Assembly (NCBI GenBank): GCA_024278835.1
Contig: JAJRSK010000033.1
Span: forward strand, 62,001-126,000
Source: Campylobacterales bacterium
GTDB lineage: Bacteria > Campylobacterota > Campylobacteria > Campylobacterales > QNZT01
DNA length: 64,000 nt
Reading direction: 5' to 3'
The notes under the pieces were generated by a model. The model saw only the letters and a program-made list of their open reading frames with translations. It had not been told where the DNA came from and did not search any database. The position numbers and the translations under genes were made by a program. Shown piece after piece: positions 1 to 64,000 of this stretch; positions within the stretch are counted from its first letter, which is position 1; every line of letters begins with the position of its first letter.

Positions 1-915
1 ATCCAAAGCAAAAAAAGTCTCTTTAAACTCCCAAATAGATATGGAATTTTTAAAAAAGTCTATTTTGGGAAAATGAATTTCTCTTTTCTCTAAAGTAGGT
101 GGCATAGAATAAATAAGTTGTGCTTTCCCTCCATTTCGGGAGTTTAATACAGAGATATTTTGAGGTTTAGTTCCTCCATAGCCGATGGTAGTGAGATTAA
201 AAATCTCTCGATACCCATCCTCTGAAAATTTATTATTTTTTTTGCTATTTCGTAATGTTTTTAAATGTTCTTTCTCCTCTTCATCTTCTCCAAATCGTAT
301 CTTATTGAGTCGTTTTCTTAGCTCAAAAAGCATCCCCGAATTTGTCAAAATAGAGAGTTGATGGTAACTATCTTCCACAGGAAAATAGACCTGCTTTATC
401 TTTGAGCTTGTTACCATCTCATTAGAAGTTGAAATCATTGCCAAAAACTCATCTCGCAATACATCATAAGGCTTAGTACTTATTGTCAAAAGAGAGATTG
501 CTAATGGAGTCTCTTTTTGTATGTGCTCTATCAACTGTTGACCATCAGGCATAAGTAGTGTTAAAAATTTATGCACATCTAACGCTGCAGCATTACCCAA
601 AGCATCACTAGGAACTCTTACATTTCCAGTTCGTAAAAAGCCATCATCACTTTGCTCCACCTTCGCTATAATGGAAGTGACATAACCATTTTTATTTTTT
701 CTAGCACTTGGATGAGAAAAAGTACAAGGATGTGTTGCTATTGAGATTTGCTTAGCTCTTTTTGAAGCATTGGGCAACCAAATTTCTCTTGAAAACTCTC
801 TAACAGCCTTTTGATGTAACTCTAAAATCTCCTCCTCATTCATTGAAGATTTACGATTCTTTTTTATCCAAGCCTCTTTTCTTTCATCAAAAAACTTGGA
901 TATTATCTCATTCAT
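1..915 (-). CDS. csy1: Type I-F Cascade large subunit Cas8f (Csy1), N-terminal 305 residues
   Basis: This open frame runs from an ATG at 915 to the window edge without a stop, so only the first 305 codons are present. Cas8f (Csy1) is the large subunit of the type I-F surveillance complex, which recognises the PAM and holds the crRNA 5' end with Csy2. The best marker is the Csy1 motif GGTKPQNISVLNSRNGG at about residues 255-271. A Shine-Dalgarno-like AGGGAGA precedes the ATG. It is the last gene seen of an operon read leftwards after cas1 and cas2-3, but a 137-aa gene and a 161-base gap interrupt the usual cas3-csy1 junction. A minus-strand TATAAT-like box at about 942-950 could give csy1 its own promoter. 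The rest of csy1, csy2, csy3, cas6f and the array presumably lie beyond the window. Confidence 0.93.
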   Translation of the reverse strand, partial: MNEIISKFFDERKEAWIKKNRKSSMNEEEILELHQKAVREFSREIWLPNASKRAKQISIATHPCTFSHPSARKNKNGYVTSIIAKVEQSDDGFLRTGNVRVPSDALGNAAALDVHKFLTLLMPDGQQLIEHIQKETPLAISLLTISTKPYDVLRDEFLAMISTSNEMVTSSKIKQVYFPVEDSYHQLSILTNSGMLFELRKRLNKIRFGEDEEEKEHLKTLRNSKKNNKFSEDGYREIFNLTTIGYGGTKPQNISVLNSRNGGKAQLIYSMPPTLEKREIHFPKIDFFKNSISIWEFKETFFALD

Positions 916-931
916 ACTTATTGTTCTCCCT

Positions 932-960
932 TTGACATATTTTGAATTATATGGTATAAT
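932..960 (+). promoter_or_regulatory. Perfect consensus sigma-70 promoter pointing away from csy1
   Basis: TTGACA at 932-937, exactly 17 bases, then TATAAT at 955-960. Both hexamers match the bacterial consensus. The promoter fires on the plus strand, opposite to the cas genes, into the 161-base gap between csy1 and the nuclease-like gene. Campylobacterota promoters normally lack a good -35 box, so this is conspicuous. No annotated plus-strand gene lies downstream. Confidence 0.6.
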
Positions 961-965
961 AGCCA

Positions 966-1090
966 TGACAGAGTTATCTCTGCAACTAAAACCATCGGAG
1001 TTCGTTTCGGACGTTAAGCTAGGGATTATCTAGGTAAAGCATTAGCAAACACCCGTAAAATTGAGTAGTTTTTGGTCTACTCATCTTTCT
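966..1090 (+). ncRNA. Candidate small RNA (or leaderless micropeptide) inside the cas operon
   Basis: A transcript from the consensus promoter at 932-960 would begin near 966-968. It could fold a 5' hairpin (CAGAG, four bases, CTCTG; 969-982) and end at a 7-bp hairpin, TGAGTAG at 1062-1068 with CTACTCA at 1077-1083, followed by a pyrimidine-rich stretch. The same hairpin could instead end the minus-strand nuclease gene whose stop lies at 1077. An ATG at 965 opens a 22-codon frame that would be leaderless. No type I-F repeat is recognisable inside. Function unknown; the call rests on promoter and hairpins only. Confidence 0.35.
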
Positions 1091-1490
1091 CAAAAATCGT
1101 TTTTAACTCTAATCTTTTATCCTTATAAATTCTTAGTTTTACCAGCTTGATAGTCTTGTTATCATACTTTTTATAAAATTCCAAACTTACCAAACTAGCC
1201 CCAGTTTTACTATCTTTTGTGATATTTTTCCTGACATCTAAAAAACTCTCTATAATCTCTGGTATCTCACAAATATAAAAAATATCATTAGGATGTCCTC
1301 TCCTTACATGTCTAACACTATGACTACTTATAACACCCAAATAACCACCTAAGTTTATATGTAATCTTTTTTGCACTCTTTGGATAGTTATTTCAGAGAT
1401 TAAAAAAGACAACTCTTCGTTGAACTGTCTATTTTCTATAGAGGTCTTAACAAAAAGACAAATCTCTTCTCGTTTTAACTTTGATGACAA
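1077..1490 (-). CDS. PBECR-like (Barnase/EndoU/ColicinE5-D/RelE fold) nuclease-domain protein inserted in the cas operon
   Basis: A 137-residue protein between cas2-3 and csy1. The start is a TTG at 1490, chosen because AAAAGGAGTAAC lies directly upstream. Residues 55-66 (SSHSVRHVRRGH: H57, R60, H61, H66) and the C-terminal LELKTIF (about 127-133, with K130-T131) resemble the conserved positions of the phage Barnase-EndoU-ColicinE5/D-RelE-like nuclease families, in which a His/Arg cluster near the middle and a final basic-Thr strand build an RNase site. There is no signal peptide and no fused domain. Family membership is recognised from motifs and is inference. Position and strand suggest co-expression with the type I-F genes, as cargo, toxin or accessory nuclease. 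A separate 118-base leader with two direct repeats suggests its own control. Confidence 0.5.
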   Translation of the reverse strand: MSSKLKREEICLFVKTSIENRQFNEELSFLISEITIQRVQKRLHINLGGYLGVISSHSVRHVRRGHPNDIFYICEIPEIIESFLDVRKNITKDSKTGASLVSLEFYKKYDNKTIKLVKLRIYKDKRLELKTIFEKDE

Positions 1491-1533
1491 GTTACTCCTT
1501 TTACTTTACGCTACCTATTCGACAGTTTACCTC

Positions 1534-1589
1534 TAATAACCATTTAAACCTTTCTAAGATACTTATTCAGCATTAATAACCATTTAAAC
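1534..1589. repeat. Two 16-bp direct repeats upstream of the nuclease-like gene
   Basis: TAATAACCATTTAAAC occurs at 1534-1549 and again at 1574-1589, exactly 40 bases apart. The pair lies between the cas2-3 stop (1609) and the TTG start of the nuclease-like gene (1490), just downstream of a minus-strand TATAAT-like box around 1599-1604. A 40-bp period is about four helical turns, which suits a repressor with paired operators. It does not match a type I-F repeat in length or sequence. Confidence 0.5.
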
Positions 1590-1608
1590 AGGATAATATT
1601 ATATAATC

Positions 1609-4600
1609 TTAAACCTTAACTATTCCAAACTGATCACTATACTCATACGAACTATCTTCATAGTAGCCAAAACTCAACTCCCCATACTTTATAGAAATAG
1701 CTCTTTTAGATTTATCGAACTTTTCTACCAAAGTATTATAGTCTCGTTTCAACCATAACCCTTTTTCCACCTCATCATCAATCTCTATCTTATTTATCTG
1801 TAAAATCTCTTCTCTTTTTATGATATTATCATATCCCTCTATTTCACAAAACGAATAGGCTTTATCATCTTCATCATAAACCAAAAAAACTTTTTGTGTT
1901 GGTTCACTCTCTCTAAAAGGGTGTAAGTATTGTGGGTGTGCTGTCAAAAACCAATTCTCATCTAAGTAGCCTTGCAAACCTGTTGCTCCCTTTTTATCAT
2001 AAGCGGTCAAAGCCTTTTGCGTTTGATAGTGCTCCAAATCACTCAATGATGATTTCTGCTTTAGCTTTTTAGGCTTCATAATCCTTACTGTAGAATCCAA
2101 TCGTTCATAAAGAGCTTTTGTATCTACCAATTCATTCATATTATGCGTTTCTAATGTTATACCTTCTTCATAACCAGGGTATTTAAAATAACTTTTTCCC
2201 TCTTCATCATTTTCTTTAAAAGCTTTGTAGTTATACTGCATCAGTGCAATATTTGGTTTTAAAACTTCTCCAAGCCTATGTCTTCTAACACGCCCTGCTA
2301 ATTGAATAACAGAACGATACGAAGAGGGTTCTATCACTGCCCAATCAAAATCATGGTCTCGCCCCACCTCTTCTACGGGTGTTGCTACTACAACAAAAAT
2401 AAGATTATTGGTTTTACACCTATCTAAATGAGAACAAATAACCTCATCTTTAAAAGCTTCTGGTGCTTCCCCCTCTTCCTCTTTTCTTTTTAACACCTTC
2501 TCCAAATAACGCTCTTGGTCTTGTCGTAAAAGCAATACTTGATTAGAATGATACGCCATCACTTTCAGTTCAACACCCTCACACTCTTCTTTGGCTAAAA
2601 ACTTTGCCAGCGCCACACAAGGTCTAATGTTTGCCATACGCACCACACCAAATGAAACACGAATACCTGTTCTCTTATCTACTGTATGATGAAGCTTGTG
2701 TTTTTGAACAATTGCACTTTTTATTTTAGAAAAATAGTGTTCCTCTTTACTCCCTTGCTCATCAAATTCACTCTCTTGCATCTGCTCTTGACACTCAACT
2801 ATCTCTACTTTTCGTTTCACAGGTTCTAGCTTTAGGTTTGAAATGCGTTTTTTTATAAACTTTGTATGCTCATCTTTGTAGTTCTCTACAGCTTGTACAC
2901 TCTTTGCAGCATGAATTAACGAAACTTCTGTTTTAAACTCATCAATCCATGCACAAACTATCTCATTTTTAGCCTTTCGTGTTTTACAAAAGAGTTGCCA
3001 CCCTTTTTTATAAGCATTAAAATACCCCTCTGCTAAATCAGGGGGAATAGTAGCAGATGAAATCATCACTTTTCTACCAAGCATCCCTGCAAGATGAATT
3101 AGCCGTCCTATGGCAATAAGATCAGAACCTGCAAAATCATCTATCTCATCAATCACCAAATCAGAACTCATCAAACGCAAAGAAGGCAAGATATACTTGC
3201 CCCCTCTTTTTGTTTCTGTAGCACCCATAAGGTGGTCAATAGTACAGACCAAAACAGGCGCATATAGAAAGGCTTTATCTTTTGGTTTTTTGAGTACCGT
3301 AGCCAATCCTTCATCAGGAATATCCGAATCAAAATCTATCCACTCATCAAGTAGTGATTCATTAGACTCTGAACCATAATTTTCTACAGATTCAAGCACC
3401 TCTTTTTTATCTCGATTATGTAATTCCAAAATAGCTTTAGAACCTATCAACACAGCCAATTCATTCTCATCTAAACCAATACGCTCTCTATATTCATCAC
3501 CCGTTTGCAAAGTAAGTGTTCTAAGTCCTAAAGCCAATACATACCGAAGAGTATCTTTCTCCTTGGCTATGCACTGCATCACTTTAGCATTAGCAAAAGT
3601 TTTTCCACAGCCTGTACTTGCCATATTGACTGCAAAAAAACCTTGATTACTACTTGTTTCCATAAAAGGTTTTAGTTTGCTAACAGCTCTATCTTGCCAA
3701 TCAAAAAGTTTTGGGCTTCTCTTTTTTAATATCCTATTATCTTCAACCAATGGTGACTCTTTTTCAAAGGCAGGCAAAAGATGAACCGTTTTTAAAGCAC
3801 TTTTCATCACACCACAAAGATGTTCATCAAGCTGCTGTTTTAGTTCTTTCGTTTTTGGGTCAGTATTGGCAAAAAGTCCTTGCGTATCTTCCCAACCCAT
3901 ATCAGCATCACAAGAAGAGTAATAATGATCACCTAACATCAATGCCAATCGAGCATGATGCAAAATTACTCTATAACTTCCATCTCCCATCGCCTCTTCC
4001 AATAAATGCAAAGAACCAAGTAGTCGATTTGACCACCTTTTAAGCTCTTTTTTCCACTTGATAGAAGAACTAAGCAAGCCATTTGGAAATTCAAAACATT
4101 GATTTAAACGATTTTGATACTCCTCTTCATCATATCTATTTTCATATCCCCAAGATTGCAATATGTACTCAAAAATATCATCAAGAGAGTTAGCTTCCAC
4201 GCCATTCCACTCTCTTTTAAGCTCATCTTTTTTAGTTAATGCACTTGGTAAGCGATGATGTGCAACAATCAACCACATAATCAACTTTACAGAGTTTGGG
4301 AGATGATGCAACACTCGCTTATCAACATCTTTTATACTCTCTTTTAAGTCCTCCTCATCTATATCACCCTTAACTAAAGCATTTAACCAACCCTCTTCAC
4401 TCTTCTCATTTTGTACTACAAAAGCGTGAAGTAACATGCATGAAATCCACTCATGACGAATAGGATCACCTTGCTTGGTAGAAGATTTTAATTTTTCTTG
4501 AAAAAGCTTGGTAGATTTTCCCCAATCATGAAATAATGCAGACAAAGCAGTAAGTGCTTGAATAAGTGGTAAATATCTCCAATCACTCTCTTTATAATTA

Positions 4601-4896
4601 TCTAAAATAGTTTTTTGCGTTCTATGCACTGGCACAATCCCCTCTTCATTAAACATATCCTTATTCCCAACTACCCATAAAAATTCACTTCTACTTCGAC
4701 TCCGTATCCAGTGGCAACTTACAGCCGTATTCTTAGAAGCAGTTTTTCTAAGCAGTTTTTTTACAGCATTTAATCCCTCTTGTGTGATGATAGTTTGCCA
4801 TGTATTATCTCCTATTCTGTTTGCAAAACTATCTAAAACTCTTCTTGTTTTTTTAAGTGCATTTTTCTCACATTGGGAGATGAAAGTTACCATCAT
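1609..4896 (-). CDS. cas3: Type I-F Cas2-Cas3 fusion nuclease-helicase
   Basis: A 1095-residue effector and adaptation protein of the type I-F system. The first 95 residues correspond to the Cas2-like domain fused to Cas3 in this subtype. An HD nuclease domain follows (H123-D124 in LFHDWGK, H148, H213-H214), then a superfamily 2 helicase: Walker A STGCGKT near 427-433, Walker B DEID near 583-586, motif III SSAT near 613-616 and motif VI GRVRRHR near 900. All key motifs are present, so the gene looks intact. In the family it degrades DNA unwound at the R-loop made by Cascade, and with Cas1 it takes part in spacer acquisition. Its start codons (two successive ATGs) overlap the cas1 stop by four bases, so the two are translationally coupled. 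Confidence 0.95.
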   Translation of the reverse strand: MMVTFISQCEKNALKKTRRVLDSFANRIGDNTWQTIITQEGLNAVKKLLRKTASKNTAVSCHWIRSRSRSEFLWVVGNKDMFNEEGIVPVHRTQKTILDNYKESDWRYLPLIQALTALSALFHDWGKSTKLFQEKLKSSTKQGDPIRHEWISCMLLHAFVVQNEKSEEGWLNALVKGDIDEEDLKESIKDVDKRVLHHLPNSVKLIMWLIVAHHRLPSALTKKDELKREWNGVEANSLDDIFEYILQSWGYENRYDEEEYQNRLNQCFEFPNGLLSSSIKWKKELKRWSNRLLGSLHLLEEAMGDGSYRVILHHARLALMLGDHYYSSCDADMGWEDTQGLFANTDPKTKELKQQLDEHLCGVMKSALKTVHLLPAFEKESPLVEDNRILKKRSPKLFDWQDRAVSKLKPFMETSSNQGFFAVNMASTGCGKTFANAKVMQCIAKEKDTLRYVLALGLRTLTLQTGDEYRERIGLDENELAVLIGSKAILELHNRDKKEVLESVENYGSESNESLLDEWIDFDSDIPDEGLATVLKKPKDKAFLYAPVLVCTIDHLMGATETKRGGKYILPSLRLMSSDLVIDEIDDFAGSDLIAIGRLIHLAGMLGRKVMISSATIPPDLAEGYFNAYKKGWQLFCKTRKAKNEIVCAWIDEFKTEVSLIHAAKSVQAVENYKDEHTKFIKKRISNLKLEPVKRKVEIVECQEQMQESEFDEQGSKEEHYFSKIKSAIVQKHKLHHTVDKRTGIRVSFGVVRMANIRPCVALAKFLAKEECEGVELKVMAYHSNQVLLLRQDQERYLEKVLKRKEEEGEAPEAFKDEVICSHLDRCKTNNLIFVVVATPVEEVGRDHDFDWAVIEPSSYRSVIQLAGRVRRHRLGEVLKPNIALMQYNYKAFKENDEEGKSYFKYPGYEEGITLETHNMNELVDTKALYERLDSTVRIMKPKKLKQKSSLSDLEHYQTQKALTAYDKKGATGLQGYLDENWFLTAHPQYLHPFRESEPTQKVFLVYDEDDKAYSFCEIEGYDNIIKREEILQINKIEIDDEVEKGLWLKRDYNTLVEKFDKSKRAISIKYGELSFGYYEDSSYEYSDQFGIVKV

Positions 4897-5855
4897 GATA
4901 GAGTATTGCCATCCTTACTATAATGCCTTGAAGCCTCTTTTATCTGGTTAAACATAAAATCCAAAGCTTTATGATTTACAAAGTTTTGCAAACATTGCGA
5001 GCGAAACTCTTTTTCACTCATCTTCTCTTTTGCACAGATAAATGCCCATGGTAAAACCAAAGCATCTTTTATCAAGTCAGCCACATCAAAAACCAAAGCA
5101 CCTCGTCTAGTTTTCCCATGCATCACAGCAAACCCATGAGGGATACCAAGCACCCAAAGAGTAGTTGCTCCTAAACCATAGGCTAGATAGTTTCCATGAT
5201 TTAAAAAAGCATTGGCTTCTTCGGCGTTACTATGTTCTCGTACAAAACCTATCTGATCTGTTTTTTTAGCTGCATATTTATAAAGTTTTTTCGTGAGATC
5301 TGCTTCAAGTTGAAGAAGTTTACCTACATTGTAAGCAGTTGGAATCTCTTCAAGTGCCTTTGTAAACATGGTTTGTAACTCAGTATCTTCTATATCAAAA
5401 CCTTCAAATTGAAGATTTCTATCTTTTCCCCATACCTTTTTTATAAATTCTATACGGGAAATTTGCAATCTTTTTGCTGTTTCAAGCCTTTTGCTTTCAT
5501 CAAACCAAAACTGCATCCAACCCTGAACATACTCTGTAGGACGATATTCACTTTGAGGGGTCATCCACTCTATCTCAGTTGCCATCAAAAGAGGAGTAGC
5601 ACCACTACCAGAAAAACCTACCAATACACCAGCTTGTGCCAGCATCCGCATCGCTGCATGGGTGATAGATGTACCTGTTCCTAAAAGCAGACATGTGGTG
5701 TTTGCTATAGGTATATTCCAGTATTGATACTCTTTTTTTGCTTCGCTTAGATAGAGAATTCTACCATCTTTTTGCATAACTCTGCACTTTTCAAGATAGT
5801 AGATATTGGCTCGTTTGGAGTGCAGTATAGCTTTTAAGTCTGTGAGATTTTCCAT
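4893..5855 (-). CDS. cas1: Type I-F Cas1 integrase
   Basis: A 320-residue spacer-acquisition integrase. The metal site expected of Cas1 is present as E184 (QLEAD), H246 (MHGKTRRG) and D257/D260 (FDVADLIKD), spaced as in Pseudomonas Cas1, and the length fits the subtype. It is the first gene of the minus-strand operon. GGGAAAT precedes the ATG at 5855, and the stop overlaps the cas2-3 start. Cas1 forms an integration complex with the Cas2-3 fusion and inserts new spacers at the array leader. Fossil toxin-antitoxin genes lie directly upstream, so the promoter is either in the short 5856-5907 gap or further upstream through the debris. Confidence 0.95.
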   Translation of the reverse strand: MENLTDLKAILHSKRANIYYLEKCRVMQKDGRILYLSEAKKEYQYWNIPIANTTCLLLGTGTSITHAAMRMLAQAGVLVGFSGSGATPLLMATEIEWMTPQSEYRPTEYVQGWMQFWFDESKRLETAKRLQISRIEFIKKVWGKDRNLQFEGFDIEDTELQTMFTKALEEIPTAYNVGKLLQLEADLTKKLYKYAAKKTDQIGFVREHSNAEEANAFLNHGNYLAYGLGATTLWVLGIPHGFAVMHGKTRRGALVFDVADLIKDALVLPWAFICAKEKMSEKEFRSQCLQNFVNHKALDFMFNQIKEASRHYSKDGNTLS

Positions 5856-5907
5856 ATCAAATTTCCCTTTAGTCTCTCAGGTTTTCGACACCTTGAAAAT
5901 ACTACTT

Positions 5908-6141
5908 TCATTTATCTAGTAGTTCTTTAGCATCGAACTTCCTCGCTTCTATCTGCGCAACAGAGTTCAATAATCTCTCACGGTTGCTAGTACTAGTGAG
6001 CAGATAAAGCGTCTCTTTCATAGAGTGGTATTCATCCGCAGAGATGAGCATCGCTTTGGTATTGTTTTTGGTTGTGATGAGATACTCTTCAACGTTTTTA
6101 TCCACATCTAGAGTATCACTTCCAATCTCTGCAAATCCCTC
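5908..6141 (-). pseudogene. Phd/YefM-family antitoxin lacking its N-terminal DNA-binding end
   Basis: The readable part (GTG at 6105 to TGA at 5908, 65 codons) matches the C-terminal two thirds of Phd/YefM antitoxins: EEYLITTKNNTKAMLISADEY, then a helix with YLLTSTSNRERLL. The in-frame codons above it (to 6141) read GFAEIGSDTLDV, which looks like the end of the usual first helix, and then meet the TGA that ends the upstream nucleotidyltransferase frame. The first 20 or so residues of the family, needed for operator binding, are missing, and no RelE or Doc toxin follows. It looks like the remnant of a module cut by a deletion. A short GTG-started protein is still possible. Confidence 0.6.
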
Positions 6142-6453
6142 TCAAACATAACAAACCTCATCTAAAATCTTACTCTTGATTGCTGAATTACTATTTTTAT
6201 CAAAAATATCTACTTTTTTATGAAATCTATCAGCAACTTTATTTCTGATATTTTCATCTATATAGACAAAGGCATCCCAGCCTCTATATTTTGTCATAAA
6301 AGAGTCACTTGTCTCGATGAGTATATCTATATCACTATCTTCACTTATATCACCTTTAGCAAAACTACCAAATAATCCTAAAGAAACGATACCATCTTCA
6401 TAGAGTTTTGCTTTAAGTGTTTCTAAAAAAATCAATATCTCTTTACTTTCCAT
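6142..6453 (-). CDS. Orphan MNT-type nucleotidyltransferase (MntA-like antitoxin)
   Basis: A 103-residue minimal nucleotidyltransferase. The signature GSFAKGDISEDSDIDILI (residues about 29-46) gives the GSxAxG loop and the paired Asp residues that bind metal in polymerase-beta-like enzymes. The C-terminal ILDEVCYV is the usual ending of the family, so it is full length. In MntA-HepT pairs this protein AMPylates and silences a HEPN RNase, but no HEPN gene is present here. The next frame on the same strand is a truncated antitoxin of another family, suggesting the partner was deleted. ATG at 6453, with AAAGGAAATTC just upstream. Confidence 0.8.
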   Translation of the reverse strand: MESKEILIFLETLKAKLYEDGIVSLGLFGSFAKGDISEDSDIDILIETSDSFMTKYRGWDAFVYIDENIRNKVADRFHKKVDIFDKNSNSAIKSKILDEVCYV

Positions 6454-6475
6454 GAATTTCCTTTTGTATATTATA

Positions 6476-6631
6476 TCACAACACTTCCACGAACCCCAGC
6501 CCCTGCATAGCGTGTGCCCCTATTCCTGTATCCAAAATCATCCCTAACAATGCTCTATCTGCTTCTATTTTTGCCATCACCTTTCTAATGGGTAGATTTT
6601 TAGTGGGAAGTTGTGCCTTTATCTTTAGCAT
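6476..6631 (-). pseudogene. 51-codon fragment resembling the C-terminus of a RAMP-superfamily (Cas6-like) protein
   Basis: An open frame from ATG 6631 to TGA 6476. Its ending, GIGAHAMQGLGFVEVL, has the pattern of the C-terminal glycine-rich loop of RAMP proteins such as Cas6. The preceding 30 residues would cover only the final strands of such a domain. It has weak upstream ribosome-binding potential and lies in a zone of broken modules beside cas1. It is either the tail of a lost Cas6/RAMP gene or a coincidence. The assignment is by motif only and could be wrong. Confidence 0.3.
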
Positions 6632-6705
6632 TTTAGACTCCTATTTTTCTTCTTTTCAACAAAACATACTATCATGATAAAAAACAAATGCAAAAAGAGT
6701 CTATC

Positions 6706-7728
6706 ATGATAAGAACCCCCGCCACCTCCCCCGATGCACAAGCAGCCCTTGAGATTGTCACACACCTGCAAAGATACTTCGTTACCCAGCTCGATGCCCT
6801 CTCTCGTGAAGCTTTTGAAGCAGTGGAGTGGTTTCGTGATGAAGGCTTACATAGTGGTGGTGTACGCTATGAAGCGCGTGATGAAGCTATTTTTAACCGT
6901 GCCTCGGTCAATATCTCCCAAGTCCACTACAACGATGAACCTGACAAAAAACTCTCCTCAGCCACTGCCATCTCGACTATTATCCACCTCGCCAACCCTC
7001 ACGCCCCTTCGATGCATATGCATATCTCTTGGACACAGATGCGTGATGGCAAGGGCTACTGGAGAATCATGGCGGATTTAAATCCTGCTATCCCCAATGA
7101 TACCGATAAAGAGAGCTTTTTTCAGATGCTCAAAACAGCGATACCTACACACTATAAAGAGGGCATTACCCAAGGAGATAGGTACTTTTTTATTCCTGCC
7201 CTTGAGAGGCATCGAGGGGTGAGTCACTTTTATTTAGAAAACTTCCACACAGAGGATAAAAAGGCAGATGAAGCCCTCGCGCAAAAGTTCGGGGAAGCCG
7301 TGATAGATAGCTATATCATGATAGTCAAAAACGCCCTACAAACACACCCTACATATAACAATGATGAGAGACAAAAGCAGCTCGATTATCATACCCTGTA
7401 CTTTTTCCAAGTGTTGACTTTGGATCGTGGTACCACTTCGGGACTACTCATACACAACCAAAATGATATAGGTATTTTAGGCTCACTGCCTTCGCATATT
7501 GAGAGAGATTTATTAGAGTCTTGGAAAGTAAATATGCCTGAAATCCAACAGAAATTATTGACCCGATTACTTGATGCCTTGCCCAATATCTCTGTCGTAT
7601 CGGTAAACACAGAAGTCAAAAAAAGTCTAGCACAGGCAGTCAGAGAACACTACAAGCAACACCCAAAAGCACTCTCTTTACAAGCAAGTGGAAACACCAT
7701 CCCACCCACGGTTGATAACCACAGCTAG
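6706..7728 (+). CDS. hemF: Oxygen-dependent coproporphyrinogen III oxidase
   Basis: A coprogen oxidase that decarboxylates two propionates of coproporphyrinogen III to vinyl groups using O2, a late step of haem synthesis in the cytoplasm. Family signatures are visible: GGVRYEARDEAIFNRASVN near residues 50-68, the active-site stretch NPHAPSMHMHISW, and a C-terminal LDRGTTSGL. The length of about 340 residues is slightly above the usual 300. The ATG at 6706 lies inside a copy of TATCATGATA and has AAAAAGAG six bases upstream; an ATG at 6688 would add six residues but has no ribosome-binding site. Many anaerobic relatives rely on HemN, so an O2-dependent enzyme fits a microaerobic or aerobic life. 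It stands alone and converges with the DUF4272 gene. Confidence 0.93.
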   Translation: MIRTPATSPDAQAALEIVTHLQRYFVTQLDALSREAFEAVEWFRDEGLHSGGVRYEARDEAIFNRASVNISQVHYNDEPDKKLSSATAISTIIHLANPHAPSMHMHISWTQMRDGKGYWRIMADLNPAIPNDTDKESFFQMLKTAIPTHYKEGITQGDRYFFIPALERHRGVSHFYLENFHTEDKKADEALAQKFGEAVIDSYIMIVKNALQTHPTYNNDERQKQLDYHTLYFFQVLTLDRGTTSGLLIHNQNDIGILGSLPSHIERDLLESWKVNMPEIQQKLLTRLLDALPNISVVSVNTEVKKSLAQAVREHYKQHPKALSLQASGNTIPPTVDNHS

Positions 7729-8334
7729 CTATACAGCGATATCTACTTCAGAGTAAATCTCACAAGCACCAGTAAGCCAAAGAGCCGCTCGCATCCGCTC
7801 TCGTGAGATAGAGCTAGTAATACTAAACTCTTTCTCTTTTATCTTCTCTACATTGAGAGGATTTGCCGCAAACTCTTTTAAATGACAATGCTTAGTGTAG
7901 CAGGTATCCTTCATCGCTAGAAGTTCACTCTCATCTCGAAGCGTTGGTGCATCCACCAATGCTTTTGCACTCTCATGTAAAAAGTTGAGTGTATGTGTCA
8001 CACTTTGTGGCTCTGCCAAAGTATCATCAGGATGTAAATCATAACGCTTCATCGCCCAAGTCAGCACCGCCAAGCCTTCCACAGCCCAAGCAAGATTGAT
8101 TTGCGCTTGCGCATCCAATCCACCAAGTGGCGCGGTGAGTGCTACTAGTTCATGTTGTTCCATCTCTTCTCTCGCCCCAACCAAGTCAATCCACGGCAAC
8201 AGACTCTGTCGCAACTCCTCCACATCGGCAGGACTCTCCACTTCGATAAATCCACGACATACCAAGGCACCCAAGACCATTGCTCTTTTTGCAACTCTTG
8301 TCGCCGAAGGTGCTGTGACACTTTTTTCACTCAT
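7729..8334 (-). CDS. DUF4272-like protein
   Basis: A 201-residue soluble protein without signal peptide or membrane segment. The pattern of an N-terminal RVAKRAMVLGALVCRGF helix, a central LPWIDL segment and AWAVEGLAVLTWAM resembles the DUF4272 family, whose function is unknown. The stop codon adjoins the hemF stop (convergent genes with no room for a terminator). The start lies 11 bases after the transporter stop on the same strand, so it is probably the second gene of a two-gene unit. The family call is from pattern recognition. Confidence 0.6.
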   Translation of the reverse strand: MSEKSVTAPSATRVAKRAMVLGALVCRGFIEVESPADVEELRQSLLPWIDLVGAREEMEQHELVALTAPLGGLDAQAQINLAWAVEGLAVLTWAMKRYDLHPDDTLAEPQSVTHTLNFLHESAKALVDAPTLRDESELLAMKDTCYTKHCHLKEFAANPLNVEKIKEKEFSITSSISRERMRAALWLTGACEIYSEVDIAV

Positions 8335-8345
8335 ATTTTCCCTTT

Positions 8346-9683
8346 TTATAGATACAGCGCATTATACGCCAAAAATAGTACCGCCAATGGTGCTACAAAT
8401 CGAATAGAAAAGTACCACACTTTAAAGACAGTATTGCCCATATGCCCTAAAAGCACCGCTTCTACATCATCTCTCTTCATCGCATACCCCACAAATAAAG
8501 CGATGAGTATCCCACCAAGTGGCATCAAGAAAGAATCCACGGCAAATTCTAATACATCAAAAAGCGATTTTGTCCCAAAGGTCAAAGGTTCTTTAAAGCC
8601 ATCAGAGATAGAGAGTATGACCAATACACCTACAACAAAGTAGAGAAATGAAGAGCCAAAAACCGCTGATTTTTTCTGCCATCCCCATCGCCTCTCAAGA
8701 TACATCACGCTTGGCTCCACCAGCGAAATCGCCGAAGTAAGCCCAGCAAATGCCATCCCTAGAAAGAATATCAAAGCAATCACCGTCCCAATAGTCCCTA
8801 ACTTAGCAAAGATAACAGGCAGCGACATAAACACCAAGCCCGGCCCTTTAGCAGGTTCTCCACCAAACTGAAACAAAAAAGCAAAGATGACTATCCCCGC
8901 TAAAATCGCGATAAAAGTATCCAAAAAGGCTACCCAAAGCCCAGCAACAAAGATATTTGTATGTTTAGGAAGTGCCGCAGAATACGCCATGATAGCACCG
9001 ATACCGATAGAGAGTGTAAAAAACGAATGTCCCACCGCGCGAATAATTGCTTCGCCACTAAGTTTAGAAAAATCAGGCACAAACATAAAAGCCACAGACT
9101 TTGAAAAACTCTCAAACTGCATCGCATAGACCATCAATCCAAGCAGTATCATGATAAGCAATGGCACAAGGATGATATTAAAGCGTTCAATCCCACTTTT
9201 AATACCCCGCAAAAGCACCAATGCCACCAAAACAACAGAGATAAAATGCAACCCAATCTGTAGATATGGCGACTGTCCATACAGCACATCAAACGTAGCA
9301 GTCGCCTCTTCTAGCGTCGTGGGGAGTCCCGTCACACTCACATAAAGGTAGTAAAATATCCACCCAATCACCACCGAATAAAATGTCATGATAATCAAGC
9401 CTATACTAAAGAGAAAACCCGCCTTAGCCCAAGCCCACTTGGCACTTGGTGCTAAAGTTTCAAAGCTTGTTACTGCATCTTCTCCACCCTTTTTACCTAT
9501 GAGCATCTCCGCTATCAAAAGCGACACCCCAATAAATAAAATCGTCACCAAATAGACCATCACAAACGCACCCCCACCATACTCACCGGTGATATAAGGG
9601 AACTTCCAGATATTACCCAGACCTACAGCCGCCCCTGCTGCTGAGAGGATAAAACCAATACGCGAAAACTTTGCTGCTTGCAT
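8346..9683 (-). CDS. Sodium-dependent transporter of the NSS/SNF family
   Basis: A membrane protein of 445 residues with about 11-12 hydrophobic segments. TM1 carries the NSS signature GLGNIWKFPY followed by GGGAFVMVY, which in LeuT-type carriers forms the Na+ and substrate site. The family imports amino acids or related solutes with Na+. The substrate cannot be read from the sequence. ATG at 9683 is preferred over a TTG one codon upstream because AAGGATTTTG precedes it. Upstream lies a 120-bp inverted repeat (9701-9820) that may contain or disturb its promoter. One TATCATGATA (9147) encodes Ile-Met-Ile in a membrane helix. Confidence 0.92.
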   Translation of the reverse strand: MQAAKFSRIGFILSAAGAAVGLGNIWKFPYITGEYGGGAFVMVYLVTILFIGVSLLIAEMLIGKKGGEDAVTSFETLAPSAKWAWAKAGFLFSIGLIIMTFYSVVIGWIFYYLYVSVTGLPTTLEEATATFDVLYGQSPYLQIGLHFISVVLVALVLLRGIKSGIERFNIILVPLLIMILLGLMVYAMQFESFSKSVAFMFVPDFSKLSGEAIIRAVGHSFFTLSIGIGAIMAYSAALPKHTNIFVAGLWVAFLDTFIAILAGIVIFAFLFQFGGEPAKGPGLVFMSLPVIFAKLGTIGTVIALIFFLGMAFAGLTSAISLVEPSVMYLERRWGWQKKSAVFGSSFLYFVVGVLVILSISDGFKEPLTFGTKSLFDVLEFAVDSFLMPLGGILIALFVGYAMKRDDVEAVLLGHMGNTVFKVWYFSIRFVAPLAVLFLAYNALYL

Positions 9684-9700
9684 CAAAATCCTTTTTTATT

Positions 9701-9820
9701 GAACCCTTTGAATAATCTCTCATCCTCAAACGGCTTCACGGCGGGTGCCCCAAAATTTCTACGAAATTTTGACCCTACCGTTGCAGAGGTTGTTCGAATA
9801 AGAGATTATTCAAAGGGTTC
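9701..9820. repeat. 120-bp inverted-repeat element (MITE-like or long hairpin)
   Basis: The outer arms are a perfect 20-bp inverted repeat: GAACCCTTTGAATAATCTCT at 9701-9720 and its complement at 9801-9820. The inside continues as an imperfect stem, and the centre is CAAAATTTC, TACG, GAAATTTTG, itself a perfect 9-bp stem. The whole therefore folds end to end. It fills the gap between the divergent transporter and 68-aa genes and encodes nothing. A miniature transposable element, a structured RNA or a bidirectional hairpin all fit. No flanking target duplication longer than 2-3 bases is obvious. Confidence 0.75.
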
Positions 9821-9883
9821 TATTTGTAAAATGTTAACATATCTATGCTATATTTTCCGTCCAAATCAATATAGGGGAACAAT

Positions 9884-10090
9884 ATGATTACATTAGAGAT
9901 GGAAAAAGAGTGTGGTTGCTTTAAAAAAAGTGACTATCAAGCCGTGCAAACATTTGCTAGCAAAGATGAAGCCTTGCTTGAGGCATCCAAAATGTGTACA
10001 GATATGAATGAAAACTTCTGTCAAAAACACAACTTCAAAGTCGCAGAAGAAGGCGATAAACTCATCATCAAAGTAGAGATGAACGGCTAA
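9884..10090 (+). CDS. Small conserved-looking protein of 68 residues, unknown function
   Basis: A 68-residue charged protein (MITLEMEKECGCFKKSDY at its start) with a C-x-C pair at positions 10 and 12 and two further Cys residues near 37 and 46. No signal peptide and no membrane helix. AGGGGAACAAT precedes the ATG, a good ribosome-binding site. A strong hairpin terminator follows six bases after the stop, so it is a single-gene transcript. It may be a small metal-binding or regulatory protein; the sequence does not allow a function to be named. Confidence 0.7.
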   Translation: MITLEMEKECGCFKKSDYQAVQTFASKDEALLEASKMCTDMNENFCQKHNFKVAEEGDKLIIKVEMNG

Positions 10091-10095
10091 ATATC

Positions 10096-10119
10096 GGTTG
10101 TGAGAATACTCTCACAACC
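10096..10119 (+). terminator. Hairpin terminator after the 68-aa gene
   Basis: GGTTGTGAGA and TCTCACAACC form a perfect 10-bp stem with the loop ATAC, followed by TTCT and then a TATCATGATA copy at 10123. Confidence 0.7.
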
Positions 10120-10172
10120 TTCTATCATGATAAATGCGTTAAAATATCCCTAACATTAAAAGGTGCATCATC

Positions 10173-12416
10173 ATGAATAAAAGCAAAGATTTTTTACGAA
10201 GAATTGTCCAAGAAGATTTAAACGCAGGCAAATACCCACAAGTACACACACGATTTCCCCCTGAACCAAACGGCTTTCCACACATCGGACACGCCAAATC
10301 CATCACACTCAACTTTGGAATCGCAAGAGATTTTCAGGGGCTTTGCAACCTCAGGATGGATGACACCAACCCTACCACAGAAGATACCGCCTATGTAGAA
10401 GCACTCAAAGATGCCGTCGAGTGGCTGGGATTTAAATGGGAAGGCAATGTCCGTTTTACCTCGGATTATTTTCCAGAGATTTATGCCTATGCCATCGAGC
10501 TTATCAAGATGGGCAAAGCCTATGTCGATAGCCTCAACGATGAAGAGATAAGAGAGTATCGCGGTACAGTAACCCAAGAAGGAAAACGAAGCAAATACGC
10601 CGATAGAAGCATCGAGGAGAATTTAGACCTATTTGAGCGCATGAAAAATGGCGAATTTCCAGATGGCACACACCTCTTACGCGCCAAGATAGACATGGCT
10701 GCAGCCAATATGAAGATGCGCGATCCCATACTCTATCGTATCCGACACGCCCATCACTTTAGAACAGGTGACAGCTGGGCTATCTATCCACTTTATGATT
10801 TTGCACACTGTCTCTCTGACTATATCGAGGGGATAACGCACTCTTTTTGCACCTTAGAGTTTGAAAACAACCATGATATTTATGATTGGGTGCTTGACAC
10901 GCTCAACCTCACCCCGCCACGACCCTACCAGTACGAATTTGCACGGCTTAATATCAACTATACCGTGATGAGCAAACGAAAACTTTTAGAGTTGGTCGAA
11001 AAAGGCATCATCAATGGTTGGGATGACCCTCGCTTGCCTACCATCGCAGGATATAAACGCCGTGGCTACACCCCAGAATCTATCCTCAACTTTTGTGAGC
11101 AAATAGGCATCGCCAAGGCAAACTCTATGGTCGATGTCGCACAGCTTGAGTTTGCAATCCGAGATGACTTAAACACCAAAGTACCACGCGTCATGTGTGT
11201 CATAAACCCACTCAAAGTCACCATCATCAACTACGAAGGAAGCGAAGAGATAGAAGCCTCCTACTACCCACACGATGTACCCAAAGAAGGCACGCGAAAG
11301 CTCCCCTTCTCCAAAGAGATTTACATCAACAAAGATGACTTTTCAGAAAATCCACCCAAAGGCTACTTCCGTCTCACACCAAATCAACCCGTACGACTCA
11401 AATATGCCTATATCATCACTTGCCAAGAAGTAATCAAAGATGCAAACGGTGATATCATAGAGATAAAAGCTATCTACCACCCAGACTCAAAAAGTGGATC
11501 AGACAGCAGTGGTATCAAAGTCAAAAGTGCCATCCAATGGGTTGAAGCCAAGAGTGCCAAAAAAGTAGAGCTTCGCCTCTATGATAGACTCTTTAAAGAC
11601 GAAATCCCTGAGGGTATAGAAGCTATCAATCCCGACTCCTTAAAAATCATCAAAGATGCCCTCATTGAACCTGCTGTCATCACAGATAGACCTGATGAGC
11701 GATTTCAGTTTGAGAGAGAGGGATACTTTTATGCTGACCCTATAGACTATCATGATGGCGCCCCCGTCTTTAACAAGATAGTCGCCCTCAAAGAGTCTTC
11801 AGCCAAAAAGAAAAAAGCCCCAAAAACAGCTGAAAGACCAAGTAAAAAAGTACAGATAGATGGTGAAGTGACACCTATGACAGCCGAAGAAGAGACGCGA
11901 TTTGAATACTATACCAAAGAGCTAAAGCTCAATAGCGAAGTCGCCAACACTTTAGCAAGAGATACTAAACTCTCACGCTTTTTCCAAGAAGCACTAAAAA
12001 TACACAACAGCCCTATCAACCTAGCCAACCTCATTAGCAATGAAGTGGCAAGAGAGTTCAAACAAAAAGAGAGCCTTACATTCACACCCATACAAATTGC
12101 CCAACTAGTCAAAATGATAGATGAAGAAACCATCTCAACAAAAATCGCAAAAGAGGTTTTTGAAGCGATGTCCAAAAGTGGTGAAAACCCAGAAAAAATC
12201 GTCCAAGAAAAAGGACTCATCCAGATAAGCGACCCCGCACAAATCCTCCCCATCATCAACGACATCATCGCCAAAAACCCAGACAATGTCGCCAAATACC
12301 AAGCAGGAAACAAAAAACTCTTGGGCTTTTTCGTAGGACAAACCCTCAAAGCCACCGGAGGAAAAGCCAATCCAAAAGTGGTAAATGAATTGGTTGGGAA
12401 GAGATTGGGAGAGTAG
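10173..12416 (+). CDS. glnS: Glutaminyl-tRNA synthetase with C-terminal YqeY (GatB-like) domain
   Basis: A 747-residue class I synthetase that charges tRNA-Gln. HIGH lies at residues 37-40 within PPEPNGFPHIGHAKS, and the KMSKS-like loop is VMSKRKL near 269-275. The anticodon-binding beta-barrels extend to about residue 555, then a Lys-rich linker leads to a helical YqeY/GatB-tail domain (about 580-747) with the tRNA-binding ending KATGGKANPKVVNELVG. This fusion is known from Deinococcus and some other bacteria, where it helps tRNA binding. Most studied Campylobacterota make Gln-tRNA indirectly through GatCAB and a second GluRS, so a direct enzyme is notable. No neighbour is co-transcribed. 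Confidence 0.95.
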   Translation: MNKSKDFLRRIVQEDLNAGKYPQVHTRFPPEPNGFPHIGHAKSITLNFGIARDFQGLCNLRMDDTNPTTEDTAYVEALKDAVEWLGFKWEGNVRFTSDYFPEIYAYAIELIKMGKAYVDSLNDEEIREYRGTVTQEGKRSKYADRSIEENLDLFERMKNGEFPDGTHLLRAKIDMAAANMKMRDPILYRIRHAHHFRTGDSWAIYPLYDFAHCLSDYIEGITHSFCTLEFENNHDIYDWVLDTLNLTPPRPYQYEFARLNINYTVMSKRKLLELVEKGIINGWDDPRLPTIAGYKRRGYTPESILNFCEQIGIAKANSMVDVAQLEFAIRDDLNTKVPRVMCVINPLKVTIINYEGSEEIEASYYPHDVPKEGTRKLPFSKEIYINKDDFSENPPKGYFRLTPNQPVRLKYAYIITCQEVIKDANGDIIEIKAIYHPDSKSGSDSSGIKVKSAIQWVEAKSAKKVELRLYDRLFKDEIPEGIEAINPDSLKIIKDALIEPAVITDRPDERFQFEREGYFYADPIDYHDGAPVFNKIVALKESSAKKKKAPKTAERPSKKVQIDGEVTPMTAEEETRFEYYTKELKLNSEVANTLARDTKLSRFFQEALKIHNSPINLANLISNEVAREFKQKESLTFTPIQIAQLVKMIDEETISTKIAKEVFEAMSKSGENPEKIVQEKGLIQISDPAQILPIINDIIAKNPDNVAKYQAGNKKLLGFFVGQTLKATGGKANPKVVNELVGKRLGE

Positions 12417-12552
12417 TATCAGGATAGGTATGTATTTTGCTACTGTATGTTACATTGTTCTTCTTAAGTATGCAAAAATTCATGATTACCATTAAAAAAG
12501 AGATGAAAAAACAAAAAATTATAAAATGTTGTCGATTTAGAGTTTAGAATAA

Positions 12553-12834
12553 CAGGGCGGATTCGCATACCAAGCGAATACCCTAACTAAAACTGAGCTT
12601 GAAAGTATTGCAGATGCGATTGAATATCCGCATATAGATAAAGCATTCAAATACAAAGATGCCATTTTAGGTGGCGCATATTGGTCAACTACCATAGATT
12701 ATGAAGGTTGTTATACGATACAAAATATATGGGTTACAGATTTTTTATCAATGTGGGATAATAACTCAAAACCATTTGGTAGTTGTACTGTCAAAGAAAA
12801 TAAACATCGAATTAGGTGCATAAGAAAAAACTAA
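12553..12834 (+). pseudogene. C-terminal fragment of a DUF1566/Lcl-type lipoprotein
   Basis: An open frame of 93 codons that begins straight after a TAA and has no usable start codon. It reads through GGAYWSTTIDYEGCYTIQNI to a final HRIRCIRKN, which is the ending of Lcl/DUF1566-like domains (YWSST, a Trp-Val strand, then RCVR). The intact lipoprotein at 24240-24791 has a related domain. Upstream sequence (12417-12552) has no matching N-terminus. It fills most of the roughly 440-base gap between glnS and the next gene and is best read as a decayed gene. Confidence 0.55.
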
Positions 12835-12860
12835 TCCCCCTTAAAAACAATAGCACCCTC

Positions 12861-13028
12861 TCACCCCTTCTCCTCCCACAGCCCACACTCCTTGCCACTA
12901 TCTTTTCGTACCTGTTGTGAGGGAATCATCTTGGAGACAAATCCAAATGCCTTGCATCCATGCGGTGTGGCGGGTTTCCACGTGACATAGTAGTACTTAC
13001 ATCGTACACAATTAACTCTTTTTTGCAA
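12861..13028 (-). CDS. Small Cys-rich protein (55 aa) with CxxC, TTG start
   Basis: Read from TTG at 13028 to TGA at 12861. AAGGAG sits seven bases before the TTG, and the start overlaps the end of the GMC oxidoreductase gene by 17 bases. The protein has NCVRCKYYYVTW, then GCKAFGFVSK, then SGKECGLW: four Cys residues in CxxC, C, C order, which suggests a tiny zinc- or iron-binding domain. I recall comparable short proteins in Campylobacterota with the same CKAFGF-SK-PS and SG-x-x-C pattern but know no function. Translational coupling to the GMC gene makes it likely real. Confidence 0.6.
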   Translation of the reverse strand: MQKRVNCVRCKYYYVTWKPATPHGCKAFGFVSKMIPSQQVRKDSGKECGLWEEKG

Positions 13029-14667
13029 GTTTCAACTCCTTTTTGATGACTTCCGCTACACGGAAACTATTAGCATATATCGTCCATGTGTAGGGGACTG
13101 AACCCCCTGTTGGCATAAAACTCCCATCAGTGACAAAGAGATTTTTCACCTCATGTGCCCTGCACTCCTTGTCAAGTACTGATGTTTTAGGGTCATTACC
13201 AAAACGACAGCCTCCTGATTGTAAGTTTTGAGGTGGGTAGGGAGAGATGCCTTCTGAGATATCTTTTGCACCCATCGCTTCAAGGATTTTTCGTGTTTTT
13301 TTCGCGATTTTTTCCCCTACTTTGACATTTTCGGGATGTGCTCCTATGCGTATTTTAGCCACAGGAGAGCCAAACTTATCATGATAGTTCTCATCTACAC
13401 TTACAAAACAGTCATCATTGGGCAACCAATCATTAAATATCTCAAAAGTTAACATCTTTTTTTTATTGAATTTCTCGTATATCTTCGCTTGAAGTGTTTC
13501 ACCCCAGATAAGACCATTTCCTTGCCACTTTTGTTTGTTGGCTTTGACTATCGGATTAGCATGCTCAAAAAGTGCTTCTGAAATCCCCCCTTTTTTACCA
13601 TCCAAAAAGTACCAATCTTTGATCGTCCGATTGACAAAAAGCCCCTCTACCATCAATGACTTCAGTGGTATCACACTCTCATCAAATGTCCCACTCACCA
13701 CGCCCCCTCCTGAAAAGAGAAGATTTTTTCCCACCTCTCCACTGTTATTTGCCAAGCCATTTGGAAATGCTTTTGACTTAGAATTTAACAACAATCTCGC
13801 ACTCTCTACTGCCTGTGCTGCTAGGACAAAAATCTTGGCTTTTACGCGCTTCTCTTTGCCTTCTTCATCGATGTATGCCACTTCTGTGATGCGTCCCTCT
13901 TTATCATGATAGAGTTTTTTGACAAAGGCTTTTGTGCGTATCTCAAGATTTCCATTTTTTAAAGCAGGTTGCAATAAAGCAGCGCGTGCAGAGGATTTAC
14001 CCCCAGAACTACAGCCATAACTCCCACAATAATTCGAGTAATAACAGGGATTTCTCTCCCCCTTTGCCACAGGCAATATCGCCCGTGGCGTTTTCACTGC
14101 TACCACGCCTTCTTTTTTAGCTGCCTTATCGATGTACGAAGAGATAGGATGTTCTTGCGTAGGTGGATAGGGGAAGTTTTTCGTACTGCGTGGTTCTTGA
14201 TACTTAAAAGGCGTCACATCACCACTCACCCCCACGATTCGTTCTACCTTCTCATAAAAAGGCTCCATATCATGATAGCTTATAGGCCAATCTACGATAT
14301 TTGCCCCCGCTATCTCTCCAAATTCACTTTTGAGTCGAAAGTCTTTAGGGTGCAAACGGTGAAAAAATCCACTCATCAAGTTGGATGAACCACCCACAAT
14401 ATTGCCATTCCAAAAATCCCAGCCAGAGGTATACGTCGGTGTGACCACCCATTCCCCATCTTCTTTATCCTCTATCAGGTGATACTCATCTTTGAGCTTT
14501 GGGGTGATGATAGAACGCCGGCAAAAGGCTATCTCATCTTTAGAAAAATCCTCTTCATTGTAAAAATCTCCTTTTTCCAAGATAAGCACTTTAGCACCAG
14601 AACGACTTAACTCATACGCGATAGGTGCAGCGCCTGCCCCTGAACCGATGATACAGATATCAACCAT
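13012..14667 (-). CDS. GMC-family FAD oxidoreductase (large subunit)
   Basis: A flavoprotein of about 551 residues. The FAD-binding Rossmann motif IIGSGAGAAPIAYELSRSG begins at residue 5, NIVGGSSNLMSGF follows the first fold, and the C-terminal GMC motif includes CRFGNDPKTSVLD and the final NLFVTDGSFMP-TGGSVPYTWTIYANS. Relatives are membrane-anchored sugar, alcohol or choline dehydrogenases that act in the periplasm with a small subunit-3 partner. That partner is encoded directly upstream with an eight-base overlap. ATG at 14667 is chosen because it starts right before the nucleotide fold and has TTTGGAGC upstream. Four TATCATGATA copies fall in this pair of genes. The substrate is not predictable. 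Confidence 0.88.
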   Translation of the reverse strand: MVDICIIGSGAGAAPIAYELSRSGAKVLILEKGDFYNEEDFSKDEIAFCRRSIITPKLKDEYHLIEDKEDGEWVVTPTYTSGWDFWNGNIVGGSSNLMSGFFHRLHPKDFRLKSEFGEIAGANIVDWPISYHDMEPFYEKVERIVGVSGDVTPFKYQEPRSTKNFPYPPTQEHPISSYIDKAAKKEGVVAVKTPRAILPVAKGERNPCYYSNYCGSYGCSSGGKSSARAALLQPALKNGNLEIRTKAFVKKLYHDKEGRITEVAYIDEEGKEKRVKAKIFVLAAQAVESARLLLNSKSKAFPNGLANNSGEVGKNLLFSGGGVVSGTFDESVIPLKSLMVEGLFVNRTIKDWYFLDGKKGGISEALFEHANPIVKANKQKWQGNGLIWGETLQAKIYEKFNKKKMLTFEIFNDWLPNDDCFVSVDENYHDKFGSPVAKIRIGAHPENVKVGEKIAKKTRKILEAMGAKDISEGISPYPPQNLQSGGCRFGNDPKTSVLDKECRAHEVKNLFVTDGSFMPTGGSVPYTWTIYANSFRVAEVIKKELKLAKKS

Positions 14668-15130
14668 GTTTTGCTCCAAATCTAAACTTAGGACGCGGTA
14701 CGCCCGCATTGTGATGAAAACTTTTCCAACCTATTTCCTTTTTATTACCACCATATAGTGGATCACAAAAAAGTGCTTCTAATGTATAGTTTATCATAAT
14801 AGATATCCAGTTTTCTCCCAAATGACTCTCTCCAAAGGTCTGTAAAACCTTCTCTTTTTCATCATCTGTGAGTATCGTTTTATAGCCACTTTTGCGCAAC
14901 TCACTCGCCCCACGCAAAATAAAATCCAAATCATCTTTATCAAAGCTATCATGATAAGCAACCATCTTGAGATAACGCGTCGCTTCAAACTCTTTAGCAC
15001 TTGGATACTTCTTCGTTTTGGGAAATAGATGCACTTGTACACTCTCTATGAGTAACCAAGTATCCTCCTTTTTGGCACAAGCCACCGTAGTAAATACGAC
15101 AGGTAAAGTTAAAAACTCGCGTCTTTTCAT
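14660..15130 (-). CDS. Gluconate 2-dehydrogenase subunit 3-like protein with Tat/lipoprotein signal
   Basis: A 156-residue protein starting MKRREFLTLPVVFTTVACAKK: a twin-arginine motif (RREFL), a hydrophobic stretch and a lipobox-like VACA. This fits export folded through Tat and lipid anchoring. The mature part (IESVQVHLFP, then FLDPLYGGNKKEIGWK-like FCDPLYGGNKKEIGW) matches gluconate 2-dehydrogenase subunit 3 proteins, which accompany and export GMC-type dehydrogenases. Its 3' end overlaps the GMC gene. It is transcribed away from the GKCG-peptide genes, and the 126-base divergent gap carries an inverted-repeat operator candidate. Confidence 0.85.
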   Translation of the reverse strand: MKRREFLTLPVVFTTVACAKKEDTWLLIESVQVHLFPKTKKYPSAKEFEATRYLKMVAYHDSFDKDDLDFILRGASELRKSGYKTILTDDEKEKVLQTFGESHLGENWISIMINYTLEALFCDPLYGGNKKEIGWKSFHHNAGVPRPKFRFGAKHG

Positions 15131-15166
15131 AGTATCTCCTTTCCATCATGATAGCATCTGTGCATA

Positions 15167-15225
15167 GTACATTTGTGTAGTCACTTCAAACACTACACAA
15201 ATAGTACATAATAAAAGATTATAAT
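15167..15225 (+). promoter_or_regulatory. Inverted-repeat operator plus -10 box in the divergent gap before the GKCG-peptide genes
   Basis: GTACATTTGTGTAGT (15167-15181) and ACTACACAAATAGTAC (15192-15207) form an inverted repeat with a 10-bp perfect core (TTTGTGTAGT) and a ten-base spacer. A TATAAT follows at 15220-15225, twelve bases further on, and serves the plus-strand peptide gene. The right arm CTACACAAATAGTAC recurs with one mismatch ten bases before the -10 box of the lipoprotein gene at 24240-24791, so it looks like a regulator site in the -35 zone. Confidence 0.55.
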
Positions 15226-15256
15226 TCAAATACAATAAAAAAACAAGGAGATTTAG

Positions 15257-15526
15257 ATGAAGAAGATATTAACAACTTCAATTTTAGCATTTGCCACCGT
15301 GGCATTTTTAGGTATGAGCCAACTCTCAGCAGGAGAGGGAATGAAATGTGGCGCAGGTAAATGCGGTGATAGCCCAAAAGCGATGAAATGTGGTTCTGGT
15401 AAATGTGGCAATACAACCAAACCGATGAAAGGAAAGTGCGGTTCTGGAAAATGTGGTGCAACAGAAAAACCAGCTAAACCAGCACCAAAGTCTACAGGTA
15501 AATGTGGCGTTGGTAAGTGTAGTTAA
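15257..15526 (+). CDS. Secreted GKCG-repeat peptide, HvfA-like RiPP precursor 1
   Basis: An 89-residue protein with a Sec signal peptide (MKKILTTSILAFATVAFLGM, cleavage near QLSA/GEG). The mature part is almost only a degenerate repeat: MKCGAGKCG, MKCGSGKCG, KGKCGSGKCG, TGKCGVGKCS, giving eight Cys residues in K/G-K-C-G context. This composition matches HvfA-type precursors, whose GKCG Cys residues are turned into copper-binding thiooxazole groups by an MNIO (DUF692) enzyme in Haemophilus and relatives. A copper- or metal-buffering role is inferred. AAGGAG precedes the ATG. A second such peptide follows after 18 bases. No MNIO gene is visible in this window. Confidence 0.8.
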   Translation: MKKILTTSILAFATVAFLGMSQLSAGEGMKCGAGKCGDSPKAMKCGSGKCGNTTKPMKGKCGSGKCGATEKPAKPAPKSTGKCGVGKCS

Positions 15527-15544
15527 TAAACAAAGGAACATAAA

Positions 15545-15835
15545 ATGAAAAAATTACTATTAAATTCGATTTTTGCCTTGGCATTAGTGTCATTGGCGGG
15601 GTGCTATGGAACTAGCGCTAATGTAGACAATGGTGTAAAAACAACAAAAGGCATGAAATGTGGCACTGGTAAATGCGGTAAAAGTATGAAATCTGGTGCT
15701 GGCTGTGCGTCTAAAGCAAGCAAATGTGGTGATGCCAAAAAAGCAACGAAATGTGGGGCAAGTGCTAAGTGTGGTGATGCCAAAAAAGAGACACCTATGA
15801 AATGTGGCGCTGGTAAATGCGGCAGTGCAAAATAA
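15545..15835 (+). CDS. GKCG-repeat lipoprotein, HvfA-like RiPP precursor 2
   Basis: A 96-residue paralogue of the preceding peptide, but with a lipoprotein signal (LVSLAGC, lipid attachment at the Cys about residue 19). The mature part has MKCGTGKCGKS, GAGCASKASKCGDA, TKCGASAKCGDA and MKCGAGKCG: eight Cys residues besides the lipidated one. A free and a membrane-anchored version of the same Cys-repeat peptide encoded side by side suggests one soluble and one tethered metal ligand in the periplasm. AAAGGAAC precedes the ATG. A long hairpin follows before the DoxX gene. Confidence 0.8.
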   Translation: MKKLLLNSIFALALVSLAGCYGTSANVDNGVKTTKGMKCGTGKCGKSMKSGAGCASKASKCGDAKKATKCGASAKCGDAKKETPMKCGAGKCGSAK

Positions 15836-15844
15836 TAACAACTA

Positions 15845-15874
15845 AAGTATAAGAAGTCAGTTCTTCTTATACTT
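15845..15874 (+). terminator. 12-bp hairpin between GKCG peptide 2 and the DoxX gene
   Basis: AAGTATAAGAAG and CTTCTTATACTT form a perfect 12-bp stem with the loop TCAGTT. It lacks a U-tract and is followed at once by the AAGGAG of the DoxX gene, so it may attenuate rather than end transcription, favouring high peptide output over the downstream enzymes. Confidence 0.6.
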
Positions 15875-15888
15875 ATAAGGAGAACACA

Positions 15889-16326
15889 ATGTTAAAACAA
15901 CTTTATAGCGAAGTCGTTAGGTTACTCTCAAACCTACAAAGTGTGGCACTTTTGTTAGCCAGACTAGCCGTAGCATATGGATTTTATGAGCCAGCGATGA
16001 TGAAATGGTCAGATATAGGTTCTGTGGCAGATTGGTTTGGCTCTATGGGTATACCCTTTCCCACACTCAACGCCTACATGGCAGCAACAACGGAGATAGT
16101 TGGTGTGGTACTGCTTACCCTTGGACTGTTTACAAGGATTATCTCACTCCCAATGATGGTTATCATGATAGTAGCAATTAAGACCGTGCATTTGGCACAT
16201 GGTTTTTCTGCCGGGGACAATGGCTTTGAAATTCCACTCTATTATATGCTATTTTTACTCATCTTTGTGGCTTTTGGCGCAGGAAAGTTTTCTTTGGATC
16301 AACTTCTTTTTAAAGATGAAAAGTAG
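15889..16326 (+). CDS. DoxX-family membrane protein (HvfD-like position)
   Basis: A 145-residue inner-membrane protein with four hydrophobic segments (about 18-34, 62-85, 88-105, 118-135). The first has LARLAVAYGFYEPAMMKWSD, and the centre has TEIVGVVLLTLGLFTRI, the usual DoxX pattern. DoxX relatives are quinone-linked or redox membrane partners. In HvfABCD-type clusters the DoxX member (HvfD) accompanies the GKCG precursor, so the context repeats that arrangement. The stop codon TAG is immediately followed by the ATG of the next gene. One TATCATGATA (16161) encodes Ile-Met-Ile in a membrane helix. Confidence 0.85.
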   Translation: MLKQLYSEVVRLLSNLQSVALLLARLAVAYGFYEPAMMKWSDIGSVADWFGSMGIPFPTLNAYMAATTEIVGVVLLTLGLFTRIISLPMMVIMIVAIKTVHLAHGFSAGDNGFEIPLYYMLFLLIFVAFGAGKFSLDQLLFKDEK

Positions 16327-18027
16327 ATGGAAGAGCTACTCCAGCATGGCGGTGCATTGATTCATAATGACTGGGGAGAGTTTTTTAAGGGGCTTTCCTT
16401 GATGCTTCTTTTTTTACTCTTTCTGTTTTTCATCTATGATAGATTTGTGCAGCGAAGCAATCAACTGCTTATCAATTACCCTCTTATAGGGCGAATGCGT
16501 TATCTTTTTTATATGTTACGAGCCCCTATGCGTCAATACTTTGGCGATGAGCAGTTTTATGATACGTATGAAAAGGTGGACTGGGTAAACAAAGCCTCCT
16601 ATGGTAAAAAGCTCTACTACTCCTTTTCCCTCACCAAACCTAGCAATCCGGATACGTCCAAGTTTGTCCATGCCAATAGTGTGCTCAACCTTGATGAAGT
16701 GCAAGAGAGCTTCCAAGTAACCTTTGGAGAGAGACAAAAGTGTCCCTTTACCAGTAAAAGCATTATCGGACGTTCTGCCATGAGTGATGGTTCTATCTCC
16801 CCAGAAGCGACACAATCCTTTTCTAAAGCAGCTTTCATGGGTCACTTTCCTATCAACACAGGAGAGGGGTCACTCACCACCAATTTTCTCACGACCCATG
16901 CCTGCTCGGTGGCTATGCAAGGCAAGTCTTATTTAGAAGTGCATCGAGGTACATTTTTTGCACGAGGTATTTACAAAATCACCAAATTCTTTTTTAACAA
17001 AGAGATTTCCTCCTCGCTCTATCGTACTTTAGTGATTAAAAAAGAGCAAGAGACGTATAACTTTGATGAGAGAATTCATGCCTTTTACAGGGTAGATTGG
17101 TCAAAGCCACTTTCAACATTCCCACAAGATATCTGTGACATCCCCGATATCATCTTTCAGATGGGTTCAGGGCTCTATGGTGTGAGAAATGACAAAGGAG
17201 AGTTTGACGCAGAACGTTATCAAAAAGTGATGCGTTTTTGTAAAATGACAGAGATAAAGATAGCCCAAGGAGCCAAACAGACAGGGGGAAAACTCTTGGC
17301 AAAGAAAGTGACAGAGGCGATTGCTTACTACCGTGGGATACCAGTTAACAAAGACCTCATCTCCCCAAATCGTTTTCCTTATGCCAGTACACTCACAGAA
17401 TTATTTGATTTCGTGGGAAAATTACAAAGCCTTTCAGACAAACCAGTCGGCATCAAAATCGTCCTCTCTACCAAAAAGAATTTTGATGCTTATGCCGATG
17501 CACTTTTACAACACATTCAGACACATCAACCTTATCCTGATTTTCTCACCATAGATGGTGGAGATGGTGGGTCTGGCGCAGCACCCATGGAGATGATGGG
17601 ACGCATAGGTCTTGGCATCCATGCGTCCTTGGATATCGTCATAAGTGCCTTAGAAAACCGTGGTATCAGAAAAGATATAAAAATCATCGCCTCTGAAAAA
17701 GTCCTCACACCAGACGATGTGATAGAACTCTTTGCATACGGAGCAGACTTTATCAATATCGCTAGAGGGTTTATGATATCCGCTGGTTGTATCCGCGCAC
17801 GTGAATGTTCAGGAGCCAACGGCAAAGATTGTCCCGTAGGCATCGCCACGATGAATGAGATGAAACGTTCTAAGTTTCTCATAGAGCAAAAATCTCACAA
17901 CATCACACACTATCATGATAGCCTTCTTCAGGGAGTAAAAGCCCTCATGGCTGTGATGGGGAAAAAGCATTTAAGGGAGATTTCTAAACACGACCTTATG
18001 ATAAATAGTAAAATTTTATTGACTTAA
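16327..18027 (+). CDS. FMN-binding glutamate synthase-like protein with N-terminal membrane helix
   Basis: A 566-residue protein. Residues 18-40 form one transmembrane helix, after which the chain carries a GltS/GltB-type TIM barrel: GEGSLTTNF near 177, QMGSG and KIAQGAKQTGGKL near 275-325, LTIDGGDGGSGAAPMEMM near 413-430, and CIRARECSGANGKDCPVGIAT near 491-511, which are the FMN-binding and Fe-S-like loops of glutamate synthase relatives. It lacks the glutamine amidotransferase domain, so it cannot make glutamate from glutamine by itself. It is directly coupled to the DoxX gene and could be the oxidoreductase that acts with the GKCG peptides. That role is inference. Confidence 0.85.
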   Translation: MEELLQHGGALIHNDWGEFFKGLSLMLLFLLFLFFIYDRFVQRSNQLLINYPLIGRMRYLFYMLRAPMRQYFGDEQFYDTYEKVDWVNKASYGKKLYYSFSLTKPSNPDTSKFVHANSVLNLDEVQESFQVTFGERQKCPFTSKSIIGRSAMSDGSISPEATQSFSKAAFMGHFPINTGEGSLTTNFLTTHACSVAMQGKSYLEVHRGTFFARGIYKITKFFFNKEISSSLYRTLVIKKEQETYNFDERIHAFYRVDWSKPLSTFPQDICDIPDIIFQMGSGLYGVRNDKGEFDAERYQKVMRFCKMTEIKIAQGAKQTGGKLLAKKVTEAIAYYRGIPVNKDLISPNRFPYASTLTELFDFVGKLQSLSDKPVGIKIVLSTKKNFDAYADALLQHIQTHQPYPDFLTIDGGDGGSGAAPMEMMGRIGLGIHASLDIVISALENRGIRKDIKIIASEKVLTPDDVIELFAYGADFINIARGFMISAGCIRARECSGANGKDCPVGIATMNEMKRSKFLIEQKSHNITHYHDSLLQGVKALMAVMGKKHLREISKHDLMINSKILLT

Positions 18028-18035
18028 TCTTCTTT

Positions 18036-18059
18036 TAAAGTTTCATAAGGTAAACTTTA
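18036..18059 (+). terminator. Hairpin after the glutamate-synthase-like gene
   Basis: TAAAGTTT (18036-18043) pairs with AAACTTTA (18052-18059) around an eight-base loop, followed by TTTATCTT. A plausible weak terminator just before the small lipoprotein gene. Confidence 0.45.
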
Positions 18060-18084
18060 TTTATCTTAATTAAGGAGAAATGTA

Positions 18085-18252
18085 ATGAAAAAATTACTTT
18101 TAGTAAGTTCAGTATTAGCAATGTCTTTAGGACTTCTTTCAGGTTGTAGTTATAAAAAAGCAGATACTTGTACTGCAAGCAAGATAGTATACCCGGATTG
18201 TGTACCTTGTACTAACGTATCACCAAAACCTTGCAGACCATGCAAAAGATAG
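18085..18252 (+). CDS. Small Cys-rich lipoprotein (55 aa)
   Basis: ATG at 18085 with AAGGAGAAATGTA upstream, TAG at 18252. The signal ends in the lipobox LLSGC (Cys at about residue 21), and the 35-residue mature part has CVPC, then a C-x-x-C in CRPCKR near the end, plus an upstream Cys. It follows the GKCG-peptide genes on the same strand and is also Cys-rich and exported, so it may be part of the same metal or redox function. No family is recognised. Confidence 0.65.
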   Translation: MKKLLLVSSVLAMSLGLLSGCSYKKADTCTASKIVYPDCVPCTNVSPKPCRPCKR

Positions 18253-18265
18253 TCATACTATCCTA

Positions 18266-18291
18266 AGAAGAGGTGGTTCCCCACTTCTTCT
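18266..18291. terminator. Bidirectional terminator between the lipoprotein and gltA
   Basis: An 11-bp stem with one G-U pair (AGAAGAGGTGG and CCACTTCTTCT) and loop TTCC lies between convergent genes. Confidence 0.6.
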
Positions 18292-18292
18292 A

Positions 18293-19576
18293 TCACTTTC
18301 CTAGATAGCGTTGTCTAGGTCTTGCTATCTTTGAACTCTCATCTTTTTTAAACTCTACCCATTGATTTATCCAGCCTACTGTTCTACCTATCACAAAGAT
18401 TACCGTAAACATAGATTTTGGTATACCCAAGGCATAAAGAATAGTCCCTGAATAAAAGTCTATATTTGGATAAAGATTTCTCTCTATAAAGTAAGGGTCA
18501 CTCAATGCAATTTTCTCTATCTCTCTTGCTATCATGATAAGTTCAGAATCCAACTCCAACGCATCACTTAACTTATCTTGTAATTTTTTCAAAACTCTTG
18601 CACGTGGATCAAAGTTTTTATAGACACGATGACCAAATCCCATCAATCGAAAATCATCTTCAGGGTCTTTGGCTCTTTTGATAAATGCTGGTACATTTTT
18701 CACATCCCCAATCATCTCCAGTTGTGCGATGACAGATTCATTTGCCCCGCCATGCGCCCTACCCCATAGTGCAGAGATACCTGCTGATATCGCCACATAA
18801 GGATGGGCTCCTGTAGAGGCTACACCTCGCACCGTGGTAGTAGAAGCATTTTGTTCATGGTCTGCATGCAGGGTAAATATCGTATCGAGTGCTTCTATCT
18901 CCACCGAGGATATCTTCTCTTCTCCATCCACACCTATATGCATCTTTCCCCCAGGATACGCACGCATCATATAGAGAAAATTTTCTGTAAAAGAACGCTC
19001 GATATCAGGGCATATCAAAGGAATCCCAAGTGAGTGTCTATATGAAAATGCTGCCAAAGTTGGCATCTTGGCAATAATGCGTCGCTTCATCTCCATATAA
19101 TCTTCTTCACTCTTTAACTCAAGATGTTCAAAATAAAACGACGAAAGCGCAGAGACTGCCGAAGCCAATATCGCCATCGGATGTGCAGAATTGGGAAAGC
19201 TCTCTATGAGATTTTTTAACCCAGAGTGGATAAAAGAGCGGTGTCTAATCTCTAAGTCATAATTGATAGACTCCTCTTGGGTGGGAAATCTACCCGTGCT
19301 TAGTAAAAAGCAGACATCCAGATAAGAGTGATTAGTTGCCAACTCTTCTATCTCAATGCCATAATACCGAAGTTCCCCCTTCCCTCCATCTATAAAAGTC
19401 ATCTCTGAATCACAAGCTGCCGTCGATGTAAATCCAGGGTCATAGGTAAACATCCCAGTATCTTTGAAAAAACTCCTCACATCCACAACACTAGGCCCTC
19501 TTGTAGCCTCTAAAATACTATATTCATACGATTTTCCTGTTCGATTGTCTATCATCGTCATACTATTTTTTTTCAT
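18293..19576 (-). CDS. gltA: Citrate synthase
   Basis: A type I citrate synthase of 427 residues that condenses oxaloacetate with acetyl-CoA. Catalytic segments are HADHEQNASTTTVR, LWGRAHGGANESV (first active-site His) and MGFGHRVYKNFDPRA (second His and following Asp). The ATG at 19576 follows one base after the TAA of the extended mqo frame and uses a GGAGGTG site inside its last codons. The two are therefore one operon that delivers and uses oxaloacetate. A convergent terminator lies just past the stop. Confidence 0.96.
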   Translation of the reverse strand: MKKNSMTMIDNRTGKSYEYSILEATRGPSVVDVRSFFKDTGMFTYDPGFTSTAACDSEMTFIDGGKGELRYYGIEIEELATNHSYLDVCFLLSTGRFPTQEESINYDLEIRHRSFIHSGLKNLIESFPNSAHPMAILASAVSALSSFYFEHLELKSEEDYMEMKRRIIAKMPTLAAFSYRHSLGIPLICPDIERSFTENFLYMMRAYPGGKMHIGVDGEEKISSVEIEALDTIFTLHADHEQNASTTTVRGVASTGAHPYVAISAGISALWGRAHGGANESVIAQLEMIGDVKNVPAFIKRAKDPEDDFRLMGFGHRVYKNFDPRARVLKKLQDKLSDALELDSELIMIAREIEKIALSDPYFIERNLYPNIDFYSGTILYALGIPKSMFTVIFVIGRTVGWINQWVEFKKDESSKIARPRQRYLGK

Positions 19577-19577
19577 C

Positions 19578-20900
19578 TTACACCTCCAATAATTCTTTTT
19601 TAAAGTTTTTTTTATAAAATTTCTTGCCTAAAAATGTGCATATCTCTTTTGCATCTGTTTTGGCGTTGCTCTAGCAACTAGTTGCTCCAGGGGATGGTGT
19701 CATGTTAAACACCAAACCTTTTTTCGTATCTATTTTCGCCTCACCCAGCAATAACCTCTTGTTTATCTTATCGATAACTTGAGGGCGAAGCCCACCTATT
19801 CCGTCTGCGTATTCTATATCATCCGCCCCAAGTGTTGGGATGATTTTTTGTACCTCTTTGGCAAAAAGTCCATTACGTATCACAGGTATTTCATACATCA
19901 TATTTTTAATCATATATTCTCTGATATCTCCATCAGTAATAAGATCATAAAAAACATCAAATACCGCTTTATCTGGGTTGAGTGTCTTCATAAAGTCGAT
20001 AAAATCAGCCCCTTTATACCGCTCCAACTTGGGGAGTGCCAGTGCTGTTGGTCCGAATCTCGTGATATTATCATGGATGATATCCGGGTCAGCATGAACC
20101 GCAGCAAAAGGAAGTTTTGGATTTTGTATAGTATAGACTTTAGAGTTTATAAACTGTTTTTTTGCATAGTAAAAACTCCCACCCACAGGCAAGGTTGAAT
20201 ACTCCATACCATAGCCCATATCATTGGCCAGTAAGAGAGAATGACTCCCCGCATCAACGACCACATAATGAGCAAAGTAAATGCCCTTTGCGGTCAACAA
20301 CTGATAAGCGTTTCCTCTCTCTTTGATGCTATAGACCTCTTCTTGTAAACAGACTTCCACGTCGCACTCTTGTTTCTTAGCATTTTCTACAAAGCTCTCA
20401 GATATCTTGCCAAAATCCATCGCACAAAATTGCTCCGTTGAACCCATCGCTACGATATCAGACTCTCTCCCTTCAACCAACTTTGGCTCTAACTCTTCAA
20501 GTCTCTCTTTGTCCCAAAATTTAAGATAAGGATAATGCTCTTTAAACTCCTTGTAGCGACTTTTCATATAAGGAACTTCATTTCCCACCGCTATCACCAT
20601 CTTTGGAAAGTTAAAGATAGATTTATTTTCATAACCATGTCTTCGAGCATAGTTTTCTAACATATCTGCTGATTTTTTAACTTTAAGTGCTTTTTTAAGA
20701 GAATAGTTTGTCTCTATGTCCCCTGCATGTAAGGTCTGAGAATTTGATTTTGCATTAGAGTTCAAAGAGGCTATTTCATCACACTTTTCAAAAAGGGCAA
20801 CTTTAGCGATATTGGTATAGCGTGCAAGCGTATAGAGAAGAGAGGTTCCAGAAATCCCACCACCTACAATCGCAACATCAAAAAAATGTTCCCTTGACAT
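19578..20900 (-). pseudogene. mqo: Malate:quinone oxidoreductase with an in-frame TAG near the C-terminus
   Basis: The frame opens at ATG 20900 with the FAD motif AIVGGGISGTS and continues with family features (NSQTLHAGDIETNY, MTPSPGATSC). A TAG at 19673-19671 stops it after 409 residues, just where the family continues. The same frame goes on without interruption as SNAKTDAKEICTFLGKK to a TAA at 19580-19578, giving the missing 30 residues and ending one base before gltA. The TAG most likely replaces a Leu codon (TTG to TAG). The enzyme oxidises malate and passes electrons to menaquinone at the membrane. It could be a nonsense mutation, a sequencing error or suppressed. The truncated form may still be active, since most of the fold is present. 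Confidence 0.85.
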
Positions 20901-20973
20901 GACAACTCCTTTTAGTTATCACATCTTAGTAGAAAAAAGTAGGGCTTATGTGTAGTGTTATCATGATAGCGTG

Positions 20974-21861
20974 TTAAAAGTGATACCCTACACCCATATA
21001 CGTAACACTACTCTTTAACTCCGTAGTAAAGGGGGAGAAAACATCTACATTAAAAAAGTTATAGAGATTGACCTCAGCACTATCTACACTCCAATGCTTC
21101 GTTGTATGTCCTAGTAGGAAAAAATACTTTGATGCTGGAGGGTCATATCGCATACCTAGGTCTAATGCACTATAGTCCCCCTTAACATCCAGACTTGACT
21201 TGAAAAGTTTACTCTCTATAAACGCTTTTTGAAATCCTAAAGAGAGAGAACCATAAAGTGAAAAATCGGGATTGATAGCAAAATTCCCTTTGATAGCAGG
21301 GCCTATCTTATACGTTATGACATCCAAATCCCAAGACTCCATCAAGTCATAGGCAAAAGAAGCCTTTGAGGAGAGATTTTCTGCATTTATAAGTGGTAAA
21401 GTCGCACCAAGGTTCAAAGCAAGTCCAAGATAACTTTTTCCTTTTCGGATGACATCATACCCCAAACCAAAGTCCATATCAAAACCAACAGCTTTATAGT
21501 CACCATCAACAGGAAACATTCCTAAAAAATTATTGGTCATATCATTGACACTTCCTACTAGAGGGAACTTATAAGAAGCAGCAAAATTTGCAAACTCCGT
21601 CTCTTGGCGTTTGGCACTTGAGGTATAAACCTCCGCACTATAGTAGTAAAAAAGTGGACTCTTAGCAATCTCTTTGTGTGGTTCATCTAAAGAAAATACA
21701 TAGATATCATTACTTGTGTCATGATTTAAAAAATTCTTGATAGAGATATCTGTATCATAACTTCCTTTTCCGATACGAAACTCTAAAGTATGGAGTGAAC
21801 TTATACCCAAAGTGCAGGTTGTTGCGCTCATGAGAGCCAACAAAAATAGACTTTTTTTCAT
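20974..21861 (-). CDS. Predicted outer-membrane beta-barrel protein
   Basis: A 295-residue exported protein: signal peptide MKKSLFLLALMSATTCTLG, then alternating aromatic and polar strands and a C-terminal ending TYMGVGYHF, the typical last strand with terminal Phe recognised by the Bam machinery. No family is recognised. It overlaps the stop-start region of the phytase-like esterase upstream on the same strand, so the two form a pair. A TATCATGATA copy (20959) lies directly after the stop. Confidence 0.7.
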   Translation of the reverse strand: MKKSLFLLALMSATTCTLGISSLHTLEFRIGKGSYDTDISIKNFLNHDTSNDIYVFSLDEPHKEIAKSPLFYYYSAEVYTSSAKRQETEFANFAASYKFPLVGSVNDMTNNFLGMFPVDGDYKAVGFDMDFGLGYDVIRKGKSYLGLALNLGATLPLINAENLSSKASFAYDLMESWDLDVITYKIGPAIKGNFAINPDFSLYGSLSLGFQKAFIESKLFKSSLDVKGDYSALDLGMRYDPPASKYFFLLGHTTKHWSVDSAEVNLYNFFNVDVFSPFTTELKSSVTYMGVGYHF

Positions 21862-22796
21862 TATTTTTCCTTTATTTCAAATAGTGTTAAAATTGTTTTT
21901 TCAAATATATTGTTGTTATTATCACTAATCATGAGATAGAGATTATCCTTGATATGGGTTAACCCTTCAAAATTATCGATATTCCAACCATCCTTGCTAC
22001 TCATCCATGACAACACTTCACTCTGACAAATACCCACATTTGCCCCTTCTAAATCTACCTTTAAAAGTGTCGTCTCAAACGTAAATGAGTGCAGAATAAA
22101 CTTTCGTAAAAGTAGCAACAAACTTCCATCAGGCATCATCTCCATCTCCGTAATCGCCACATTACTATCTGCTATTTTCACCTTGCAAAGTTTTCCCTTC
22201 GATGTGTAGATATCATGATAGCCTCTTTTTTCTCCCTTTAGTGAATACTCTGCGGTTGTGATATACCCATACTTTTCATTATAGGTCAAGGCTTCTAGGG
22301 CTTTATTTTTGGAGCGATAGTTTTTGATGTCATTTAAGGGTATGGGTAAAGGGAGCATTTTTTGAGGTCTGAAGTTTTTATCATAGCGTAGTATACGTGG
22401 TTTTCTCTCAAAGGAGACTAGCAGAGACTCCCCTACCAATGCCAAACCTTCAGAATCTTTATACGCACCAAATAACTTTTTTCCATTGAGCCCTCTAAGA
22501 GCCTTTGATGAAAGTGCTTTAAGGGATTTTATCTTTTTATTTTCTATCATGATAGAGAGTGTAAAGAGCCTCCCTTTATCACTAAGTGCATAAAGTAAAT
22601 CTTTTGTTTTATCATAAGCGATATCAGATATCTCACAAAACTTTAATCCATCAACATGATTACTAGCCAAGACCTTTGAGTCTAGTATCTTAATCCCCAT
22701 GTAGTCGCCATTTTTGACAAAATCTGGTTCGATTTTATGATTTTCAAACCCCCATAATTGCACAAAAAAAGCTATCATGATAAGGATGATTTTCAT
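21861..22796 (-). CDS. Esterase-like activity of phytase family protein
   Basis: A 311-residue exported protein with a signal peptide (MKIILIMIAFFVQLWGF). The mature chain shows short blade-like repeats: EISDIAYDKTKDLLYALSDKGRLF, DSEGLALVGESLLVSFE, ALEALTYNEKYGYITTAEY and NFEGLTHIKDNLYLMISDNN. This is the beta-propeller pattern of the esterase-like phytase domain (PF13449). The substrate is unknown. Its ATG overlaps the stop of the ThiF-family gene, and its stop touches the barrel gene. The barrel partner suggests a role at the cell surface or in uptake. Confidence 0.75.
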   Translation of the reverse strand: MKIILIMIAFFVQLWGFENHKIEPDFVKNGDYMGIKILDSKVLASNHVDGLKFCEISDIAYDKTKDLLYALSDKGRLFTLSIMIENKKIKSLKALSSKALRGLNGKKLFGAYKDSEGLALVGESLLVSFERKPRILRYDKNFRPQKMLPLPIPLNDIKNYRSKNKALEALTYNEKYGYITTAEYSLKGEKRGYHDIYTSKGKLCKVKIADSNVAITEMEMMPDGSLLLLLRKFILHSFTFETTLLKVDLEGANVGICQSEVLSWMSSKDGWNIDNFEGLTHIKDNLYLMISDNNNNIFEKTILTLFEIKEK

Positions 22797-23425
22797 GCCC
22801 TAAGCTTCCTTATCGCCAAAGAACACAAAGCCAAGCCAAAAGCACCCGTCACCCCCATAAAAGAACCCATCTCTGTACAATGGGGCACTTCTGGAGAAAA
22901 GACCACATCAAACTTTCCTTTAAATCCACTCTTTTTGAGTTCATAACGAAACTTCTTTGCCAAGGCATCCCCATGGGTTTTCCAGATAGAAGCAATCTCT
23001 ATCTTTGTGGGATCTAAGCGTTTTGCTCCACCCATGGAGGCTATCAACTTACCTCCCGTATGATGTGCAAGTGCCACCTTTGCTGGCATATCATCGATGG
23101 CATCAATCACCAAATCATACGAAGAAAAATCAAAATCTTCACACCACTGGGGTGTTACGCGTATCTTCTCTATCATGATAGAGGGATATTCTCTCTTAAA
23201 ATATTCGACCTTCACCTCTCCCAAGGCATGTGAACCTAGTTGGCGATTTTGGTTACTCTCTTCAAAAGTGTCAAAATCTACGATAGTGATATCTCTCACG
23301 CCAGAGCGATAGAGACAATCCAGACAAAATCCCCCTACACCACCAACACCCAAAAGCAACACTTTGGCACCTTGAAGCTTCTCAAAATCCTCACCAAAGA
23401 GCATTCGAGAACGTGAATACCTCAT
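22793..23425 (-). CDS. tcdA: ThiF/TcdA-family ATP-dependent tRNA t6A dehydratase
   Basis: An E1-like adenylating enzyme of about 210 residues. It has the nucleotide loop LLLGVGGVGGFCLDCLYRSG, the DFDTFEESNQNRQ motif with its RQ pair, and the IDAIDDMPAKVAL segment. The length and the SMGGAKRLDPTKI stretch match TcdA/YgdL, which cyclises t6A37 on tRNA to ct6A, rather than ThiF or MoeB. ATG at 23425 overlaps the surE TGA (ATGA); a GTG two codons earlier is possible. One TATCATGATA (23171) encodes Ile-Met-Ile. Confidence 0.85.
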   Translation of the reverse strand: MRYSRSRMLFGEDFEKLQGAKVLLLGVGGVGGFCLDCLYRSGVRDITIVDFDTFEESNQNRQLGSHALGEVKVEYFKREYPSIMIEKIRVTPQWCEDFDFSSYDLVIDAIDDMPAKVALAHHTGGKLIASMGGAKRLDPTKIEIASIWKTHGDALAKKFRYELKKSGFKGKFDVVFSPEVPHCTEMGSFMGVTGAFGLALCSLAIRKLRA

Positions 23426-24204
23426 AGCCACTTTTCAAGTGTTTTGATATCATCGTGTGCTGTCATATCTAAGTGAATAGGCGTGATAGAGACAAATCCC
23501 TCATCAATCGCCTCCAAGTCAGATATCTGCCCATCCGTACTTGGCTTCCAATCCAACACATGAAGTCCCATCCAGTAGTGTTCTTCTCCACGAGGATTTT
23601 TATGCATGTGGGCATCATTGCCATACACACGATACCCCGCCTTTGTGATACGATAGCCTTTAAAATCTTCTTCTTTGATAGCGGGAATGTTGATGTTTAG
23701 TAATTTTCGCTCTCCTAGAGGAAAAGAGCCTTCAAATATCTTGGTAACTAACTCTCTTACCACTTTTTTTGCTAGGGCATATCCATACGCATTTAAGGTA
23801 TCTTTACCCCCTTTATAAACCTGAGATATTGCTAAAGAAGGCACTCCTTGAATCACCCCTTCCATCGCCCCTGCTGCCGTACCACTATAAGTGATATCTT
23901 CACCAAGATTGGAGCCCTTATTGATACCACTTAAGACTAAGTCTGGTTTTTCATCATTGGGGAAAAGTGCATTGAGTGCAAGATAGATACAATCTGTTGG
24001 CGTGCCATCATCGAGTTTATAAAAGTTTTTAGAAAGCTCCACAAAACGCAAAGGACGCGTCAAAGTCAAGCTATGTCCACAAGCAGACTTCTCCAAAGTA
24101 GGTGCTACTACAATCACCTCAGCCAAGTCCGCCACCGCATCTACAAGAGCCCGCAAGCCCTCGCTGTCAAATCCATCGTCGTTTGTTATTAATATCTTTT
24201 TCAT
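23422..24204 (-). CDS. surE: 5'/3'-nucleotidase SurE
   Basis: A 260-residue survival protein. The start ILITNDDGFDSEGLRAL carries the metal-binding Asp pair, followed by VVAPTLEKSACGHSLTL, DGTPTDCIYLAL and LSGINKGSNLGEDITYSGTAAGAMEG. All positions of the SurE active site are present. It dephosphorylates nucleoside 5'- and 3'-monophosphates. It leads the surE-tcdA-phytase-like-barrel unit on the minus strand. Confidence 0.96.
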   Translation of the reverse strand: MKKILITNDDGFDSEGLRALVDAVADLAEVIVVAPTLEKSACGHSLTLTRPLRFVELSKNFYKLDDGTPTDCIYLALNALFPNDEKPDLVLSGINKGSNLGEDITYSGTAAGAMEGVIQGVPSLAISQVYKGGKDTLNAYGYALAKKVVRELVTKIFEGSFPLGERKLLNINIPAIKEEDFKGYRITKAGYRVYGNDAHMHKNPRGEEHYWMGLHVLDWKPSTDGQISDLEAIDEGFVSITPIHLDMTAHDDIKTLEKWL

Positions 24205-24239
24205 AAAGAGATTATAGCAAAACGATGGTAAGGCTTTGG

Positions 24240-24791
24240 CTACTGGTCACTTACGCAACGTATACCCGCTGTCCCTCTAGTGGCATCGTCAAAAGCACCT
24301 GTACTGGGATTATTGGTGGTATAGACATAACGCCCCTCTGTGGATGTTGCCATAAATTGACAGTTTGGATTGTCATCTGGATAAACAAGCATAGTAGAAT
24401 TTTCATTGGCGTGTGCCATCAAATAAACAGCTTCATCCTCAGTAGGCATTCTCCAAGTTGTGATACCACCATGATTTAAGCCCTCACAATGTGCCGTTCC
24501 CCCAGCAAGGATTGTCCCACCACGCTGCGCAATACGATATATTAAACACGCCGTACTTGTATCATTGACCCAAGCGCGTTTAGTGCCATCGCTTTTTGTT
24601 TCTATCAGCACACCTGCGCCAGAGACATAACCAACGGTTATCGGGTCTGTATTGTTGTTTTCATTATTTGGTGTAGTAGTATTATCATCTTCAACCTTGA
24701 CAGTATCTGTTGACCCACTACCACAACCACTAAACAAAGATAATGCCAATCCTATACCTATCATGATAGAATATTTTTCACTTAAAACCAT
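24240..24791 (-). CDS. Lipoprotein with DUF1566/Lcl-like domain
   Basis: A 183-residue lipoprotein: lipobox LFSGC at residues 19-23, a low-complexity Asp/Asn/Thr linker (about 30-50), then a domain with AWVNDTSTACLIY, GGITTWRMPTEDEAVYLM and a final GTAGIRCVSDQ, the pattern of DUF1566-type domains (order W-R-L-P-T, then RCV at the end). AGGAGAAGTTAGT precedes the ATG. A related degraded domain lies at 12553-12834. Its promoter shares a 15-bp box with that of the GKCG-peptide cluster, so the two may answer the same regulator. Confidence 0.75.
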   Translation of the reverse strand: MVLSEKYSIMIGIGLALSLFSGCGSGSTDTVKVEDDNTTTPNNENNNTDPITVGYVSGAGVLIETKSDGTKRAWVNDTSTACLIYRIAQRGGTILAGGTAHCEGLNHGGITTWRMPTEDEAVYLMAHANENSTMLVYPDDNPNCQFMATSTEGRYVYTTNNPSTGAFDDATRGTAGIRCVSDQ

Positions 24792-24822
24792 ACTAACTTC
24801 TCCTAAATTAAAATAATAAAAT

Positions 24823-24853
24823 ATTATAATTTAACTGTGTAGTATTTGTGTAG
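24823..24853 (-). promoter_or_regulatory. Promoter with a box shared with the GKCG-peptide cluster
   Basis: On the minus strand CTACACAAATACTAC (24853-24839) lies ten bases before a TATAAT (24828-24823). The box differs at one of 15 positions from that at 15193-15207, which also stands just before a TATAAT (twelve bases). TGTGTAG is also directly repeated here. Confidence 0.55.
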
Positions 24854-24930
24854 CCAAAAGAATATCCTTATTTAAAAAGTTGACTGCACAGTCCCAATCT
24901 TTGAGATAAAATCTATACATTCCTTTTTGT

Positions 24931-26265
24931 CTATATCAACTCCTTTCCATTGCTTAGAACCAATTTTCTAATCTTCTCTTCATCTATGATACTCTCATCA
25001 TATTTAATCACCAAAATATGTTCTGTATCATTAATATACCACTCTGTGCATCCTTCTAGTTGATGAAGTTCAGAGTGTTTAGCACTATCTGTATCAGAAA
25101 TAGGCATATAAAGAACTTTAGTTTTTGCTGGATTATCAAGCGAAAATATCATCATAGCCCATCCGATACATAAAACAATAATACCATAAGAGATATTGCT
25201 CAAAGAAGTGACATCTAATAGCACTCCTCCAATAAAACCGCCTACAAATGTTCCAAAATAACCAAAACTATTAAAAATTCCTAAAACTTTTCCCCTTTGA
25301 TGTACTTTTGCATATTTTGAAGCGAGTGCTTGTAAAATCGGTTCTTGAAGATTAAATCCTATAAAAAAGATGATAATCCCTGAAGCAAACATGAGATAAG
25401 TTTGACTTAATCCTATAATCAGATATGCTATTGATAAAAAGAGAATACCCAAAAGTAGAATGAGTTTATAACTACCTTTTTTTTCAGCAATCATCGCTGC
25501 TGGACCCATTACTAATATTCCCACAATCATAGAAGGGAGATAAATTTTGTATAGTTCTGTTTTGTCCCAACCATAGTTTTGAATTAAGACAATAGGAATA
25601 ATCATAAAGGCAAAAGTCATAAATCCCTTTACAAAGAAATTAGTAAAATTCATCTTCATAAGATTTTTGTTTTCAAAGAATTTGAATGAGTCACTCTCCT
25701 GATAAGTGTGTTTAATGATTGGTGGATTAGATACATATTTTAAAAGAATCACAATAGAAAAAAGTGCCAAAAAGGCAACCATAAAAAAGAGTGTAGAAAC
25801 TCCACCAAAGTGAGCTGCAATCATAGGACCAGCTACCATAGAAAGAGCAAATGCCATACCTATACTCCCTCCCATAATGGCCATGGCTTTACCCCGTTCT
25901 TCTTCATTAACTACATCACTAATTGTTGCGGTAATCACTGAACCAATTGCTCCTGCACCTTGAAGAAGTCGTCCAATAAGTAAGGTATAGATATCTGTTG
26001 CAACACCTGCAACGATGGAACCTATAGCAAAGATAATTAAACCAATAATAATACTTTTTTTACGACCAATTTTATCACTCATCGTGCCAAAAGGGACTTG
26101 GAAAAGCATCTGAGTAAGTGCATACCCTCCAATAATAATTCCTACCATTGTATGATTTGAATTTGGCATATTGAGTGCATAAAGAGAAAGTACGGGTAGC
26201 ACGATGAAAAGTCCAAACATACGTAGCGAGATGATAATGTTAAGTGGCAAAATTTTTTTAAACAC
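24931..26265 (-). CDS. YajR-like MFS transporter with C-terminal YAM-type domain
   Basis: A 444-residue carrier with 12 predicted membrane helices. The loop after TM2 has GTMSDKIGRKKSIIIG, and the TM4-5 region has GRLLQGAGAIGSVITATISDV, the MFS motifs A and B/C. After about residue 385 a soluble tail of about 60 residues (CTEWYINDTEHILVIKYDES) resembles the small alpha-beta YAM domain of E. coli YajR. The start is a GTG at 26265 with AAGGAAC upstream. The substrate is unknown. It is a single gene with about 240 bases of non-coding DNA upstream. Confidence 0.85.
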   Translation of the reverse strand: MFKKILPLNIIISLRMFGLFIVLPVLSLYALNMPNSNHTMVGIIIGGYALTQMLFQVPFGTMSDKIGRKKSIIIGLIIFAIGSIVAGVATDIYTLLIGRLLQGAGAIGSVITATISDVVNEEERGKAMAIMGGSIGMAFALSMVAGPMIAAHFGGVSTLFFMVAFLALFSIVILLKYVSNPPIIKHTYQESDSFKFFENKNLMKMNFTNFFVKGFMTFAFMIIPIVLIQNYGWDKTELYKIYLPSMIVGILVMGPAAMIAEKKGSYKLILLLGILFLSIAYLIIGLSQTYLMFASGIIIFFIGFNLQEPILQALASKYAKVHQRGKVLGIFNSFGYFGTFVGGFIGGVLLDVTSLSNISYGIIVLCIGWAMMIFSLDNPAKTKVLYMPISDTDSAKHSELHQLEGCTEWYINDTEHILVIKYDESIIDEEKIRKLVLSNGKELI

Positions 26266-26507
26266 AGTTGTTCCTTATAGCGTAAAATTCTATGTAATAT
26301 ATAACCAAATGATATAATTATTATAAATTAAATTAGTTAACCAGATTTAAACAATAGTGTTAAATTCAAATTATTACATAAAGGATAAATAAAACGAAGA
26401 ACTGAGCATGATTGCAACTGCAGCGTGATGGTACTTAGTACACAAAGGAGAAATTTCATAAAACAATAAGTTACCCTAAAGACTCATATCACCATAGAGA
26501 AACCCCT

Positions 26508-27308
26508 CTACCACCCAATAATCAAAAATATCGCAGCGATAAAATAGTCCAACACAAACACCATGATTGCCGAGTAAACCACCGCAGTCGTTGTTGCTCT
26601 TCCAACGCCTCTGGCTCCACCGTGCGTATGATATCCTATATAGGTGCCAATAGTACCTATCATAAAACCAAAGAAAAAACCTTTCGCAATTCCTGTAAAG
26701 ATATCACTCAATGAAAGATACATATTGATAGTATTTAAAAACGCTGTCTCATTGACGCCTAACATATAGACGGATATAAGATAAGCAGCCATATTACCCA
26801 ACACATCAAAAAGTATGATAAGGATAGGTAATGCTAGTGTGGTAGCCACGATGCGAGGTACTAAAAGATATTTACGTGAATCTACTGCCAAGGTATCTAG
26901 CGCATCTATCTGTTCTGTCACACGCATACTCCCTAGCTCCGCTGCCATTGCAGAGATTGCACGAGAAGTGAGCATCAAGCCTGCAAAAACAGGTCCCAAC
27001 TCTCTGGTGATAGAGATAAAGATAGGAAAGCCCATCATGTTTTCCGCGCCAAACTGGTGAAATCCTTGATAGAGTTGCACCGCAGAAACCATCCCCGCAA
27101 AGATACCTGTGAGGGAGATAACACCCACCGAGCCTATCCCTACGATAACAAGTTGTTCATAAATCTCTTTCATTCTAAAAGGAGGCACAACAGCAAGCTT
27201 AATCATCTGCCATTGAAAGAGAGTAAACTTACCAAGTTCCCCTAAGACACTCATAAAATATAAAAAACTTTTACCTAAATATGCAAAAAAATGTTCTAAA
27301 GTACTCAA
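26508..27308 (-). CDS. MlaE/YrbE-family ABC transporter permease
   Basis: A 266-residue permease of the Mla (retrograde lipid transport) type. The core LTGIFAGMVSAVQLYQGF, ITRELGPVFAGLMLTSRAISAMAAELGSM and IDALDTLAVD match MlaE proteins, which shuttle phospholipid between MCE proteins and the inner membrane. The start is a TTG at 27308 with GGGGTTAAA upstream. No ATPase (mlaF) or MCE gene is in the window on this side; they may lie elsewhere. It diverges from fliL. Confidence 0.9.
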   Translation of the reverse strand: MSTLEHFFAYLGKSFLYFMSVLGELGKFTLFQWQMIKLAVVPPFRMKEIYEQLVIVGIGSVGVISLTGIFAGMVSAVQLYQGFHQFGAENMMGFPIFISITRELGPVFAGLMLTSRAISAMAAELGSMRVTEQIDALDTLAVDSRKYLLVPRIVATTLALPILIILFDVLGNMAAYLISVYMLGVNETAFLNTINMYLSLSDIFTGIAKGFFFGFMIGTIGTYIGYHTHGGARGVGRATTTAVVYSAIMVFVLDYFIAAIFLIIGW

Positions 27309-27384
27309 TTTAACCCCAATTTGTCTGAAAAATGCAAAATAAAACTAACTTTGTGCAAAAAAACTAAACTTTTTTCTAAACTGC

Positions 27385-27395
27385 ACGATATAGTT
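27385..27395 (+). promoter_or_regulatory. Candidate sigma-28-type -10 element for fliL
   Basis: ACGATATAGTT includes CGATAT, which fits the sigma-28 -10 consensus (CGATWT) described in Campylobacter. It lies about 55 bases before fliL, with TAAACT about 17 bases further up. The same 11-mer occurs before the small membrane protein gene (28491-28501). Confidence 0.35.
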
Positions 27396-27449
27396 TGTAA
27401 GCAAGTATAAAATAAAAAGTTATTAATCATAACACAAGGAAGGGAAATC

Positions 27450-27992
27450 ATGGCTGAAGCAGTAGAAACTCCAGAAGTAGCAGTAGAGGCAAAAAAAGGT
27501 GGATCCAATATATTACTTATCATCGTAGTAGTGATGTTATTTTTGATTTTAGCAGGAGGCGCGGCAGCGGCTTATTTTATGTTAAATGAAGATACAGAAG
27601 TTTTAGATGATGCACAACAGGCAAAACAGACGCAAGTAGTTGCAGCAGCAAAACAAACATCAACGACAAGAAGTACAGACTATTCACAAATAGGCCCTAT
27701 GTATCCAATGGATCAATTTATCGTCAACCTCTATAATGAGGGTAGTAGCAGATATCTTAAATCTACTATAAACTTTGAGCTTTCCGTAGCAGAACTCAGC
27801 GTAGAGATGGATACCAAAAAACCTCTCATTCGTGATATTGTCATCAAAACACTCTCAGCGAAGACTTATGAAGAGATAAGTACAATTCGTGGAAAAGAGA
27901 ATTTAAAGGATGAACTCGTGTCTAAAATCAATCAAGTTTTGACAGATGGACAAATCAACAATGTTTTCTTTACGGACTTTGTGATTCAATGA
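27450..27992 (+). CDS. fliL: Flagellar basal-body protein FliL
   Basis: A 180-residue single-pass inner-membrane protein: a short cytoplasmic N-terminus, one strong transmembrane helix (residues about 24-46, LLIIVVVMLFLILAGG) and a periplasmic domain with YPMDQFIVNLYNEGSSRYLKSTI and a final NNVFFTDFVIQ, the hallmarks of FliL. It forms rings around the stator and supports torque. GGAAGGGAAATC precedes the ATG. Its stop overlaps the acpS start, a pairing seen in other Campylobacterota. Confidence 0.94.
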   Translation: MAEAVETPEVAVEAKKGGSNILLIIVVVMLFLILAGGAAAAYFMLNEDTEVLDDAQQAKQTQVVAAAKQTSTTRSTDYSQIGPMYPMDQFIVNLYNEGSSRYLKSTINFELSVAELSVEMDTKKPLIRDIVIKTLSAKTYEEISTIRGKENLKDELVSKINQVLTDGQINNVFFTDFVIQ

Positions 27993-28360
27993 TAGGCATC
28001 GATATCGTTTCGATCAAACGATTTGAAAAGTTTCTAGAAAAAAAGAGTGCCCTTTCTAAATATCTTAGTGACGAGGAAATACTTCTCGTCACTTCCCCCT
28101 CAACCGCAGCAGGATTTTTTGCAACAAAAGAAGCCATTTCAAAAGCACTCGGAACAGGGATAGGCGAAAAATGTAGCTTTAAAGACATCAAAATCCACAA
28201 AGATGCAAAGGGTGCACCATTCTACACACTCTCCTCCCATATTATAGAAGCCTTTGGTATCACAGAGACTGCTCTTTCTATCGCACATGATGGTGGATTT
28301 GCTATCGCCGTAGCAGTGATAAAAACCCAAAAAACCTTACCCAGACCAATTTCTCACTAA
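27989..28360 (+). CDS. acpS: Holo-[acyl-carrier-protein] synthase
   Basis: A 123-residue phosphopantetheinyl transferase. MIGIDIVSIKRFEKF provides the catalytic Asp, and FFATKEAISKALGTGI provides the Glu and Lys that bind Mg2+-CoA. It attaches the 4'-phosphopantetheine arm to acyl carrier protein. ATG overlaps the fliL TGA (ATGATA), so expression is coupled to the flagellar gene. A hairpin with AAAGGCTT and AAGCCTTT arms (about 28383-28434) downstream may stop transcription. Confidence 0.94.
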   Translation: MIGIDIVSIKRFEKFLEKKSALSKYLSDEEILLVTSPSTAAGFFATKEAISKALGTGIGEKCSFKDIKIHKDAKGAPFYTLSSHIIEAFGITETALSIAHDGGFAIAVAVIKTQKTLPRPISH

Positions 28361-28524
28361 AAGTTACAAAAAAAATATTTAAAGGCTTGCAATAAAAAAC
28401 TATTAACTTCAATAATTTAAATAAAGCCTTTATTTCACTCCTCGATAGCCTAAAAATAGTACTTTTCCCCTAATGTCTTCACATATCTAGACGATATAGT
28501 TATAGACACAAAGGGGAAATAACT

Positions 28525-28698
28525 ATGAAAAAAACAAGTATCATAATGGCACCACTATTTGCAGCGGTTGTCATGCTATTATCTATCGGAGCCGTGGGAG
28601 AACTCTTTGCCAGCCTATTTGCAAAAGTCAAAAACCGCTTCACCATTACTTCATCTGCTACACAAAGCACATCCGAACAAGCCGTACAACTCAAATAA
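28525..28698 (+). CDS. Small single-pass membrane protein (57 aa), unknown function
   Basis: ATG at 28525 with AAGGGGAAATAACT upstream, TAA at 28698. One hydrophobic helix (MAPLFAAVVMLLSIGAV) is followed by a short basic-polar tail (AKVKNRFTITSS). No cleavage site is evident, so it is a bitopic micro-protein. A hairpin terminator follows directly, so it is its own transcript. The upstream gap has the same ACGATATAGTT as fliL. A comparable tiny gene follows at 28827. No family is recognised. Confidence 0.6.
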   Translation: MKKTSIIMAPLFAAVVMLLSIGAVGELFASLFAKVKNRFTITSSATQSTSEQAVQLK

Positions 28699-28701
28699 TC
28701 C

Positions 28702-28731
28702 TATAAAAGGTTCTTAACTGAATCTTTTATA
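28702..28731 (+). terminator. Terminator after the 57-aa membrane protein
   Basis: TATAAAAG and CTTTTATA pair over a 14-base loop, followed by AAAAATC. The stem is AT-rich. Confidence 0.5.
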
Positions 28732-28826
28732 AAAATCATAAATAATTAAAGATATTTACTTTTTATTAAGGAATATGTAATATACTTTATTTATAACATT
28801 TTAGTTATTGTAATAAGGAGTATGTT

Positions 28827-29030
28827 ATGAAAAAAAAAATTAATATCGCATATCTTAGTGCATGGATGGTTTTTGTTGTTGCCCTACTCGTCATTTCTGT
28901 AGTTCGCGACAATATCAGCTCTCTCTTTGGCAAGCTAAGTAGCAGACAAAAAGTAAAAAAGAGAAGCTACAAACGGGCAACTATGCCAAGAAACTATGTC
29001 ATTACTCAAAGAAGACAATTATTGGCATAA
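28827..29030 (+). CDS. Small basic membrane protein (67 aa), unknown function
   Basis: A 67-residue protein with one transmembrane helix (AYLSAWMVFVVALLVISVV, residues about 8-26) and a strongly basic tail (KVKKRSYKRATMPRNYV). AAGGAGTATGTT precedes the ATG. It resembles its neighbour at 28525 in architecture (tiny, one helix, SLFGKL/SLFAKV segment after the helix), so the two may be diverged paralogues. A 12-bp hairpin follows. Function unknown. Confidence 0.6.
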   Translation: MKKKINIAYLSAWMVFVVALLVISVVRDNISSLFGKLSSRQKVKKRSYKRATMPRNYVITQRRQLLA

Positions 29031-29037
29031 TAAAATC

Positions 29038-29076
29038 ACTTAAAAATTTATTTATCGTAAAAAAAAATTTTTAAGT
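29038..29076 (+). terminator. Terminator after the 67-aa membrane protein
   Basis: ACTTAAAAATTT (29038-29049) pairs perfectly with AAATTTTTAAGT (29065-29076). It lies 28 bases before metG. Confidence 0.6.
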
Positions 29077-29103
29077 AACATTTGAGTAAAATATCCTAAA
29101 AAC

Positions 29104-31047
29104 ATGGATATAACTCAAATGTCAGAAACTTGCCACAAAGTCACTATCACCACCCCTATCTATTATGTCAATGACATACCACACATCGGTCACGCGTATA
29201 CCACTATCATTGCAGATACACTCGCGCGCTATTCTCGCCTCAAAGGACATGAAACACGTTTTATCACAGGCACTGATGAACATGGTCAAAAGATAGAAGA
29301 AGCAGCCAAAAGCAGAGGAAAATCTCCCCAAGCCTATGCCGATGAAATCTCTGGAAAATTTAAAACACTTTGGGATGAATTTGATATCTCTTATGATACA
29401 TTTATCCGTACTACAGATGAAAAACATAAAAAAGGTGTACAAAAAGCCTTTGAGACTATGTATAACAATGGTGATATCTATAAGGATGAATATGAAGGCT
29501 TTTACTGCGTAAGCTGTGAGACTTTTTTCACCCAAACACAACTTTTAGAAGATGAGTGTTGTCCTGATTGTGGTAAACAAACTTCTATCGTCAAAGAAGA
29601 GAGCTACTTTTTCAAACTTTCCAAATACGAGGATAGACTGCTTGCCTGGTATGAAGAGAAAGAAGATTGTGTTTTACCAAAGGGTAAGAAAAATGAAGTC
29701 ATCAACTTTGTCAAACAAGGGCTGCATGACCTCTCTATCACCAGAACGAGTTTTGATTGGGGTGTGAAACTACCCGACTCTTTACATGACCCAAAACATG
29801 TTATGTATGTATGGCTTGACGCACTCATGAACTATATCACAGCCCTTGGATATGGTGATGATGAGAGATACATGGAGTTTGCAGACAACATGACGCACCT
29901 AGTAGGTAAGGATATCCTACGTTTTCACGCGATTTATTGGCCAGCATTTTTGATGAGTTTAGACTTGCCACTTCCCAAACATATCGCAGCCCATGGTTGG
30001 TGGACACGAAATGGCGAAAAGATTAGTAAATCAAAAGGCAATGTCGTCGATCCTCGTGAAGTAGCCAATGCTTATGGACTTGAAAACTTTCGTTACTTTT
30101 TGATGCGCGAAGTACCCTTTGGTCAAGATGGAGATTTTTCTCAAAAAGCACTCATTGACCGCATCAACTCAGACCTTGGCAATGACTTAGGAAACCTCAT
30201 GAACCGTATCATCGGTATGAGTGGCAAATACAGTGACTTAGTCATCGACTCTAGCAACGTACGCACCTATCATGATAAAGAGCTCAAAGAAGCCGAAGCA
30301 CTCTTAGAAAATATAGAAGAGTATATCTACCAGATGCAACTAAATCGCTACTTAGAAACACTCTGGAAAGTGCTTACCATCGCCAATCAAGCCATCACAA
30401 CCCACGAACCATGGGTAAAAATGAAAGAAGGAAAAACAGAAGAAGCAATGGCACTTGTTGCCTTGGTAGCAAATCTACTTGCGCGTGTTGCTATTTTATT
30501 GAGTCCAGTCATGCCTAAAACTTGTGATAAAATCGCTACGGCAATGGGCTTTAGTATAAATACAAAAACCTATCAATCACTCTATCATGATAGAGCACTT
30601 TTAGAGACATTTACTATTCAGAAACTTCCTGCACTCTTTCCACGCATAGAAGAAGAGGTTTTAGCAGTCAAAGAGGTAGTCTCAGCAAAAAAAGAAAAAA
30701 AGAAAAAAGAAAAAACTGACGGCATCATCACCATCGATCAATTTTTTGAGACAAAACTCAAAATCGGTACTATCCTCACAGCACAAGAGGTCAAAAAAAG
30801 TGATAGACTCCTACAACTCACCGTCGATGTCGGAGAAGATGAACCACGCCAAGTCATCGCAGGTATCAAAGAGTACTATAATCCTGCAGACTTAGTAGAC
30901 ACCCAAGTCTGTATCGTAGCAAACCTCAAACCAGCCAAAATCATGGGAATGCTCAGCCAAGGGATGCTTTTAGCTGCCAAAGATAAAGAGGGGCTCTCCC
31001 TCATGCGTCCAGAAAAACCTAAAAAGAGCGGCACACCGGTCGGATGA
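29104..31047 (+). CDS. metG: Methionyl-tRNA synthetase with C-terminal tRNA-binding domain
   Basis: A 647-residue class I synthetase. HIGH-type PHIGH is at residues 26-30, zinc knuckles CVSC and CCPDCG lie near 137-160, and KISKSKG is near 303-309. After a Lys-rich linker (KKEKKKKEKTDG, near 530-545) a C-terminal EMAPII/Trbp111-like domain (FETKLKIGTI, ending VCIVANLKPAKIMGMLSQGM) assists tRNA binding and dimerisation. An ATG five codons later is an alternative start. The stop overlaps the next gene (ATGA-like GGATGAC). Two TATCATGATA copies encode Tyr-His-Asp. Confidence 0.96.
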   Translation: MDITQMSETCHKVTITTPIYYVNDIPHIGHAYTTIIADTLARYSRLKGHETRFITGTDEHGQKIEEAAKSRGKSPQAYADEISGKFKTLWDEFDISYDTFIRTTDEKHKKGVQKAFETMYNNGDIYKDEYEGFYCVSCETFFTQTQLLEDECCPDCGKQTSIVKEESYFFKLSKYEDRLLAWYEEKEDCVLPKGKKNEVINFVKQGLHDLSITRTSFDWGVKLPDSLHDPKHVMYVWLDALMNYITALGYGDDERYMEFADNMTHLVGKDILRFHAIYWPAFLMSLDLPLPKHIAAHGWWTRNGEKISKSKGNVVDPREVANAYGLENFRYFLMREVPFGQDGDFSQKALIDRINSDLGNDLGNLMNRIIGMSGKYSDLVIDSSNVRTYHDKELKEAEALLENIEEYIYQMQLNRYLETLWKVLTIANQAITTHEPWVKMKEGKTEEAMALVALVANLLARVAILLSPVMPKTCDKIATAMGFSINTKTYQSLYHDRALLETFTIQKLPALFPRIEEEVLAVKEVVSAKKEKKKKEKTDGIITIDQFFETKLKIGTILTAQEVKKSDRLLQLTVDVGEDEPRQVIAGIKEYYNPADLVDTQVCIVANLKPAKIMGMLSQGMLLAAKDKEGLSLMRPEKPKKSGTPVG

Positions 31048-32042
31048 CATTTGAGAGTCTATGTAAAATTGTGGATGGGGTCTGTTTAAACTCCCCTGCT
31101 GTCAATGCCTATGAAAAGATAGAGACAAAGCCCCATCTTATCAAAAGAGGAGATTTGTTTGTAGGCTCTGACAGAGAAGCTATTATACAAGCTGTCGAAA
31201 ATGGTGCTTATGGCATTTTACACGATGACGATACTATCATGATAGATGAAGAAGTGGCTTGGTTAAAAGTTGATTCTACAGATAATGCCCTTATCAAACT
31301 TTTACGTTTTTCACTACTTAAATCTGATTTTTCTTTTACACTTTTTTCTCCTATTCAGTATGCTTTACTCAAAAAATTAGTCCCTAAATCATTACTATTT
31401 TTAGAAGCAAAAACATCAGACAACTTTAAAAAAATTCTTTCTGCCCAAAAAGGTTCTCACTTTATCTCACAAGATGAGCTGTTTTTAAGCTCAGTCTATC
31501 CCGAATATACAAGCTACAATGATAAGCATATTTATCCGATACAACTCACACATAAAACACTTTTTTTAAGCTCATTCACCTATCATGATAAGCACTATGA
31601 AGATATCAAAATCCCCTCCCTTTTCATCCAAGATTTAACCTCAGTACTTCATTACTTAGACGAATATCACTTGCATTATGAATTGGAGAAGCTTGACTTC
31701 ACCCAACATTTTCAACCTCTCTTTATCAGTAATCGCTTGACAATACGTCCCTTTGGACATTCAGAACATGCCTTTATCGTGCAAAGTGATAGCACTAAAA
31801 TTATTCCATCACTAAACTATATAAACAACGTGGCAACCTGGGCAAATATCTTGCTATTTTTACCAAAAGAAGTCAAAATACAATTAGACACAAAGATAAC
31901 AACACACCATTACGATACATTAGAGGAAGTAAAAAATATAGAGGTTGATAAATTTAATTTTATTTTAATTTTAGCTAATTATAATGAACTATCTAACTTG
32001 TTAGAAAATAGCAAACAAGAGAAACATATTTCTCTATTTTAG
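31044..32042 (+). CDS. Protein with MurE/MurF-type N-terminal domain, no ATPase
   Basis: A 332-residue cytoplasmic protein coupled to metG by a four-base overlap. Its first 90 residues (ETKPHLIKRGDLFVGSDREA, then AVENGAYGILHDDD) follow the N-terminal UDP-substrate-binding domain of MurE/MurF ligases (S-R-x-V-x-x-G-D-L-F-V-A, then A-x-x-x-G-A). The ATP-binding GTNGK motif of Mur ligases is absent, and the rest is not recognised. It may be a degenerate or regulatory Mur-ligase relative. Two copies of the repeated palindrome are inside (31235, 31581). Confidence 0.55.
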   Translation: MTFESLCKIVDGVCLNSPAVNAYEKIETKPHLIKRGDLFVGSDREAIIQAVENGAYGILHDDDTIMIDEEVAWLKVDSTDNALIKLLRFSLLKSDFSFTLFSPIQYALLKKLVPKSLLFLEAKTSDNFKKILSAQKGSHFISQDELFLSSVYPEYTSYNDKHIYPIQLTHKTLFLSSFTYHDKHYEDIKIPSLFIQDLTSVLHYLDEYHLHYELEKLDFTQHFQPLFISNRLTIRPFGHSEHAFIVQSDSTKIIPSLNYINNVATWANILLFLPKEVKIQLDTKITTHHYDTLEEVKNIEVDKFNFILILANYNELSNLLENSKQEKHISLF

Positions 32043-32058
32043 GAGTAAAGTAACCTAC

Positions 32059-33222
32059 ATGAATCCCGATTCGAGCGCGCGTGTGAGTAACACGCAACAA
32101 TTTATAGGCAACTACTGGGATATCTTTGGTGGACTTCTCTTTTTGGGGCTTACTTACTTACTACATTTTTCTCATCTACCTATGCTATCTACATTAACCT
32201 CCGCGATTGCTATCATATTTTTTTCTATCACCGTATCTGAAGTAGCAGAGATATTGGCAGAGAGGCTAGGTGAGCCATATGGCTCTTATGTACTTACGTT
32301 CACCGCTGTTGCTGTAGAAATCATCTTACTTTTTTCTATCATGTTACAAAGTGTCAACTCTCCAGAAGCGATGGAAACAGTTAAGGGTGGTATCATCTCC
32401 GCAGTCATCGTTGATATGAATGTACTTTTGGGACTTGCCGTCTTTATAGGGGGACTCTCCTTTACCGAACAACAACACAATGAAGATACCTCTAGTTCTT
32501 ATACCACCATCCTCTATGTAGCATCCCTTTCACTACTAGTCCCTAGTATCTTAGGACACAGTAACCACTCATTGGAAGTGGTAAGAAGTGCCAGTTATCT
32601 CATCGGAGGATTACTCTTTTTGTTTTATATCACTATTTTGATTTTCCAGACAAAAACCCACACACATTTTTTCAAATCGACCGCAAGAAGTAGAATGTTC
32701 CGTTTTAAACAACGCTTAGCTGAAGATGGAGAAGATGAAGAACATCATCATAACTATATCTTTGATAAGCTTTCTACCTCACTAAACTTTTTCGCTATCT
32801 TTATCCTTATCGCACTGATTGGTGTTTTAGCGGAGATTTTTGCCCATGATGGATTAATGCTTTTTGCTGAGTTTGGTATCTCAGCCGGTCTTGCGGGTCT
32901 CACTATCGCCATAATTTCTGTTTCACCTGAGATATTTACTGCCGTAAAAGCCGCTAAAAATGACCAAATCCAACGTGTCGTCAATATCGCCATGGGTGCT
33001 TCAACCGTCTCTATCCTTCTCACCGTACCAGCCCTTCTTATCCTTGGATATTTTTCGGGGGTACCATTGACACTAAACTTCAACCCACTGGAAATCGGCG
33101 CACTCATCTTTACCATCCTTTTGGCATGGAAGACAACAGATGATGGAGAGACAAACTACTTTGAAGGGATATCCCATATGATGCTCTTTTTATCTTATGC
33201 CGTTATCGCCGGATTATACTAA
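32059..33222 (+). CDS. ChaA-like Ca2+(Na+)/H+ antiporter
   Basis: A 387-residue integral membrane protein of the CaCA superfamily. It has two inverted repeats of about five helices, each with the alpha-repeat motif: FSITVSEVAEILAERLGEPYG in the first half and ISVSPEIFTAVKAAKNDQIQRVVNIAMG in the second. Between them lies an acidic His-rich loop (EDGEDEEHHHN) that could bind Ca2+. The family expels Ca2+ or Na+ in exchange for protons. AGGAG stands eleven bases before the ATG. The next gene (TRAP binding protein) starts 12 bases after the stop. Confidence 0.9.
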   Translation: MNPDSSARVSNTQQFIGNYWDIFGGLLFLGLTYLLHFSHLPMLSTLTSAIAIIFFSITVSEVAEILAERLGEPYGSYVLTFTAVAVEIILLFSIMLQSVNSPEAMETVKGGIISAVIVDMNVLLGLAVFIGGLSFTEQQHNEDTSSSYTTILYVASLSLLVPSILGHSNHSLEVVRSASYLIGGLLFLFYITILIFQTKTHTHFFKSTARSRMFRFKQRLAEDGEDEEHHHNYIFDKLSTSLNFFAIFILIALIGVLAEIFAHDGLMLFAEFGISAGLAGLTIAIISVSPEIFTAVKAAKNDQIQRVVNIAMGASTVSILLTVPALLILGYFSGVPLTLNFNPLEIGALIFTILLAWKTTDDGETNYFEGISHMMLFLSYAVIAGLY

Positions 33223-33234
33223 TAAAGGTCTATC

Positions 33235-34329
33235 ATGATAGATAAAAGAACATTTTTAAAAACTTCTGCCATCATCGGTGCGAGTGTAGCACTCTCAGGA
33301 TGTAGTAAAGAAAAAAGCTCTCTCAAAAGCATCAATATAAATAAAAACAAAAAAACTACCATCCGCTTAGCCACGTCATGGCCAGCGAACTTTCCTATCA
33401 TGGGCACGGGCATCGAAAGATTTTCCTCTCGTTTAGAAACCATCAGCCAAGATACTTTACGGGTCAAAGTTTATCCCAAAAATGTTCTTCTCCCTGCCCT
33501 TGGTGTATTTGACGCGGCAAGTGCAGGGGCGATAGATGCTTACCACTCAGCTTCGTACTTTTATAAGGGGAAAAATGAAGCCTTTAATCTCTTTACAGGA
33601 TTTCCCTTCGGGATGACCGCCACAGAGATGAATGCGTGGATAGACAATGGTGGAGGTATGGAGTTGTGGCGCGAACTTTATGCTAAGTATAATCTCGTCC
33701 CTTTCAAAGGTGGTAATACCGATGTACAGATGGGTGGATGGTTTAAAAAAGAGATAAACTCTCTTGAAGATTTAAAAGGCTTAAAGATGCGTATCCCCGG
33801 TCTAGGCGGAGAAGTCTTCTCAAAGCTAGGTGTCAAACCCGTGCTACTTCCTGCGGGAGAAATATACCTTGCCTTGGAACGCAATGTTCTCGATGCCACG
33901 GAGTGGCTTGGTCCCTCACTCGATACCAAGATGGGCTTTCAAAAAGTTGCCAAATATTACTACACAGGTTGGCATGAACCTGGCTCCATGCTCAGCCTCG
34001 TCTTTAACCAAAAGAAGTTCAATTCTCTTGGTGATGAACAGAAAATGATGATAGAGATGGCTTCCAATGAGCTTAATGCCACGATGAATTCTGAGTTTCA
34101 AGCAGAAAATACCAAAGCACTAAAAGTAGTTGAAGAAAGCGGTGCTGTCATTAAAACATTTCCAAAAGAGATACTAGTCTCGGCTAAAAAAGCGATGTTG
34201 GAAGTGGTGACTGAAAAATCTAACAAAAGCGCAGACTTCAAAAAGGTGTGGGAAAGTGCTGACACCTTTTTGAGAGAAAATCGCAAATGGACAGATATGG
34301 GGATAAAGACTTACTTAGAGTCTAGATAA
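33235..34329 (+). CDS. TRAP-type solute-binding lipoprotein (DctP family), orphan
   Basis: A 364-residue extracytoplasmic receptor. The signal [23 protein letters not shown] ends in a lipobox, so it is lipid-anchored. The mature chain shows TRAP DctP patterns: [56 protein letters not shown] (the substrate-carboxylate Arg) and [12 protein letters not shown] carriers also need DctQ and DctM membrane subunits, which are not adjacent. The ATG lies inside a TATCATGATA copy, with AAAGG upstream. The 3' end overlaps queC by 19 bases, convergently. Confidence 0.9.
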
Positions 34330-34985
34330 GGAATCTTATCTCTCAGACCCGCTTTCTTAAAACCATTTAAACGTAGCCTACAGCTATCACACACACCACA
34401 AGCACTCTTCTCATTTTGATAACATGACCAAGTATCAGATAAAGGCACCCCCAGTTTGACTGACTCACTCACAATCTCTTGCTTTTTGAGATGCACCAAG
34501 GGTGTTTTTAGTGTGATATGGGTTTCAGGCTTAGTTCCTTCATTGATAGCCCCTTGGAGCTTAGCTATAAATGCATCGGTACAATCTGGGTAACCACTAC
34601 TATCTTCTTCGACCACACCAATATAGATGGCATCTGCCCCCTCTTTTTCCGCTATTGCTCCAGCGATAGAGAGAAAGATACCGTTACGAAATGGCACATA
34701 CGTCACAGGTACACCGGGTTCTATCCCTTCATCAGGCACCGCTATCTCTTCATCCGTCAACGCGGAACCACCGATTTCTGAAATAAAATGTAAATCTAAT
34801 TCATACTCTTTTAGGGTGCTTAAGCTCTTTGCTATCTTTCTAAAAGATTCTAACTCTTTTTTCTCTGTTTTTTGTCCATAGTTAAAATGTACCGCTATGA
34901 TGTCATAACTATCTATTTTTTTCGCCATATACGCACTTAAGGCACTATCCATCCCTCCAGAGATGATACATACTGCTTTTTTCAT
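34311..34985 (-). CDS. queC: 7-cyano-7-deazaguanine synthase QueC
   Basis: A 224-residue PP-loop ATP pyrophosphatase that makes preQ0 from 7-carboxy-7-deazaguanine in queuosine synthesis. The PP-loop [14 protein letters not shown] is at the N-terminus. The zinc site is the Cys set in [22 protein letters not shown] near the end. ATG at 34985 is chosen (AAAGG upstream); a TTG two codons earlier is unlikely. It is a single gene, overlapping the end of the convergent TRAP receptor gene. Confidence 0.95.
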
Positions 34986-35069
34986 TAACAACCTTTTGTA
35001 ATATTTATATATTTATACTAATTTAAAATAAAAAGGATAAATTTAGTCTTATTTGTATATAATTCTCCC

Positions 35070-35153
35070 GTTGCAAGAAATTGCATACAAAAACGCCAAT
35101 AACCAATCATGTAAAAGACGCTTTTGCCTCCTTTAAGCGTCTTTTACTTTTTT
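35070..35153 (+). ncRNA. Candidate sRNA with a CCUCC terminator loop
   Basis: A TATAAT at 35058-35063 is followed by a short transcript unit with two hairpins. The first is TGCAA, GAAA, TTGCA (35072-35085), a stem capped by a GNRA tetraloop. The second is a Rho-independent terminator: GTAAAAGACGCTT (35111-35123) and AAGCGTCTTTTAC (35135-35147), a perfect 13-bp stem, then a T-run. Its loop TTGCCTCCTTT carries CCUCC, complementary to Shine-Dalgarno sequences. The T-run is only on the plus side, and no plus-strand gene lies upstream for this terminator to serve, so a free-standing sRNA of about 84 nt is the simplest reading. It resembles in design the Helicobacter RepG sRNA, whose C/U-rich terminator loop is the targeting part. 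Confidence 0.6.
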
Positions 35154-35157
35154 ACCT

Positions 35158-37143
35158 TTATTTTTCCTCTATCTTCTTTATCACTTTTGTTATGTTCTTA
35201 TCATAAAAGAAACAAGTGCTTTCATTGCAAAGTAAAAATACCTTGGCATCTTCTACTTTAGTCAATAAAAACGGATAAGAGATTTTATCGATATCTGCTT
35301 TAGAATTCATGAGATTTTCTTTACTAGATTTTAAAACGATATTTTCTTTCTCTATACGCAAGAGTGCACGCGCCGCTTCTGGTGACTTGTCCACAAAAAA
35401 TAGTATCCTCTCTTTCTCGGATTTTAGAAACCCTTTTACCTTAGCAAGAAATTTTAAATCATAATTCAAATTTGCCACCGTGATCATATCATGATAGAAA
35501 CGCCCTAGCGGCGATGTATAATATTTGTCATTGTACTGTGCAAGGGCAAAATGCTTTTCATCAAGATACCATTGCTTGTTATCATAAAACTTTTCTATCG
35601 CCACCTCTGTAATATCTGTGGCTAAGGTAAGGTAACTTTTTGCATAAGTGTGTTCATATCCAGCTAACAAGGCATCAATCAAAAAAGCATAATCTTCTAA
35701 AAAAGCTTTTTGTGTTGGCTTATGGGGAGAGAAGTATTTGTGATATAGTTGCCTATCATGATACATCTTTTCTAATAATGCTTCTAGCGCATTTGTAGCA
35801 AGAACCAGATACTTATTTTCTATTTTTGAAGCAATAAAAAGTGCTTTAATCATCATTGCATTCCATGAAGTAATCATTTTTTTATCTATAAAAGGAAATT
35901 GTTTAGACTTTCGTAAATATTTTAATACCGCTTTTGTCTCTAACATTTTTTCAGGTACTTTCTCTATCCCTGTGTTTAACTGAGGATTAGAAAATCCATC
36001 TTCAAAATTCCCAATCTCCCCGATATCAAAATAGTCCAAATTTTCTTCTATCTCTTTTTCGGAAAAACCACTCTTTTTCAAAGCATCTTCTACCTCATCA
36101 TAATGGTAGATAAAATATCCCCCTTCCCTGCCTTCACTATCCGCATCTGTCGCCGCATAAAAAAGCCCTTTGTTGCTAAATATCTTTAAACTCTCTTTAA
36201 TCGTCTCATCCACAACGCTTTTATAAAAATTCTTCCCTGTGAGTTGATACAACTTTACATAAAGTGGTATCAACTCCGCTTGGGTATAAAGCATCTTTTC
36301 AAAATGTGGTACAGACCAGTCAGGGTGGGTACTATAACGGTAAAAACCTCCCTCCACCTGATCATAAATACCCCCTCTTGCCATGGCATCAAGGGAGTTT
36401 TTCACCATCTCAAACGCCTCTTTATTATTTTCAAGCAGATAAAGCTCAAGTAAAAAGTTCAAATGTGCAGCCAAAGGAAAACGGGGTCTTTTATCAAATC
36501 CATAATAAATCTTATCATAACGTTTTTGCATCTTCTTAAAATAGATTGACGCGATACTCTCATTGGTATCTATCTTTTCAATACGCCCTTTTTCTACCAT
36601 CTTCTTCTTATTTAGTGCGATAATGACCCTTGATTCATTATCATGATAGCTTTTAGAAAGGCGCGGTAAAAGTTTTTTCATACCCTCTATCCCATAGGCA
36701 TCTTCCGCGGGTATATAGGTAGCGATAGTGATAACTTCTCCTTTAGGACTTAATATCACCGTGAGAGGCCAACCATTTCTACCCTTTTCTAAAAGAGAGT
36801 GTATATGTTGATAGTGTGCATCCAACTGTGGCATCTCCTCTTTATCTACTTTGATACTGACATATCCATCATTTAGAATCTTAGCTATCCTCTCATTTTC
36901 AAAAGATTCTTCCTCCATAACATGACACCAATGACAGGTGCTATAACCAATAGAGAGGAATATCAACTTTTTTTCTTTTTGCGCCTTTTTAAATGCTTCA
37001 TCAGAAAAAGGAACCCAATTAACAGGATTATGGGCATGTTGTAAAAGATAAGGAGACTCAGAACCAATCAGGGCATTGGTGTGTAACTCTTTAGAAAAGA
37101 GAAAAATTGTCCATAAAAATAACGATAAAAAAAGCTTCATCAT
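35158..37143 (-). CDS. DUF255 thioredoxin-domain protein (YyaL/SSP411-like), exported
   Basis: A 661-residue protein. A signal peptide ([19 protein letters not shown]) is followed by the DUF255 thioredoxin-like domain: [14 protein letters not shown], then STCHWCHVM with a C-x-x-C (about residues 70-73). The remaining 450 residues form an alpha/alpha-barrel like six-hairpin glycosidases ([31 protein letters not shown]). Signals for export make a periplasmic redox or glycan-linked role possible; the biochemical activity is unknown. The ATG pair lies in a CATCATGATA variant (37138-37147), with AAAAGGGTG upstream. Three exact palindrome copies are inside. Confidence 0.88.
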
Positions 37144-37336
37144 GATAACACCCTTTTAAAAATAAATATCTTTAATTATGCTTTTTTTTCATTTACACTT
37201 TGTTTACAAAAGTAACAATTAGTAAACAAAATGAGACATAATATGTATTTTTGTTAAAGTTTTTTTCACTTAGGTAAATTTTACTATATACTCAAAGCAA
37301 GAAAAACAATAAATTTTTACTTTCAAGGAGAAGATA

Positions 37337-38551
37337 ATGAAAAAAAAGATTATATTAGCAAGTTTGGTAGTATTAGGTTCTATCGAGCTTTCTGCTTATA
37401 CTTATGAGGTAAATCCACTCATAGGAAAAAACTTCACAGAGTCAAGTGCATTGGTAAATGATTCAACAGCCTATGGGATTAGACTAAATAAGTATATCTC
37501 TGAAGATAACGCAATCATGTTTGGGTATACAAGAATGAATAATGTTGATTACAAAAGAAGAAACACTTCAGCTAAAAGTGAAAGAACATCGGGGAATTGT
37601 CACATTGACCCATGTAAGCCTATTTGTCCGCCAAAGACTTGTCCAACAGAGGGAACTAATGCTGGAGGAGGAAACGAAACTGGTACAAACAGTGGAAGTA
37701 ACACAGGCAATGCAACCGACACAAACAGTGGAAGTAACACAGGCAATGCAACCGACACAAACAGTGGAAGTAACACAGGCAATACAACTGACACAAACAC
37801 TGGAAGTAACACTGGTGCAGGAACTGGCACAGATGGAGGAAGCAACACAGGCGGTGGAACTGACATTGGTAATCTAGGAACATCCCATACTAGTGATACA
37901 GATATCAACCGTTTTTATATCAATGGTTTACACAATATCAAAACCAAGTATAGTAGACTAGTTCCCTATGTTTATGGTGGTTTCGGATACGAGCATGTTG
38001 AAAATGAGTTAGCAGACAATGACTCTCAAGGGTTCTTTAATGCTGGTGGTGGTCTCAAGTTTAAAGTTAATGATAGATTTAACCTTGTCTCTGACATTCA
38101 AGGTATCAAAAAATTTAGAAGCCATGATTTTGACATCTTAGGTAGCATTGGTGTAGGATACCTCTTTGGTTCTCTTTTTCAACCTGAACCTGAGTCACTA
38201 GTAGCATCAGGGTTAGAAGATATCCAACCGGTAACACCAAAAAGAGAAATAACAGTCATCAAAGTAGCACCACAACCTCTTGCAATTGCTCCTGTCATGG
38301 CTGCACCAACAGGTGAGTACTACGTACAAATGGCAGCTGGGTTCAAAACAAACATGGAGACTGGTTGTAAACATACAAAAGACTTAAGAGACGCCGGTAT
38401 CGACTACGATATCAAGTATACCACTATCAAAGGTAGAAATGCTGCTCTTGTTGTCGTAGGACCATTTGAGACTAAAGAAGAGGCAAAAAGCCAACTCCCG
38501 TCTCTAAGAAGATATTCAAAAGATGCTTTTGTTAAAAGAATAAAAAACTAA
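37337..38551 (+). CDS. Beta-barrel outer-membrane protein with Gly/Asn/Thr repeat loop and C-terminal SPOR domain
   Basis: A 404-residue exported protein. The signal peptide is MKKKIILASLVVLGSIELSA. An N-terminal half-barrel (YTYEVNPLIGKNFTESS) leads into a Cys-rich stretch (CHIDPCKPICPPKTCP) and a 12-residue tandem repeat, TNSGSNTGNATD (residues about 117-164). Further strands follow, then a final SPOR domain (YYVQMAAGFKTN, GPFETKEEAKSQL, about 330-404), which binds denuded peptidoglycan glycan strands. It therefore may link outer membrane and wall. It has a paralogue at 44731-45657 without the repeat loop. The repeats make length variation likely. Confidence 0.75.
   Translation: MKKKIILASLVVLGSIELSAYTYEVNPLIGKNFTESSALVNDSTAYGIRLNKYISEDNAIMFGYTRMNNVDYKRRNTSAKSERTSGNCHIDPCKPICPPKTCPTEGTNAGGGNETGTNSGSNTGNATDTNSGSNTGNATDTNSGSNTGNTTDTNTGSNTGAGTGTDGGSNTGGGTDIGNLGTSHTSDTDINRFYINGLHNIKTKYSRLVPYVYGGFGYEHVENELADNDSQGFFNAGGGLKFKVNDRFNLVSDIQGIKKFRSHDFDILGSIGVGYLFGSLFQPEPESLVASGLEDIQPVTPKREITVIKVAPQPLAIAPVMAAPTGEYYVQMAAGFKTNMETGCKHTKDLRDAGIDYDIKYTTIKGRNAALVVVGPFETKEEAKSQLPSLRRYSKDAFVKRIKN
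37685..37828 (+). repeat. 36-bp tandem repeat, four units, inside the barrel-SPOR gene
   Basis: Units of 36 bases begin at 37685, 37721, 37757 and 37793. The first two are identical, the third differs at two bases, and the fourth has decayed. Each encodes TNSGSNTGNATD or similar. The unit is a multiple of three, so copy changes keep the frame. Confidence 0.9.
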
Positions 38552-38565
38552 CAAAGCTTGCTATT

Positions 38566-38585
38566 CAAGTGGCAAAAGCCGCTTG
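38566..38585 (+). terminator. Terminator after the barrel-SPOR gene
   Basis: CAAGTGGC and GCCGCTTG form an 8-bp stem with one G-U pair and the loop AAAA, 15 bases after the stop, followed by a pyrimidine-rich tract. Confidence 0.6.
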
Positions 38586-38657
38586 GATCTCTTCTCTTTA
38601 AAAAGCCATTTATCTATTTTCGATACAATCATACACTTACATTTAAGGATATGAAAA

Positions 38658-39347
38658 TTGCTCTTTTTACGAAAATACATCGTAGTTTTTCTCATACTAT
38701 TTTCATGCTCCCTAAAAGCGGATACAGCCCAAAACAATATTATCAAAACTGCTATAGAAAATAAATTTTTAGAAATTTATCCTACACTTTCAATCTCAGA
38801 AGTCACCATAAAACCCTTAGGAAAAATGCCAAAAAAATTTCAAAATTATCAGATAGATACCATCTTTCTCTCCCATTCATCACTCAAAAGAAATCACGGC
38901 ACATTTTCAATTCTCTACACCAATAGCAAAAAAAAGAAAAAACGTTTTTTCAAGTTTCACCTAGATGGCACCATCGGCGTATATGTCTCTCAAAGAAATA
39001 TAAAAAGAGCCCAAGCTATCAACAACAACTATGTTATTTACAAAGAGATACCTTTTAAAAATATTCCAACACTTCCTATCTCTCAAAAACATTTTTATGA
39101 TTATGAAAGCAAAAGAAGTATCAAAGAGGGAAAAATCATCACCATCTCTGACGTCAGACGTATTTTAGATATCAAAAGAGGTGCTCTTGTAGATGGTACC
39201 CTATACGATGGCGCCGTAGTCCTCACATTTAAAGTCAAAGCAATAGAAGAGGGACACATAGGAGACATCATCAAAGTCAAAAGAGGACATTATAAAAAAT
39301 TCAACGCCCTTATCACTTCCAAAAACAGTGTGGATATCATAGAATGA
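38658..39347 (+). CDS. flgA: Flagellar P-ring assembly chaperone FlgA
   Basis: A 229-residue exported protein. A TTG at 38658 is the start (AAGGA nine bases upstream), giving a signal peptide MLFLRKYIVVFLILFSCSLKA. The C-terminal SAF-like part has KRSIKEGKIITISDVRR, DIKRGALVDGTLYDGAVVLTFKVKA and GHIGDIIKVKRG, as in FlgA proteins that help the P ring (FlgI) assemble around the rod. The stop overlaps the ubiX start (ATGA). It heads the flgA-ubiX-coaD-tmk-hisS-speA-cysE block, typical of Campylobacterota. Confidence 0.88.
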   Translation: MLFLRKYIVVFLILFSCSLKADTAQNNIIKTAIENKFLEIYPTLSISEVTIKPLGKMPKKFQNYQIDTIFLSHSSLKRNHGTFSILYTNSKKKKKRFFKFHLDGTIGVYVSQRNIKRAQAINNNYVIYKEIPFKNIPTLPISQKHFYDYESKRSIKEGKIITISDVRRILDIKRGALVDGTLYDGAVVLTFKVKAIEEGHIGDIIKVKRGHYKKFNALITSKNSVDIIE

Positions 39348-39868
39348 AAATTATACTAGCCATCACAGGTGCATCTGGCGTGAGCCTCGCACAAAAATTT
39401 GTCGCCTCACTTCCTCCGAAGACAGAAGTTTTTATCATACAATCTCAAAATGCCAAAACAGTATTTAAAAAAGAGGAAAATATCGAAGTTCTGGATGATG
39501 CAGATATCGCTGCCAAAGTAGCATCAGGCTCTTTTAAGTGTGACGCTATGATAGTACTTCCTTGTAGTATGAATACTTTGGCAAAGATTTCTTCTGGAAT
39601 TTGTGACAATCTTACCACCAGAACTGCCTCTGTCATGATAAAAGAGCAGCGAAAACTCATTTTAGCCCCCAGAGAGATGCCATTTTCTGCTATTGCTTTG
39701 GAAAATATGCTAAAATTAGCCCGTTTGCAAGTCATCATAGCCCCTCCTATTTTAGGCTACTATAGCAATCCTTCCACACTCGGGGATATGGAAGATTTTC
39801 TCATAGGAAAGTGGTTTGACTTGATAGGCATAGAACACACATTATTTAAACGATGGGGAGAGAGATGA
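39344..39868 (+). CDS. ubiX: Flavin prenyltransferase UbiX
   Basis: A 174-residue flavoprotein. MKIILAITGASGVSLAQKF starts the flavin fold, and MIVLPCSMNTLAKISSGICDNLTTRTASVMIKEQRKLILAPREMP holds the UbiX motif. It prenylates FMN to make the cofactor of UbiD-type decarboxylases, one of which is at 45754-47568 in this window, so the two are functional partners. It overlaps flgA upstream and coaD downstream (ATGA each). Confidence 0.94.
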   Translation: MKIILAITGASGVSLAQKFVASLPPKTEVFIIQSQNAKTVFKKEENIEVLDDADIAAKVASGSFKCDAMIVLPCSMNTLAKISSGICDNLTTRTASVMIKEQRKLILAPREMPFSAIALENMLKLARLQVIIAPPILGYYSNPSTLGDMEDFLIGKWFDLIGIEHTLFKRWGER

Positions 39869-40356
39869 AAAAAATAGCACTATATCCAGGTACCTTTGAT
39901 CCTGTGACCAATGGACATATCGATATCATTAGACGGGCAAAAACTATTTTTGATGAGGTGATTGTTGCTATTGCAGAATCAACCGATAAAAGACCTATGT
40001 TTTCACTGCCAAGACGTAAAGAGATGTTAGAAATCGCAACATCAGATATGCCTGGTATTCGTATCGAAACCTTTGATACACTATTAGTAGATTTTGCTAA
40101 AGATATGAAAACTAACAATATCATTAGGGGGCTTCGTGCGATTAGTGATTTTGAGTATGAGCTGCAACTCTCTTATGCAAACTCTTCACTCAACCCAGAT
40201 ATCGAAACCATCTTTTTGATGCCAACCCTTGAAAACGCTTTTATCAGTTCCTCTGTGGTACGTGCTATATTAAAGCATAGTGGCCCTATCAATCACTTAG
40301 TGCCCAAAGAGATTTTACCTCTCATTGATAAGGATAGCTATGTATGTAGTATTTGA
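39865..40356 (+). CDS. coaD: Pantetheine-phosphate adenylyltransferase
   Basis: A 163-residue nucleotidyltransferase that joins 4'-phosphopantetheine to AMP, the penultimate step of CoA synthesis. YPGTFDPVTNGHIDII has the T/HxGH site, and ISSSVVRAILKHSG is the C-terminal ISSTx-R motif. ATG at 39865 (overlapping the ubiX stop) begins MKKIALYPG; a start four codons upstream is unlikely. The 3' end overlaps tmk. Confidence 0.95.
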   Translation: MKKIALYPGTFDPVTNGHIDIIRRAKTIFDEVIVAIAESTDKRPMFSLPRRKEMLEIATSDMPGIRIETFDTLLVDFAKDMKTNNIIRGLRAISDFEYELQLSYANSSLNPDIETIFLMPTLENAFISSSVVRAILKHSGPINHLVPKEILPLIDKDSYVCSI

Positions 40357-40915
40357 GGGTGTAGATACCTCGGGGAAAAGTACACAGCTTGACCTCTTGC
40401 ACGCACACTTTCCTGATGCCATAAAAACAAAAGAACCTGGCGGCACAGTACTGGGCATGACACTAAGAGAATTAATACTCCATAAAGGAGTCAATAACCA
40501 TAAAACTGAACTATTTCTCTTTTTAGCTGATCGCGCCGAACACTACAAGGATATCATTGAACCCTCTTATGATAAGATGATACTATCTGACCGTGGACTT
40601 ATCTCTGGCATCGCGTATGCTTTGGCCAACCACAAGAGCTATGAGATGGACTTTCTCATCAGGCTCAACCGTTTTGCATTAGATGAAACCCTGCCAGACA
40701 AAGTAGTTTTACTACTCACCAATGAAACACTCATTAAAGAGAGATTGGGTGAGAAAAATGCTGACTTTATTGAGAAAAGAGGGATTGCATATCTACTCAA
40801 AATTCAAACTATCATGATAGATGTTTTAGAGGCTCTAGCCATCGACTATATCACCATTGATGCCAGCAAAACAAGAGAACTTATACACCAAGAGATAAAG
40901 GATTTTATAGCATGA
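40340..40915 (+). CDS. tmk: Thymidylate kinase
   Basis: A 191-residue nucleoside-monophosphate kinase that phosphorylates dTMP. The P-loop FEGVDTSGKSTQLDLL begins at residue 4. The LID and substrate region includes FLFLADRAEHY and DRGLISGIAYA. ATG at 40340 is chosen because it places the P-loop as in other Tmk proteins. This makes a 17-base overlap with coaD. One TATCATGATA at 40810 encodes Ile-Met-Ile. The stop overlaps hisS (ATGA). Confidence 0.94.
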   Translation: MYVVFEGVDTSGKSTQLDLLHAHFPDAIKTKEPGGTVLGMTLRELILHKGVNNHKTELFLFLADRAEHYKDIIEPSYDKMILSDRGLISGIAYALANHKSYEMDFLIRLNRFALDETLPDKVVLLLTNETLIKERLGEKNADFIEKRGIAYLLKIQTIMIDVLEALAIDYITIDASKTRELIHQEIKDFIA

Positions 40916-42114
40916 TAAAAGCACTAAAAGGGATGAAAGACACCCTAGACCCACAAAATAGAAAGTTTGAATACTTTATCGAAAACACCACAAGAATCGT
41001 CAAAAAATATGGGTATAGCTTTATAGAGAGCCCTATCTTAGAGGAGACCATACTCTTTAAAAGATCTGTTGGTGAAAGCAGTGATATCGTCGGCAAAGAG
41101 ATGTACCAGTTTACCGATAAAGGAGGCAATGATGTCTGCCTACGTCCAGAAGGTACCGCCGGTATCGTGCGTGCTTTTGTCGAAGCCAAAATGGATCGTA
41201 TCGGAGGGATAAACCGCTATTTTTACTATGGTCCTATGTTTCGTTATGAAAGACCACAAAAGGGAAGGTTTAGACAATTTCACCAGTTTGGGTGCGAAAG
41301 CTTTGGTGAATCAAACCCTCTAGAAGATGCTAATATCATTATCATGATAAAAGAGATTTTAGACTTTTTTGGCGTCAATTATACCATTGAGTTAAATTCC
41401 CTGGGTTGTCCAACTTGTCTTCCACCATTTCGTGAAAAACTCGTCTCTTTTTTAAATGCTACAGAAGGGTTTTGTGAAGATTGTCTCAGACGAAGAGAGA
41501 CCAACCCAATCCGAGTATTTGATTGTAAAAATCCAAACTGCCAAACACTCTTAACCCCTGCTCCAAGATTAAATTCTGAACTCTGCCAAGCATGTAAAAG
41601 TGACTTTGATATCGTTACAAAAACCTTAGATTCTGTTAATATCAATTATGAACTCAATCCAAACTTAGTCCGCGGACTTGACTACTACTCCAAAACAGCT
41701 TTCGAGTTTGTCTCATCAGACTTAGGTGCACAAAATGCCGTTGCTGGGGGTGGACGCTATGATAAACTTGTAGAGTACCTAGATGGTCGCCCTACCCCTG
41801 CTATCGGCTTTGCTATAGGGATAGAGAGGCTACTTGACATGATAGAACTTCAAGAAGAAAAACGAGAAGGCTATTATTTTGGTGCTCTTTGTGGAGAGGC
41901 AAAAGAGAGTCTCTTTTCACAAGCACACAAACAGCTACAAAGTGACAAAGTAATTCATAACTATGACGTTAAAAGTCTCAAAGCCCACCTCAAAGGGGCA
42001 GATAAAGCACATGCTAGATACTGTGCTATCATAGGGGAAGATGAGTTGAAAAACGGTGTAGTTTGGATTAAAGACTTAAGAGAAAAAAATGAAGAATTGA
42101 GACCCTTACATTAA
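40912..42114 (+). CDS. hisS: Histidyl-tRNA synthetase
   Basis: A 400-residue class II synthetase. Motif 1 (FIESPILEETILFKRSVGESSDIVGKEMY region), motif 2 (MFRYERPQKGRFRQFHQFGCE) and the histidine-specific RGLDYYSKTAFEF and AVAGGGRYDKLV stretches are present. Motif 3 is AIGFAIGIERLL. The C-terminal anticodon domain is short. Start overlaps tmk. One palindrome copy at 41340. Confidence 0.95.
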   Translation: MIKALKGMKDTLDPQNRKFEYFIENTTRIVKKYGYSFIESPILEETILFKRSVGESSDIVGKEMYQFTDKGGNDVCLRPEGTAGIVRAFVEAKMDRIGGINRYFYYGPMFRYERPQKGRFRQFHQFGCESFGESNPLEDANIIIMIKEILDFFGVNYTIELNSLGCPTCLPPFREKLVSFLNATEGFCEDCLRRRETNPIRVFDCKNPNCQTLLTPAPRLNSELCQACKSDFDIVTKTLDSVNINYELNPNLVRGLDYYSKTAFEFVSSDLGAQNAVAGGGRYDKLVEYLDGRPTPAIGFAIGIERLLDMIELQEEKREGYYFGALCGEAKESLFSQAHKQLQSDKVIHNYDVKSLKAHLKGADKAHARYCAIIGEDELKNGVVWIKDLREKNEELRPLH

Positions 42115-42116
42115 CG

Positions 42117-43946
42117 ATGCAAAATTATGGAATAGACCTCTGGTCGGATAATAACTATATCATTGACAAAGATACACTTAGGGTTAACTACGCTTCTAAA
42201 CCCTCTCTCTTAGAGATTGTTACAGAGATTAGAAAAGATGGTAAACGAGGACCTCTACTACTTCGTTTCCCCCATCTGATAGAGAAACAAATTGATGCCC
42301 TCTTTCATCATTTTTCACGTGTTTTTGACGAATTACACTATTCTGGTAGTTTTAAAGCTGTTTTTCCACTCAAAGTCAACCAATACCCAAACTTTATCAA
42401 AGCACTCCTAGAAAAAGGAGAAAAGTATCACTATGGTTTAGAAGCTGGCAGTAAAGCTGAACTACTTATCGCCATGACATACATCAATGACAACGCCCCT
42501 ATCCTTGTCAATGGATTTAAAGATAAAGAACTCATCAAGATGGCATTTTTATCCGCAAAAATGCAACAAGACATCACCATAACTATCGAAGGTATTAATG
42601 AATTAAAAAGCATCATTGCTGTGGCAAAAGAGGAAGGCTCACCCTTACCCAAAATCGGCTTACGGGTAAAATTACATAGTGCCGGTATTGGTCTGTGGGC
42701 TAAGAGCGGTGGTATCAACTCCAAGTTTGGACTCACCTCCACAGAGCTCATAGAAGCGATGACTTTGATGAAAGAGCATGGCTTACTCACACAATTCACC
42801 ATGATACATTTTCATATCGGCTCACAGATGACCAATATAGCACCACTTAAAAAAGCCCTTAAAGAAGCAGGAAATATCTATACAGACTTGATAAATTTAG
42901 GTGCACACAATCTACATACCATTAATTTAGGTGGTGGTTTGGCTATCGAATATTCTCAAAATATTGCCTCCCCACAGATACACTACTCCCTAGAAGAGTA
43001 TGCCAACGATGTCGTCTTTATGCTTCAGACTATTGCTAAAGCCAAAGGTGTCACTGAGCCAAATATCACAATAGAATCAGGCAGATTTGTCGCCGCGCCG
43101 CATGCACTCCTCATTGCACCAGTTTTTGAACTCTTTTCAAAAGAATATTCGGAGAAAGCACTCAAGTTAAAAGATAATAATCCCCCACTTATTGATGAAT
43201 TAAATGCACTATATCTTGACATAAACAAAAAAAATGCCAGAGAATTTTTACATGATAGTTTTGATCATCTGAATTCTCTTTTTACCCTTTTTGATCTTGG
43301 CTATATCAATCTTATAGATAGATCCAATGCAGAGATTTTGGTGCATCTTATCATGAAAAAATCTATTCTTCTTTTAAAAGATCAACACTTGGATGAACTT
43401 TTGAAAATGCAAGAACATATCCAAGAGAAGTACCTCGTCAATTTTTCTCTATTTCAAAGTATGTCAGATTTTTGGGGTCTCAAGCAACACTTTCCTGTGA
43501 TGCCCCTCTCCAAGCTTGATGAAAAACCAACCCATACTGCCAACCTCTGGGATATCACATGTGACAGCGATGGTGAAATACCCTTTGATGAGAAAGATCC
43601 CCTCTATCTTCATAGTGTAGATATAGAAAAAGAAGATTATTTTTTAGGTTTTTTTCTCACTGGTGCGTATCAAGAAGTCTTAGGGATGCGCCACAATCTC
43701 TTTACCCATCCTACCGAAGCGACTATTATGATAGAGGATAATGGATATAAAATTGAAAATATCACAGAGTCCTCTTCAATAATTGATATTTTAGACGATT
43801 TAGATTATGATACAAGTGATATAAAAAAACGTTTGTACATGCACATAAAAGAAAGCCATTTTATTAAAAAAGACGAAAAAGAAAATATCTTAACTATTTT
43901 AGATATATTACTTCGTGAAAATGGTTACCTAAAAACCACCAACTAG
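42117..43946 (+). CDS. speA: Biosynthetic arginine decarboxylase
   Basis: A 609-residue PLP enzyme of fold III that makes agmatine from arginine, feeding polyamine synthesis. AVFPLKVNQYP carries the PLP lysine, followed by YGLEAGSKAEL, IHFHIGSQMTNIAPLKKALKEA and TINLGGGLAIEYS. WDITCDSDGEIPF and a C-terminal GAYQEVLGMRHNLFTHP complete the active site. The length is typical for SpeA. The start is two bases after hisS. Campylobacterota use agmatine or its products to make norspermidine-type polyamines. Confidence 0.95.
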   Translation: MQNYGIDLWSDNNYIIDKDTLRVNYASKPSLLEIVTEIRKDGKRGPLLLRFPHLIEKQIDALFHHFSRVFDELHYSGSFKAVFPLKVNQYPNFIKALLEKGEKYHYGLEAGSKAELLIAMTYINDNAPILVNGFKDKELIKMAFLSAKMQQDITITIEGINELKSIIAVAKEEGSPLPKIGLRVKLHSAGIGLWAKSGGINSKFGLTSTELIEAMTLMKEHGLLTQFTMIHFHIGSQMTNIAPLKKALKEAGNIYTDLINLGAHNLHTINLGGGLAIEYSQNIASPQIHYSLEEYANDVVFMLQTIAKAKGVTEPNITIESGRFVAAPHALLIAPVFELFSKEYSEKALKLKDNNPPLIDELNALYLDINKKNAREFLHDSFDHLNSLFTLFDLGYINLIDRSNAEILVHLIMKKSILLLKDQHLDELLKMQEHIQEKYLVNFSLFQSMSDFWGLKQHFPVMPLSKLDEKPTHTANLWDITCDSDGEIPFDEKDPLYLHSVDIEKEDYFLGFFLTGAYQEVLGMRHNLFTHPTEATIMIEDNGYKIENITESSSIIDILDDLDYDTSDIKKRLYMHIKESHFIKKDEKENILTILDILLRENGYLKTTN

Positions 43947-43960
43947 AAGGAAAATACCTT

Positions 43961-44677
43961 ATGAGTAAATGCTCACTCTACCAAGTTATCAAAGAAGATT
44001 TAGCCACACCATGGAAAAATGATCCCGCTATTACTTCAAGATTGGAACTTTTTACCAATTATCCTGGCGTGTGGGCTCTGATTAATTATAGAGTAGCACA
44101 TCGACTTCATAACCGTAATTGGAAGATTCTTGCCCGTATGCTGATGGGTATCTCACAAATCTTCACTAACATTGATATCCATCCAGGGTGTAAAATAGGT
44201 AAACGTGTTTTTATCGATCACGGATTTGGTGTGGTTATCGGTGAAACTGCCATTATTGAAGATGAAGTACTCATCTATCAAGGTGTCACACTGGGAGGGG
44301 TAAGTTTGGATAGAGATGTTAAACGACATCCAACCATCAAAAAAGGAGCAGTTATCGGTGGTGGTGCTAAGGTCCTAGGAAATATTGAGATAGGTGAAAA
44401 TGCAAGGGTTGGAGCCAACTCCGTAGTGGTAAAATCTGTTCCTGCTGAGTGTACCGCAGTAGGTATTCCTGCACGTGTCATAAACAAAGGTAAAGACAAA
44501 GCACAACTCTCACACAATAAAATCCCTGATATCAACAAGCAACTCTTCATATATCTCTCAAAAAGATTGTCAGTGTTAGAAGACGCCCTTCTCAATCATC
44601 ATGAAAATGCACTAGTTGAAAAAGATCATGAATTAGAAAAAATGTATAAAGATTTCATTGAAACGATGGATAATTAA
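43961..44677 (+). CDS. cysE: Serine O-acetyltransferase
   Basis: A 238-residue enzyme that acetylates serine for cysteine synthesis. The left-handed beta-helix hexapeptides are IDIHPGCKIGKRVFIDHGFG, VVIGETAIIEDEVLIYQGVTLGG and ARVGANSVVVKSVP. The active-site His lies in DHGFGVVIGET. The N-terminal extension is the short helical form. AAGGAAA precedes the ATG. It ends the flgA-cysE block, with a bidirectional terminator downstream. Confidence 0.95.
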   Translation: MSKCSLYQVIKEDLATPWKNDPAITSRLELFTNYPGVWALINYRVAHRLHNRNWKILARMLMGISQIFTNIDIHPGCKIGKRVFIDHGFGVVIGETAIIEDEVLIYQGVTLGGVSLDRDVKRHPTIKKGAVIGGGAKVLGNIEIGENARVGANSVVVKSVPAECTAVGIPARVINKGKDKAQLSHNKIPDINKQLFIYLSKRLSVLEDALLNHHENALVEKDHELEKMYKDFIETMDN

Positions 44678-44692
44678 AAGATAAAGAAGAAG

Positions 44693-44720
44693 TAGAGAAT
44701 GTCACTAAGGACATTCTCTA
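44693..44720. terminator. Bidirectional terminator between cysE and the convergent barrel-SPOR gene
   Basis: TAGAGAATGTC and GACATTCTCTA form a perfect 11-bp stem with the loop ACTAAG. Confidence 0.75.
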
Positions 44721-44730
44721 TAAGGTATAA

Positions 44731-45657
44731 CTACTTTCTCGTACTATAAACAAAAGCGTCACATTGAATTGTTTTCTTGATTTCACACAATGCTTCAAAA
44801 GCATCTTTTTTACACTGATATGGACCAACAAGAAGTCTATTAACTTGTGTACCACTTGGATTTGTCGAAACAAAATCTCTGTGTGTATAACCATTGACAT
44901 CTAATTTATTGATAAGTGCCATATTTTTGATTTTTTCATCACAATTTGTACACTTAAGCTCTGAAGCCACTTGTACATAATAGCTATTATCACATCTATC
45001 TGTATAGTTGATAGGCGTTGTACATACTTGGATAGTTTGTGCAGGCGATGCAATCGTTACAATTTTTTCAACTTCTTTTACTACCACTTTTTCTATCACT
45101 CTCGTACCACCACCAAAAGCATAGGCTAAACCAAGTGTAGGTACGACATCAATCGTTTCACATTTGTCTTTTCTTAGAACTCTTACTTCTGGATTAAGAC
45201 TGAGTCTATCTGTTAGTGCAACAGCTGCACCCACACCAGCATCAAGGAACCATTGTCCAGAGCATGAACCACTTGGCGTTGTTACACCATCTTCGTAGTT
45301 TTCATAACCGCCACCCGCTAAGATGTATGGCGTGATATTATGCCATGGTGTCGATTTTCTAAGGAGACCATTCACGGCAAATCTATTTACAGACGTTGAA
45401 TCACTACCATTTAATGTTGTCGCATTAGCACGGTTAAAATCAGCATCTATCACTCTCTCATAACCAACTCGTAGACCCACATTATCATTAAAATATGTAT
45501 TAAGATTTACACCTACAACGGGGGCATCATCAACAACACAATCACTATCAGCAAAATTATAACCACCGTAAACATTAACGTCTGAGGTATAATCACTCGC
45601 CAGTACGGAAGAACTTAAGACTACAACTGCAGAACAAGTAAACAAAAACTTTCTCAT
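44731..45657 (-). CDS. Beta-barrel outer-membrane protein with C-terminal SPOR-like domain (paralogue of 37337-38551)
   Basis: A protein of about 308 residues. ATG at 45657 (AGGAGTCTTTTA upstream) gives a clean signal peptide, MRKFLFTCSAVVVLSSSVLA. The barrel part has VYGGYNFADSDCVV, NVGLRVGYERVIDADF and FLDAGVGAAVALTDRLSLNPEVRV. A Val/Glu-rich linker (VIEKVVVKEVEKIV) leads to a SPOR-type domain with YYVQVAS, GPYQCKKDAF and many Cys. It shares this order with the gene at 37337, which inserts a repeat loop. TTGACT at 45711-45706 with an AT-rich stretch downstream may be its promoter. Confidence 0.75.
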   Translation of the reverse strand: MRKFLFTCSAVVVLSSSVLASDYTSDVNVYGGYNFADSDCVVDDAPVVGVNLNTYFNDNVGLRVGYERVIDADFNRANATTLNGSDSTSVNRFAVNGLLRKSTPWHNITPYILAGGGYENYEDGVTTPSGSCSGQWFLDAGVGAAVALTDRLSLNPEVRVLRKDKCETIDVVPTLGLAYAFGGGTRVIEKVVVKEVEKIVTIASPAQTIQVCTTPINYTDRCDNSYYVQVASELKCTNCDEKIKNMALINKLDVNGYTHRDFVSTNPSGTQVNRLLVGPYQCKKDAFEALCEIKKTIQCDAFVYSTRK

Positions 45658-45753
45658 TAAAAGACTCCTAGAATTTAAAATTTCATAAATATATTTAATA
45701 TATTCAGTCAACATTGAAATATTTTATTGTTATTTAGCTTAAGGTAACATCTA

Positions 45754-47568
45754 TTAAATATAATACTTTTTTAAAAAGGCATCATCAATATCCAGCAAGC
45801 CCCTCTTTCGCAGGCTTTGAATAACTTCTTTATCACAGTCTGTATCATCTGGCCATCTACGAGGAAAGCCTTCTATTTTTCCCTTATTTGTTGCATCTAC
45901 ACATATAAATTCTTTTCCAAGAATGATATCACGAGAAGAATCTATATTGTTCACTATTCGCCAAAGAAGCATGTAGGGGTTGTCTAAACTATTTTTATCT
46001 ACATCCACAAAGATAACTAACTTTGTATGTTCTTTGATGGCTTTTAACTTTTCAAAACTATTTTGAACTTTCTCCTGTTTATCAAGTCCGATGATAGTGA
46101 TAGGTGTTTTCGTATAAGTTTTATACTGTTTGAGTGATTTAACAGTAGGTTCTAACTTTCTAACAATAGAAAGCAAATCATCATCACTCAGTATATTTTT
46201 AGTAGGAAAATCAACATTATCACTAGTACAATCTATACCCAATTTCCCACCATAAGCAAAGTCATCAGAAGCATGATCTAATGCATCACAAACGCCTTCA
46301 CTTATCATGATATTTTCTATCTTTACACGATCAAGTATATAATCACTCAATGCTTCATAATCTTCCAAATCGGGGGCATCTTCATTGACAAATATCGCAT
46401 GCTTGACAAAACTCATCTGTCCTACACCCCAAAATACATGCATAAACTGCTTGGCATGACCTGGATATTGCGTCTTCATCTTGGCAATGATAAGATTATG
46501 AAAGACCCCATTTTCAGGCATCACATAATCAATCAAGTCAGGTGCGGTTGTGCGAAGAAGTGGTAAAAATATCCTCTCCGTTGCCCACCCCATATACTTA
46601 TCTTCTAAAGGTGGCTTACCCACTACGGTCGCTAAATAGACAGGCTCTTTTTTGTGCGTGATACAAGTAACATCCATCACAGGATACTCCTCTTGGAGCG
46701 TATAATACCCTGTATGATCACCAAAAGGCCCCTCTATCTCCATCTGAGAGGGATCTACAAATCCCTCAATCACAAAATCAACATCCTCAGGAATATATAA
46801 ATCATTCGTCAAAGACTTCACCAATCTTGCACTCTCACCTTTGATAAAACCATACATCAAAAGTTCAAACACCCCATGAGGCAATGGTGCAGTAGCAGCC
46901 CATGTGTAGAGAGGGTCTCCTCCGATAGCGATAGAAACAGGCATTTTTTTACCTGCTTTTTTATACTCATTAAAGAAGTTAGCAGAGTCCTTGTGGATTT
47001 GCCAGTGCATCCCCAAACGCTTGTCGCTATATACTTGTAGACGGTACATCCCTAAGTTTTTTCGCTCACCATCTAAAGACTCAGTATACACTTGCCCCAT
47101 AGTGATAAAAGGACCACCATCTTGTGTCCACGTCGTCAGTATAGGGATATCATAAAGATTTGCATTATCATGATAGATAACCTCTTGGCAAGCCCCTTTC
47201 CCTTTTAAACGTTTAGGGAATACACTTTTAAGAGAAAAAAGCTGTGAAAGCATCCCAAACTTTTCTCCGATTGAAGAAGGTGGCTTAAGGTGTAATAATT
47301 TTTCTATCTCATCAGCGATATCATCTGCTTTTTTTCCGATAAAAAGTTCAGTTGCCTGATGTGAGCCAAAAGCATTCATCAAGACAGGTGTAGCGAACTT
47401 TTTATCTAATCTTTTGGAAACAGGGTTGGTAAAGAGAAGGGCTTGTGAGTTCTCTTTTTTTACTTCTATATAAGCGATATGGGGAATTCCTAAATCTATA
47501 TCTACTTCTGCATCTATCACACGCAAAAGGTTGTGTTCTTTGAGTAACTCTATGGCATTTTTCATCAT
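45754..47568 (-). CDS. UbiD-family decarboxylase of the futalosine menaquinone pathway
   Basis: A 604-residue prenyl-FMN-dependent decarboxylase. Markers are LTTWTQDGGPFITMGQV, GMYRLQVYSDKRLGMHWQIHKD (FMN/Mn binding), the catalytic Glu region in EGPFGDHTGYYTLQEEYP and PENGVFHNLIIAKMKTQYPGHAKQ. The length, and the lack of a ubiquinone pathway in this phylum, point to the menaquinone decarboxylase of the futalosine route. It needs the prenylated flavin made by UbiX (39344-39868). A 10-bp inverted repeat overlaps its ribosome-binding site. ATG at 47568 or one codon later. Confidence 0.88.
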   Translation of the reverse strand: MMKNAIELLKEHNLLRVIDAEVDIDLGIPHIAYIEVKKENSQALLFTNPVSKRLDKKFATPVLMNAFGSHQATELFIGKKADDIADEIEKLLHLKPPSSIGEKFGMLSQLFSLKSVFPKRLKGKGACQEVIYHDNANLYDIPILTTWTQDGGPFITMGQVYTESLDGERKNLGMYRLQVYSDKRLGMHWQIHKDSANFFNEYKKAGKKMPVSIAIGGDPLYTWAATAPLPHGVFELLMYGFIKGESARLVKSLTNDLYIPEDVDFVIEGFVDPSQMEIEGPFGDHTGYYTLQEEYPVMDVTCITHKKEPVYLATVVGKPPLEDKYMGWATERIFLPLLRTTAPDLIDYVMPENGVFHNLIIAKMKTQYPGHAKQFMHVFWGVGQMSFVKHAIFVNEDAPDLEDYEALSDYILDRVKIENIMISEGVCDALDHASDDFAYGGKLGIDCTSDNVDFPTKNILSDDDLLSIVRKLEPTVKSLKQYKTYTKTPITIIGLDKQEKVQNSFEKLKAIKEHTKLVIFVDVDKNSLDNPYMLLWRIVNNIDSSRDIILGKEFICVDATNKGKIEGFPRRWPDDTDCDKEVIQSLRKRGLLDIDDAFLKKYYI

Positions 47569-47597
47569 TTTTCCTATAAGAGATTTCTATAGGAAAA
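47569..47597 (-). promoter_or_regulatory. Hairpin at the ribosome-binding site of the UbiD-family gene
   Basis: TTTTCCTATA (47569-47578) and TATAGGAAAA (47588-47597) form a 10-bp inverted repeat with a nine-base loop, right before the ATG. In the mRNA it would bury the AGGAAAA ribosome-binding site. Confidence 0.45.
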
Positions 47598-47632
47598 GGG
47601 TATTATAATCTTGATTAATACCCTATGAATTT

Positions 47633-47685
47633 AAGGGCACTTCTAAAGCCCATTATGAATGACTAGGGTTTTTAGAAGTGCCCTT
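47633..47685. terminator. Strong terminator after hemC
   Basis: AAGGGCACTTCTAAA (47633-47647) pairs perfectly with TTTAGAAGTGCCCTT (47671-47685), a 15-bp stem with T-runs on the far side. It closes the long minus-strand block that ends with hemC. Confidence 0.75.
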
Positions 47686-47689
47686 TATT

Positions 47690-48634
47690 TTAAAATATCT
47701 CATTTAGTGCCATATCTTCAGCACGTTTGAGTAATTTTATCGCACCATTTTCTATCATGATATCTGCGAGTTCTTTGCCCATCTGTCTGAAAGCCTGTTT
47801 GTCACAAAACTTCTTCTCTTTGATAATCTCATTGCCATCAGGCATACCCACACAACATCTAGCGACGATATTCTCACCATCAAACTTTGCATTGACACCT
47901 ATAGGCACTTGACAGCCACCTTCTAAAATCGTCACAAAGTCTCTCTCAACAGTTGTTTCAATAAAAGCATCTTCATCATTAAGTACAGAAATAATCTCTA
48001 AAATCTCAGGATCATCAATCGCTTCGATACCAAGTGCCGCTTGCCCCATAGCAGGAATCATTTGTGTCACTTCTATGGGTGTTGCAAACTTCACTTCCTT
48101 TTGAAGCCCAAGTCTATTTAATCCAGCGGTCGCTAAGATAATAGCATCATACTCACCCTCTTTAAGTTTTCTGATTCTTGTATTGACGTTACCACGAAGA
48201 TTTTTAATCTCTAAATCAGGGCGCAAAGCCAAAATTTGCATACGGCGTCTTAAACTCGTCGTACCGACAACTGCACCTTCTGGAAGTGCATCGATATCTT
48301 CATACTTTTCACTCAACAGACAATCACGTACATCTTCACGTTCTGTGATGGCAGCAAGTACCAGACCTTCAGGAAACTCCATAGGCACATCTTTGAGACT
48401 ATGTACCGCGATATGTGCCCTGCCTTCAAGCATAGCATCTTCAAGTTCTTTTGTAAAAAGTCCCTTACCACCTATCTTTGCCAAAGGGGTATCTAGAATC
48501 TTATCCCCTTTGGTTGACATCTCATTTAGCTCCACCTCCATCTCAGGAAAAGCTTTTTCAAGTGCTGCTTTGATATGTTCAGATTGCCATAAGGCTAACT
48601 TACTTTTTCTTGTTGCTATGATAAGTTTTTTCAC
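47690..48634 (-). CDS. hemC: Porphobilinogen deaminase (hydroxymethylbilane synthase)
   Basis: A 314-residue haem enzyme that polymerises four porphobilinogens. IATRKSKLALWQSEHIK opens the protein, GGKGLFTKELEDAML and HSLKDVPMEFPEGLVLAAI carry the dipyrromethane-binding and catalytic Asp-adjacent motifs, and TSLRRRMQIL, NLRGNVNTRIRKL and GGCQVPIGV (cofactor Cys in the last) follow. It overlaps the DsbC-like gene by four bases and closes the minus-strand block at a strong terminator. Confidence 0.96.
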   Translation of the reverse strand: MKKLIIATRKSKLALWQSEHIKAALEKAFPEMEVELNEMSTKGDKILDTPLAKIGGKGLFTKELEDAMLEGRAHIAVHSLKDVPMEFPEGLVLAAITEREDVRDCLLSEKYEDIDALPEGAVVGTTSLRRRMQILALRPDLEIKNLRGNVNTRIRKLKEGEYDAIILATAGLNRLGLQKEVKFATPIEVTQMIPAMGQAALGIEAIDDPEILEIISVLNDEDAFIETTVERDFVTILEGGCQVPIGVNAKFDGENIVARCCVGMPDGNEIIKEKKFCDKQAFRQMGKELADIMIENGAIKLLKRAEDMALNEIF

Positions 48635-49506
48635 TTTTTAATCATCTCTTTATATTTACTTCTTGAATAATCTTTTTTGCCATTGACATAAATAGTTGGT
48701 GTACCACCTATCATTAGTTTTCCAGCCGCCTCTAAATCTTCACTATAATGCACCAATATCTTTTGTTCATTGATATCTTTTTCTGTGATTTTAGTTCCTA
48801 TAGCCTTATTAAAAGCTTTCAAAATCTTCTTATCATCATCACTATCCAATGCAAATTTCGCAGCATAAACTTTTTCAACTACATCTTTTATACCTTGATT
48901 TTCTGCCACTAAAATCGCCTTTATGATTGTTGGTGCCTCTTTATGTAGCATCGTTAAAGGAAAGTGATAATAATAAAGTGCTATTTTATCAGGATTCTCT
49001 TTGACCGCTTTTAAAAGCTTTGGCATATAGGTTTGGCAAAATGGGCAAATAGGATCTGAAAAGGCTACTATCTTCATCTTGGCATCTGGATTACCATAGA
49101 GTAGGTGATCTGCTTTATAAAAATCTTTCCCCTCTAAATCTGGTGCCATTTTATCTTTTAATGAACCTTTATTGATGATATTAACAAAGTCACGTACGAT
49201 AAACGTACCATTTGAAAAAATTTTATCATGTACTGTCATAATTTCTTTTTTCTTTTGCTTTTTCTTCTTATTTACCTCTAAATCAATATCAAGGAAATAA
49301 ACTTTCCAACCAGGAAGTTTATCAAGTTCTTTTGATTGTTTTACCCTTATATCTTGAAGCTTAAAATCCTTATTAACGTTAATAGCTCTTTTTACATACT
49401 CAACGAGATTTTTTTCAACTCTCTCTTCTTTTGTGCTTTTAGCACTCACAATACCACTACTTAAGAGTGTCAATATCCATAACTTCGACATCAATCGCGT
49501 CATCAT
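48631..49506 (-). CDS. Periplasmic thiol:disulfide oxidoreductase, DsbC/DsbG-like
   Basis: A 291-residue exported protein with a signal peptide ending in SGIVSAKS. An N-terminal region with a Lys-rich stretch (EVNKKKKQKKKEI) precedes a thioredoxin domain with the active site SDPICPFCQTYMP (C-P-F-C near residue 155) and the cis-Pro loop GGTPTIYVNG. The order suggests a disulphide isomerase or oxidase working in the periplasm. The ATG at 49506 lies 50 bases inside the fxsA gene, an unusually long overlap; AAAGGATA supports it, and a start near residue 6 is also possible. Confidence 0.8.
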   Translation of the reverse strand: MMTRLMSKLWILTLLSSGIVSAKSTKEERVEKNLVEYVKRAINVNKDFKLQDIRVKQSKELDKLPGWKVYFLDIDLEVNKKKKQKKKEIMTVHDKIFSNGTFIVRDFVNIINKGSLKDKMAPDLEGKDFYKADHLLYGNPDAKMKIVAFSDPICPFCQTYMPKLLKAVKENPDKIALYYYHFPLTMLHKEAPTIIKAILVAENQGIKDVVEKVYAAKFALDSDDDKKILKAFNKAIGTKITEKDINEQKILVHYSEDLEAAGKLMIGGTPTIYVNGKKDYSRSKYKEMIKK

Positions 49507-49864
49507 TATCCTTTCTTTTATATTTTTTATTTTTTAATTTAAAGATTTTTTTAGCAATAAAGGTGCCTATAAAACTAAACTGCAAAGCCACCCCTAACAT
49601 ATCACTAAAAAAGCCTGGAATGATTAAAAGTACGGCACCTAAGAGCGTAAAGAGACTTAGCTTTTGAAACTCTTCTATGCTCATCTCGCCACTCATAAGC
49701 ATACTCATACTTTGATTCACAGTATAACGAAAATTGATTAATAAAAATAAACCAACTCCCGCAGAAAATATAATCTCTAAAAAAGTTAAAAGCCCACCAA
49801 TTTCTCCAGAGATATTGGATGTCACCATCACTTCGACAAAAAGATAAAGAAGAAAATATATCAA
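49457..49864 (-). CDS. FxsA family membrane protein
   Basis: A 135-residue inner-membrane protein with three to four hydrophobic segments: MIYFLLYLFVEVMVTSNIS, EIIFSAGVGLFLLINFR and SLFTLLGAVLLIIPGFFSDMLGVALQ (the FxsA signature with G-F-x-T/S-D). A short basic tail (FKLKNKKYKRKD) is cytoplasmic. FxsA in E. coli relieves phage F exclusion, but its normal role is unclear. It starts immediately after the proS stop and overlaps the DsbC-like gene. Confidence 0.88.
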   Translation of the reverse strand: MIYFLLYLFVEVMVTSNISGEIGGLLTFLEIIFSAGVGLFLLINFRYTVNQSMSMLMSGEMSIEEFQKLSLFTLLGAVLLIIPGFFSDMLGVALQFSFIGTFIAKKIFKLKNKKYKRKDNDDAIDVEVMDIDTLK

Positions 49865-51556
49865 CTACAGTCCTTTTATCTTTTCAAAAATTTCATCTTT
49901 GTGAATGGTCTCTTTTTCTAGTGTTGCACGATGACCTAGTTGTACTTCACCCTCTTTAAGCCCTTTACCCACGATGATAGCATAAGGAAATCCTAACAAC
50001 TCAAAATCACCCATCTTAAATCCAAAACGCTCATTTCTATCATCCAACAAAACAGAGATGTTTTCTTCTTGCATCTGTTCATAAAGAGACGTAGCAAAAC
50101 TCACTTGTTCTTCATCTTTGATACTGGAAATCACGATATCAAATTTAAAAGGTGTCGTAGCATCCGTCCACAAACAGCCTTTTTCATCGTGGTGCTGTTC
50201 TATCATGACAGCGACCAAACGACTCACACCGATACCATAAGTACCCATGACAAGTGGTTTACTTTTTCCATTTCTATCCAAGAAAGTGGCCCCTAGTGCT
50301 TCAGAATATGCCGTTCCTAGTTGAAAGATATGCCCAACTTCAATCCCTTTGGTAATTTCAAGTGCGCTTCCACACGCCACACATCTATCTCCAGCATTGA
50401 CAGAAGTGATATCATGATAGTCAAATTCTTCATTTTCAAAGCTAACCCCTATATCATGATAGTCTTTTTTATTGGCACCACATATCAAAGAACTTGCCTT
50501 TTTTAAAGAGTCATCAAAATAACAATCTACACTTTGATTATGTGGCCCTATAAAGCCAACGACCATACCTGCCGCTTCTAACTCTTCACTACTGACATCT
50601 TCGAGTTCCAAGGCACCACAAGTATTCTGCGCCTTTACTTCTTGCAGTTCATCACTTCCTCGTAAAAAGAAAAGAACGATTTTCTCCTCTTCTTCATAAA
50701 TCGCTTTTTTAGCGACTGCTTTAACAAAGTAATACGCATCGATTTTAAAAAAGTCACTTAAGGCTTCTATCGTTGTGATATCAGGTGTGTGAAATGTACC
50801 TGCCTGCATCTCTACATCACCATCAGGTACAGAAACTGCCTGACGCTTTGCTGCTTCGATATTGGCAGCATAATCACAACCAGAACAGACGATGATATCA
50901 TCTTCCCCATTATCCGCTAACACCATAAGCTCCCGTGAACCACTACCACCTATAGCACCACTATCAGCTTCCACAACACGAAAGTCAAGTCCAAGTCGTT
51001 CTAGTATACGGCTATACGTCTGCTCCATCAAGGCATATTCACGTTTTAAATCTTCCTCATCTTCATGAAAACTATAACCATCTTTCATCAAAAACTCTCG
51101 TCCACGTAGTAGTCCATAACGTGGTCTTGCTTCATCTCGAAATTTTGTATTGATTTGATAAAGATTAAGAGGCAATTGTTTGTAGCTTTTGAGACGATTT
51201 CGTACTAAATCAACCATAGCCTCTTCATGCGTTGGCCCCAAAACAAATTCATTATTTTTTCTATCTTTAAAACGCAATAACTCTTTTCCAAATTTCGCAT
51301 AACGCCCACTCTCTTTCCAAAGTTCAGTAGGAGTAACAAATCCAAGTTGCACCTCTTGGCATCCAGCCTTATCCAATTCTTCCTTGACAATAGTACGTAT
51401 CTTATCAAGCACAATTTTACCTAGTGGTAAAAAGTTATAAATCCCAGCACCTATCTGTGAAACAAAGCCACCCCGAACAAGATAGATATGGCTAGGTAAT
51501 AGCGCATCTTTTGGTGCTTCTTTAGCAGTTGGAGCAAAAAGGTTTGTAAATCTCAC
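49865..51556 (-). CDS. proS: Prolyl-tRNA synthetase (bacterial type with insertion domain)
   Basis: A 563-residue class II synthetase. [25 protein letters not shown] is the typical N-terminus, with motif 2 [30 protein letters not shown]. The central INS editing domain (about 225-380) is present, then [23 protein letters not shown] and the anticodon-binding C-terminal domain. It overlaps hemA by four bases and abuts fxsA, in the haem/aminoacyl-tRNA gene order known from Helicobacter (hemC, proS, hemA, ispB). Confidence 0.96.
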
Positions 51557-52881
51557 GCTTTATCCTTTGGTTTTAAATCTTTTTCAATTTGATAGTCGCA
51601 TTTGTAGGTATCTAATGCTTTTCTTTGCTCAGAATTTAATCCGAAAAAAAGTTGAATAGACTGCACAATGGTATCAGACTGCGGCAGTTCAGCCACATTT
51701 TTTAGTTTTTTCGTCGGTTCATGTAAAAAGACATTAAAAGCTTGATGCAGAACCTTTCGCATCGACTCTTCATGATCAGCGGGGATATATCCTTTTTTGA
51801 TAGCCTTTGCCAACTCTTTATCACTACAGCTTTGCGCCATATCGCGAATCTCTTTGATAAGGGGATCAACCGAAAGTGTTTGCAACCATTTGAAAAACTC
51901 TTCTGTAAATTCTGCAATGATGCCATAAGCAATCTTCGCATTTTTTTCTCTTAAAGCAACATTTTTATTCATGATGCCTTGTAAATCATCCACCGCATAC
52001 ACTGTGATATCTTCACACTGACAATCAGCGATATCACGAGGCACGGATAAATCAAACCAATGGCGCTTAAAAGATGCTTCTTTCACCATTGTTTCATCGA
52101 TAACACACTCAGGCGAAGCCGTAGCTGAAAATAGAAGTCTATAGCGGTTTACTAGGTGTTCCAATTCAGAAAAAGGTTCTACAGCAACCGTCACACCTTC
52201 TATGTGTTCTGCCAATTTATAGGCATTTTCTAAATTTCTATTGACGATGATGATATTGGCTCCCGCATTGGCCAAATGTTTTGCCGCCAAGGTACCCATC
52301 TCACCTGCTCCAACGATTACCGCACTATATCCACCTAAATTTCCACCAAATTCTTCCTTGGCTTTATTGACTGCAACTGAGGCAACAGAGATAGGATTTT
52401 TAGAGATATCTGTAGAATTTCTTATCATCGCAGCACAACGAAAAGCATGGTGCATGACACGTGCCATTTTCTGTCCTGAAAAGCCATTATCATAAGAAAA
52501 TTTAAAAGCATCCTTGACTTGTCCGACTATTTGGGTCTCTCCAATAACCAAACTATCAAGGGAAGAGACAACAGAAAAAAGATGGTGTACTGCATCTGCA
52601 TCTTCATACATTTCACCACTATCACGTAGTATATTGATATCAAGCTGCGAAAAATCAGCTAGGTAATCATAGACTTTCTCCCCCACACCCAAGATTGAAA
52701 CCACACTTAAAATAATTTCAACACGATTACAAGTGGATAAAAGAATCGTTTCATTAATGACTGGCATAGCATCTAAATAACGATAAAAGTCTAATAACTT
52801 TTCATCACTGTTAAAAGCAAGTTTCTCGCGTGTTTGAAGTTCTGTGTTTTTATGCGTAAACGAAAGTGTTATATAATGCAT
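51553..52881 (-). CDS. hemA: Glutamyl-tRNA reductase
   Basis: A 442-residue enzyme that reduces Glu-tRNA to glutamate semialdehyde, the first step of haem synthesis by the C5 route. The catalytic Cys is in [13 protein letters not shown], then [13 protein letters not shown] and the NADPH fold [25 protein letters not shown]. Slightly longer than average. It overlaps proS and ispB by one to four bases. Glu-tRNA supply links it to the nearby synthetase genes. Confidence 0.95.
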
Positions 52882-53774
52882 TAAAATTCTCTCTCTATCA
52901 TATTTTTTATAACGGCTTCTAAGGCCTCATTTTTATCTACTTTTATAGCACCAAGTGCTTCATAGCCAAGTTTTTGTGCTAATTTTACTGACTTTGCAAT
53001 CGCACCACTCTCTGTCATGATAGATTTTATCCACGCTGATTCTTCTTTGTTCAATCGCTTTTTATAAAGTGTTTTGAGTTTATTGCTTTGCACTTCATCT
53101 AAACTCTCAAAAAGATAGATATAAGGCAAGGTAGTCTTACCCTCTTCAAAATCATGAAGGGCTGGTTTACCCAAGGTCTCAGAGTCCATCGTGATATCTA
53201 AAACATCATCTATGATTTGAAAAGCAAGTCCAAGATTTTTCCCATAGAGGGCAAATGCATCCGCATCTTTAGCAGCTAAAAGTGCCGCAGATTTTGCAGC
53301 TGCTTCTATCAAAACAGCTGTTTTTTTATAAATCATATCAAAATAAAGTTCTTGATTCATATTTAATGATTTTGAAAGTTCAACATCCATCAATTCACCA
53401 ACAGAGAGCATCGTGACAGCATCAGCGACCGTTTTAGAGATCTCTTGCGAAAAAGAAGTTAACTCAGAAAAACCTTTAGAATACAAAATATCCCCAAGCA
53501 TAATGGCTGTTTTATTCCCAAATATAGCGTTGATTGAAGCAATTCCCCTCCGTGTATCCGAATCATCGATCACATCATCATGTAAGAGGCTCGCTGCATG
53601 GATAAGTTCTATGATAGATGCCAACTTAACACTCTCTTCATCTTCACCAGCTATTTTCAAAATGAGTTTTGCCCTCAGTCTTTTACCTGCTGGAAGTTTA
53701 TCAAACAATGAAAGTGCATAAATATCCAACTCTGCTACACTCTCTCGCATAAGTGTCTCAACTCGTACTAGCAT
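52881..53774 (-). CDS. ispB: Polyprenyl (octaprenyl) diphosphate synthase
   Basis: A 297-residue trans-prenyltransferase. The two Asp-rich motifs are HDDVIDDSDTRRG (residues about 66-78) and FQIIDDVLDI (about 185-194); KLPAGKRLRAKLIL begins the fold. It makes the long isoprenoid chain of menaquinone, fitting the UbiD/UbiX genes here. The stop and the hemA start overlap (TAATG). Confidence 0.9.
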   Translation of the reverse strand: MLVRVETLMRESVAELDIYALSLFDKLPAGKRLRAKLILKIAGEDEESVKLASIIELIHAASLLHDDVIDDSDTRRGIASINAIFGNKTAIMLGDILYSKGFSELTSFSQEISKTVADAVTMLSVGELMDVELSKSLNMNQELYFDMIYKKTAVLIEAAAKSAALLAAKDADAFALYGKNLGLAFQIIDDVLDITMDSETLGKPALHDFEEGKTTLPYIYLFESLDEVQSNKLKTLYKKRLNKEESAWIKSIMTESGAIAKSVKLAQKLGYEALGAIKVDKNEALEAVIKNMIEREF

Positions 53775-53775
53775 A

Positions 53776-54198
53776 TCAACCTTTACTTTTTTTAGGATCT
53801 ATAAATTGTATCTCTATTCTCTTTTGAGGATCTGTAACAAACGCTCTCATGAGCGCCGTCTTTTTACTATCGTTAAAAGTCTTAAATGTGAGGATTAAAT
53901 AACAGCGCTTACTACCTTCACCATAATCATCTCTGAGAGTTATTTTAATACTATTTCGCTTATATTCTTTTTGAATGATATATTGGGTAGGAAAGCCATC
54001 ATAGTTGGCAAGAACCACCAAACGCCCATTTTGATAAAGCGTCCATCGTAATATTAAAACTCTCACAGTAGAATCAACTTTTTTTATAACTTTAATTTGC
54101 CCAACTTCATCCTTTTTTAGGATAAAGTCATGCGTGTAATCCCACTTAAAAGCAAAGAGTAACACTGGCAAAAAAAGTACTATTAAAAGTTTTTTCAT
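53776..54198 (-). CDS. Small exported protein of 140 residues, unknown function
   Basis: A 140-residue protein with a signal peptide MKKLLIVLFLPVLLFA and a basic beta-rich mature part (FKWDYTHDFILKKDE, SIKITLRDDYGEGSKRCYLILTF). It lies between the DUF2018 gene and ispB on the minus strand, overlapping the former by four bases. A gene of like size stands at the same place in Helicobacter (between ispB and the DUF2018 gene), so it is likely conserved in the phylum. No domain is recognised. Confidence 0.7.
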   Translation of the reverse strand: MKKLLIVLFLPVLLFAFKWDYTHDFILKKDEVGQIKVIKKVDSTVRVLILRWTLYQNGRLVVLANYDGFPTQYIIQKEYKRNSIKITLRDDYGEGSKRCYLILTFKTFNDSKKTALMRAFVTDPQKRIEIQFIDPKKSKG

Positions 54199-54479
54199 TC
54201 TGCTTGCGTTAAGATATCTCCCATACCTGCGATATAAGCATTTTTTAATTCCGCTTCAACAGTATCAATATTAGTTGCAATATGTGTGATAATGAGTTTT
54301 TCAAGATCTTCACTTTCTTCCAATCTCTCTTCTAGGAGTCGCTCTAGTGCATTCATTCTTCTTAAGTTGTTACTTAACTCATTTTCTACCACAGATCTAT
54401 TGGCATTGAATATTATATCAAAATACTTTTTTTCTGCTGTTCCCCCAAACAAATCATCATCTTCATGAAAATCAAACAT
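54195..54479 (-). CDS. DUF2018 family protein
   Basis: A 94-residue, almost all-helical acidic protein (ELSNNLRRMNALERLLEERLEE). It fits DUF2018, a family confined largely to Campylobacterota; the Helicobacter member HP0242 is a small knotted all-helical homodimer. The function is not known. It overlaps the next gene's ATG and stands in the same order relative to ispB and hemA as in Helicobacter. Confidence 0.75.
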   Translation of the reverse strand: MFDFHEDDDLFGGTAEKKYFDIIFNANRSVVENELSNNLRRMNALERLLEERLEESEDLEKLIITHIATNIDTVEAELKNAYIAGMGDILTQAE

Positions 54480-54522
54480 TGTAATCCCTATATTTTATTT
54501 ATTGAGTGGAGATTATACCATA

Positions 54523-55461
54523 TTATGATGAAAAAAATTGTGAAATAACTTCTCTTAAGTGTGCATAATCACTAATTCTATTGATTTTATCTCGAAACTC
54601 TGAAGCAGCTGGAAAACCCTTGGAATAAGTATGTAAATGTTTTCTAAATATGGAGACACCCTTGTCCACATAAAATTCAAACATCAAATCATAATGTCGT
54701 AAAACAATCTCTCTAATTTTATCTTTTTCTATAGTTTTTAAATTATGCTTTAGTTGATAAAATATCCATGGATTACCAACAGCACCACGTCCTATCATGA
54801 TACCATCACACCCTGTATACTCTCTCACATGTTGGGCTATTTCCAGCGATGTGATATCACCATTGGCAATGACGGGGATACTCACCGCTTCTTTTGCCTC
54901 TTTGATAGGCGTGTAATCAATCGGTGCTTTATATTTGCCTGCCCTAGTTCTGCCATGAAAAGTGATAAAGTCTGCACCTGCACTTTCAACAGATTTAGCG
55001 ATATCCACCGCTATTTTTTCATTAAATCCAAGGCGTGATTTCACCGAAGTATACTCTTTATTGGAATATTTTTTGATAGTTTCAATGATACGAGACATCT
55101 GTGGTAAATCAGTTAAAAGAGAGGAACCTGAGTTTTGAGAAACAATCTTGGGCACAGGACAACCACAGTTTAAATCAATCCCGTCTATCCCATCAAAATC
55201 ATTTAAAATGAGTACGGCTTCTTTAATGACATCGATATCACTACCAGCTATTTGTACAATATAAGGAGATTCCAAAGGAGATTTTTCAATCATTTTGAAT
55301 GTTCTTGTGGAGTGATACTTTAAAGCATTAGAACTTATCATCTCCGAAATTGTCACATCCGCACCAAACTCTTTAGCCACAGAGCGAAAAGGAAGATCCG
55401 TGTAGCCCGCCAAAGGGGCTAACATCACGATATCTTTTTTAGAAAAGTCTATTGTAGCCAC
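54523..55461 (-). CDS. dusB: tRNA-dihydrouridine synthase (DusB family)
   Basis: A 312-residue flavin enzyme that reduces uridines in tRNA. MLAPLAGYTDLPFRSVAKEFGAD opens the TIM barrel, DGIDLNCGCPVPKIVSQNSGSSLL has the catalytic Cys, and GRTRAGKYKAPIDYTPIK, PVIANGDITSLEIA and GCDGIMIGRGAVGNPWIF are the FMN-binding strands. A TATCATGATA encodes IMI within the last motif. It lies directly before the membrane protein gene at 55468. Confidence 0.93.
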   Translation of the reverse strand: MATIDFSKKDIVMLAPLAGYTDLPFRSVAKEFGADVTISEMISSNALKYHSTRTFKMIEKSPLESPYIVQIAGSDIDVIKEAVLILNDFDGIDGIDLNCGCPVPKIVSQNSGSSLLTDLPQMSRIIETIKKYSNKEYTSVKSRLGFNEKIAVDIAKSVESAGADFITFHGRTRAGKYKAPIDYTPIKEAKEAVSIPVIANGDITSLEIAQHVREYTGCDGIMIGRGAVGNPWIFYQLKHNLKTIEKDKIREIVLRHYDLMFEFYVDKGVSIFRKHLHTYSKGFPAASEFRDKINRISDYAHLREVISQFFSS

Positions 55462-55467
55462 AGAGAC

Positions 55468-56472
55468 CTATATAAAAAGCTCTGTATCAAAGTTGCGACC
55501 TTGATCTTTTAAGAAAAGTATATATCTAAATTTTTGATACTCATCTTCTGAGGCATTAACTAAAAATTCTCTTGCATCATCTATCATTTGTAATTCAAAT
55601 AGTACATAAAGATACCCTTCTCCAGCTACATTTGGAAACTCATGTGCCATTTTTTCTGCAAGGTTCAATAATCTATCAGGTACAACTTTGGCTCTTAATT
55701 TTTTCATAAGAGTAATAAAATCATCACTAGAATAATCTAACTCTTTAACATAAGCAATCATCTCACCATCACTAAAGTCTAAAGGTTCTTCTGTTGCGCC
55801 AATTCTATCTATCATGATATCAAATACTTCTCTTGATGGTTCTACCTCATACTTAATGAGTTCTGACATTGGTGCATAGCTTGCAAATGTCAAAAAGGCT
55901 TGTTTACAAGTTGCTTTATCATCACACCTTTTAAGTATTGTAGCTGCATACGTTTTGTCTTCAGCCATTTGATTGAGTGCATTTCTTAACATATTTGGAT
56001 TACTAGGTTTTAATGCGTACTTGGCCAAGTCCACAACTTCACCGTTATCTAAACGCTCCTTTGTCTCAAGGATATCTTGTACATCATCATTATAAATACG
56101 ATACTTCTTCGCTTTATAAGGATCAGAATTTAAAAGTGGCAAGATTGCACCTGGTAACTTAAAAAACTCACTCTTATAATCAGCTTTTATCTCTTTACCT
56201 AGAAGTGCTTCTTTTGCAGCTTGTGTAAACTTTTCGCCATCTTTTTTGACACGTCTAAATTTTATCGCATTTGCTGTGCCATAAAACATCAAATGTGCAA
56301 TAGTCGCTAAAAACAGCAAGATAACTGGTAAAATAATCCACACTGCGATTGGCAGTGAGATAGGAACATCAACGACATTTAAAGTATATTTACCACCTTC
56401 AAAACTATAAACATACAGACCCAAAAGTATAATAAAAAATAGCCCAAAACCAATATACTTTTTTAATCCCAT
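55468..56472 (-). CDS. Two-helix membrane protein with helical repeat-like domain, unknown function
   Basis: A 334-residue protein with two N-terminal membrane helices (IGFGLFFIILLGLYVYSF and AVWIILPVILLFLATIAHLMFYG) and a soluble helical remainder with repeated short helices (YAPMSELIKYEVEPSREVFDIMIDRIG, LNLAEKMAHEFPNVAGEGYLYVLFELQMIDDAREF), TPR-like. It is probably inner-membrane bound with a cytoplasmic helical domain. It is tightly packed between dusB and dksA (2-6 base gaps), a sign of shared transcription. No family is recognised; it may be specific to the phylum. Confidence 0.7.
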   Translation of the reverse strand: MGLKKYIGFGLFFIILLGLYVYSFEGGKYTLNVVDVPISLPIAVWIILPVILLFLATIAHLMFYGTANAIKFRRVKKDGEKFTQAAKEALLGKEIKADYKSEFFKLPGAILPLLNSDPYKAKKYRIYNDDVQDILETKERLDNGEVVDLAKYALKPSNPNMLRNALNQMAEDKTYAATILKRCDDKATCKQAFLTFASYAPMSELIKYEVEPSREVFDIMIDRIGATEEPLDFSDGEMIAYVKELDYSSDDFITLMKKLRAKVVPDRLLNLAEKMAHEFPNVAGEGYLYVLFELQMIDDAREFLVNASEDEYQKFRYILFLKDQGRNFDTELFI

Positions 56473-56474
56473 TT

Positions 56475-56825
56475 TTACGCCCTTTTTTCTACAATTTCTC
56501 TACAAACTATACAGTACTTCGCCTGAGGTTTTACTTCCAATCTAGCTTCACCTATAGGCTCCTCACACATTTCACAGATGCCATAACTACCGTTTGCAAT
56601 CTTAAAGAGTGCATACTCTATCTCTTTGAGCTCTTTTTGTTGTTTAACATTTAACGCCTCTTCTATCGCTGTATCTGCAGAAATCGTAGCATGATCTGCA
56701 TCATCACTAGCCTCTGCTACTTTTAACCCGTCAATCTCTTTACTATTGTCATCTATATTTTTTAAAATCTGCTTTTTTCTCTCAAGCAATATTTCTTTAA
56801 TCTTTTCAAACTCATTTTCTGACAT
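56475..56825 (-). CDS. dksA: DksA/TraR-family zinc-finger regulator
   Basis: A 116-residue coiled-coil protein with the C-terminal C4 zinc finger CEMCEEPIGEARLEVKPQAKYCIVC. The coiled coil tip has EASDDADHATISAD, the acidic pair that enters the RNA polymerase secondary channel. DksA works with ppGpp in starvation responses. ATG at 56825 is preferred since AGAGGGGGC lies five bases before it; an ATG six codons upstream has its ribosome site too close. It follows rlmH by a few bases. Confidence 0.88.
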   Translation of the reverse strand: MSENEFEKIKEILLERKKQILKNIDDNSKEIDGLKVAEASDDADHATISADTAIEEALNVKQQKELKEIEYALFKIANGSYGICEMCEEPIGEARLEVKPQAKYCIVCREIVEKRA

Positions 56826-56846
56826 TCTTGCCCCCTCTTTCATCCT

Positions 56847-57302
56847 CTATTTATGATAGGGATGTTTATGTTTTATTGTTAACGCACGATAAATTTGTTC
56901 AAACAAAATAACCTTTGCTATCTTATGAGAAAAGGTTAATTGACTAAAACTAATCACCTTGTCTACTTTACTCAAAAAACTCTCTTCAAAGCCATATGCT
57001 CCAGCTATGAAGAAATTCAAAGATGTATTTATATCAAAATTTTCTGAAAATTCAAAGCTATCCATCTCCTTACCAGCTGGATGTAAAGCGATATTGACCC
57101 CTTTTAAGTAGGGAGTAAATACCTCTGAATAGGACTCTTTAGCTATTATAGCATCTCTATTTTGTGCTGAGGAAATTTTTTTATTAAATAGGGGAATTTC
57201 ATTGATTTGTGCATATTTTTGTATCATTTTCTTTTGATTAACTATGATTTTGGAAAATTCATCAACACTTTTCTTCTCAATGCTATAAACATTTATCTTC
57301 AT
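56847..57302 (-). CDS. rlmH: 23S rRNA m3-pseudouridine-1915 methyltransferase RlmH
   Basis: A 151-residue SPOUT methyltransferase. The knot region is visible in ALHPAGKEMDSFEF, NFFIAGAYGFEESFL and the C-terminal ISFSQLTFSHKIAKVILFEQIYRALTI ending KHPYHK, the invariant tail of RlmH. It methylates helix 69 on assembled 70S ribosomes. ATG at 57302. It lies between accD and dksA in a gene order found in other Campylobacterota. Confidence 0.95.
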   Translation of the reverse strand: MKINVYSIEKKSVDEFSKIIVNQKKMIQKYAQINEIPLFNKKISSAQNRDAIIAKESYSEVFTPYLKGVNIALHPAGKEMDSFEFSENFDINTSLNFFIAGAYGFEESFLSKVDKVISFSQLTFSHKIAKVILFEQIYRALTIKHKHPYHK

Positions 57303-57320
57303 AAAACAGATACTTTACCT

Positions 57321-57338
57321 ATGCTATCATGATAGCAT
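57321..57338. repeat. Palindrome copy extended to 18 bp at the accD stop
   Basis: ATGCTATCATGATAGCAT is perfectly self-complementary and contains TATCATGATA (57325-57334). The accD stop codon (57329-57327) lies inside it. As an RNA it would give at most a seven-pair stem. Confidence 0.7.
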
Positions 57339-58244
57339 GTCATCTTCTACATAATCATCTAGTCTTCTACCTTTAACCTGAATGTCTCTCGTATCACTAT
57401 TTCCTATACGGTGATCTAAAAAATGCAACAAATCACCCACCGTATTTTTCATGCGGCTTCTTCTGACAATCATATCTAAAAAGCCTTTTTCAAGTAAAAA
57501 CTCAGACGTTTGAAAACCTTCTGGCAAATCAGCACCTATGGTCTGCTTGATAACCCTCTGACCAGCAAATCCTATCAAAGCACCAGGCTCAGCGATGATG
57601 ATATCTCCAAGCATAGCAAATGACGCACTCACACCACCCATAGTAGGATCGGTAAGAATAGAGATAAATGGCAATCCGTTCTCCGAAAGTTTTTTAAGCG
57701 CAGCAGAAGTCTTTGACATCTGCAAAAGTGAAAAAGTACTCTCTTGCATTCTTGCTCCACCACTGGCAGAAATGATGATAAACCCATGTCTCTTCTCTAT
57801 CGCACGATGTACGGCTCGTACAATTTTTTCGCCTTCTACTGATCCCAAACTACCACCCATGAACTGAAAGTCAAAGACAACTAATTGTACTGGAACACCG
57901 TTTATCTCGCACTCTCCTGAGATGACAGATGACTTTTTACCTGTCTTCTTTTCACCCTCAGCCACTCTTTTTTTATAAGATTTTTTATCAACAAACTTCA
58001 AAGGATCTACGGGTGCTAAATTGGCATCCATCTCTACAAATGTACCCTCATCTGCAAGGTACGTGATTCTCTCTGTTGCAGATATACGCATATGGTATTT
58101 ACATTTTGGACACACTTGTAAAAGATTTTCAACCTCTTTATAATACATCAATGCATTACACTTTTTACACTTTATCCAGTGACTTGGTGCCTCTTCTTCC
58201 ACTGGTTGTTTTCTAAAAGTATTAAATATATCACCAAAATTCAT
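57327..58244 (-). CDS. accD: Acetyl-CoA carboxylase carboxyltransferase subunit beta
   Basis: A 305-residue subunit of the carboxyltransferase that, with AccA, makes malonyl-CoA. The N-terminal C4 zinc ribbon is [23 protein letters not shown]. The crotonase-fold core has [33 protein letters not shown] and [35 protein letters not shown] overlaps the stop of the phosphatase gene (ATGA). Confidence 0.96.
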
Positions 58245-58978
58245 GACGCGTCCCCTAAAAGAATATTTTTTAAAAATTGAAATTGTTTTAAATCTTTACA
58301 GATTAATATGAGGTCATTATATTCATATTTATATAAATTTTCACACATAAAGAGCCCTGCTTTAGCATCATATTCACGCATCTTACCCTCAAATATGACA
58401 AAATCCACACGATGGGCATAAGCAAATGAAAGTGCTGAAGCACCGGGTATTCGGTACTTTATCTCAGCATTGTAAAGCTTTTTAGCATAGACCTTAGAGC
58501 GATAAGCACGTTCAAATATACCTACAGAAGAGCAAGAGTTTAAAACTTCCTCTTTGAAAGAAATTTTTCCAAGTTTAGCAGTCTTAAAATACTCTTTTGT
58601 CTTGACAAAGATATCACCATTGGCAAAATTACAGATGATGCCTACAAGCACTTCATCCTCTAGTTCAAGTGCGATAGAAGAGCCAAAATAAGGTATTTGA
58701 GAAAGAAAATTATCACTCCCATCAATAGGATCCAAGATGATACGATATACACCCTCTCCTATCTCACCACTCTCCTCAGAGTAAATCTTACCAAAAGAGT
58801 GCAGATACTTGATAAATATCTTTTCAGCCATGATATCAATCTCACGGCTTACATCACCACCAGCACCAACCTCTAGTTTTTGACAAAGTTTAGTATCAAA
58901 ACCACTCTCAATCTTTTTATATAACTCTTCATTAGCCTCAATTGAGGCCTCTACAAATGCTTCAATATATGTGATAAT
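58241..58978 (-). CDS. Inositol monophosphatase-family phosphatase with a non-ATG start
   Basis: A Mg2+-dependent phosphatase of the IMPase/CysQ superfamily. The metal-binding motif [13 protein letters not shown] is at about residues 80-92 and the ESGEIG Glu precedes it. The first in-frame ATG (58831) would cut off [14 protein letters not shown], part of the conserved N-terminal half. The open frame extends upstream to just past the gltD stop, so translation probably begins at ATT (58978), CTG (58981) or a near codon. The substrate may be an inositol phosphate or 3',5'-bisphosphate. It lies between gltD and accD. Confidence 0.75.
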
Positions 58979-58984
58979 CAGACC

Positions 58985-60373
58985 CTATCTTTTTAGTAGT
59001 TTTTTGGCAATAGCTTCCGCAGCTATCTTACCATCTTGCGCCGCCGTTACCACCAAGTCACTACCTCTAAAACAGTCTCCTCCTGTATAAATATAAGGTT
59101 TTGAAGTTTCTTGATTTTCATCTGCTCCAATACAACCCCATTTATCCATCTCTACACCATTTTCTGATAAAAACTTTGGTGTGGTATTATTGAACCCAAG
59201 TGCAAAGATAACGACATCAGCATCCACTCTAAAGCTGCTGTCTTCTACGATTTCAACACGCTGTCTGCCTGAGCTATCTTTTTGTGCTAACATTGTTTTT
59301 TCCATCTCTATACCGATGACTTCACCACTATCATTTAAAAGTACTTCTTTAGGAGAAGCATAAAAGACAAATTCAGCCCCTTCTTCTTTAGCATTTTTAA
59401 ACTCTTTTTGACTTCCTGGCATATTGTGTCCATCTCTACGATAAAGACACTTCACAGACTTAGCACCCTCACGAAGAGAAGTTCTGATACAGTCCATCGC
59501 TGTATCACCACCACCAATAACCACGACATTTTTATTTTCTACAGAAAAATTACTGTCATATGCTTCTTCAAAGTGTTTCTTTTGTGTGTTGATAAGAAAG
59601 TCAATCGCGATATAGACACCCTTACCATTTTCACCAGCTAAATTTGCTTTTTGAGACGCTTCTGCTCCGATACCAACAAAAACTGCATCATAGTTTTCAG
59701 TCAACTCTTTAAAGTCTATATCTTTACCCACTTCAACATTTAAAAAGAGTTTCATGCCTGCCTCTTCTAGCCATTGAAAGCGACGAAACACCACTTCTTT
59801 TTCTAGTTTAAAACTAGGGATTCCATAGGTTAAAAGTCCACCAGGTCGGTTTGCTTTTTCAAACATTTCTACATTGATACCAGCACGAAGTAGATACGTA
59901 GCAACAGAAAAACCAGCAGGACCTGAACCCACAATGGCTACTTTTTTATCACTCATCTCATCTGCAAACTCTGGACGCCATCCATTTTTAAATCCATTTT
60001 CAGAGATATATGTTTCAACAGAACCGATAGTAATAGCCCCATAACCATCTTGTTGCAAGGTACAATCACCCTCACAAAGTCTATCTTGAGGACAAATTCT
60101 ACCTGTTATCTCAGGAAAAGGATTACTCTCATTAGAGAGTCTAAATGCCATATGAGAATCCTTGTTAGCCACCGTTTTTAGCCACTGAGGGATATAGTTA
60201 TGCAAAGGACACTTTACATGACAGCCAGGATCTCCACACTGCACACAACGATCAGCTTGAATCTCAGCTTCCACAGGTTTAAAAACATTATAAATCTCTT
60301 TAAAATCTTTTTTTCTTTCGTTTGAACCACGTTTTTCAGGCTCAATTCTCTCGACTTTTATAAAATTTTGCAT
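58985..60373 (-). CDS. gltD: Glutamate synthase small subunit
   Basis: A 462-residue NADPH-oxidising flavoprotein. The Fe-S Cys cluster is CVQCGDPGCHVKCPLHNYIP with ICPQDRLCEGDC. The FAD fold VAIVGSGPAGFSVATYLLRAG and the NADPH fold VVVIGGGDTAMDCIRTSLREG follow, ending with YTGGDCFRGSDLVVTAAQDGK. It supplies electrons to GltB for making glutamate from glutamine and 2-oxoglutarate. It starts two bases after gltB. Confidence 0.96.
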   Translation of the reverse strand: MQNFIKVERIEPEKRGSNERKKDFKEIYNVFKPVEAEIQADRCVQCGDPGCHVKCPLHNYIPQWLKTVANKDSHMAFRLSNESNPFPEITGRICPQDRLCEGDCTLQQDGYGAITIGSVETYISENGFKNGWRPEFADEMSDKKVAIVGSGPAGFSVATYLLRAGINVEMFEKANRPGGLLTYGIPSFKLEKEVVFRRFQWLEEAGMKLFLNVEVGKDIDFKELTENYDAVFVGIGAEASQKANLAGENGKGVYIAIDFLINTQKKHFEEAYDSNFSVENKNVVVIGGGDTAMDCIRTSLREGAKSVKCLYRRDGHNMPGSQKEFKNAKEEGAEFVFYASPKEVLLNDSGEVIGIEMEKTMLAQKDSSGRQRVEIVEDSSFRVDADVVIFALGFNNTTPKFLSENGVEMDKWGCIGADENQETSKPYIYTGGDCFRGSDLVVTAAQDGKIAAEAIAKKLLKR

Positions 60374-60374
60374 C

Positions 60375-63300
60375 TTAGTCTCCCTCCTCAGGATTTAACG
60401 GCGCATTGGCTAAGTCTTTAGGTCGTATAATCCAAAAGTCTCGTAATGTGTGTCTAAAGTTATCCAAAATATATTGTGCTTTATCGCTTGATGTTTCATC
60501 TACATAATTTTTCAGTAGCTTTTTGATGAAGTGTCGCTCTTCATCACTCTCATCTGTATCTATTCTTTTTGCTGAAACCAACTCTTGATTAAGGTTATCG
60601 ATAAATTCATGTTCTTTATCATAGACAAAAGCAACACCACCCGTCATACCAGCACCAAAGTTCACACCAGTTTTACCTAAGATGACCACTATACCACCTG
60701 TCATATACTCACAAGGGTGATCCCCTGTTCCTTCAACGATAGCTGTCGTTCCTGAGTTTCTCACACAAAAACGCTCCCCTACAGAGCCCGCGATATAAAG
60801 CTTACCACCCGTTGCACCATAAAGACAGGTATTACCACCACAAGAGAATTTATCACTTTGTGTTTTTGGCGTGATGATGATTTTACCACCATTCATACCC
60901 TTGCCGATATAATCATTGCCAGCACCATTGAGGTAGATAGAGATACCGCTACTTAAAAATGCTCCTAGTGATTGCCCAGCAACACCATGGAGTTTAAAGG
61001 TGATACTATCATCTGCTAAACCTTTATTGCCATAATATTTTGCAATCTCTCCAGAGATAAGTGTTCCAAAACTTCTATGGATATTTTGAATCTCTTTTTT
61101 AAGGACTATCTTTTCATTTGGATTAGAGATGACAGGATAAACTTCTTTTAAAATCCCTTTTTCAAACTCATTTTTATCAAATGGTTCGTTAGATTCTCTT
61201 TGACAAGTATCTACACCATCTAGTCGCATAAGAACAGATGAAAAATCAAACTTTTTAGCCATAGGATCATCGATGACTTTTAGTAAGTCACTTCGACCAA
61301 CAATCTCCTCCATGCTCTTATAACCAAGCGTTGCCAACATCTCACGTACATCTTCTGCTAGAAGGGTAAAGTAATTTACCACTCTATCGACCGTCCCCAC
61401 AAAATGCTCACGTAAAACTTCATCTTGCGTAGCAACACCTACCGTACATTTATTGAGATGACAGATTCTCAGCATCCTACAACCAACAAGTGTTAAAGCA
61501 CCCGTACCAAAGGCATAACTCTCAGCCCCAAGCATCGCTGCTTTGATAACATCAAGCCCTGTTTTTAAACCACCATCAGTTTGAAGATGCACCATCTCTC
61601 TGAGTCCATTGACTTTAAGTGCATTGTGTGCCTCTGTCAATCCAAGCTCCCAAGGATTACCTGCATACTTGATAGAGGTGAGTGGCGCAGCACCCGTTCC
61701 ACCATCACCACCTGAGATAATGATTTTATCAGCATAAGCTTTTGCCACGCCCGCAGCAATCGTTCCTACACCCGCAGTAGACACAAGCTTCACCGTCACA
61801 GTTGCATCAGGATTTATCTGCTTCATATCAAAGATAAGTTGTGCCAAATCTTCAATAGAGTAGATATCATGATGAGGCGGAGGTGAAATCAATGTCACAC
61901 CCGGCGTCGTATAACGAAGTGAAGCGATTAAAGGTGTGACTTTATGCCCAGGAAGTTGTCCACCCTCACCTGGTTTTGCCCCTTGTGCTACCTTTATCTG
62001 AATCTCTTCCGCACTTCTTAGATACTCAGGCGTAACACCAAAGCGTCCAGAGGCAATCTGTTTGATTTTTGAACGATAAGAACTCTTTAGGCGTGAAGGG
62101 GCTTCACCACCCTCACCACAGTTTGACTGTCCACCGATACGATTCATCGCTTCACCTAGTGCTTCGTGTGCTTCAGGCGAGATGGAACCCAAACTCATTG
62201 CCGCTGTGGCAAAACGCTTGAAGATACTCTCTATCGGTTCTACATCCTCTATCATGATAGGTTTTCTATCTGATGAAAGTTCAAAGAAATCACGAATCAT
62301 CTTTTTATCACGATTGTTGACCAAGTCTTTAAAGGTGTTATAATCAGTTTTTTCATTGGAAATTGCCGCGTCATGAATAGCATTTATCACCTTAGGTGAA
62401 TAATCATGATACTCAAATCCCTCAAGATGTTTATGAAAACCACCCACTTCTAAGGGAAAAAGTTTTTTCGTTCGATCCACCTCCAAAGCATTGTCATAAT
62501 CTCTATCAAGACGTGCTTCAATATCTTCATAACCAAGCCCTGCTATATAGACATGTGAATCTCTAAAACAGTCATCCATGATCTCTCTAGAGAGTCCAAT
62601 CACATCAAAAAGTGACGAGTTTCGATAAGAAGCAATCGTGGCAATACCCATCTTCGACATGATTTTTAAGAGTCCTGCATTTAAGGAAGCATGTACATTT
62701 TTAAACTTCTGTTTTTGTTCATAGCTTGAGATATTATTTTTCTTACTTACTTCTAGGACTGTTGCGTACAAAAGGTAAGGATAGATAGCATTGGCACCAT
62801 AGGCAATCATCGTGGCACACGAATGAGAATCTATCGCTTCTGCTGTCATAGCTATCGTGGAAGTCAAGTGTCTGAGTCCTGCATCTAAAAGCGTTTGATT
62901 GAGGCGACCAACGACCATGGTCATTGGTATACTTTTCATGTTTTCTTTATCGCACCTGTCATCTAAAATGATGATTCTTACACCGTCATCTCGTACCGCT
63001 TTAATCACTCTATCACTCAAAGCATCCAAAGACTTTTTTAAATCTTTTTCAAAAAGTGTAGAAAAAAACTCACTCTTATAGTGTGCATTATATCGTGGCT
63101 GTTCAGGGTCACCAAAGGCACGTAGCACTTGTAGTTTCTCTTCCATCAAAATCGGGCTTATCGCCTTTAAACGGATAGCATGTTCTGGATCTTCTTCAAG
63201 GATATTTTTCACTTCACCAAAACCAGTGTTGAGACTCATCACAACCCTTTCGCGGATTGGATCAATCGGAGGATTGGTCACTTGTGCAAACTTTTGTTTA

Positions 63301-64000
63301 AAAAAGTCTGTAAAATTTCGTTGTTTTTGTGAAAATGCTGCCAAAGGCGTATCATCACCCATAGAACCTGTACTCTCTTTACCCTCATGCATCATCGGGG
63401 TAATCACCATATCGATAATCTCATGTGTGACATTGAAAAATCGCTGTTTTTTAACAAGGTTTCCTATCTCATAGTTTGAGGTGTCACCAAATGGTAACTC
63501 AACATACTCTTGTAAATAGGTCATATTTTCATTGAGCCAATCGGCATAATTGTTGGATGATTTGAGATAATTATCAATCTCGTCACTTTTAAGCACCTTT
63601 CCAAACTTCAAATCAATCCCCATCATCTCGCCACTTTGAAGTCGCCCACGCTCAACGATGTTATCTTCATCGATTTTCAGTACGCCATATTCACTAGAGA
63701 TGATGATGCGCTCATCTTTTGTTATGATGTATTTTGCAGGACGAAGACCATTTCTATCTAAAACACAACCGATATAACGCCCATCTGTTAAACTGACTGC
63801 TGCTGGGCCATCCCATGCTTCAAAACAGGTACTCATATACTCATAAAATGCTCTTAAGTTTGAATCCATATGCGGCGCATTTTGCCACGGTGCTGGAATC
63901 AATGCCCGTGCTGCTTTGAAAAAATCCACACCATTGATCAACAAAAATTCAAACATATTATCAAGTGAACCACTATCACTCAAATCATGCCGTGTGATAG
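60375..64000 (-). CDS. gltB: Glutamate synthase large subunit, 3' part (N-terminus outside)
   Basis: An open frame of about 1208 codons entering from the window edge without a start. The N-terminal glutaminase residues up to about position 250 are missing. SDSGSLDNMFEFL and DGPAAVSLTDGRYIGCVLDRNGLRPAKY belong to the glutaminase domain. GGQSNCGEGGEAP, PGEGGQLPGHKV, IISGGDGGTGAAPLTSIKYAG and CRMLRICHLNKCTVGVATQ (3Fe-4S) form the synthase domain, and GGNTCLYGATGGKLYIAGSVGERF and GGIVVILGKTGVNFGAGMTGG the C-terminal beta-helix. It works with gltD. One palindrome (62250) encodes Ile-Met-Ile. Confidence 0.96.
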   Translation of the reverse strand, partial: ITRHDLSDSGSLDNMFEFLLINGVDFFKAARALIPAPWQNAPHMDSNLRAFYEYMSTCFEAWDGPAAVSLTDGRYIGCVLDRNGLRPAKYIITKDERIIISSEYGVLKIDEDNIVERGRLQSGEMMGIDLKFGKVLKSDEIDNYLKSSNNYADWLNENMTYLQEYVELPFGDTSNYEIGNLVKKQRFFNVTHEIIDMVITPMMHEGKESTGSMGDDTPLAAFSQKQRNFTDFFKQKFAQVTNPPIDPIRERVVMSLNTGFGEVKNILEEDPEHAIRLKAISPILMEEKLQVLRAFGDPEQPRYNAHYKSEFFSTLFEKDLKKSLDALSDRVIKAVRDDGVRIIILDDRCDKENMKSIPMTMVVGRLNQTLLDAGLRHLTSTIAMTAEAIDSHSCATMIAYGANAIYPYLLYATVLEVSKKNNISSYEQKQKFKNVHASLNAGLLKIMSKMGIATIASYRNSSLFDVIGLSREIMDDCFRDSHVYIAGLGYEDIEARLDRDYDNALEVDRTKKLFPLEVGGFHKHLEGFEYHDYSPKVINAIHDAAISNEKTDYNTFKDLVNNRDKKMIRDFFELSSDRKPIMIEDVEPIESIFKRFATAAMSLGSISPEAHEALGEAMNRIGGQSNCGEGGEAPSRLKSSYRSKIKQIASGRFGVTPEYLRSAEEIQIKVAQGAKPGEGGQLPGHKVTPLIASLRYTTPGVTLISPPPHHDIYSIEDLAQLIFDMKQINPDATVTVKLVSTAGVGTIAAGVAKAYADKIIISGGDGGTGAAPLTSIKYAGNPWELGLTEAHNALKVNGLREMVHLQTDGGLKTGLDVIKAAMLGAESYAFGTGALTLVGCRMLRICHLNKCTVGVATQDEVLREHFVGTVDRVVNYFTLLAEDVREMLATLGYKSMEEIVGRSDLLKVIDDPMAKKFDFSSVLMRLDGVDTCQRESNEPFDKNEFEKGILKEVYPVISNPNEKIVLKKEIQNIHRSFGTLISGEIAKYYGNKGLADDSITFKLHGVAGQSLGAFLSSGISIYLNGAGNDYIGKGMNGGKIIITPKTQSDKFSCGGNTCLYGATGGKLYIAGSVGERFCVRNSGTTAIVEGTGDHPCEYMTGGIVVILGKTGVNFGAGMTGGVAFVYDKEHEFIDNLNQELVSAKRIDTDESDEERHFIKKLLKNYVDETSSDKAQYILDNFRHTLRDFWIIRPKDLANAPLNPEEGD

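What the first reader, a model, noticed from the sequence alone, without database searches (positions are those of the whole stretch)
6670..62259. TATCATGATA is a massively over-represented palindrome: 37 exact copies in 57 kb
Scanning every TCATGA core shows 37 exact 10-mers and 10 one-mismatch copies; about 0.2 would be expected at this base composition. That is about one per 1.5 kb, the density of DNA-uptake words in Neisseria or Pasteurellaceae or of the HIP1 palindrome in cyanobacteria, but the word is different and I know no described element of this kind in Campylobacterota. The sequence shows the over-representation; uptake signal, methylation or repair target, nucleoid-protein site and replication/segregation mark are all inferences.
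Basis: partly seen in the sequence, partly recalled or inferred. Interest (0 to 1): 0.92.

Follow-up and report, generated by a model that had tools for sequence, protein, structure and literature searches.

The report
Genome-wide palindromic self-DNA word in Campylobacterales
One 10-letter DNA palindrome is written into this bacterium's genome about 1,550 times, so insistently that it has changed hundreds of protein sequences; related bacteria use sister words built on the same plan, which points to an undescribed way of marking 'own' DNA, perhaps for taking up DNA from kin.

Summary
In detail: 37 exact TATCATGATA in the window (0.16 expected), and 1,549 in the 2.51-Mb genome (reversed control 7). 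The only other held species of the genus has 1,009; most relatives are near background. The full word is YTATCATGATAR. Copies are Poisson-scattered, 75% in genes, three-fold enriched between genes, and 12 of 23 are exactly conserved in the sister species at 75% DNA identity. They reshape proteins: 113 Ile-Met-Ile tripeptides where 20-28 are expected, 108 of them encoding the word. It is one of several dialects on the frame YTA-core-TAR: TTACATGTAA in Sulfurospirillum (1,000-1,500 per genome) and TAGTACTA in one genome of another genus (1,188). Both well-measured CATG-cored dialects occur in genomes with a solitary D12 methyltransferase of the HpyIM/NlaIII (CATG) type. In Sulfurospirillum its resident allele goes with high counts, but two genomes keep the word without it. 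Perfect copies far outnumber single-mismatch copies, as in Haemophilus/Neisseria uptake sequences; mobile DNA is poor in copies; there is no replichore bias. Best reading: a self-DNA label spread by molecular drive, most likely a palindromic, possibly CATG-methylated, DNA-uptake word. The uptake step is inferred, not shown. No earlier description was found.

The parts
6670..6679 (.). TATCATGATA copy 1
   Evidence: in a non-coding gap by crude ORF calls
6702..6711 (.). TATCATGATA copy 2
7314..7323 (.). TATCATGATA copy 3
9147..9156 (.). TATCATGATA copy 4
10123..10132 (.). TATCATGATA copy 5
   Evidence: non-coding gap
13377..13386 (.). TATCATGATA copy 6
13902..13911 (.). TATCATGATA copy 7
14268..14277 (.). 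TATCATGATA copy 8
14947..14956 (.). TATCATGATA copy 9
16161..16170 (.). TATCATGATA copy 10
17911..17920 (.). TATCATGATA copy 11
18530..18539 (.). TATCATGATA copy 12
20959..20968 (.). TATCATGATA copy 13
   Evidence: non-coding gap
22211..22220 (.). TATCATGATA copy 14
22545..22554 (.). TATCATGATA copy 15
22773..22782 (.). TATCATGATA copy 16
23171..23180 (.). TATCATGATA copy 17
24759..24768 (.). TATCATGATA copy 18
30268..30277 (.). TATCATGATA copy 19
30583..30592 (.). TATCATGATA copy 20
31235..31244 (.). TATCATGATA copy 21
31581..31590 (.). TATCATGATA copy 22
33231..33240 (.). TATCATGATA copy 23
   Evidence: at a gene boundary
35487..35496 (.). TATCATGATA copy 24
35754..35763 (.). TATCATGATA copy 25
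36639..36648 (.). TATCATGATA copy 26
40810..40819 (.). TATCATGATA copy 27
41340..41349 (.). TATCATGATA copy 28
46303..46312 (.). TATCATGATA copy 29
47166..47175 (.). TATCATGATA copy 30
47753..47762 (.). TATCATGATA copy 31
50410..50419 (.). TATCATGATA copy 32
50452..50461 (.). TATCATGATA copy 33
54793..54802 (.). TATCATGATA copy 34
55810..55819 (.). TATCATGATA copy 35
57325..57334 (.). TATCATGATA copy 36
   Evidence: at a gene boundary
62250..62259 (.). TATCATGATA copy 37

Best explanation
TATCATGATA (full form YTATCATGATAR) is a genome-wide, lineage-specific self-DNA word. Shown: it is iterated to about one copy per 1.6 kb in resident chromosomal DNA of two species of one genus, is kept exact, has overridden amino-acid choice, and has sister dialects in other Campylobacterales on the same frame (YTA-core-TAR). 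Inferred: a protein that recognises the whole palindrome, probably as a dimer, favours DNA that carries it, most likely at the DNA-uptake step of natural transformation. Perfect copies then accumulate by molecular drive and imperfect ones are replaced, as for the Haemophilus USS and Neisseria DUS. Also inferred: in CATG-cored dialects the label is, or once was, the CATG-methylated form written by a solitary HpyIM/NlaIII-type D12 methyltransferase, by analogy with Campylobacter jejuni, which takes up only DNA methylated at the palindrome RAATTY by CtsM. How likely: a real HIP/uptake-type iterated word, about 0.97; uptake or self-recognition as the driver, about 0.45; methylation as part of the recognised form, about 0.35.
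For: Density, genus specificity and conservation. Perfect copies far exceed singly mismatched ones: 233 exact against an excess of 50 in this genome, and 106 against 9 in G082. PMC1626085 describes that as the shared oddity of USS and DUS, unlike regulator sites. Clade-specific dialects, like Hin- and Apl-type USS. Proteome scars too large for weak per-site selection: IMI 113 vs 20-28 expected, YHD 76 vs 6-16, LHV 62 vs 11-19 in G082. Mobile DNA is poor: 33 copies in 240 kb of Sulfurospirillum plasmid vs about 105 expected, and 1 copy in an IS21-bearing 20-kb stretch. Chromosomal spread is uniform. ComEC is present in all motif genomes tested. A solitary D12 methyltransferase occurs in G000, G001, G056 and the high-count Sulfurospirillum genomes G040, G070 and G082. 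Its family is tied to CATG: CATG is nearly absent around relatives in Capnocytophaga, Riemerella, Nicoletella and Lentimicrobium, and some phage relatives are annotated 'ulcer associated adenine specific DNA methyltransferase'; HpyIM methylates CATG (PMC4450513). In the Sulfurospirillum genus, genomes with the syntenic D12 allele all have 869 copies or more, the rest 49-934. C. jejuni precedent: PMC10046745.
Against: No uptake experiment exists, and no receptor or competence gene that tracks the dialects was found. ComEC is nearly universal and so does not discriminate. Known uptake words are not palindromic. The methyltransferase is not sufficient: many relatives carry D12 with near-background TATCATGATA and TACATGTA counts. 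It is not strictly necessary either: G118 (99% complete, 934 copies) and G129 (567) have no detectable D12, and G118's core is still sharp. The GTAC-cored dialect genome G007 has no D12, C5 or EcoRI-type methyltransferase. The D12-count association is not corrected for phylogeny.
Confidence: 0.43

Rival explanations
1. HIP1-type methylation by-product: an orphan CATG methyltransferase plus a methyl-directed mismatch-repair bias creates and preserves extended palindromes around CATG, as Elhai proposed for GCGATCGC in cyanobacteria. The word needs no function of its own.
For: Palindrome around a methyltransferase target; a solitary CATG-type methyltransferase in the CATG-cored dialect genomes; dialect change resembles alternate HIPs (PMC4390886).
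Against: A ratchet acting on every one-off word should deplete one-off words. They are not depleted at the inner positions: G082 positions 2-5, 10 observed vs 8.3 expected (small numbers). High, sharp motif without D12 in G118. CATG itself is near its zero-order expectation (1,496 vs 1,383). D12-bearing loci of other phyla show no such palindromes.
Confidence: 0.2
2. Chromosome-wide binding site of a nucleoid, segregation or repair protein, under direct selection at each site.
For: Long sharp palindrome typical of a dimeric DNA-binding protein; genome-wide, mostly in resident DNA; threefold intergenic enrichment.
Against: Poisson spacing and no ori/ter or replichore trend. Single-mismatch forms are nearly absent, unlike protein operator sites (PMC1626085). 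Selection on each of about 1,500 sites strong enough to change amino acids is implausible (inference).
Confidence: 0.14
3. Restriction-modification or anti-restriction mark: the word protects or marks own DNA against a resident or former CATG-type restriction system or other defence nuclease, and is over-represented because it is the protected form.
For: The D12 family appears to be part of CATG restriction systems elsewhere (CATG avoidance). Over-representation of restriction-modification sites is known for CCGG in Helicobacter (PMC4687349).
Against: No obvious nuclease gene beside D12 in the ORF lists read. A 10-12 bp target is too long for a type II system (established knowledge). CATG outside the word is not avoided in G000.
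Confidence: 0.1
4. Spread of a small mobile repeat (MITE/REP-like).
For: High copy number.
Against: No conserved flank beyond one base on each side in 233 copies; 75% lie inside genes in two reading frames.
Confidence: 0.01

Closest known systems
USS of Pasteurellaceae / DUS of Neisseriaceae
   Same: Similar copy number; perfect copies exceed single-mismatch copies (PMC1626085); clade-specific dialects; resident DNA.
   Different: Palindromic, so not orientation-specific; different words and phylum; uptake bias untested; possible link to a CATG methyltransferase.
HIP1 (GCGATCGC) and alternate HIPs of cyanobacteria
   Same: Highly iterated palindrome with an orphan methyltransferase whose target is the inner core; replaced by other palindromes in some relatives (PMC4390886).
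   Different: AT-rich (20% G+C) where HIPs are GC-rich; about 620 per Mb where HIPs run 1,000-2,000; one-off forms scarce where HIP1 has many; non-homologous core (CATG/GTAC); Campylobacterota.
Campylobacter jejuni CtsM-methylated RAATTY uptake mark
   Same: Same order; palindromic methylated word needed for DNA uptake (PMC10046745).
   Different: RAATTY is short and degenerate; here the word is 10-12 bp and massively enriched; a different methyltransferase is suggested (relation to CtsM not tested).
HpyIM/M.NlaIII-type CATG methyltransferase
   Same: The G000/Sulfurospirillum D12 proteins belong to a family tied to CATG by site avoidance and annotation.
   Different: Solitary and at a fixed locus within each genus; diverging much faster than the neighbouring gene in Sulfurospirillum; CATG activity not measured.

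Membership tests
DNA-uptake sequence (USS/DUS) | Short word over-represented genome-wide at about one per 1-2 kb | tested here: met
   1,549 in 2.51 Mb, control 7
[quoted passage not shown]
   233 vs 133 total (82.5 expected by chance) in G000; 106 vs 18 in G082
DNA-uptake sequence (USS/DUS) | Clade-specific dialects | tested here: met
DNA-uptake sequence (USS/DUS) | Preferential uptake of DNA carrying the word | not testable with these tools
   needs an uptake assay
DNA-uptake sequence (USS/DUS) | Competence machinery present | tested here: inconclusive
   ComEC present in G000, G001, G040, G070, G082, G056, G007, but also in nearly all relatives and in G094; other competence genes not tested
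DNA-uptake sequence (USS/DUS) | Asymmetric (non-palindromic) word, as in all described cases | tested here: not met
   perfect 10-bp palindrome
HIP (highly iterated palindrome) | Over-represented genome-wide palindrome | tested here: met
HIP (highly iterated palindrome) | Orphan methyltransferase specific for an inner sequence | tested here: inconclusive
   solitary D12 of a CATG-linked family in the CATG-cored genomes, but exceptions G118 and G129
HIP (highly iterated palindrome) | GC-rich, 1,000-2,000 per Mb, cyanobacterial | tested here: not met
   20% G+C, about 620 per Mb, Campylobacterales (PMC4390886)
C. jejuni-type methylated uptake mark | Methylation of the word required for uptake | not testable with these tools
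   no methylome or transformation data
Type II restriction-modification system | Endonuclease gene next to the methyltransferase and site avoidance | tested here: inconclusive
   No obvious nuclease among neighbouring ORFs by inspection, not by family search; CATG not avoided in G000
CATG methyltransferase (HpyIM/NlaIII type) | CATG specificity | tested here: inconclusive
   CATG depletion around D12 relatives (0 vs 46-75 in L220, 4 vs 31-40 in L190, 5 vs 57-74 in L162, 2 vs 34-38 in L167); phage-relative annotation; no activity data

The most novel reading that the evidence does not exclude
Campylobacterales carry a family of palindromic, possibly CATG-methylated uptake words (YTA-core-TAR) that change core between genera. 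The recognition protein, perhaps with a solitary D12 methyltransferase, would define who exchanges DNA with whom. This would be the first iterated palindromic uptake code and would tie HIP-type palindromes to DNA exchange.
Probability: 0.3. Interest if true: 0.93.

Novelty: new variant of a known kind. Interest (0 to 1): 0.8.

Why it matters
Iterated genome words are known mainly from Pasteurellaceae and Neisseriaceae (uptake) and from cyanobacteria (HIP1, function unsettled). This case shares the palindrome and the methyltransferase link with HIP1, and the sharpness and dialects with uptake sequences. It occurs in an order where uptake is known to depend on a methylated palindrome. It therefore gives a testable bridge between the two classes, in bacteria such as Sulfurospirillum that can be cultured. 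It also shows a DNA-level drive strong enough to dictate Ile-Met-Ile and Tyr-His-Asp runs in hundreds of proteins, and it offers a practical hint for genetic tools in these environmental bacteria: add the local word to donor DNA.

Tried and rejected
Literature search for both words: no relevant paper. G028's AGTTATAACT looked like a dialect in 20 kb but is a local cluster. EcoRI-type, N6_N4 and C5 methyltransferases as the common writer: absent from one or more high-motif genomes. ComEC presence as a discriminator: nearly universal. PDB relatives of the D12: none. Mobile-repeat, replichore-mark and every-one-off ratchet readings. Sulfurospirillum methylome and competence papers: nothing usable.
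Full report
1. The observation. TATCATGATA occurs 37 times in the window, 0.16 expected; the next 10-bp palindrome has 5 copies. The window is a piece of contig 45 of a 2.51-Mb genome in 77 contigs, with 1,549 copies against 7 for the reversed control. In 401 kb of fetched sequence there are 233 copies, with a Poisson spread (variance/mean 0.91 in 10-kb bins) and random spacing (CV 0.94). The flanking base is C in 58% and T in 24% of cases on the left, mirrored on the right, and nothing further out is conserved. The word is therefore YTATCATGATAR.

2. Where copies lie. By crude ORF calling 174 of 233 copies lie in genes (214 expected) and 59 outside or at gene edges (19 expected). In genes only two frames are used, YHD+ and +IMI; the third frame would read a stop. 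Of all 113 IMI tripeptides in the sample, 108 are encoded by the word, where codon usage would give 5. IMI itself is 4-6 times and YHD 5-13 times over expectation. In G082 the same holds for LHV with its own word (62 vs 11-19; 47 word-encoded). The word dictates protein sequence.

3. Conservation. In 65 kb aligned to the sister species G001 at 75% identity, 12 of 23 G000 copies (12 of 24 G001 copies) are exactly conserved, against 9% of control 10-mers. Differences are a mix of single transitions and full gains or losses; two pairs of copies have moved by 8 and 17 bp (small numbers).

4. Distribution and dialects. Among 99 relatives only G001 (1,009) matches; G056 has 166, the rest 0-88. A sampled relative, G040, showed TTACATGTAA instead. 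Genome counts are 1,220, 1,309 and 1,099 in three members of that genus. Across its family (44 genomes) counts run from 6 to 1,496. G040 is Sulfurospirillum diekertiae, by 100% identity of its second contig to plasmid NZ_CP059996.1, so the family is taken to be Sulfurospirillaceae. G007, from another genus of the window's family, has 1,188 TAGTACTA, 24 in 38 kb with 0.6 expected; its congener G003 does not. G056 has 685 copies of the core ATCATGAT (control column). YTACATGTAR is also enriched in D12-bearing loci of other Campylobacterota (5-fold over 34 loci), but not in other phyla. Written together: YTAT-CATG-ATAR, YTA-CATG-TAR, YTA-GTAC-TAR. The shared YTA...TAR frame suggests one recognition system with a changing core (inference). 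Tentative further dialects are TTCATGAA in G008/G016 and TAAATTTA in G063.

5. Sharpness and decay. In G082 106 perfect copies stand beside 18 single-mismatch forms, 9.4 expected by chance; G040 has 21 and 0. G094, of the same genus, has 2 perfect copies in 237 kb (49 genome-wide), an excess of mismatched forms at positions 2-5, and a residual LHV excess (18 vs 9-10): the picture of a decayed system. Such dominance of perfect over one-off copies is what PMC1626085 describes for USS and DUS and contrasts with regulator sites.

6. Resident versus mobile DNA. Two Sulfurospirillum plasmids hold 33 copies in 240 kb; 105 would be expected at chromosomal density. On pSulSP most copies lie in the two copies of the organohalide-respiration/cobamide cluster. 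A 20-kb stretch of G082 with one copy carries two IS21-like elements, judged from their IstAB-like ORFs. Samples on both sides of the skew change have similar density.

7. The methyltransferase. Of the DNA-methyltransferase families searched (D12, EcoRI-type, N6_N4, C5), only D12 is common to G000, G001, G040, G070, G082 and G056. The common protein is a 323-336 aa D12 enzyme (MNYIGSK..., DPPY motif) without an obvious nuclease gene beside it. Its relatives sit in DNA nearly devoid of CATG in Capnocytophaga, Riemerella, Nicoletella and Lentimicrobium, as expected for CATG restriction systems. Phage relatives are annotated 'ulcer associated adenine specific DNA methyltransferase', a name I take, from memory, to be that of H. 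pylori hpyIM; HpyIM methylates CATG (PMC4450513). CATG is the core of both well-measured CATG dialects. In the Sulfurospirillum genus the D12 allele of this clade is found in 15 genomes, all with 869 copies or more (synteny seen in the 14 loci fetched); the nine others have 49-934 (Mann-Whitney p = 5e-5, not phylogeny-corrected). Exceptions matter: G118 keeps a sharp core without D12, G129 has 567 copies without it, and many D12 carriers lack a strong word. D12 is thus associated with, but neither sufficient nor shown to be needed for, the word.

8. Mechanism. Copies that are exact, indifferent to function, strong enough to alter proteins and scarce in newcomers point to molecular drive rather than per-site selection (inference). 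Biased uptake plus recombination is the known drive that gives this signature with dialects. Campylobacterales already have a palindromic uptake mark, CtsM-methylated RAATTY in C. jejuni (PMC10046745). I therefore rank a palindromic uptake/self label first (0.43), a HIP1-type methyl-directed repair by-product second (0.20), a chromosomal binding protein third (0.14) and a restriction-linked mark fourth (0.10). Against the HIP1 ratchet: one-off words are not depleted. The reader protein is unknown.

9. Naming. G001 is JANTGR01, deposited as 'Sulfurospirillum sp. bin10080', yet the held taxonomy places it and the window in another family than S. diekertiae. I found no prior description of these words in the open-access library; subscription literature was not searched.

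Noticed in passing
G040, G070, G082 and the rest of family f20 (e.g. L108-L116): Sulfurospirillum has its own highly iterated palindrome, TTACATGTAA (longer form TTTACATGTAAA), up to 1,496 copies per genome.
   Followed up: yes
G007 (L069, L127): TAGTACTA occurs 1,188 times in this genome and is near background in its congener G003; no D12, C5 or EcoRI-type methyltransferase was found there.
   Followed up: partly
L140 and L141 (G008, G016): TTCATGAA is in excess (5 and 4 copies in 12 kb, 0.2 expected), perhaps a further CATG dialect in D12-bearing genomes of the window's family.
   Followed up: no
L073, L125 (G063): TAAATTTA 39 times in 40 kb (6 expected); its core is an instance of RAATTY, the C. 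jejuni uptake mark.
   Followed up: no
L228-L241: The D12 methyltransferase of Sulfurospirillum differs by up to 38% in amino acids where the neighbouring gene mostly differs by only 5-20%: unusually fast evolution or allele replacement at a fixed locus.
   Followed up: partly
L277:1692-2732 (plasmid pSDCE1): A second, diverged D12 gene lies on the plasmid and contains four TACATGTA words itself.
   Followed up: no
L279-L280 (plasmid pSulSP, about 54-99 kb and 100-145 kb): The reductive-dehalogenase and norcobamide gene region is present twice in direct order, between IS21 copies.
   Followed up: no
L134:2469-5630: A 1053-aa ORF that looks like Cas9 by its sequence lies close to the D12 gene in G070.
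   Followed up: no
L072 (G028, first 20 kb): AGTTATAACT is clustered here (9 copies in 20 kb, 1 in the next 160 kb) with partly shared flanks; looks like a local repeat.
   Followed up: partly

Follow-up and report, generated by a model that had tools for sequence, protein, structure and literature searches.

The window, a stretch of 64,000 nucleotides from a Campylobacterales genome, contains an operon of two exported GKCG-repeat peptides, an HvfX-type DoxX protein and a GltS-type FMN protein. Its open reading frames lie at the positions given for them in an earlier note on this DNA. KCG-repeat peptide 1 (15257..15526, plus strand; 89 aa) is free and secreted, with a Sec-type signal and eight cysteines, while peptide 2 (15545..15835, plus strand; 96 aa) is a lipoprotein with the lipobox LAGC. 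Both score above the cut-off of 19.5 for NF050137, the HvfA repeat domain (37.4 and 20.0 bits, respectively), although the peptides fall short of the full HvfA equivalog NF050188 (25 vs 95 bits). Matches to NF050137 were found in only 32 of the 298 genomes of the class, and all four in the source genome lie at this locus; thus the repeats are not due to chance. The earlier description of HvfA-type repeat peptides, one free and one lipid-anchored, is therefore borne out, and the repeats are real, but calling both peptides "nearly only KCGxGKCG repeats" was somewhat generous for peptide 2. The DoxX membrane protein that the note had recognized (15889..16326, plus strand; PF07681) is indeed of the HvfX type (NF050144, 122 bits against a cut-off of 80). 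It is followed on the same strand by the membrane-anchored GltS-type FMN protein (16327..18027), assigned by PF01645 (Glu_synthase; 204 bits) and a tree, and by a tiny Cys-rich lipoprotein (18085..18252).

This frame is too narrow, however. On the opposite strand, 126 bp from the peptide operon and with the promoter region in common, lies a gene pair that the note did not mention and that belongs to the peptide unit (13012-15130). It encodes a member of the gluconate-2-dehydrogenase subunit 3 family (GDH3; 14660..15130, minus strand; PF13618, 31.7 bits against a cut-off of 23.4) and its partner, a GMC flavoenzyme with the fold of FAD-glucose and fructose dehydrogenases (13012..14709, minus strand; PF05199/PF00732), whose true start is probably the Met near 14667. 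The GMC protein has no signal of its own. GDH3 carries the Tat motif KRREFL, and an RRxF motif is found in 111 of 122 relatives; a cysteine at the Tat signal could be a lipidation site.

The nearest solved structures of the GMC enzyme are FAD-GDH and FDH. With fructose dehydrogenase (7w2j), the B. cepacia FAD-glucose dehydrogenase (6a2u) and the C. jejuni-type gluconate dehydrogenase it shares, at ~25-30% identity, the GMC fold, the FAD site and the 3Fe-4S cysteines, as well as a small GDH3-like subunit with a Tat signal. In contrast to these membrane dehydrogenases, it has KCG peptides and HvfX as neighbours, there is no cytochrome c subunit gene among the neighbouring genes in the window, and the catalytic His and a second active-site Asn are gone. 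The His position is Leu496 here, and Leu replaces the catalytic His (FDH His1147) in 119 of 123 members of the family; the Asn (FDH Asn1190) has become Pro, Ala or Thr. Gluconate dehydrogenases of the same class, used as controls, retain both residues. Comparison of the GDH3 profile with solved structures yielded no useful relative, and HvfX has no relative of solved structure by sequence. A structure of the GDH3-GMC fusion that occurs naturally in L238 had low confidence in its GDH3 part, and no conclusion is based on it.

The divergent promoter holds an inverted repeat, ATTTGTGTAGT-N10-ACTACACAAAT (15171..15202, no strand; 5 of 3000 shuffles). It is the single strict site in the whole genome, and the same site is present in relatives. 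It is likely to be an operator common to the peptides and GMC-GDH3. In Sulfurospirillaceae, the same two-component system adjoins either an MNIO-type or a GMC-type version of the cluster, and the repeat TTTGTGTAGT-N10-ACTACACAAA is a candidate site for the Sulfurospirillum response regulator. Sulfurospirillum cavolei has KCG-GDH3-GMC together with the two-component system, but HvfX is not adjacent. One GMC cluster is plasmid-borne, with MsrP/MsrQ adjacent to it.

Cysteine-repeat peptides such as these are normally converted into copper binders by an iron enzyme, MNIO, which is treated as the defining enzyme of EGKCG/oxazolin-type copper peptides; a published survey offers no explanation for the few genomes that lack it (PMC12452194). 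The present cluster resembles the HvfABCX/oxazolin (Buf_EGKCG) clusters known from Haemophilus and other Pseudomonadota (PMC13419390, PMC12452194) in its Sec-exported KCG-repeat peptide, its HvfX-type DoxX and its tandem peptide genes, and within Campylobacterota the regulators and operator are also shared. It differs from them in that MNIO and DUF2063 are missing and a GMC flavoenzyme is present with a Tat-signal GDH3, together with a second, lipid-anchored peptide and an HvfX-linked GltS-like protein.

The lack of MNIO, which the earlier note had remarked on for the operon, is true of the whole genome. In this 99.99% complete assembly, neither the PF05114 profile nor a relative's MNIO protein used as query detected an MNIO, and a profile search detected no DUF2063. 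These searches largely refute the proposal that an MNIO acts on the peptides from elsewhere in the genome, and no MNIO is present in 36 other genomes that carry the same GMC family. Although bufferin genes set apart from MNIO genes do exist in MNIO-containing genomes (PMC12452194), we regard a distant MNIO as scarcely conceivable here.

The note's other proposal, that a different enzyme modifies or uses the peptides, is favoured by comparative evidence, although what takes the place of MNIO is not the GltS-like protein that it emphasised. This protein has an N-terminal membrane helix. Compared with the FMN domain of glutamate synthase (GltB), its FMN region aligns and three Fe-S-type cysteines are present, but no glutaminase domain was found with Pfam (only PF01645), and a full-length GltS is encoded elsewhere in the genome. 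The note had called for a survey of co-occurrence across Campylobacterota, and this tied the protein to HvfX: in the GltS-like tree for this phylum, the copies next to HvfX group in a single clade (12 of 13 rows; the remaining row is truncated by the end of its contig). Its position directly 3' of HvfX and this clade make it a member of the unit and might speak for a peptide modifier in MNIO's place. However, most MNIO-less clusters lack it, with only 5 of 124 GMC loci having it nearby, and in one genome (G074, locus L053) it sits beside a complete MNIO cluster. On this distribution we reject it as an MNIO substitute, and a role as modifier is highly improbable. Because it is a dedicated companion of HvfX and can accompany a full MNIO cluster as well, we consider it an accessory.

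The pair that consistently replaces MNIO is GMC-GDH3. In Campylobacterota the peptides are housed in one of two ways, KCG-MNIO-DUF2063(-HvfX) or KCG(-HvfX)-GDH3-GMC, and no locus has both. Among 124 GMC loci, GDH3 is present in 122, KCG within 4 kb in 61, HvfX in 44 and MNIO/DUF2063 in none; all 11 MNIO loci have DUF2063 and 10 have KCG, with GMC/GDH3 in none. By a hand tally of 42 HvfX genomes, 31 have GMC only, 8 MNIO only, 1 both and 2 neither, and the HvfX tree requires at least five enzyme switches. The avoidance is visible only among loci or genomes carrying the peptide or HvfX, and is not significant at the genome level across all 298 genomes (about 2 expected, 1 seen). KCG-GDH3-GMC also occurs in Gallionellaceae (Betaproteobacteria), in Flavobacteriaceae (Bacteroidota), where one GDH3-GMC pair is fused and KCG lies directly upstream of GDH3-GMC, and in one unclassified bacterium. 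MNIO-less clusters with the flavin-enzyme pair are thus found in many relatives and at least three phyla, and replacement of MNIO-DUF2063 by GMC-GDH3 at peptide loci is well supported. About half of GMC loci have no KCG nearby, so that the functions of the GMC family are other or broader ones; there are also genomes in which GMC lies apart from KCG or HvfX.

We hold it an even call that the cluster is an MNIO-independent HvfA/oxazolin-type copper-peptide system, with GMC-GDH3 in place of MNIO-DUF2063 and the peptides oxidised in the periplasm. Both peptides would leave the cytosol through Sec, one as a free peptide and the other anchored by a lipid, and the GMC flavoenzyme, which would contain FAD and a 3Fe-4S cluster, would stand in for MNIO, a cytosolic enzyme, and for DUF2063. 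Since GDH3 has a Tat signal, the pair is expected to work in the periplasm, on already exported peptides. There it would most likely oxidise peptide cysteines, by two or four electrons each or to disulfides in C-x4-C pairs, with electrons passing to the 3Fe-4S cluster and from there into the respiratory chain, possibly through HvfX. The GltS-like protein would serve as an HvfX-linked redox accessory, and the oxidised product would be a copper binder or copper buffer. GMC-type peptides show weaker conservation of the Gly that follows Cys, so that there may be a different product or none. More tentatively, the Tat-exported pair may be a new class of peptide-maturation enzyme, oxidising cysteines of secreted KCG peptides without cytosolic iron-oxygen chemistry and having replaced MNIO-DUF2063 several times in several phyla.

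Maturation by GMC-GDH3 is supported by the either/or tallies and repeated switches, the common two-component system and operator, the recurrence in other phyla and in the MNIO-less genomes, and the loss of a His that related dehydrogenases keep. It is weakened by the many GMC loci without a nearby KCG, by GMC genes that lie apart from KCG or HvfX in some genomes, by the relaxed Gly and by the missing cytochrome subunit, and an enzyme with a dehydrogenase fold might yet have a small molecule as its substrate. Such a substrate features in an account that we find unlikely, though a real contender, in which the unmodified peptides buffer metals with their thiols, as metallothioneins of the periplasm, and GMC-GDH3 is a stress enzyme under the same regulation, with a common regulon but separate reactions. 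Consistent with this, half of the GMC family has no KCG neighbour, the residue after Cys is relaxed, and a shared operator implies co-regulation only. The account sits poorly with the either/or pattern at KCG/HvfX loci, the loss of the alcohol-oxidising His, and gene arrangement: KCG and GDH3 abut or overlap in locus L164 and are directly adjacent in Flavobacteriaceae. GMC-GDH3 might also use the peptide as an electron, thiol or copper partner, for instance in periplasmic disulfide or copper redox work, rather than mature it. Thioredoxin-like proteins upstream of GDH3 in three gammaproteobacterial loci, haem-binding CxxCH proteins after GMC in L253 and the MsrP/MsrQ neighbours point this way, but alone it leaves unexplained why MNIO-DUF2063 is absent exactly where GMC-GDH3 occurs, and we consider it improbable.

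These findings suggest a second, unstudied way to make or use cysteine-repeat peptides, as one specific enzyme pair repeatedly replaces MNIO-DUF2063 beside the same peptide and DoxX protein and, in the case of one family, beside the same regulators too. No open-access paper was found that connects either GMC or gluconate-2-dehydrogenase subunit 3 to DoxX or to EGKCG peptides, a weak sign of novelty. If GMC-GDH3 matures the peptide, copper-binding peptides would have a flavin-based route, probably located in the periplasm; if the pair is only a user of the peptide, it would tell the peptide's role after secretion. Either way, HvfX occurs with both enzyme types and its purpose can be tested directly. 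Small lipoproteins weakly similar to that at 18085..18252 are also encoded close to the peptides in the nearest relatives (L167, L168, L170 and L171; phmmer E 6e-5 to 0.01).

The peptide operon proposed in the earlier note is real, as confirmed by its open reading frames and by curated models. The curated model for the HvfA repeat domain matches both secreted GKCG-repeat (KCG) peptides, at 15257-15526 and 15545-15835, above its cut-off; the DoxX protein scored 122 bits against the HvfX model, well above the cut-off of 80; and the GltS-like protein consists of a membrane helix followed by a Glu_synthase FMN domain. All four KCG-model matches in this genome lie at this locus. The claim that an MNIO enzyme (PF05114/DUF692) is missing holds for the entire genome, whose reported completeness is 99.99%: a genome-wide search gave no MNIO match, a relative's MNIO protein used as query matched nothing, and a search for the partner DUF2063 found none. 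Not mentioned in the earlier note was a gene pair located 126 bp upstream of the operon and transcribed divergently from it. Its products are GDH3 (14660-15130), a small member of the Gluconate_2-dh3 family with a Tat signal, and an FAD enzyme of the GMC type (13012-14709). The gap between this pair and peptide 1 contains an inverted repeat that is perfect over 11 bp. Inverted repeats of equal length arose in 5 of 3000 shuffles; across the 2.5-Mb genome the strict pattern has this one occurrence.

Searches for the GltS-like protein, MNIO, the KCG model, HvfX and GMC covered 298 genomes of the class, and we then read the neighbourhoods. Two arrangements were observed across Campylobacterota. 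In one, KCG-MNIO-DUF2063, HvfX is often present as well; in the other, KCG is accompanied by GDH3-GMC, downstream or divergent, and usually also by HvfX. Over all the loci read, 124 were GMC loci: GDH3 was present in 122 and HvfX in 44, 61 had a KCG peptide no more than 4 kb away, and none had MNIO/DUF2063. The 11 MNIO loci all carried DUF2063, with KCG in 10, HvfX in 7 and GMC/GDH3 in none. When the 42 genomes with HvfX above cut-off were tallied by hand, 31 contained GMC only, 8 MNIO only, 2 neither, and one (G292) both, at separate loci. This association and avoidance are far from chance, with p-values that take genomes as independent, though they are not. The HvfX tree, in which several branches are weak, needs at least five changes between enzyme types, and its simplest reading is more than one enzyme exchange.

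The GltS-like protein had been placed in MNIO's position. It accompanies HvfX at five loci with GMC, at one (L053) with a full MNIO cluster, and at others with neither, and on this distribution we reject it as an MNIO substitute. In Campylobacterota, 12 of the 13 HvfX-adjacent copies group in a single clade with good support, the thirteenth being cut at a contig end; only 5 of the 124 GMC loci contain the protein. The protein is a companion of HvfX. In genome G199 (L129) it is reduced to a 62-aa remnant beside HvfX, and in G132 the GMC gene adjoining KCG-HvfX is broken into two frames (L165:4991-6641); both look like decay.

In known systems, HvfBC turns the cysteines of HvfA into 5-thiooxazoles that bind copper; the HvfX protein is uncharacterised (PMC13419390). 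The window system resembles Hvf clusters in peptide and HvfX but differs in its enzyme pair. Of the 2583 EGKCG genomes in a published MNIO-cluster survey, 67 had no MNIO, and the survey named no substitute (PMC12452194); our open-access literature search found no paper linking GMC/GDH3 to KCG/EGKCG peptides. We consider it probable that GMC-GDH3 functions within the peptide system and stands in for MNIO-DUF2063; that it oxidises the peptide's cysteines is about an even proposition.

By sequence and predicted fold (mean pLDDT 81), the closest solved relatives of GMC are fructose dehydrogenase and FAD-glucose dehydrogenase (~25% identity, TM ~0.8), and the 3Fe-4S motif cysteines are invariant in the GMC alignment. 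Where these dehydrogenases have their catalytic His, 119 of 123 family members have Leu; at the second active-site position, which corresponds to Asn1190 of fructose dehydrogenase, Pro, Ala or Thr predominate. In contrast, both residues are retained in all four gluconate dehydrogenases of the C. jejuni type that were compared from the same class. The family is thus a dehydrogenase scaffold without the residues that take hydride from an alcohol, and we infer that a thiol, for which a base of this kind is not needed, would make an attractive alternative substrate. Since 111 of 122 GDH3 proteins carry an RRxF motif, the pair is expected to work outside the cytoplasm, on the same side of the membrane as the exported peptides. 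Three gammaproteobacterial loci that lack a KCG peptide (L214, L233, L243) have periplasmic thioredoxin-like proteins ahead of GDH3-GMC, which also hints at thiol chemistry.

The peptides of both types frequently show C-x4-C spacing. Lys precedes Cys at 52 of 69 positions in MNIO-type and 390 of 423 in GMC-type peptides, while Gly after Cys is near-invariant in the former (65 of 69) and looser in the latter (277 of 423), which may indicate a different product, or none. At L163 (4121-4537) and L164 (4117-4560), a Met- and Cys-rich peptide with KCGxGMMxK repeats replaces the KCG peptide upstream of GDH3-GMC, its gene overlapping the GDH3-GMC start in L164; this is a possible variant precursor. 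In L050 (region 516-3081) and L055 (2716-3090), a second KCG lipoprotein is found past the cluster's GMC end; in L050 it comes directly after a P-type metal ATPase, an arrangement suggestive of copper. By analogy with HvfA, the product of the GMC-GDH3 system would likely handle copper, and this ATPase fits. The window's nearest relatives (L167, L168, L171; about 4100-5400) carry, near the peptides, small arrays of tiny Cys-rich lipoproteins weakly similar to the product of 18085-18252.

In Sulfurospirillaceae-type genomes, one two-component system is common to MNIO-type (L102, L104, L105) and GMC-type loci (L139, L141, L144, L146), with 58-67% identity between regulators and 46-53% between kinases across types. 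A likely operator, TGTGTAG-N9-16-CTACACA, precedes KCG genes at GMC-type loci of Sulfurovum and Sulfurospirillum; ahead of some MNIO-type KCG genes (L102-L105) there is an imperfect version of it or its half-site, CTACACA. MsrP/MsrQ genes adjoin both MNIO-type L102 and the GMC-type cluster on the Sulfurospirillum plasmid pSulSP. There, a compact island (L246:9770-15605; NZ_CP118374.1) flanked by Tn3/IS elements and toxin-antitoxin genes brings together the KCG peptide, GDH3-GMC, the two-component system and MsrP/MsrQ, and the system looks mobile. The plasmid's annotation names the two-component and Msr genes and lists KCG and GDH3 as 'hypothetical protein'.

With the GMC alignment as query, a scan of GTDB genome contigs yielded 544 relatives. 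The best 80 of these, which we read, include Campylobacterota, Calditrichota, Beta- and Gammaproteobacteria and one Flavobacteriaceae genome. A KCG peptide adjoins GDH3-GMC in a Gallionellaceae genome (L241), KCG-HvfX-GDH3-GMC are consecutive in an unclassified bacterium (L206), and in the Flavobacteriaceae genome (L238) an EF-hand/KCG lipoprotein is followed by a natural GDH3-GMC fusion. KCG-GDH3-GMC recurs in two further Flavobacteriaceae genomes, one with CxxCH (haem-binding) proteins behind. No MNIO turned up in 32 genomes that carry a KCG-GMC locus or in the four Flavobacteriaceae genomes with this GMC; many of these genomes are MAGs and possibly incomplete.

Elsewhere in the window, on a reading of the translation only, 1609-5855 encodes a large Cas3-like helicase together with a Cas1-like protein, of type I CRISPR and perhaps I-F.
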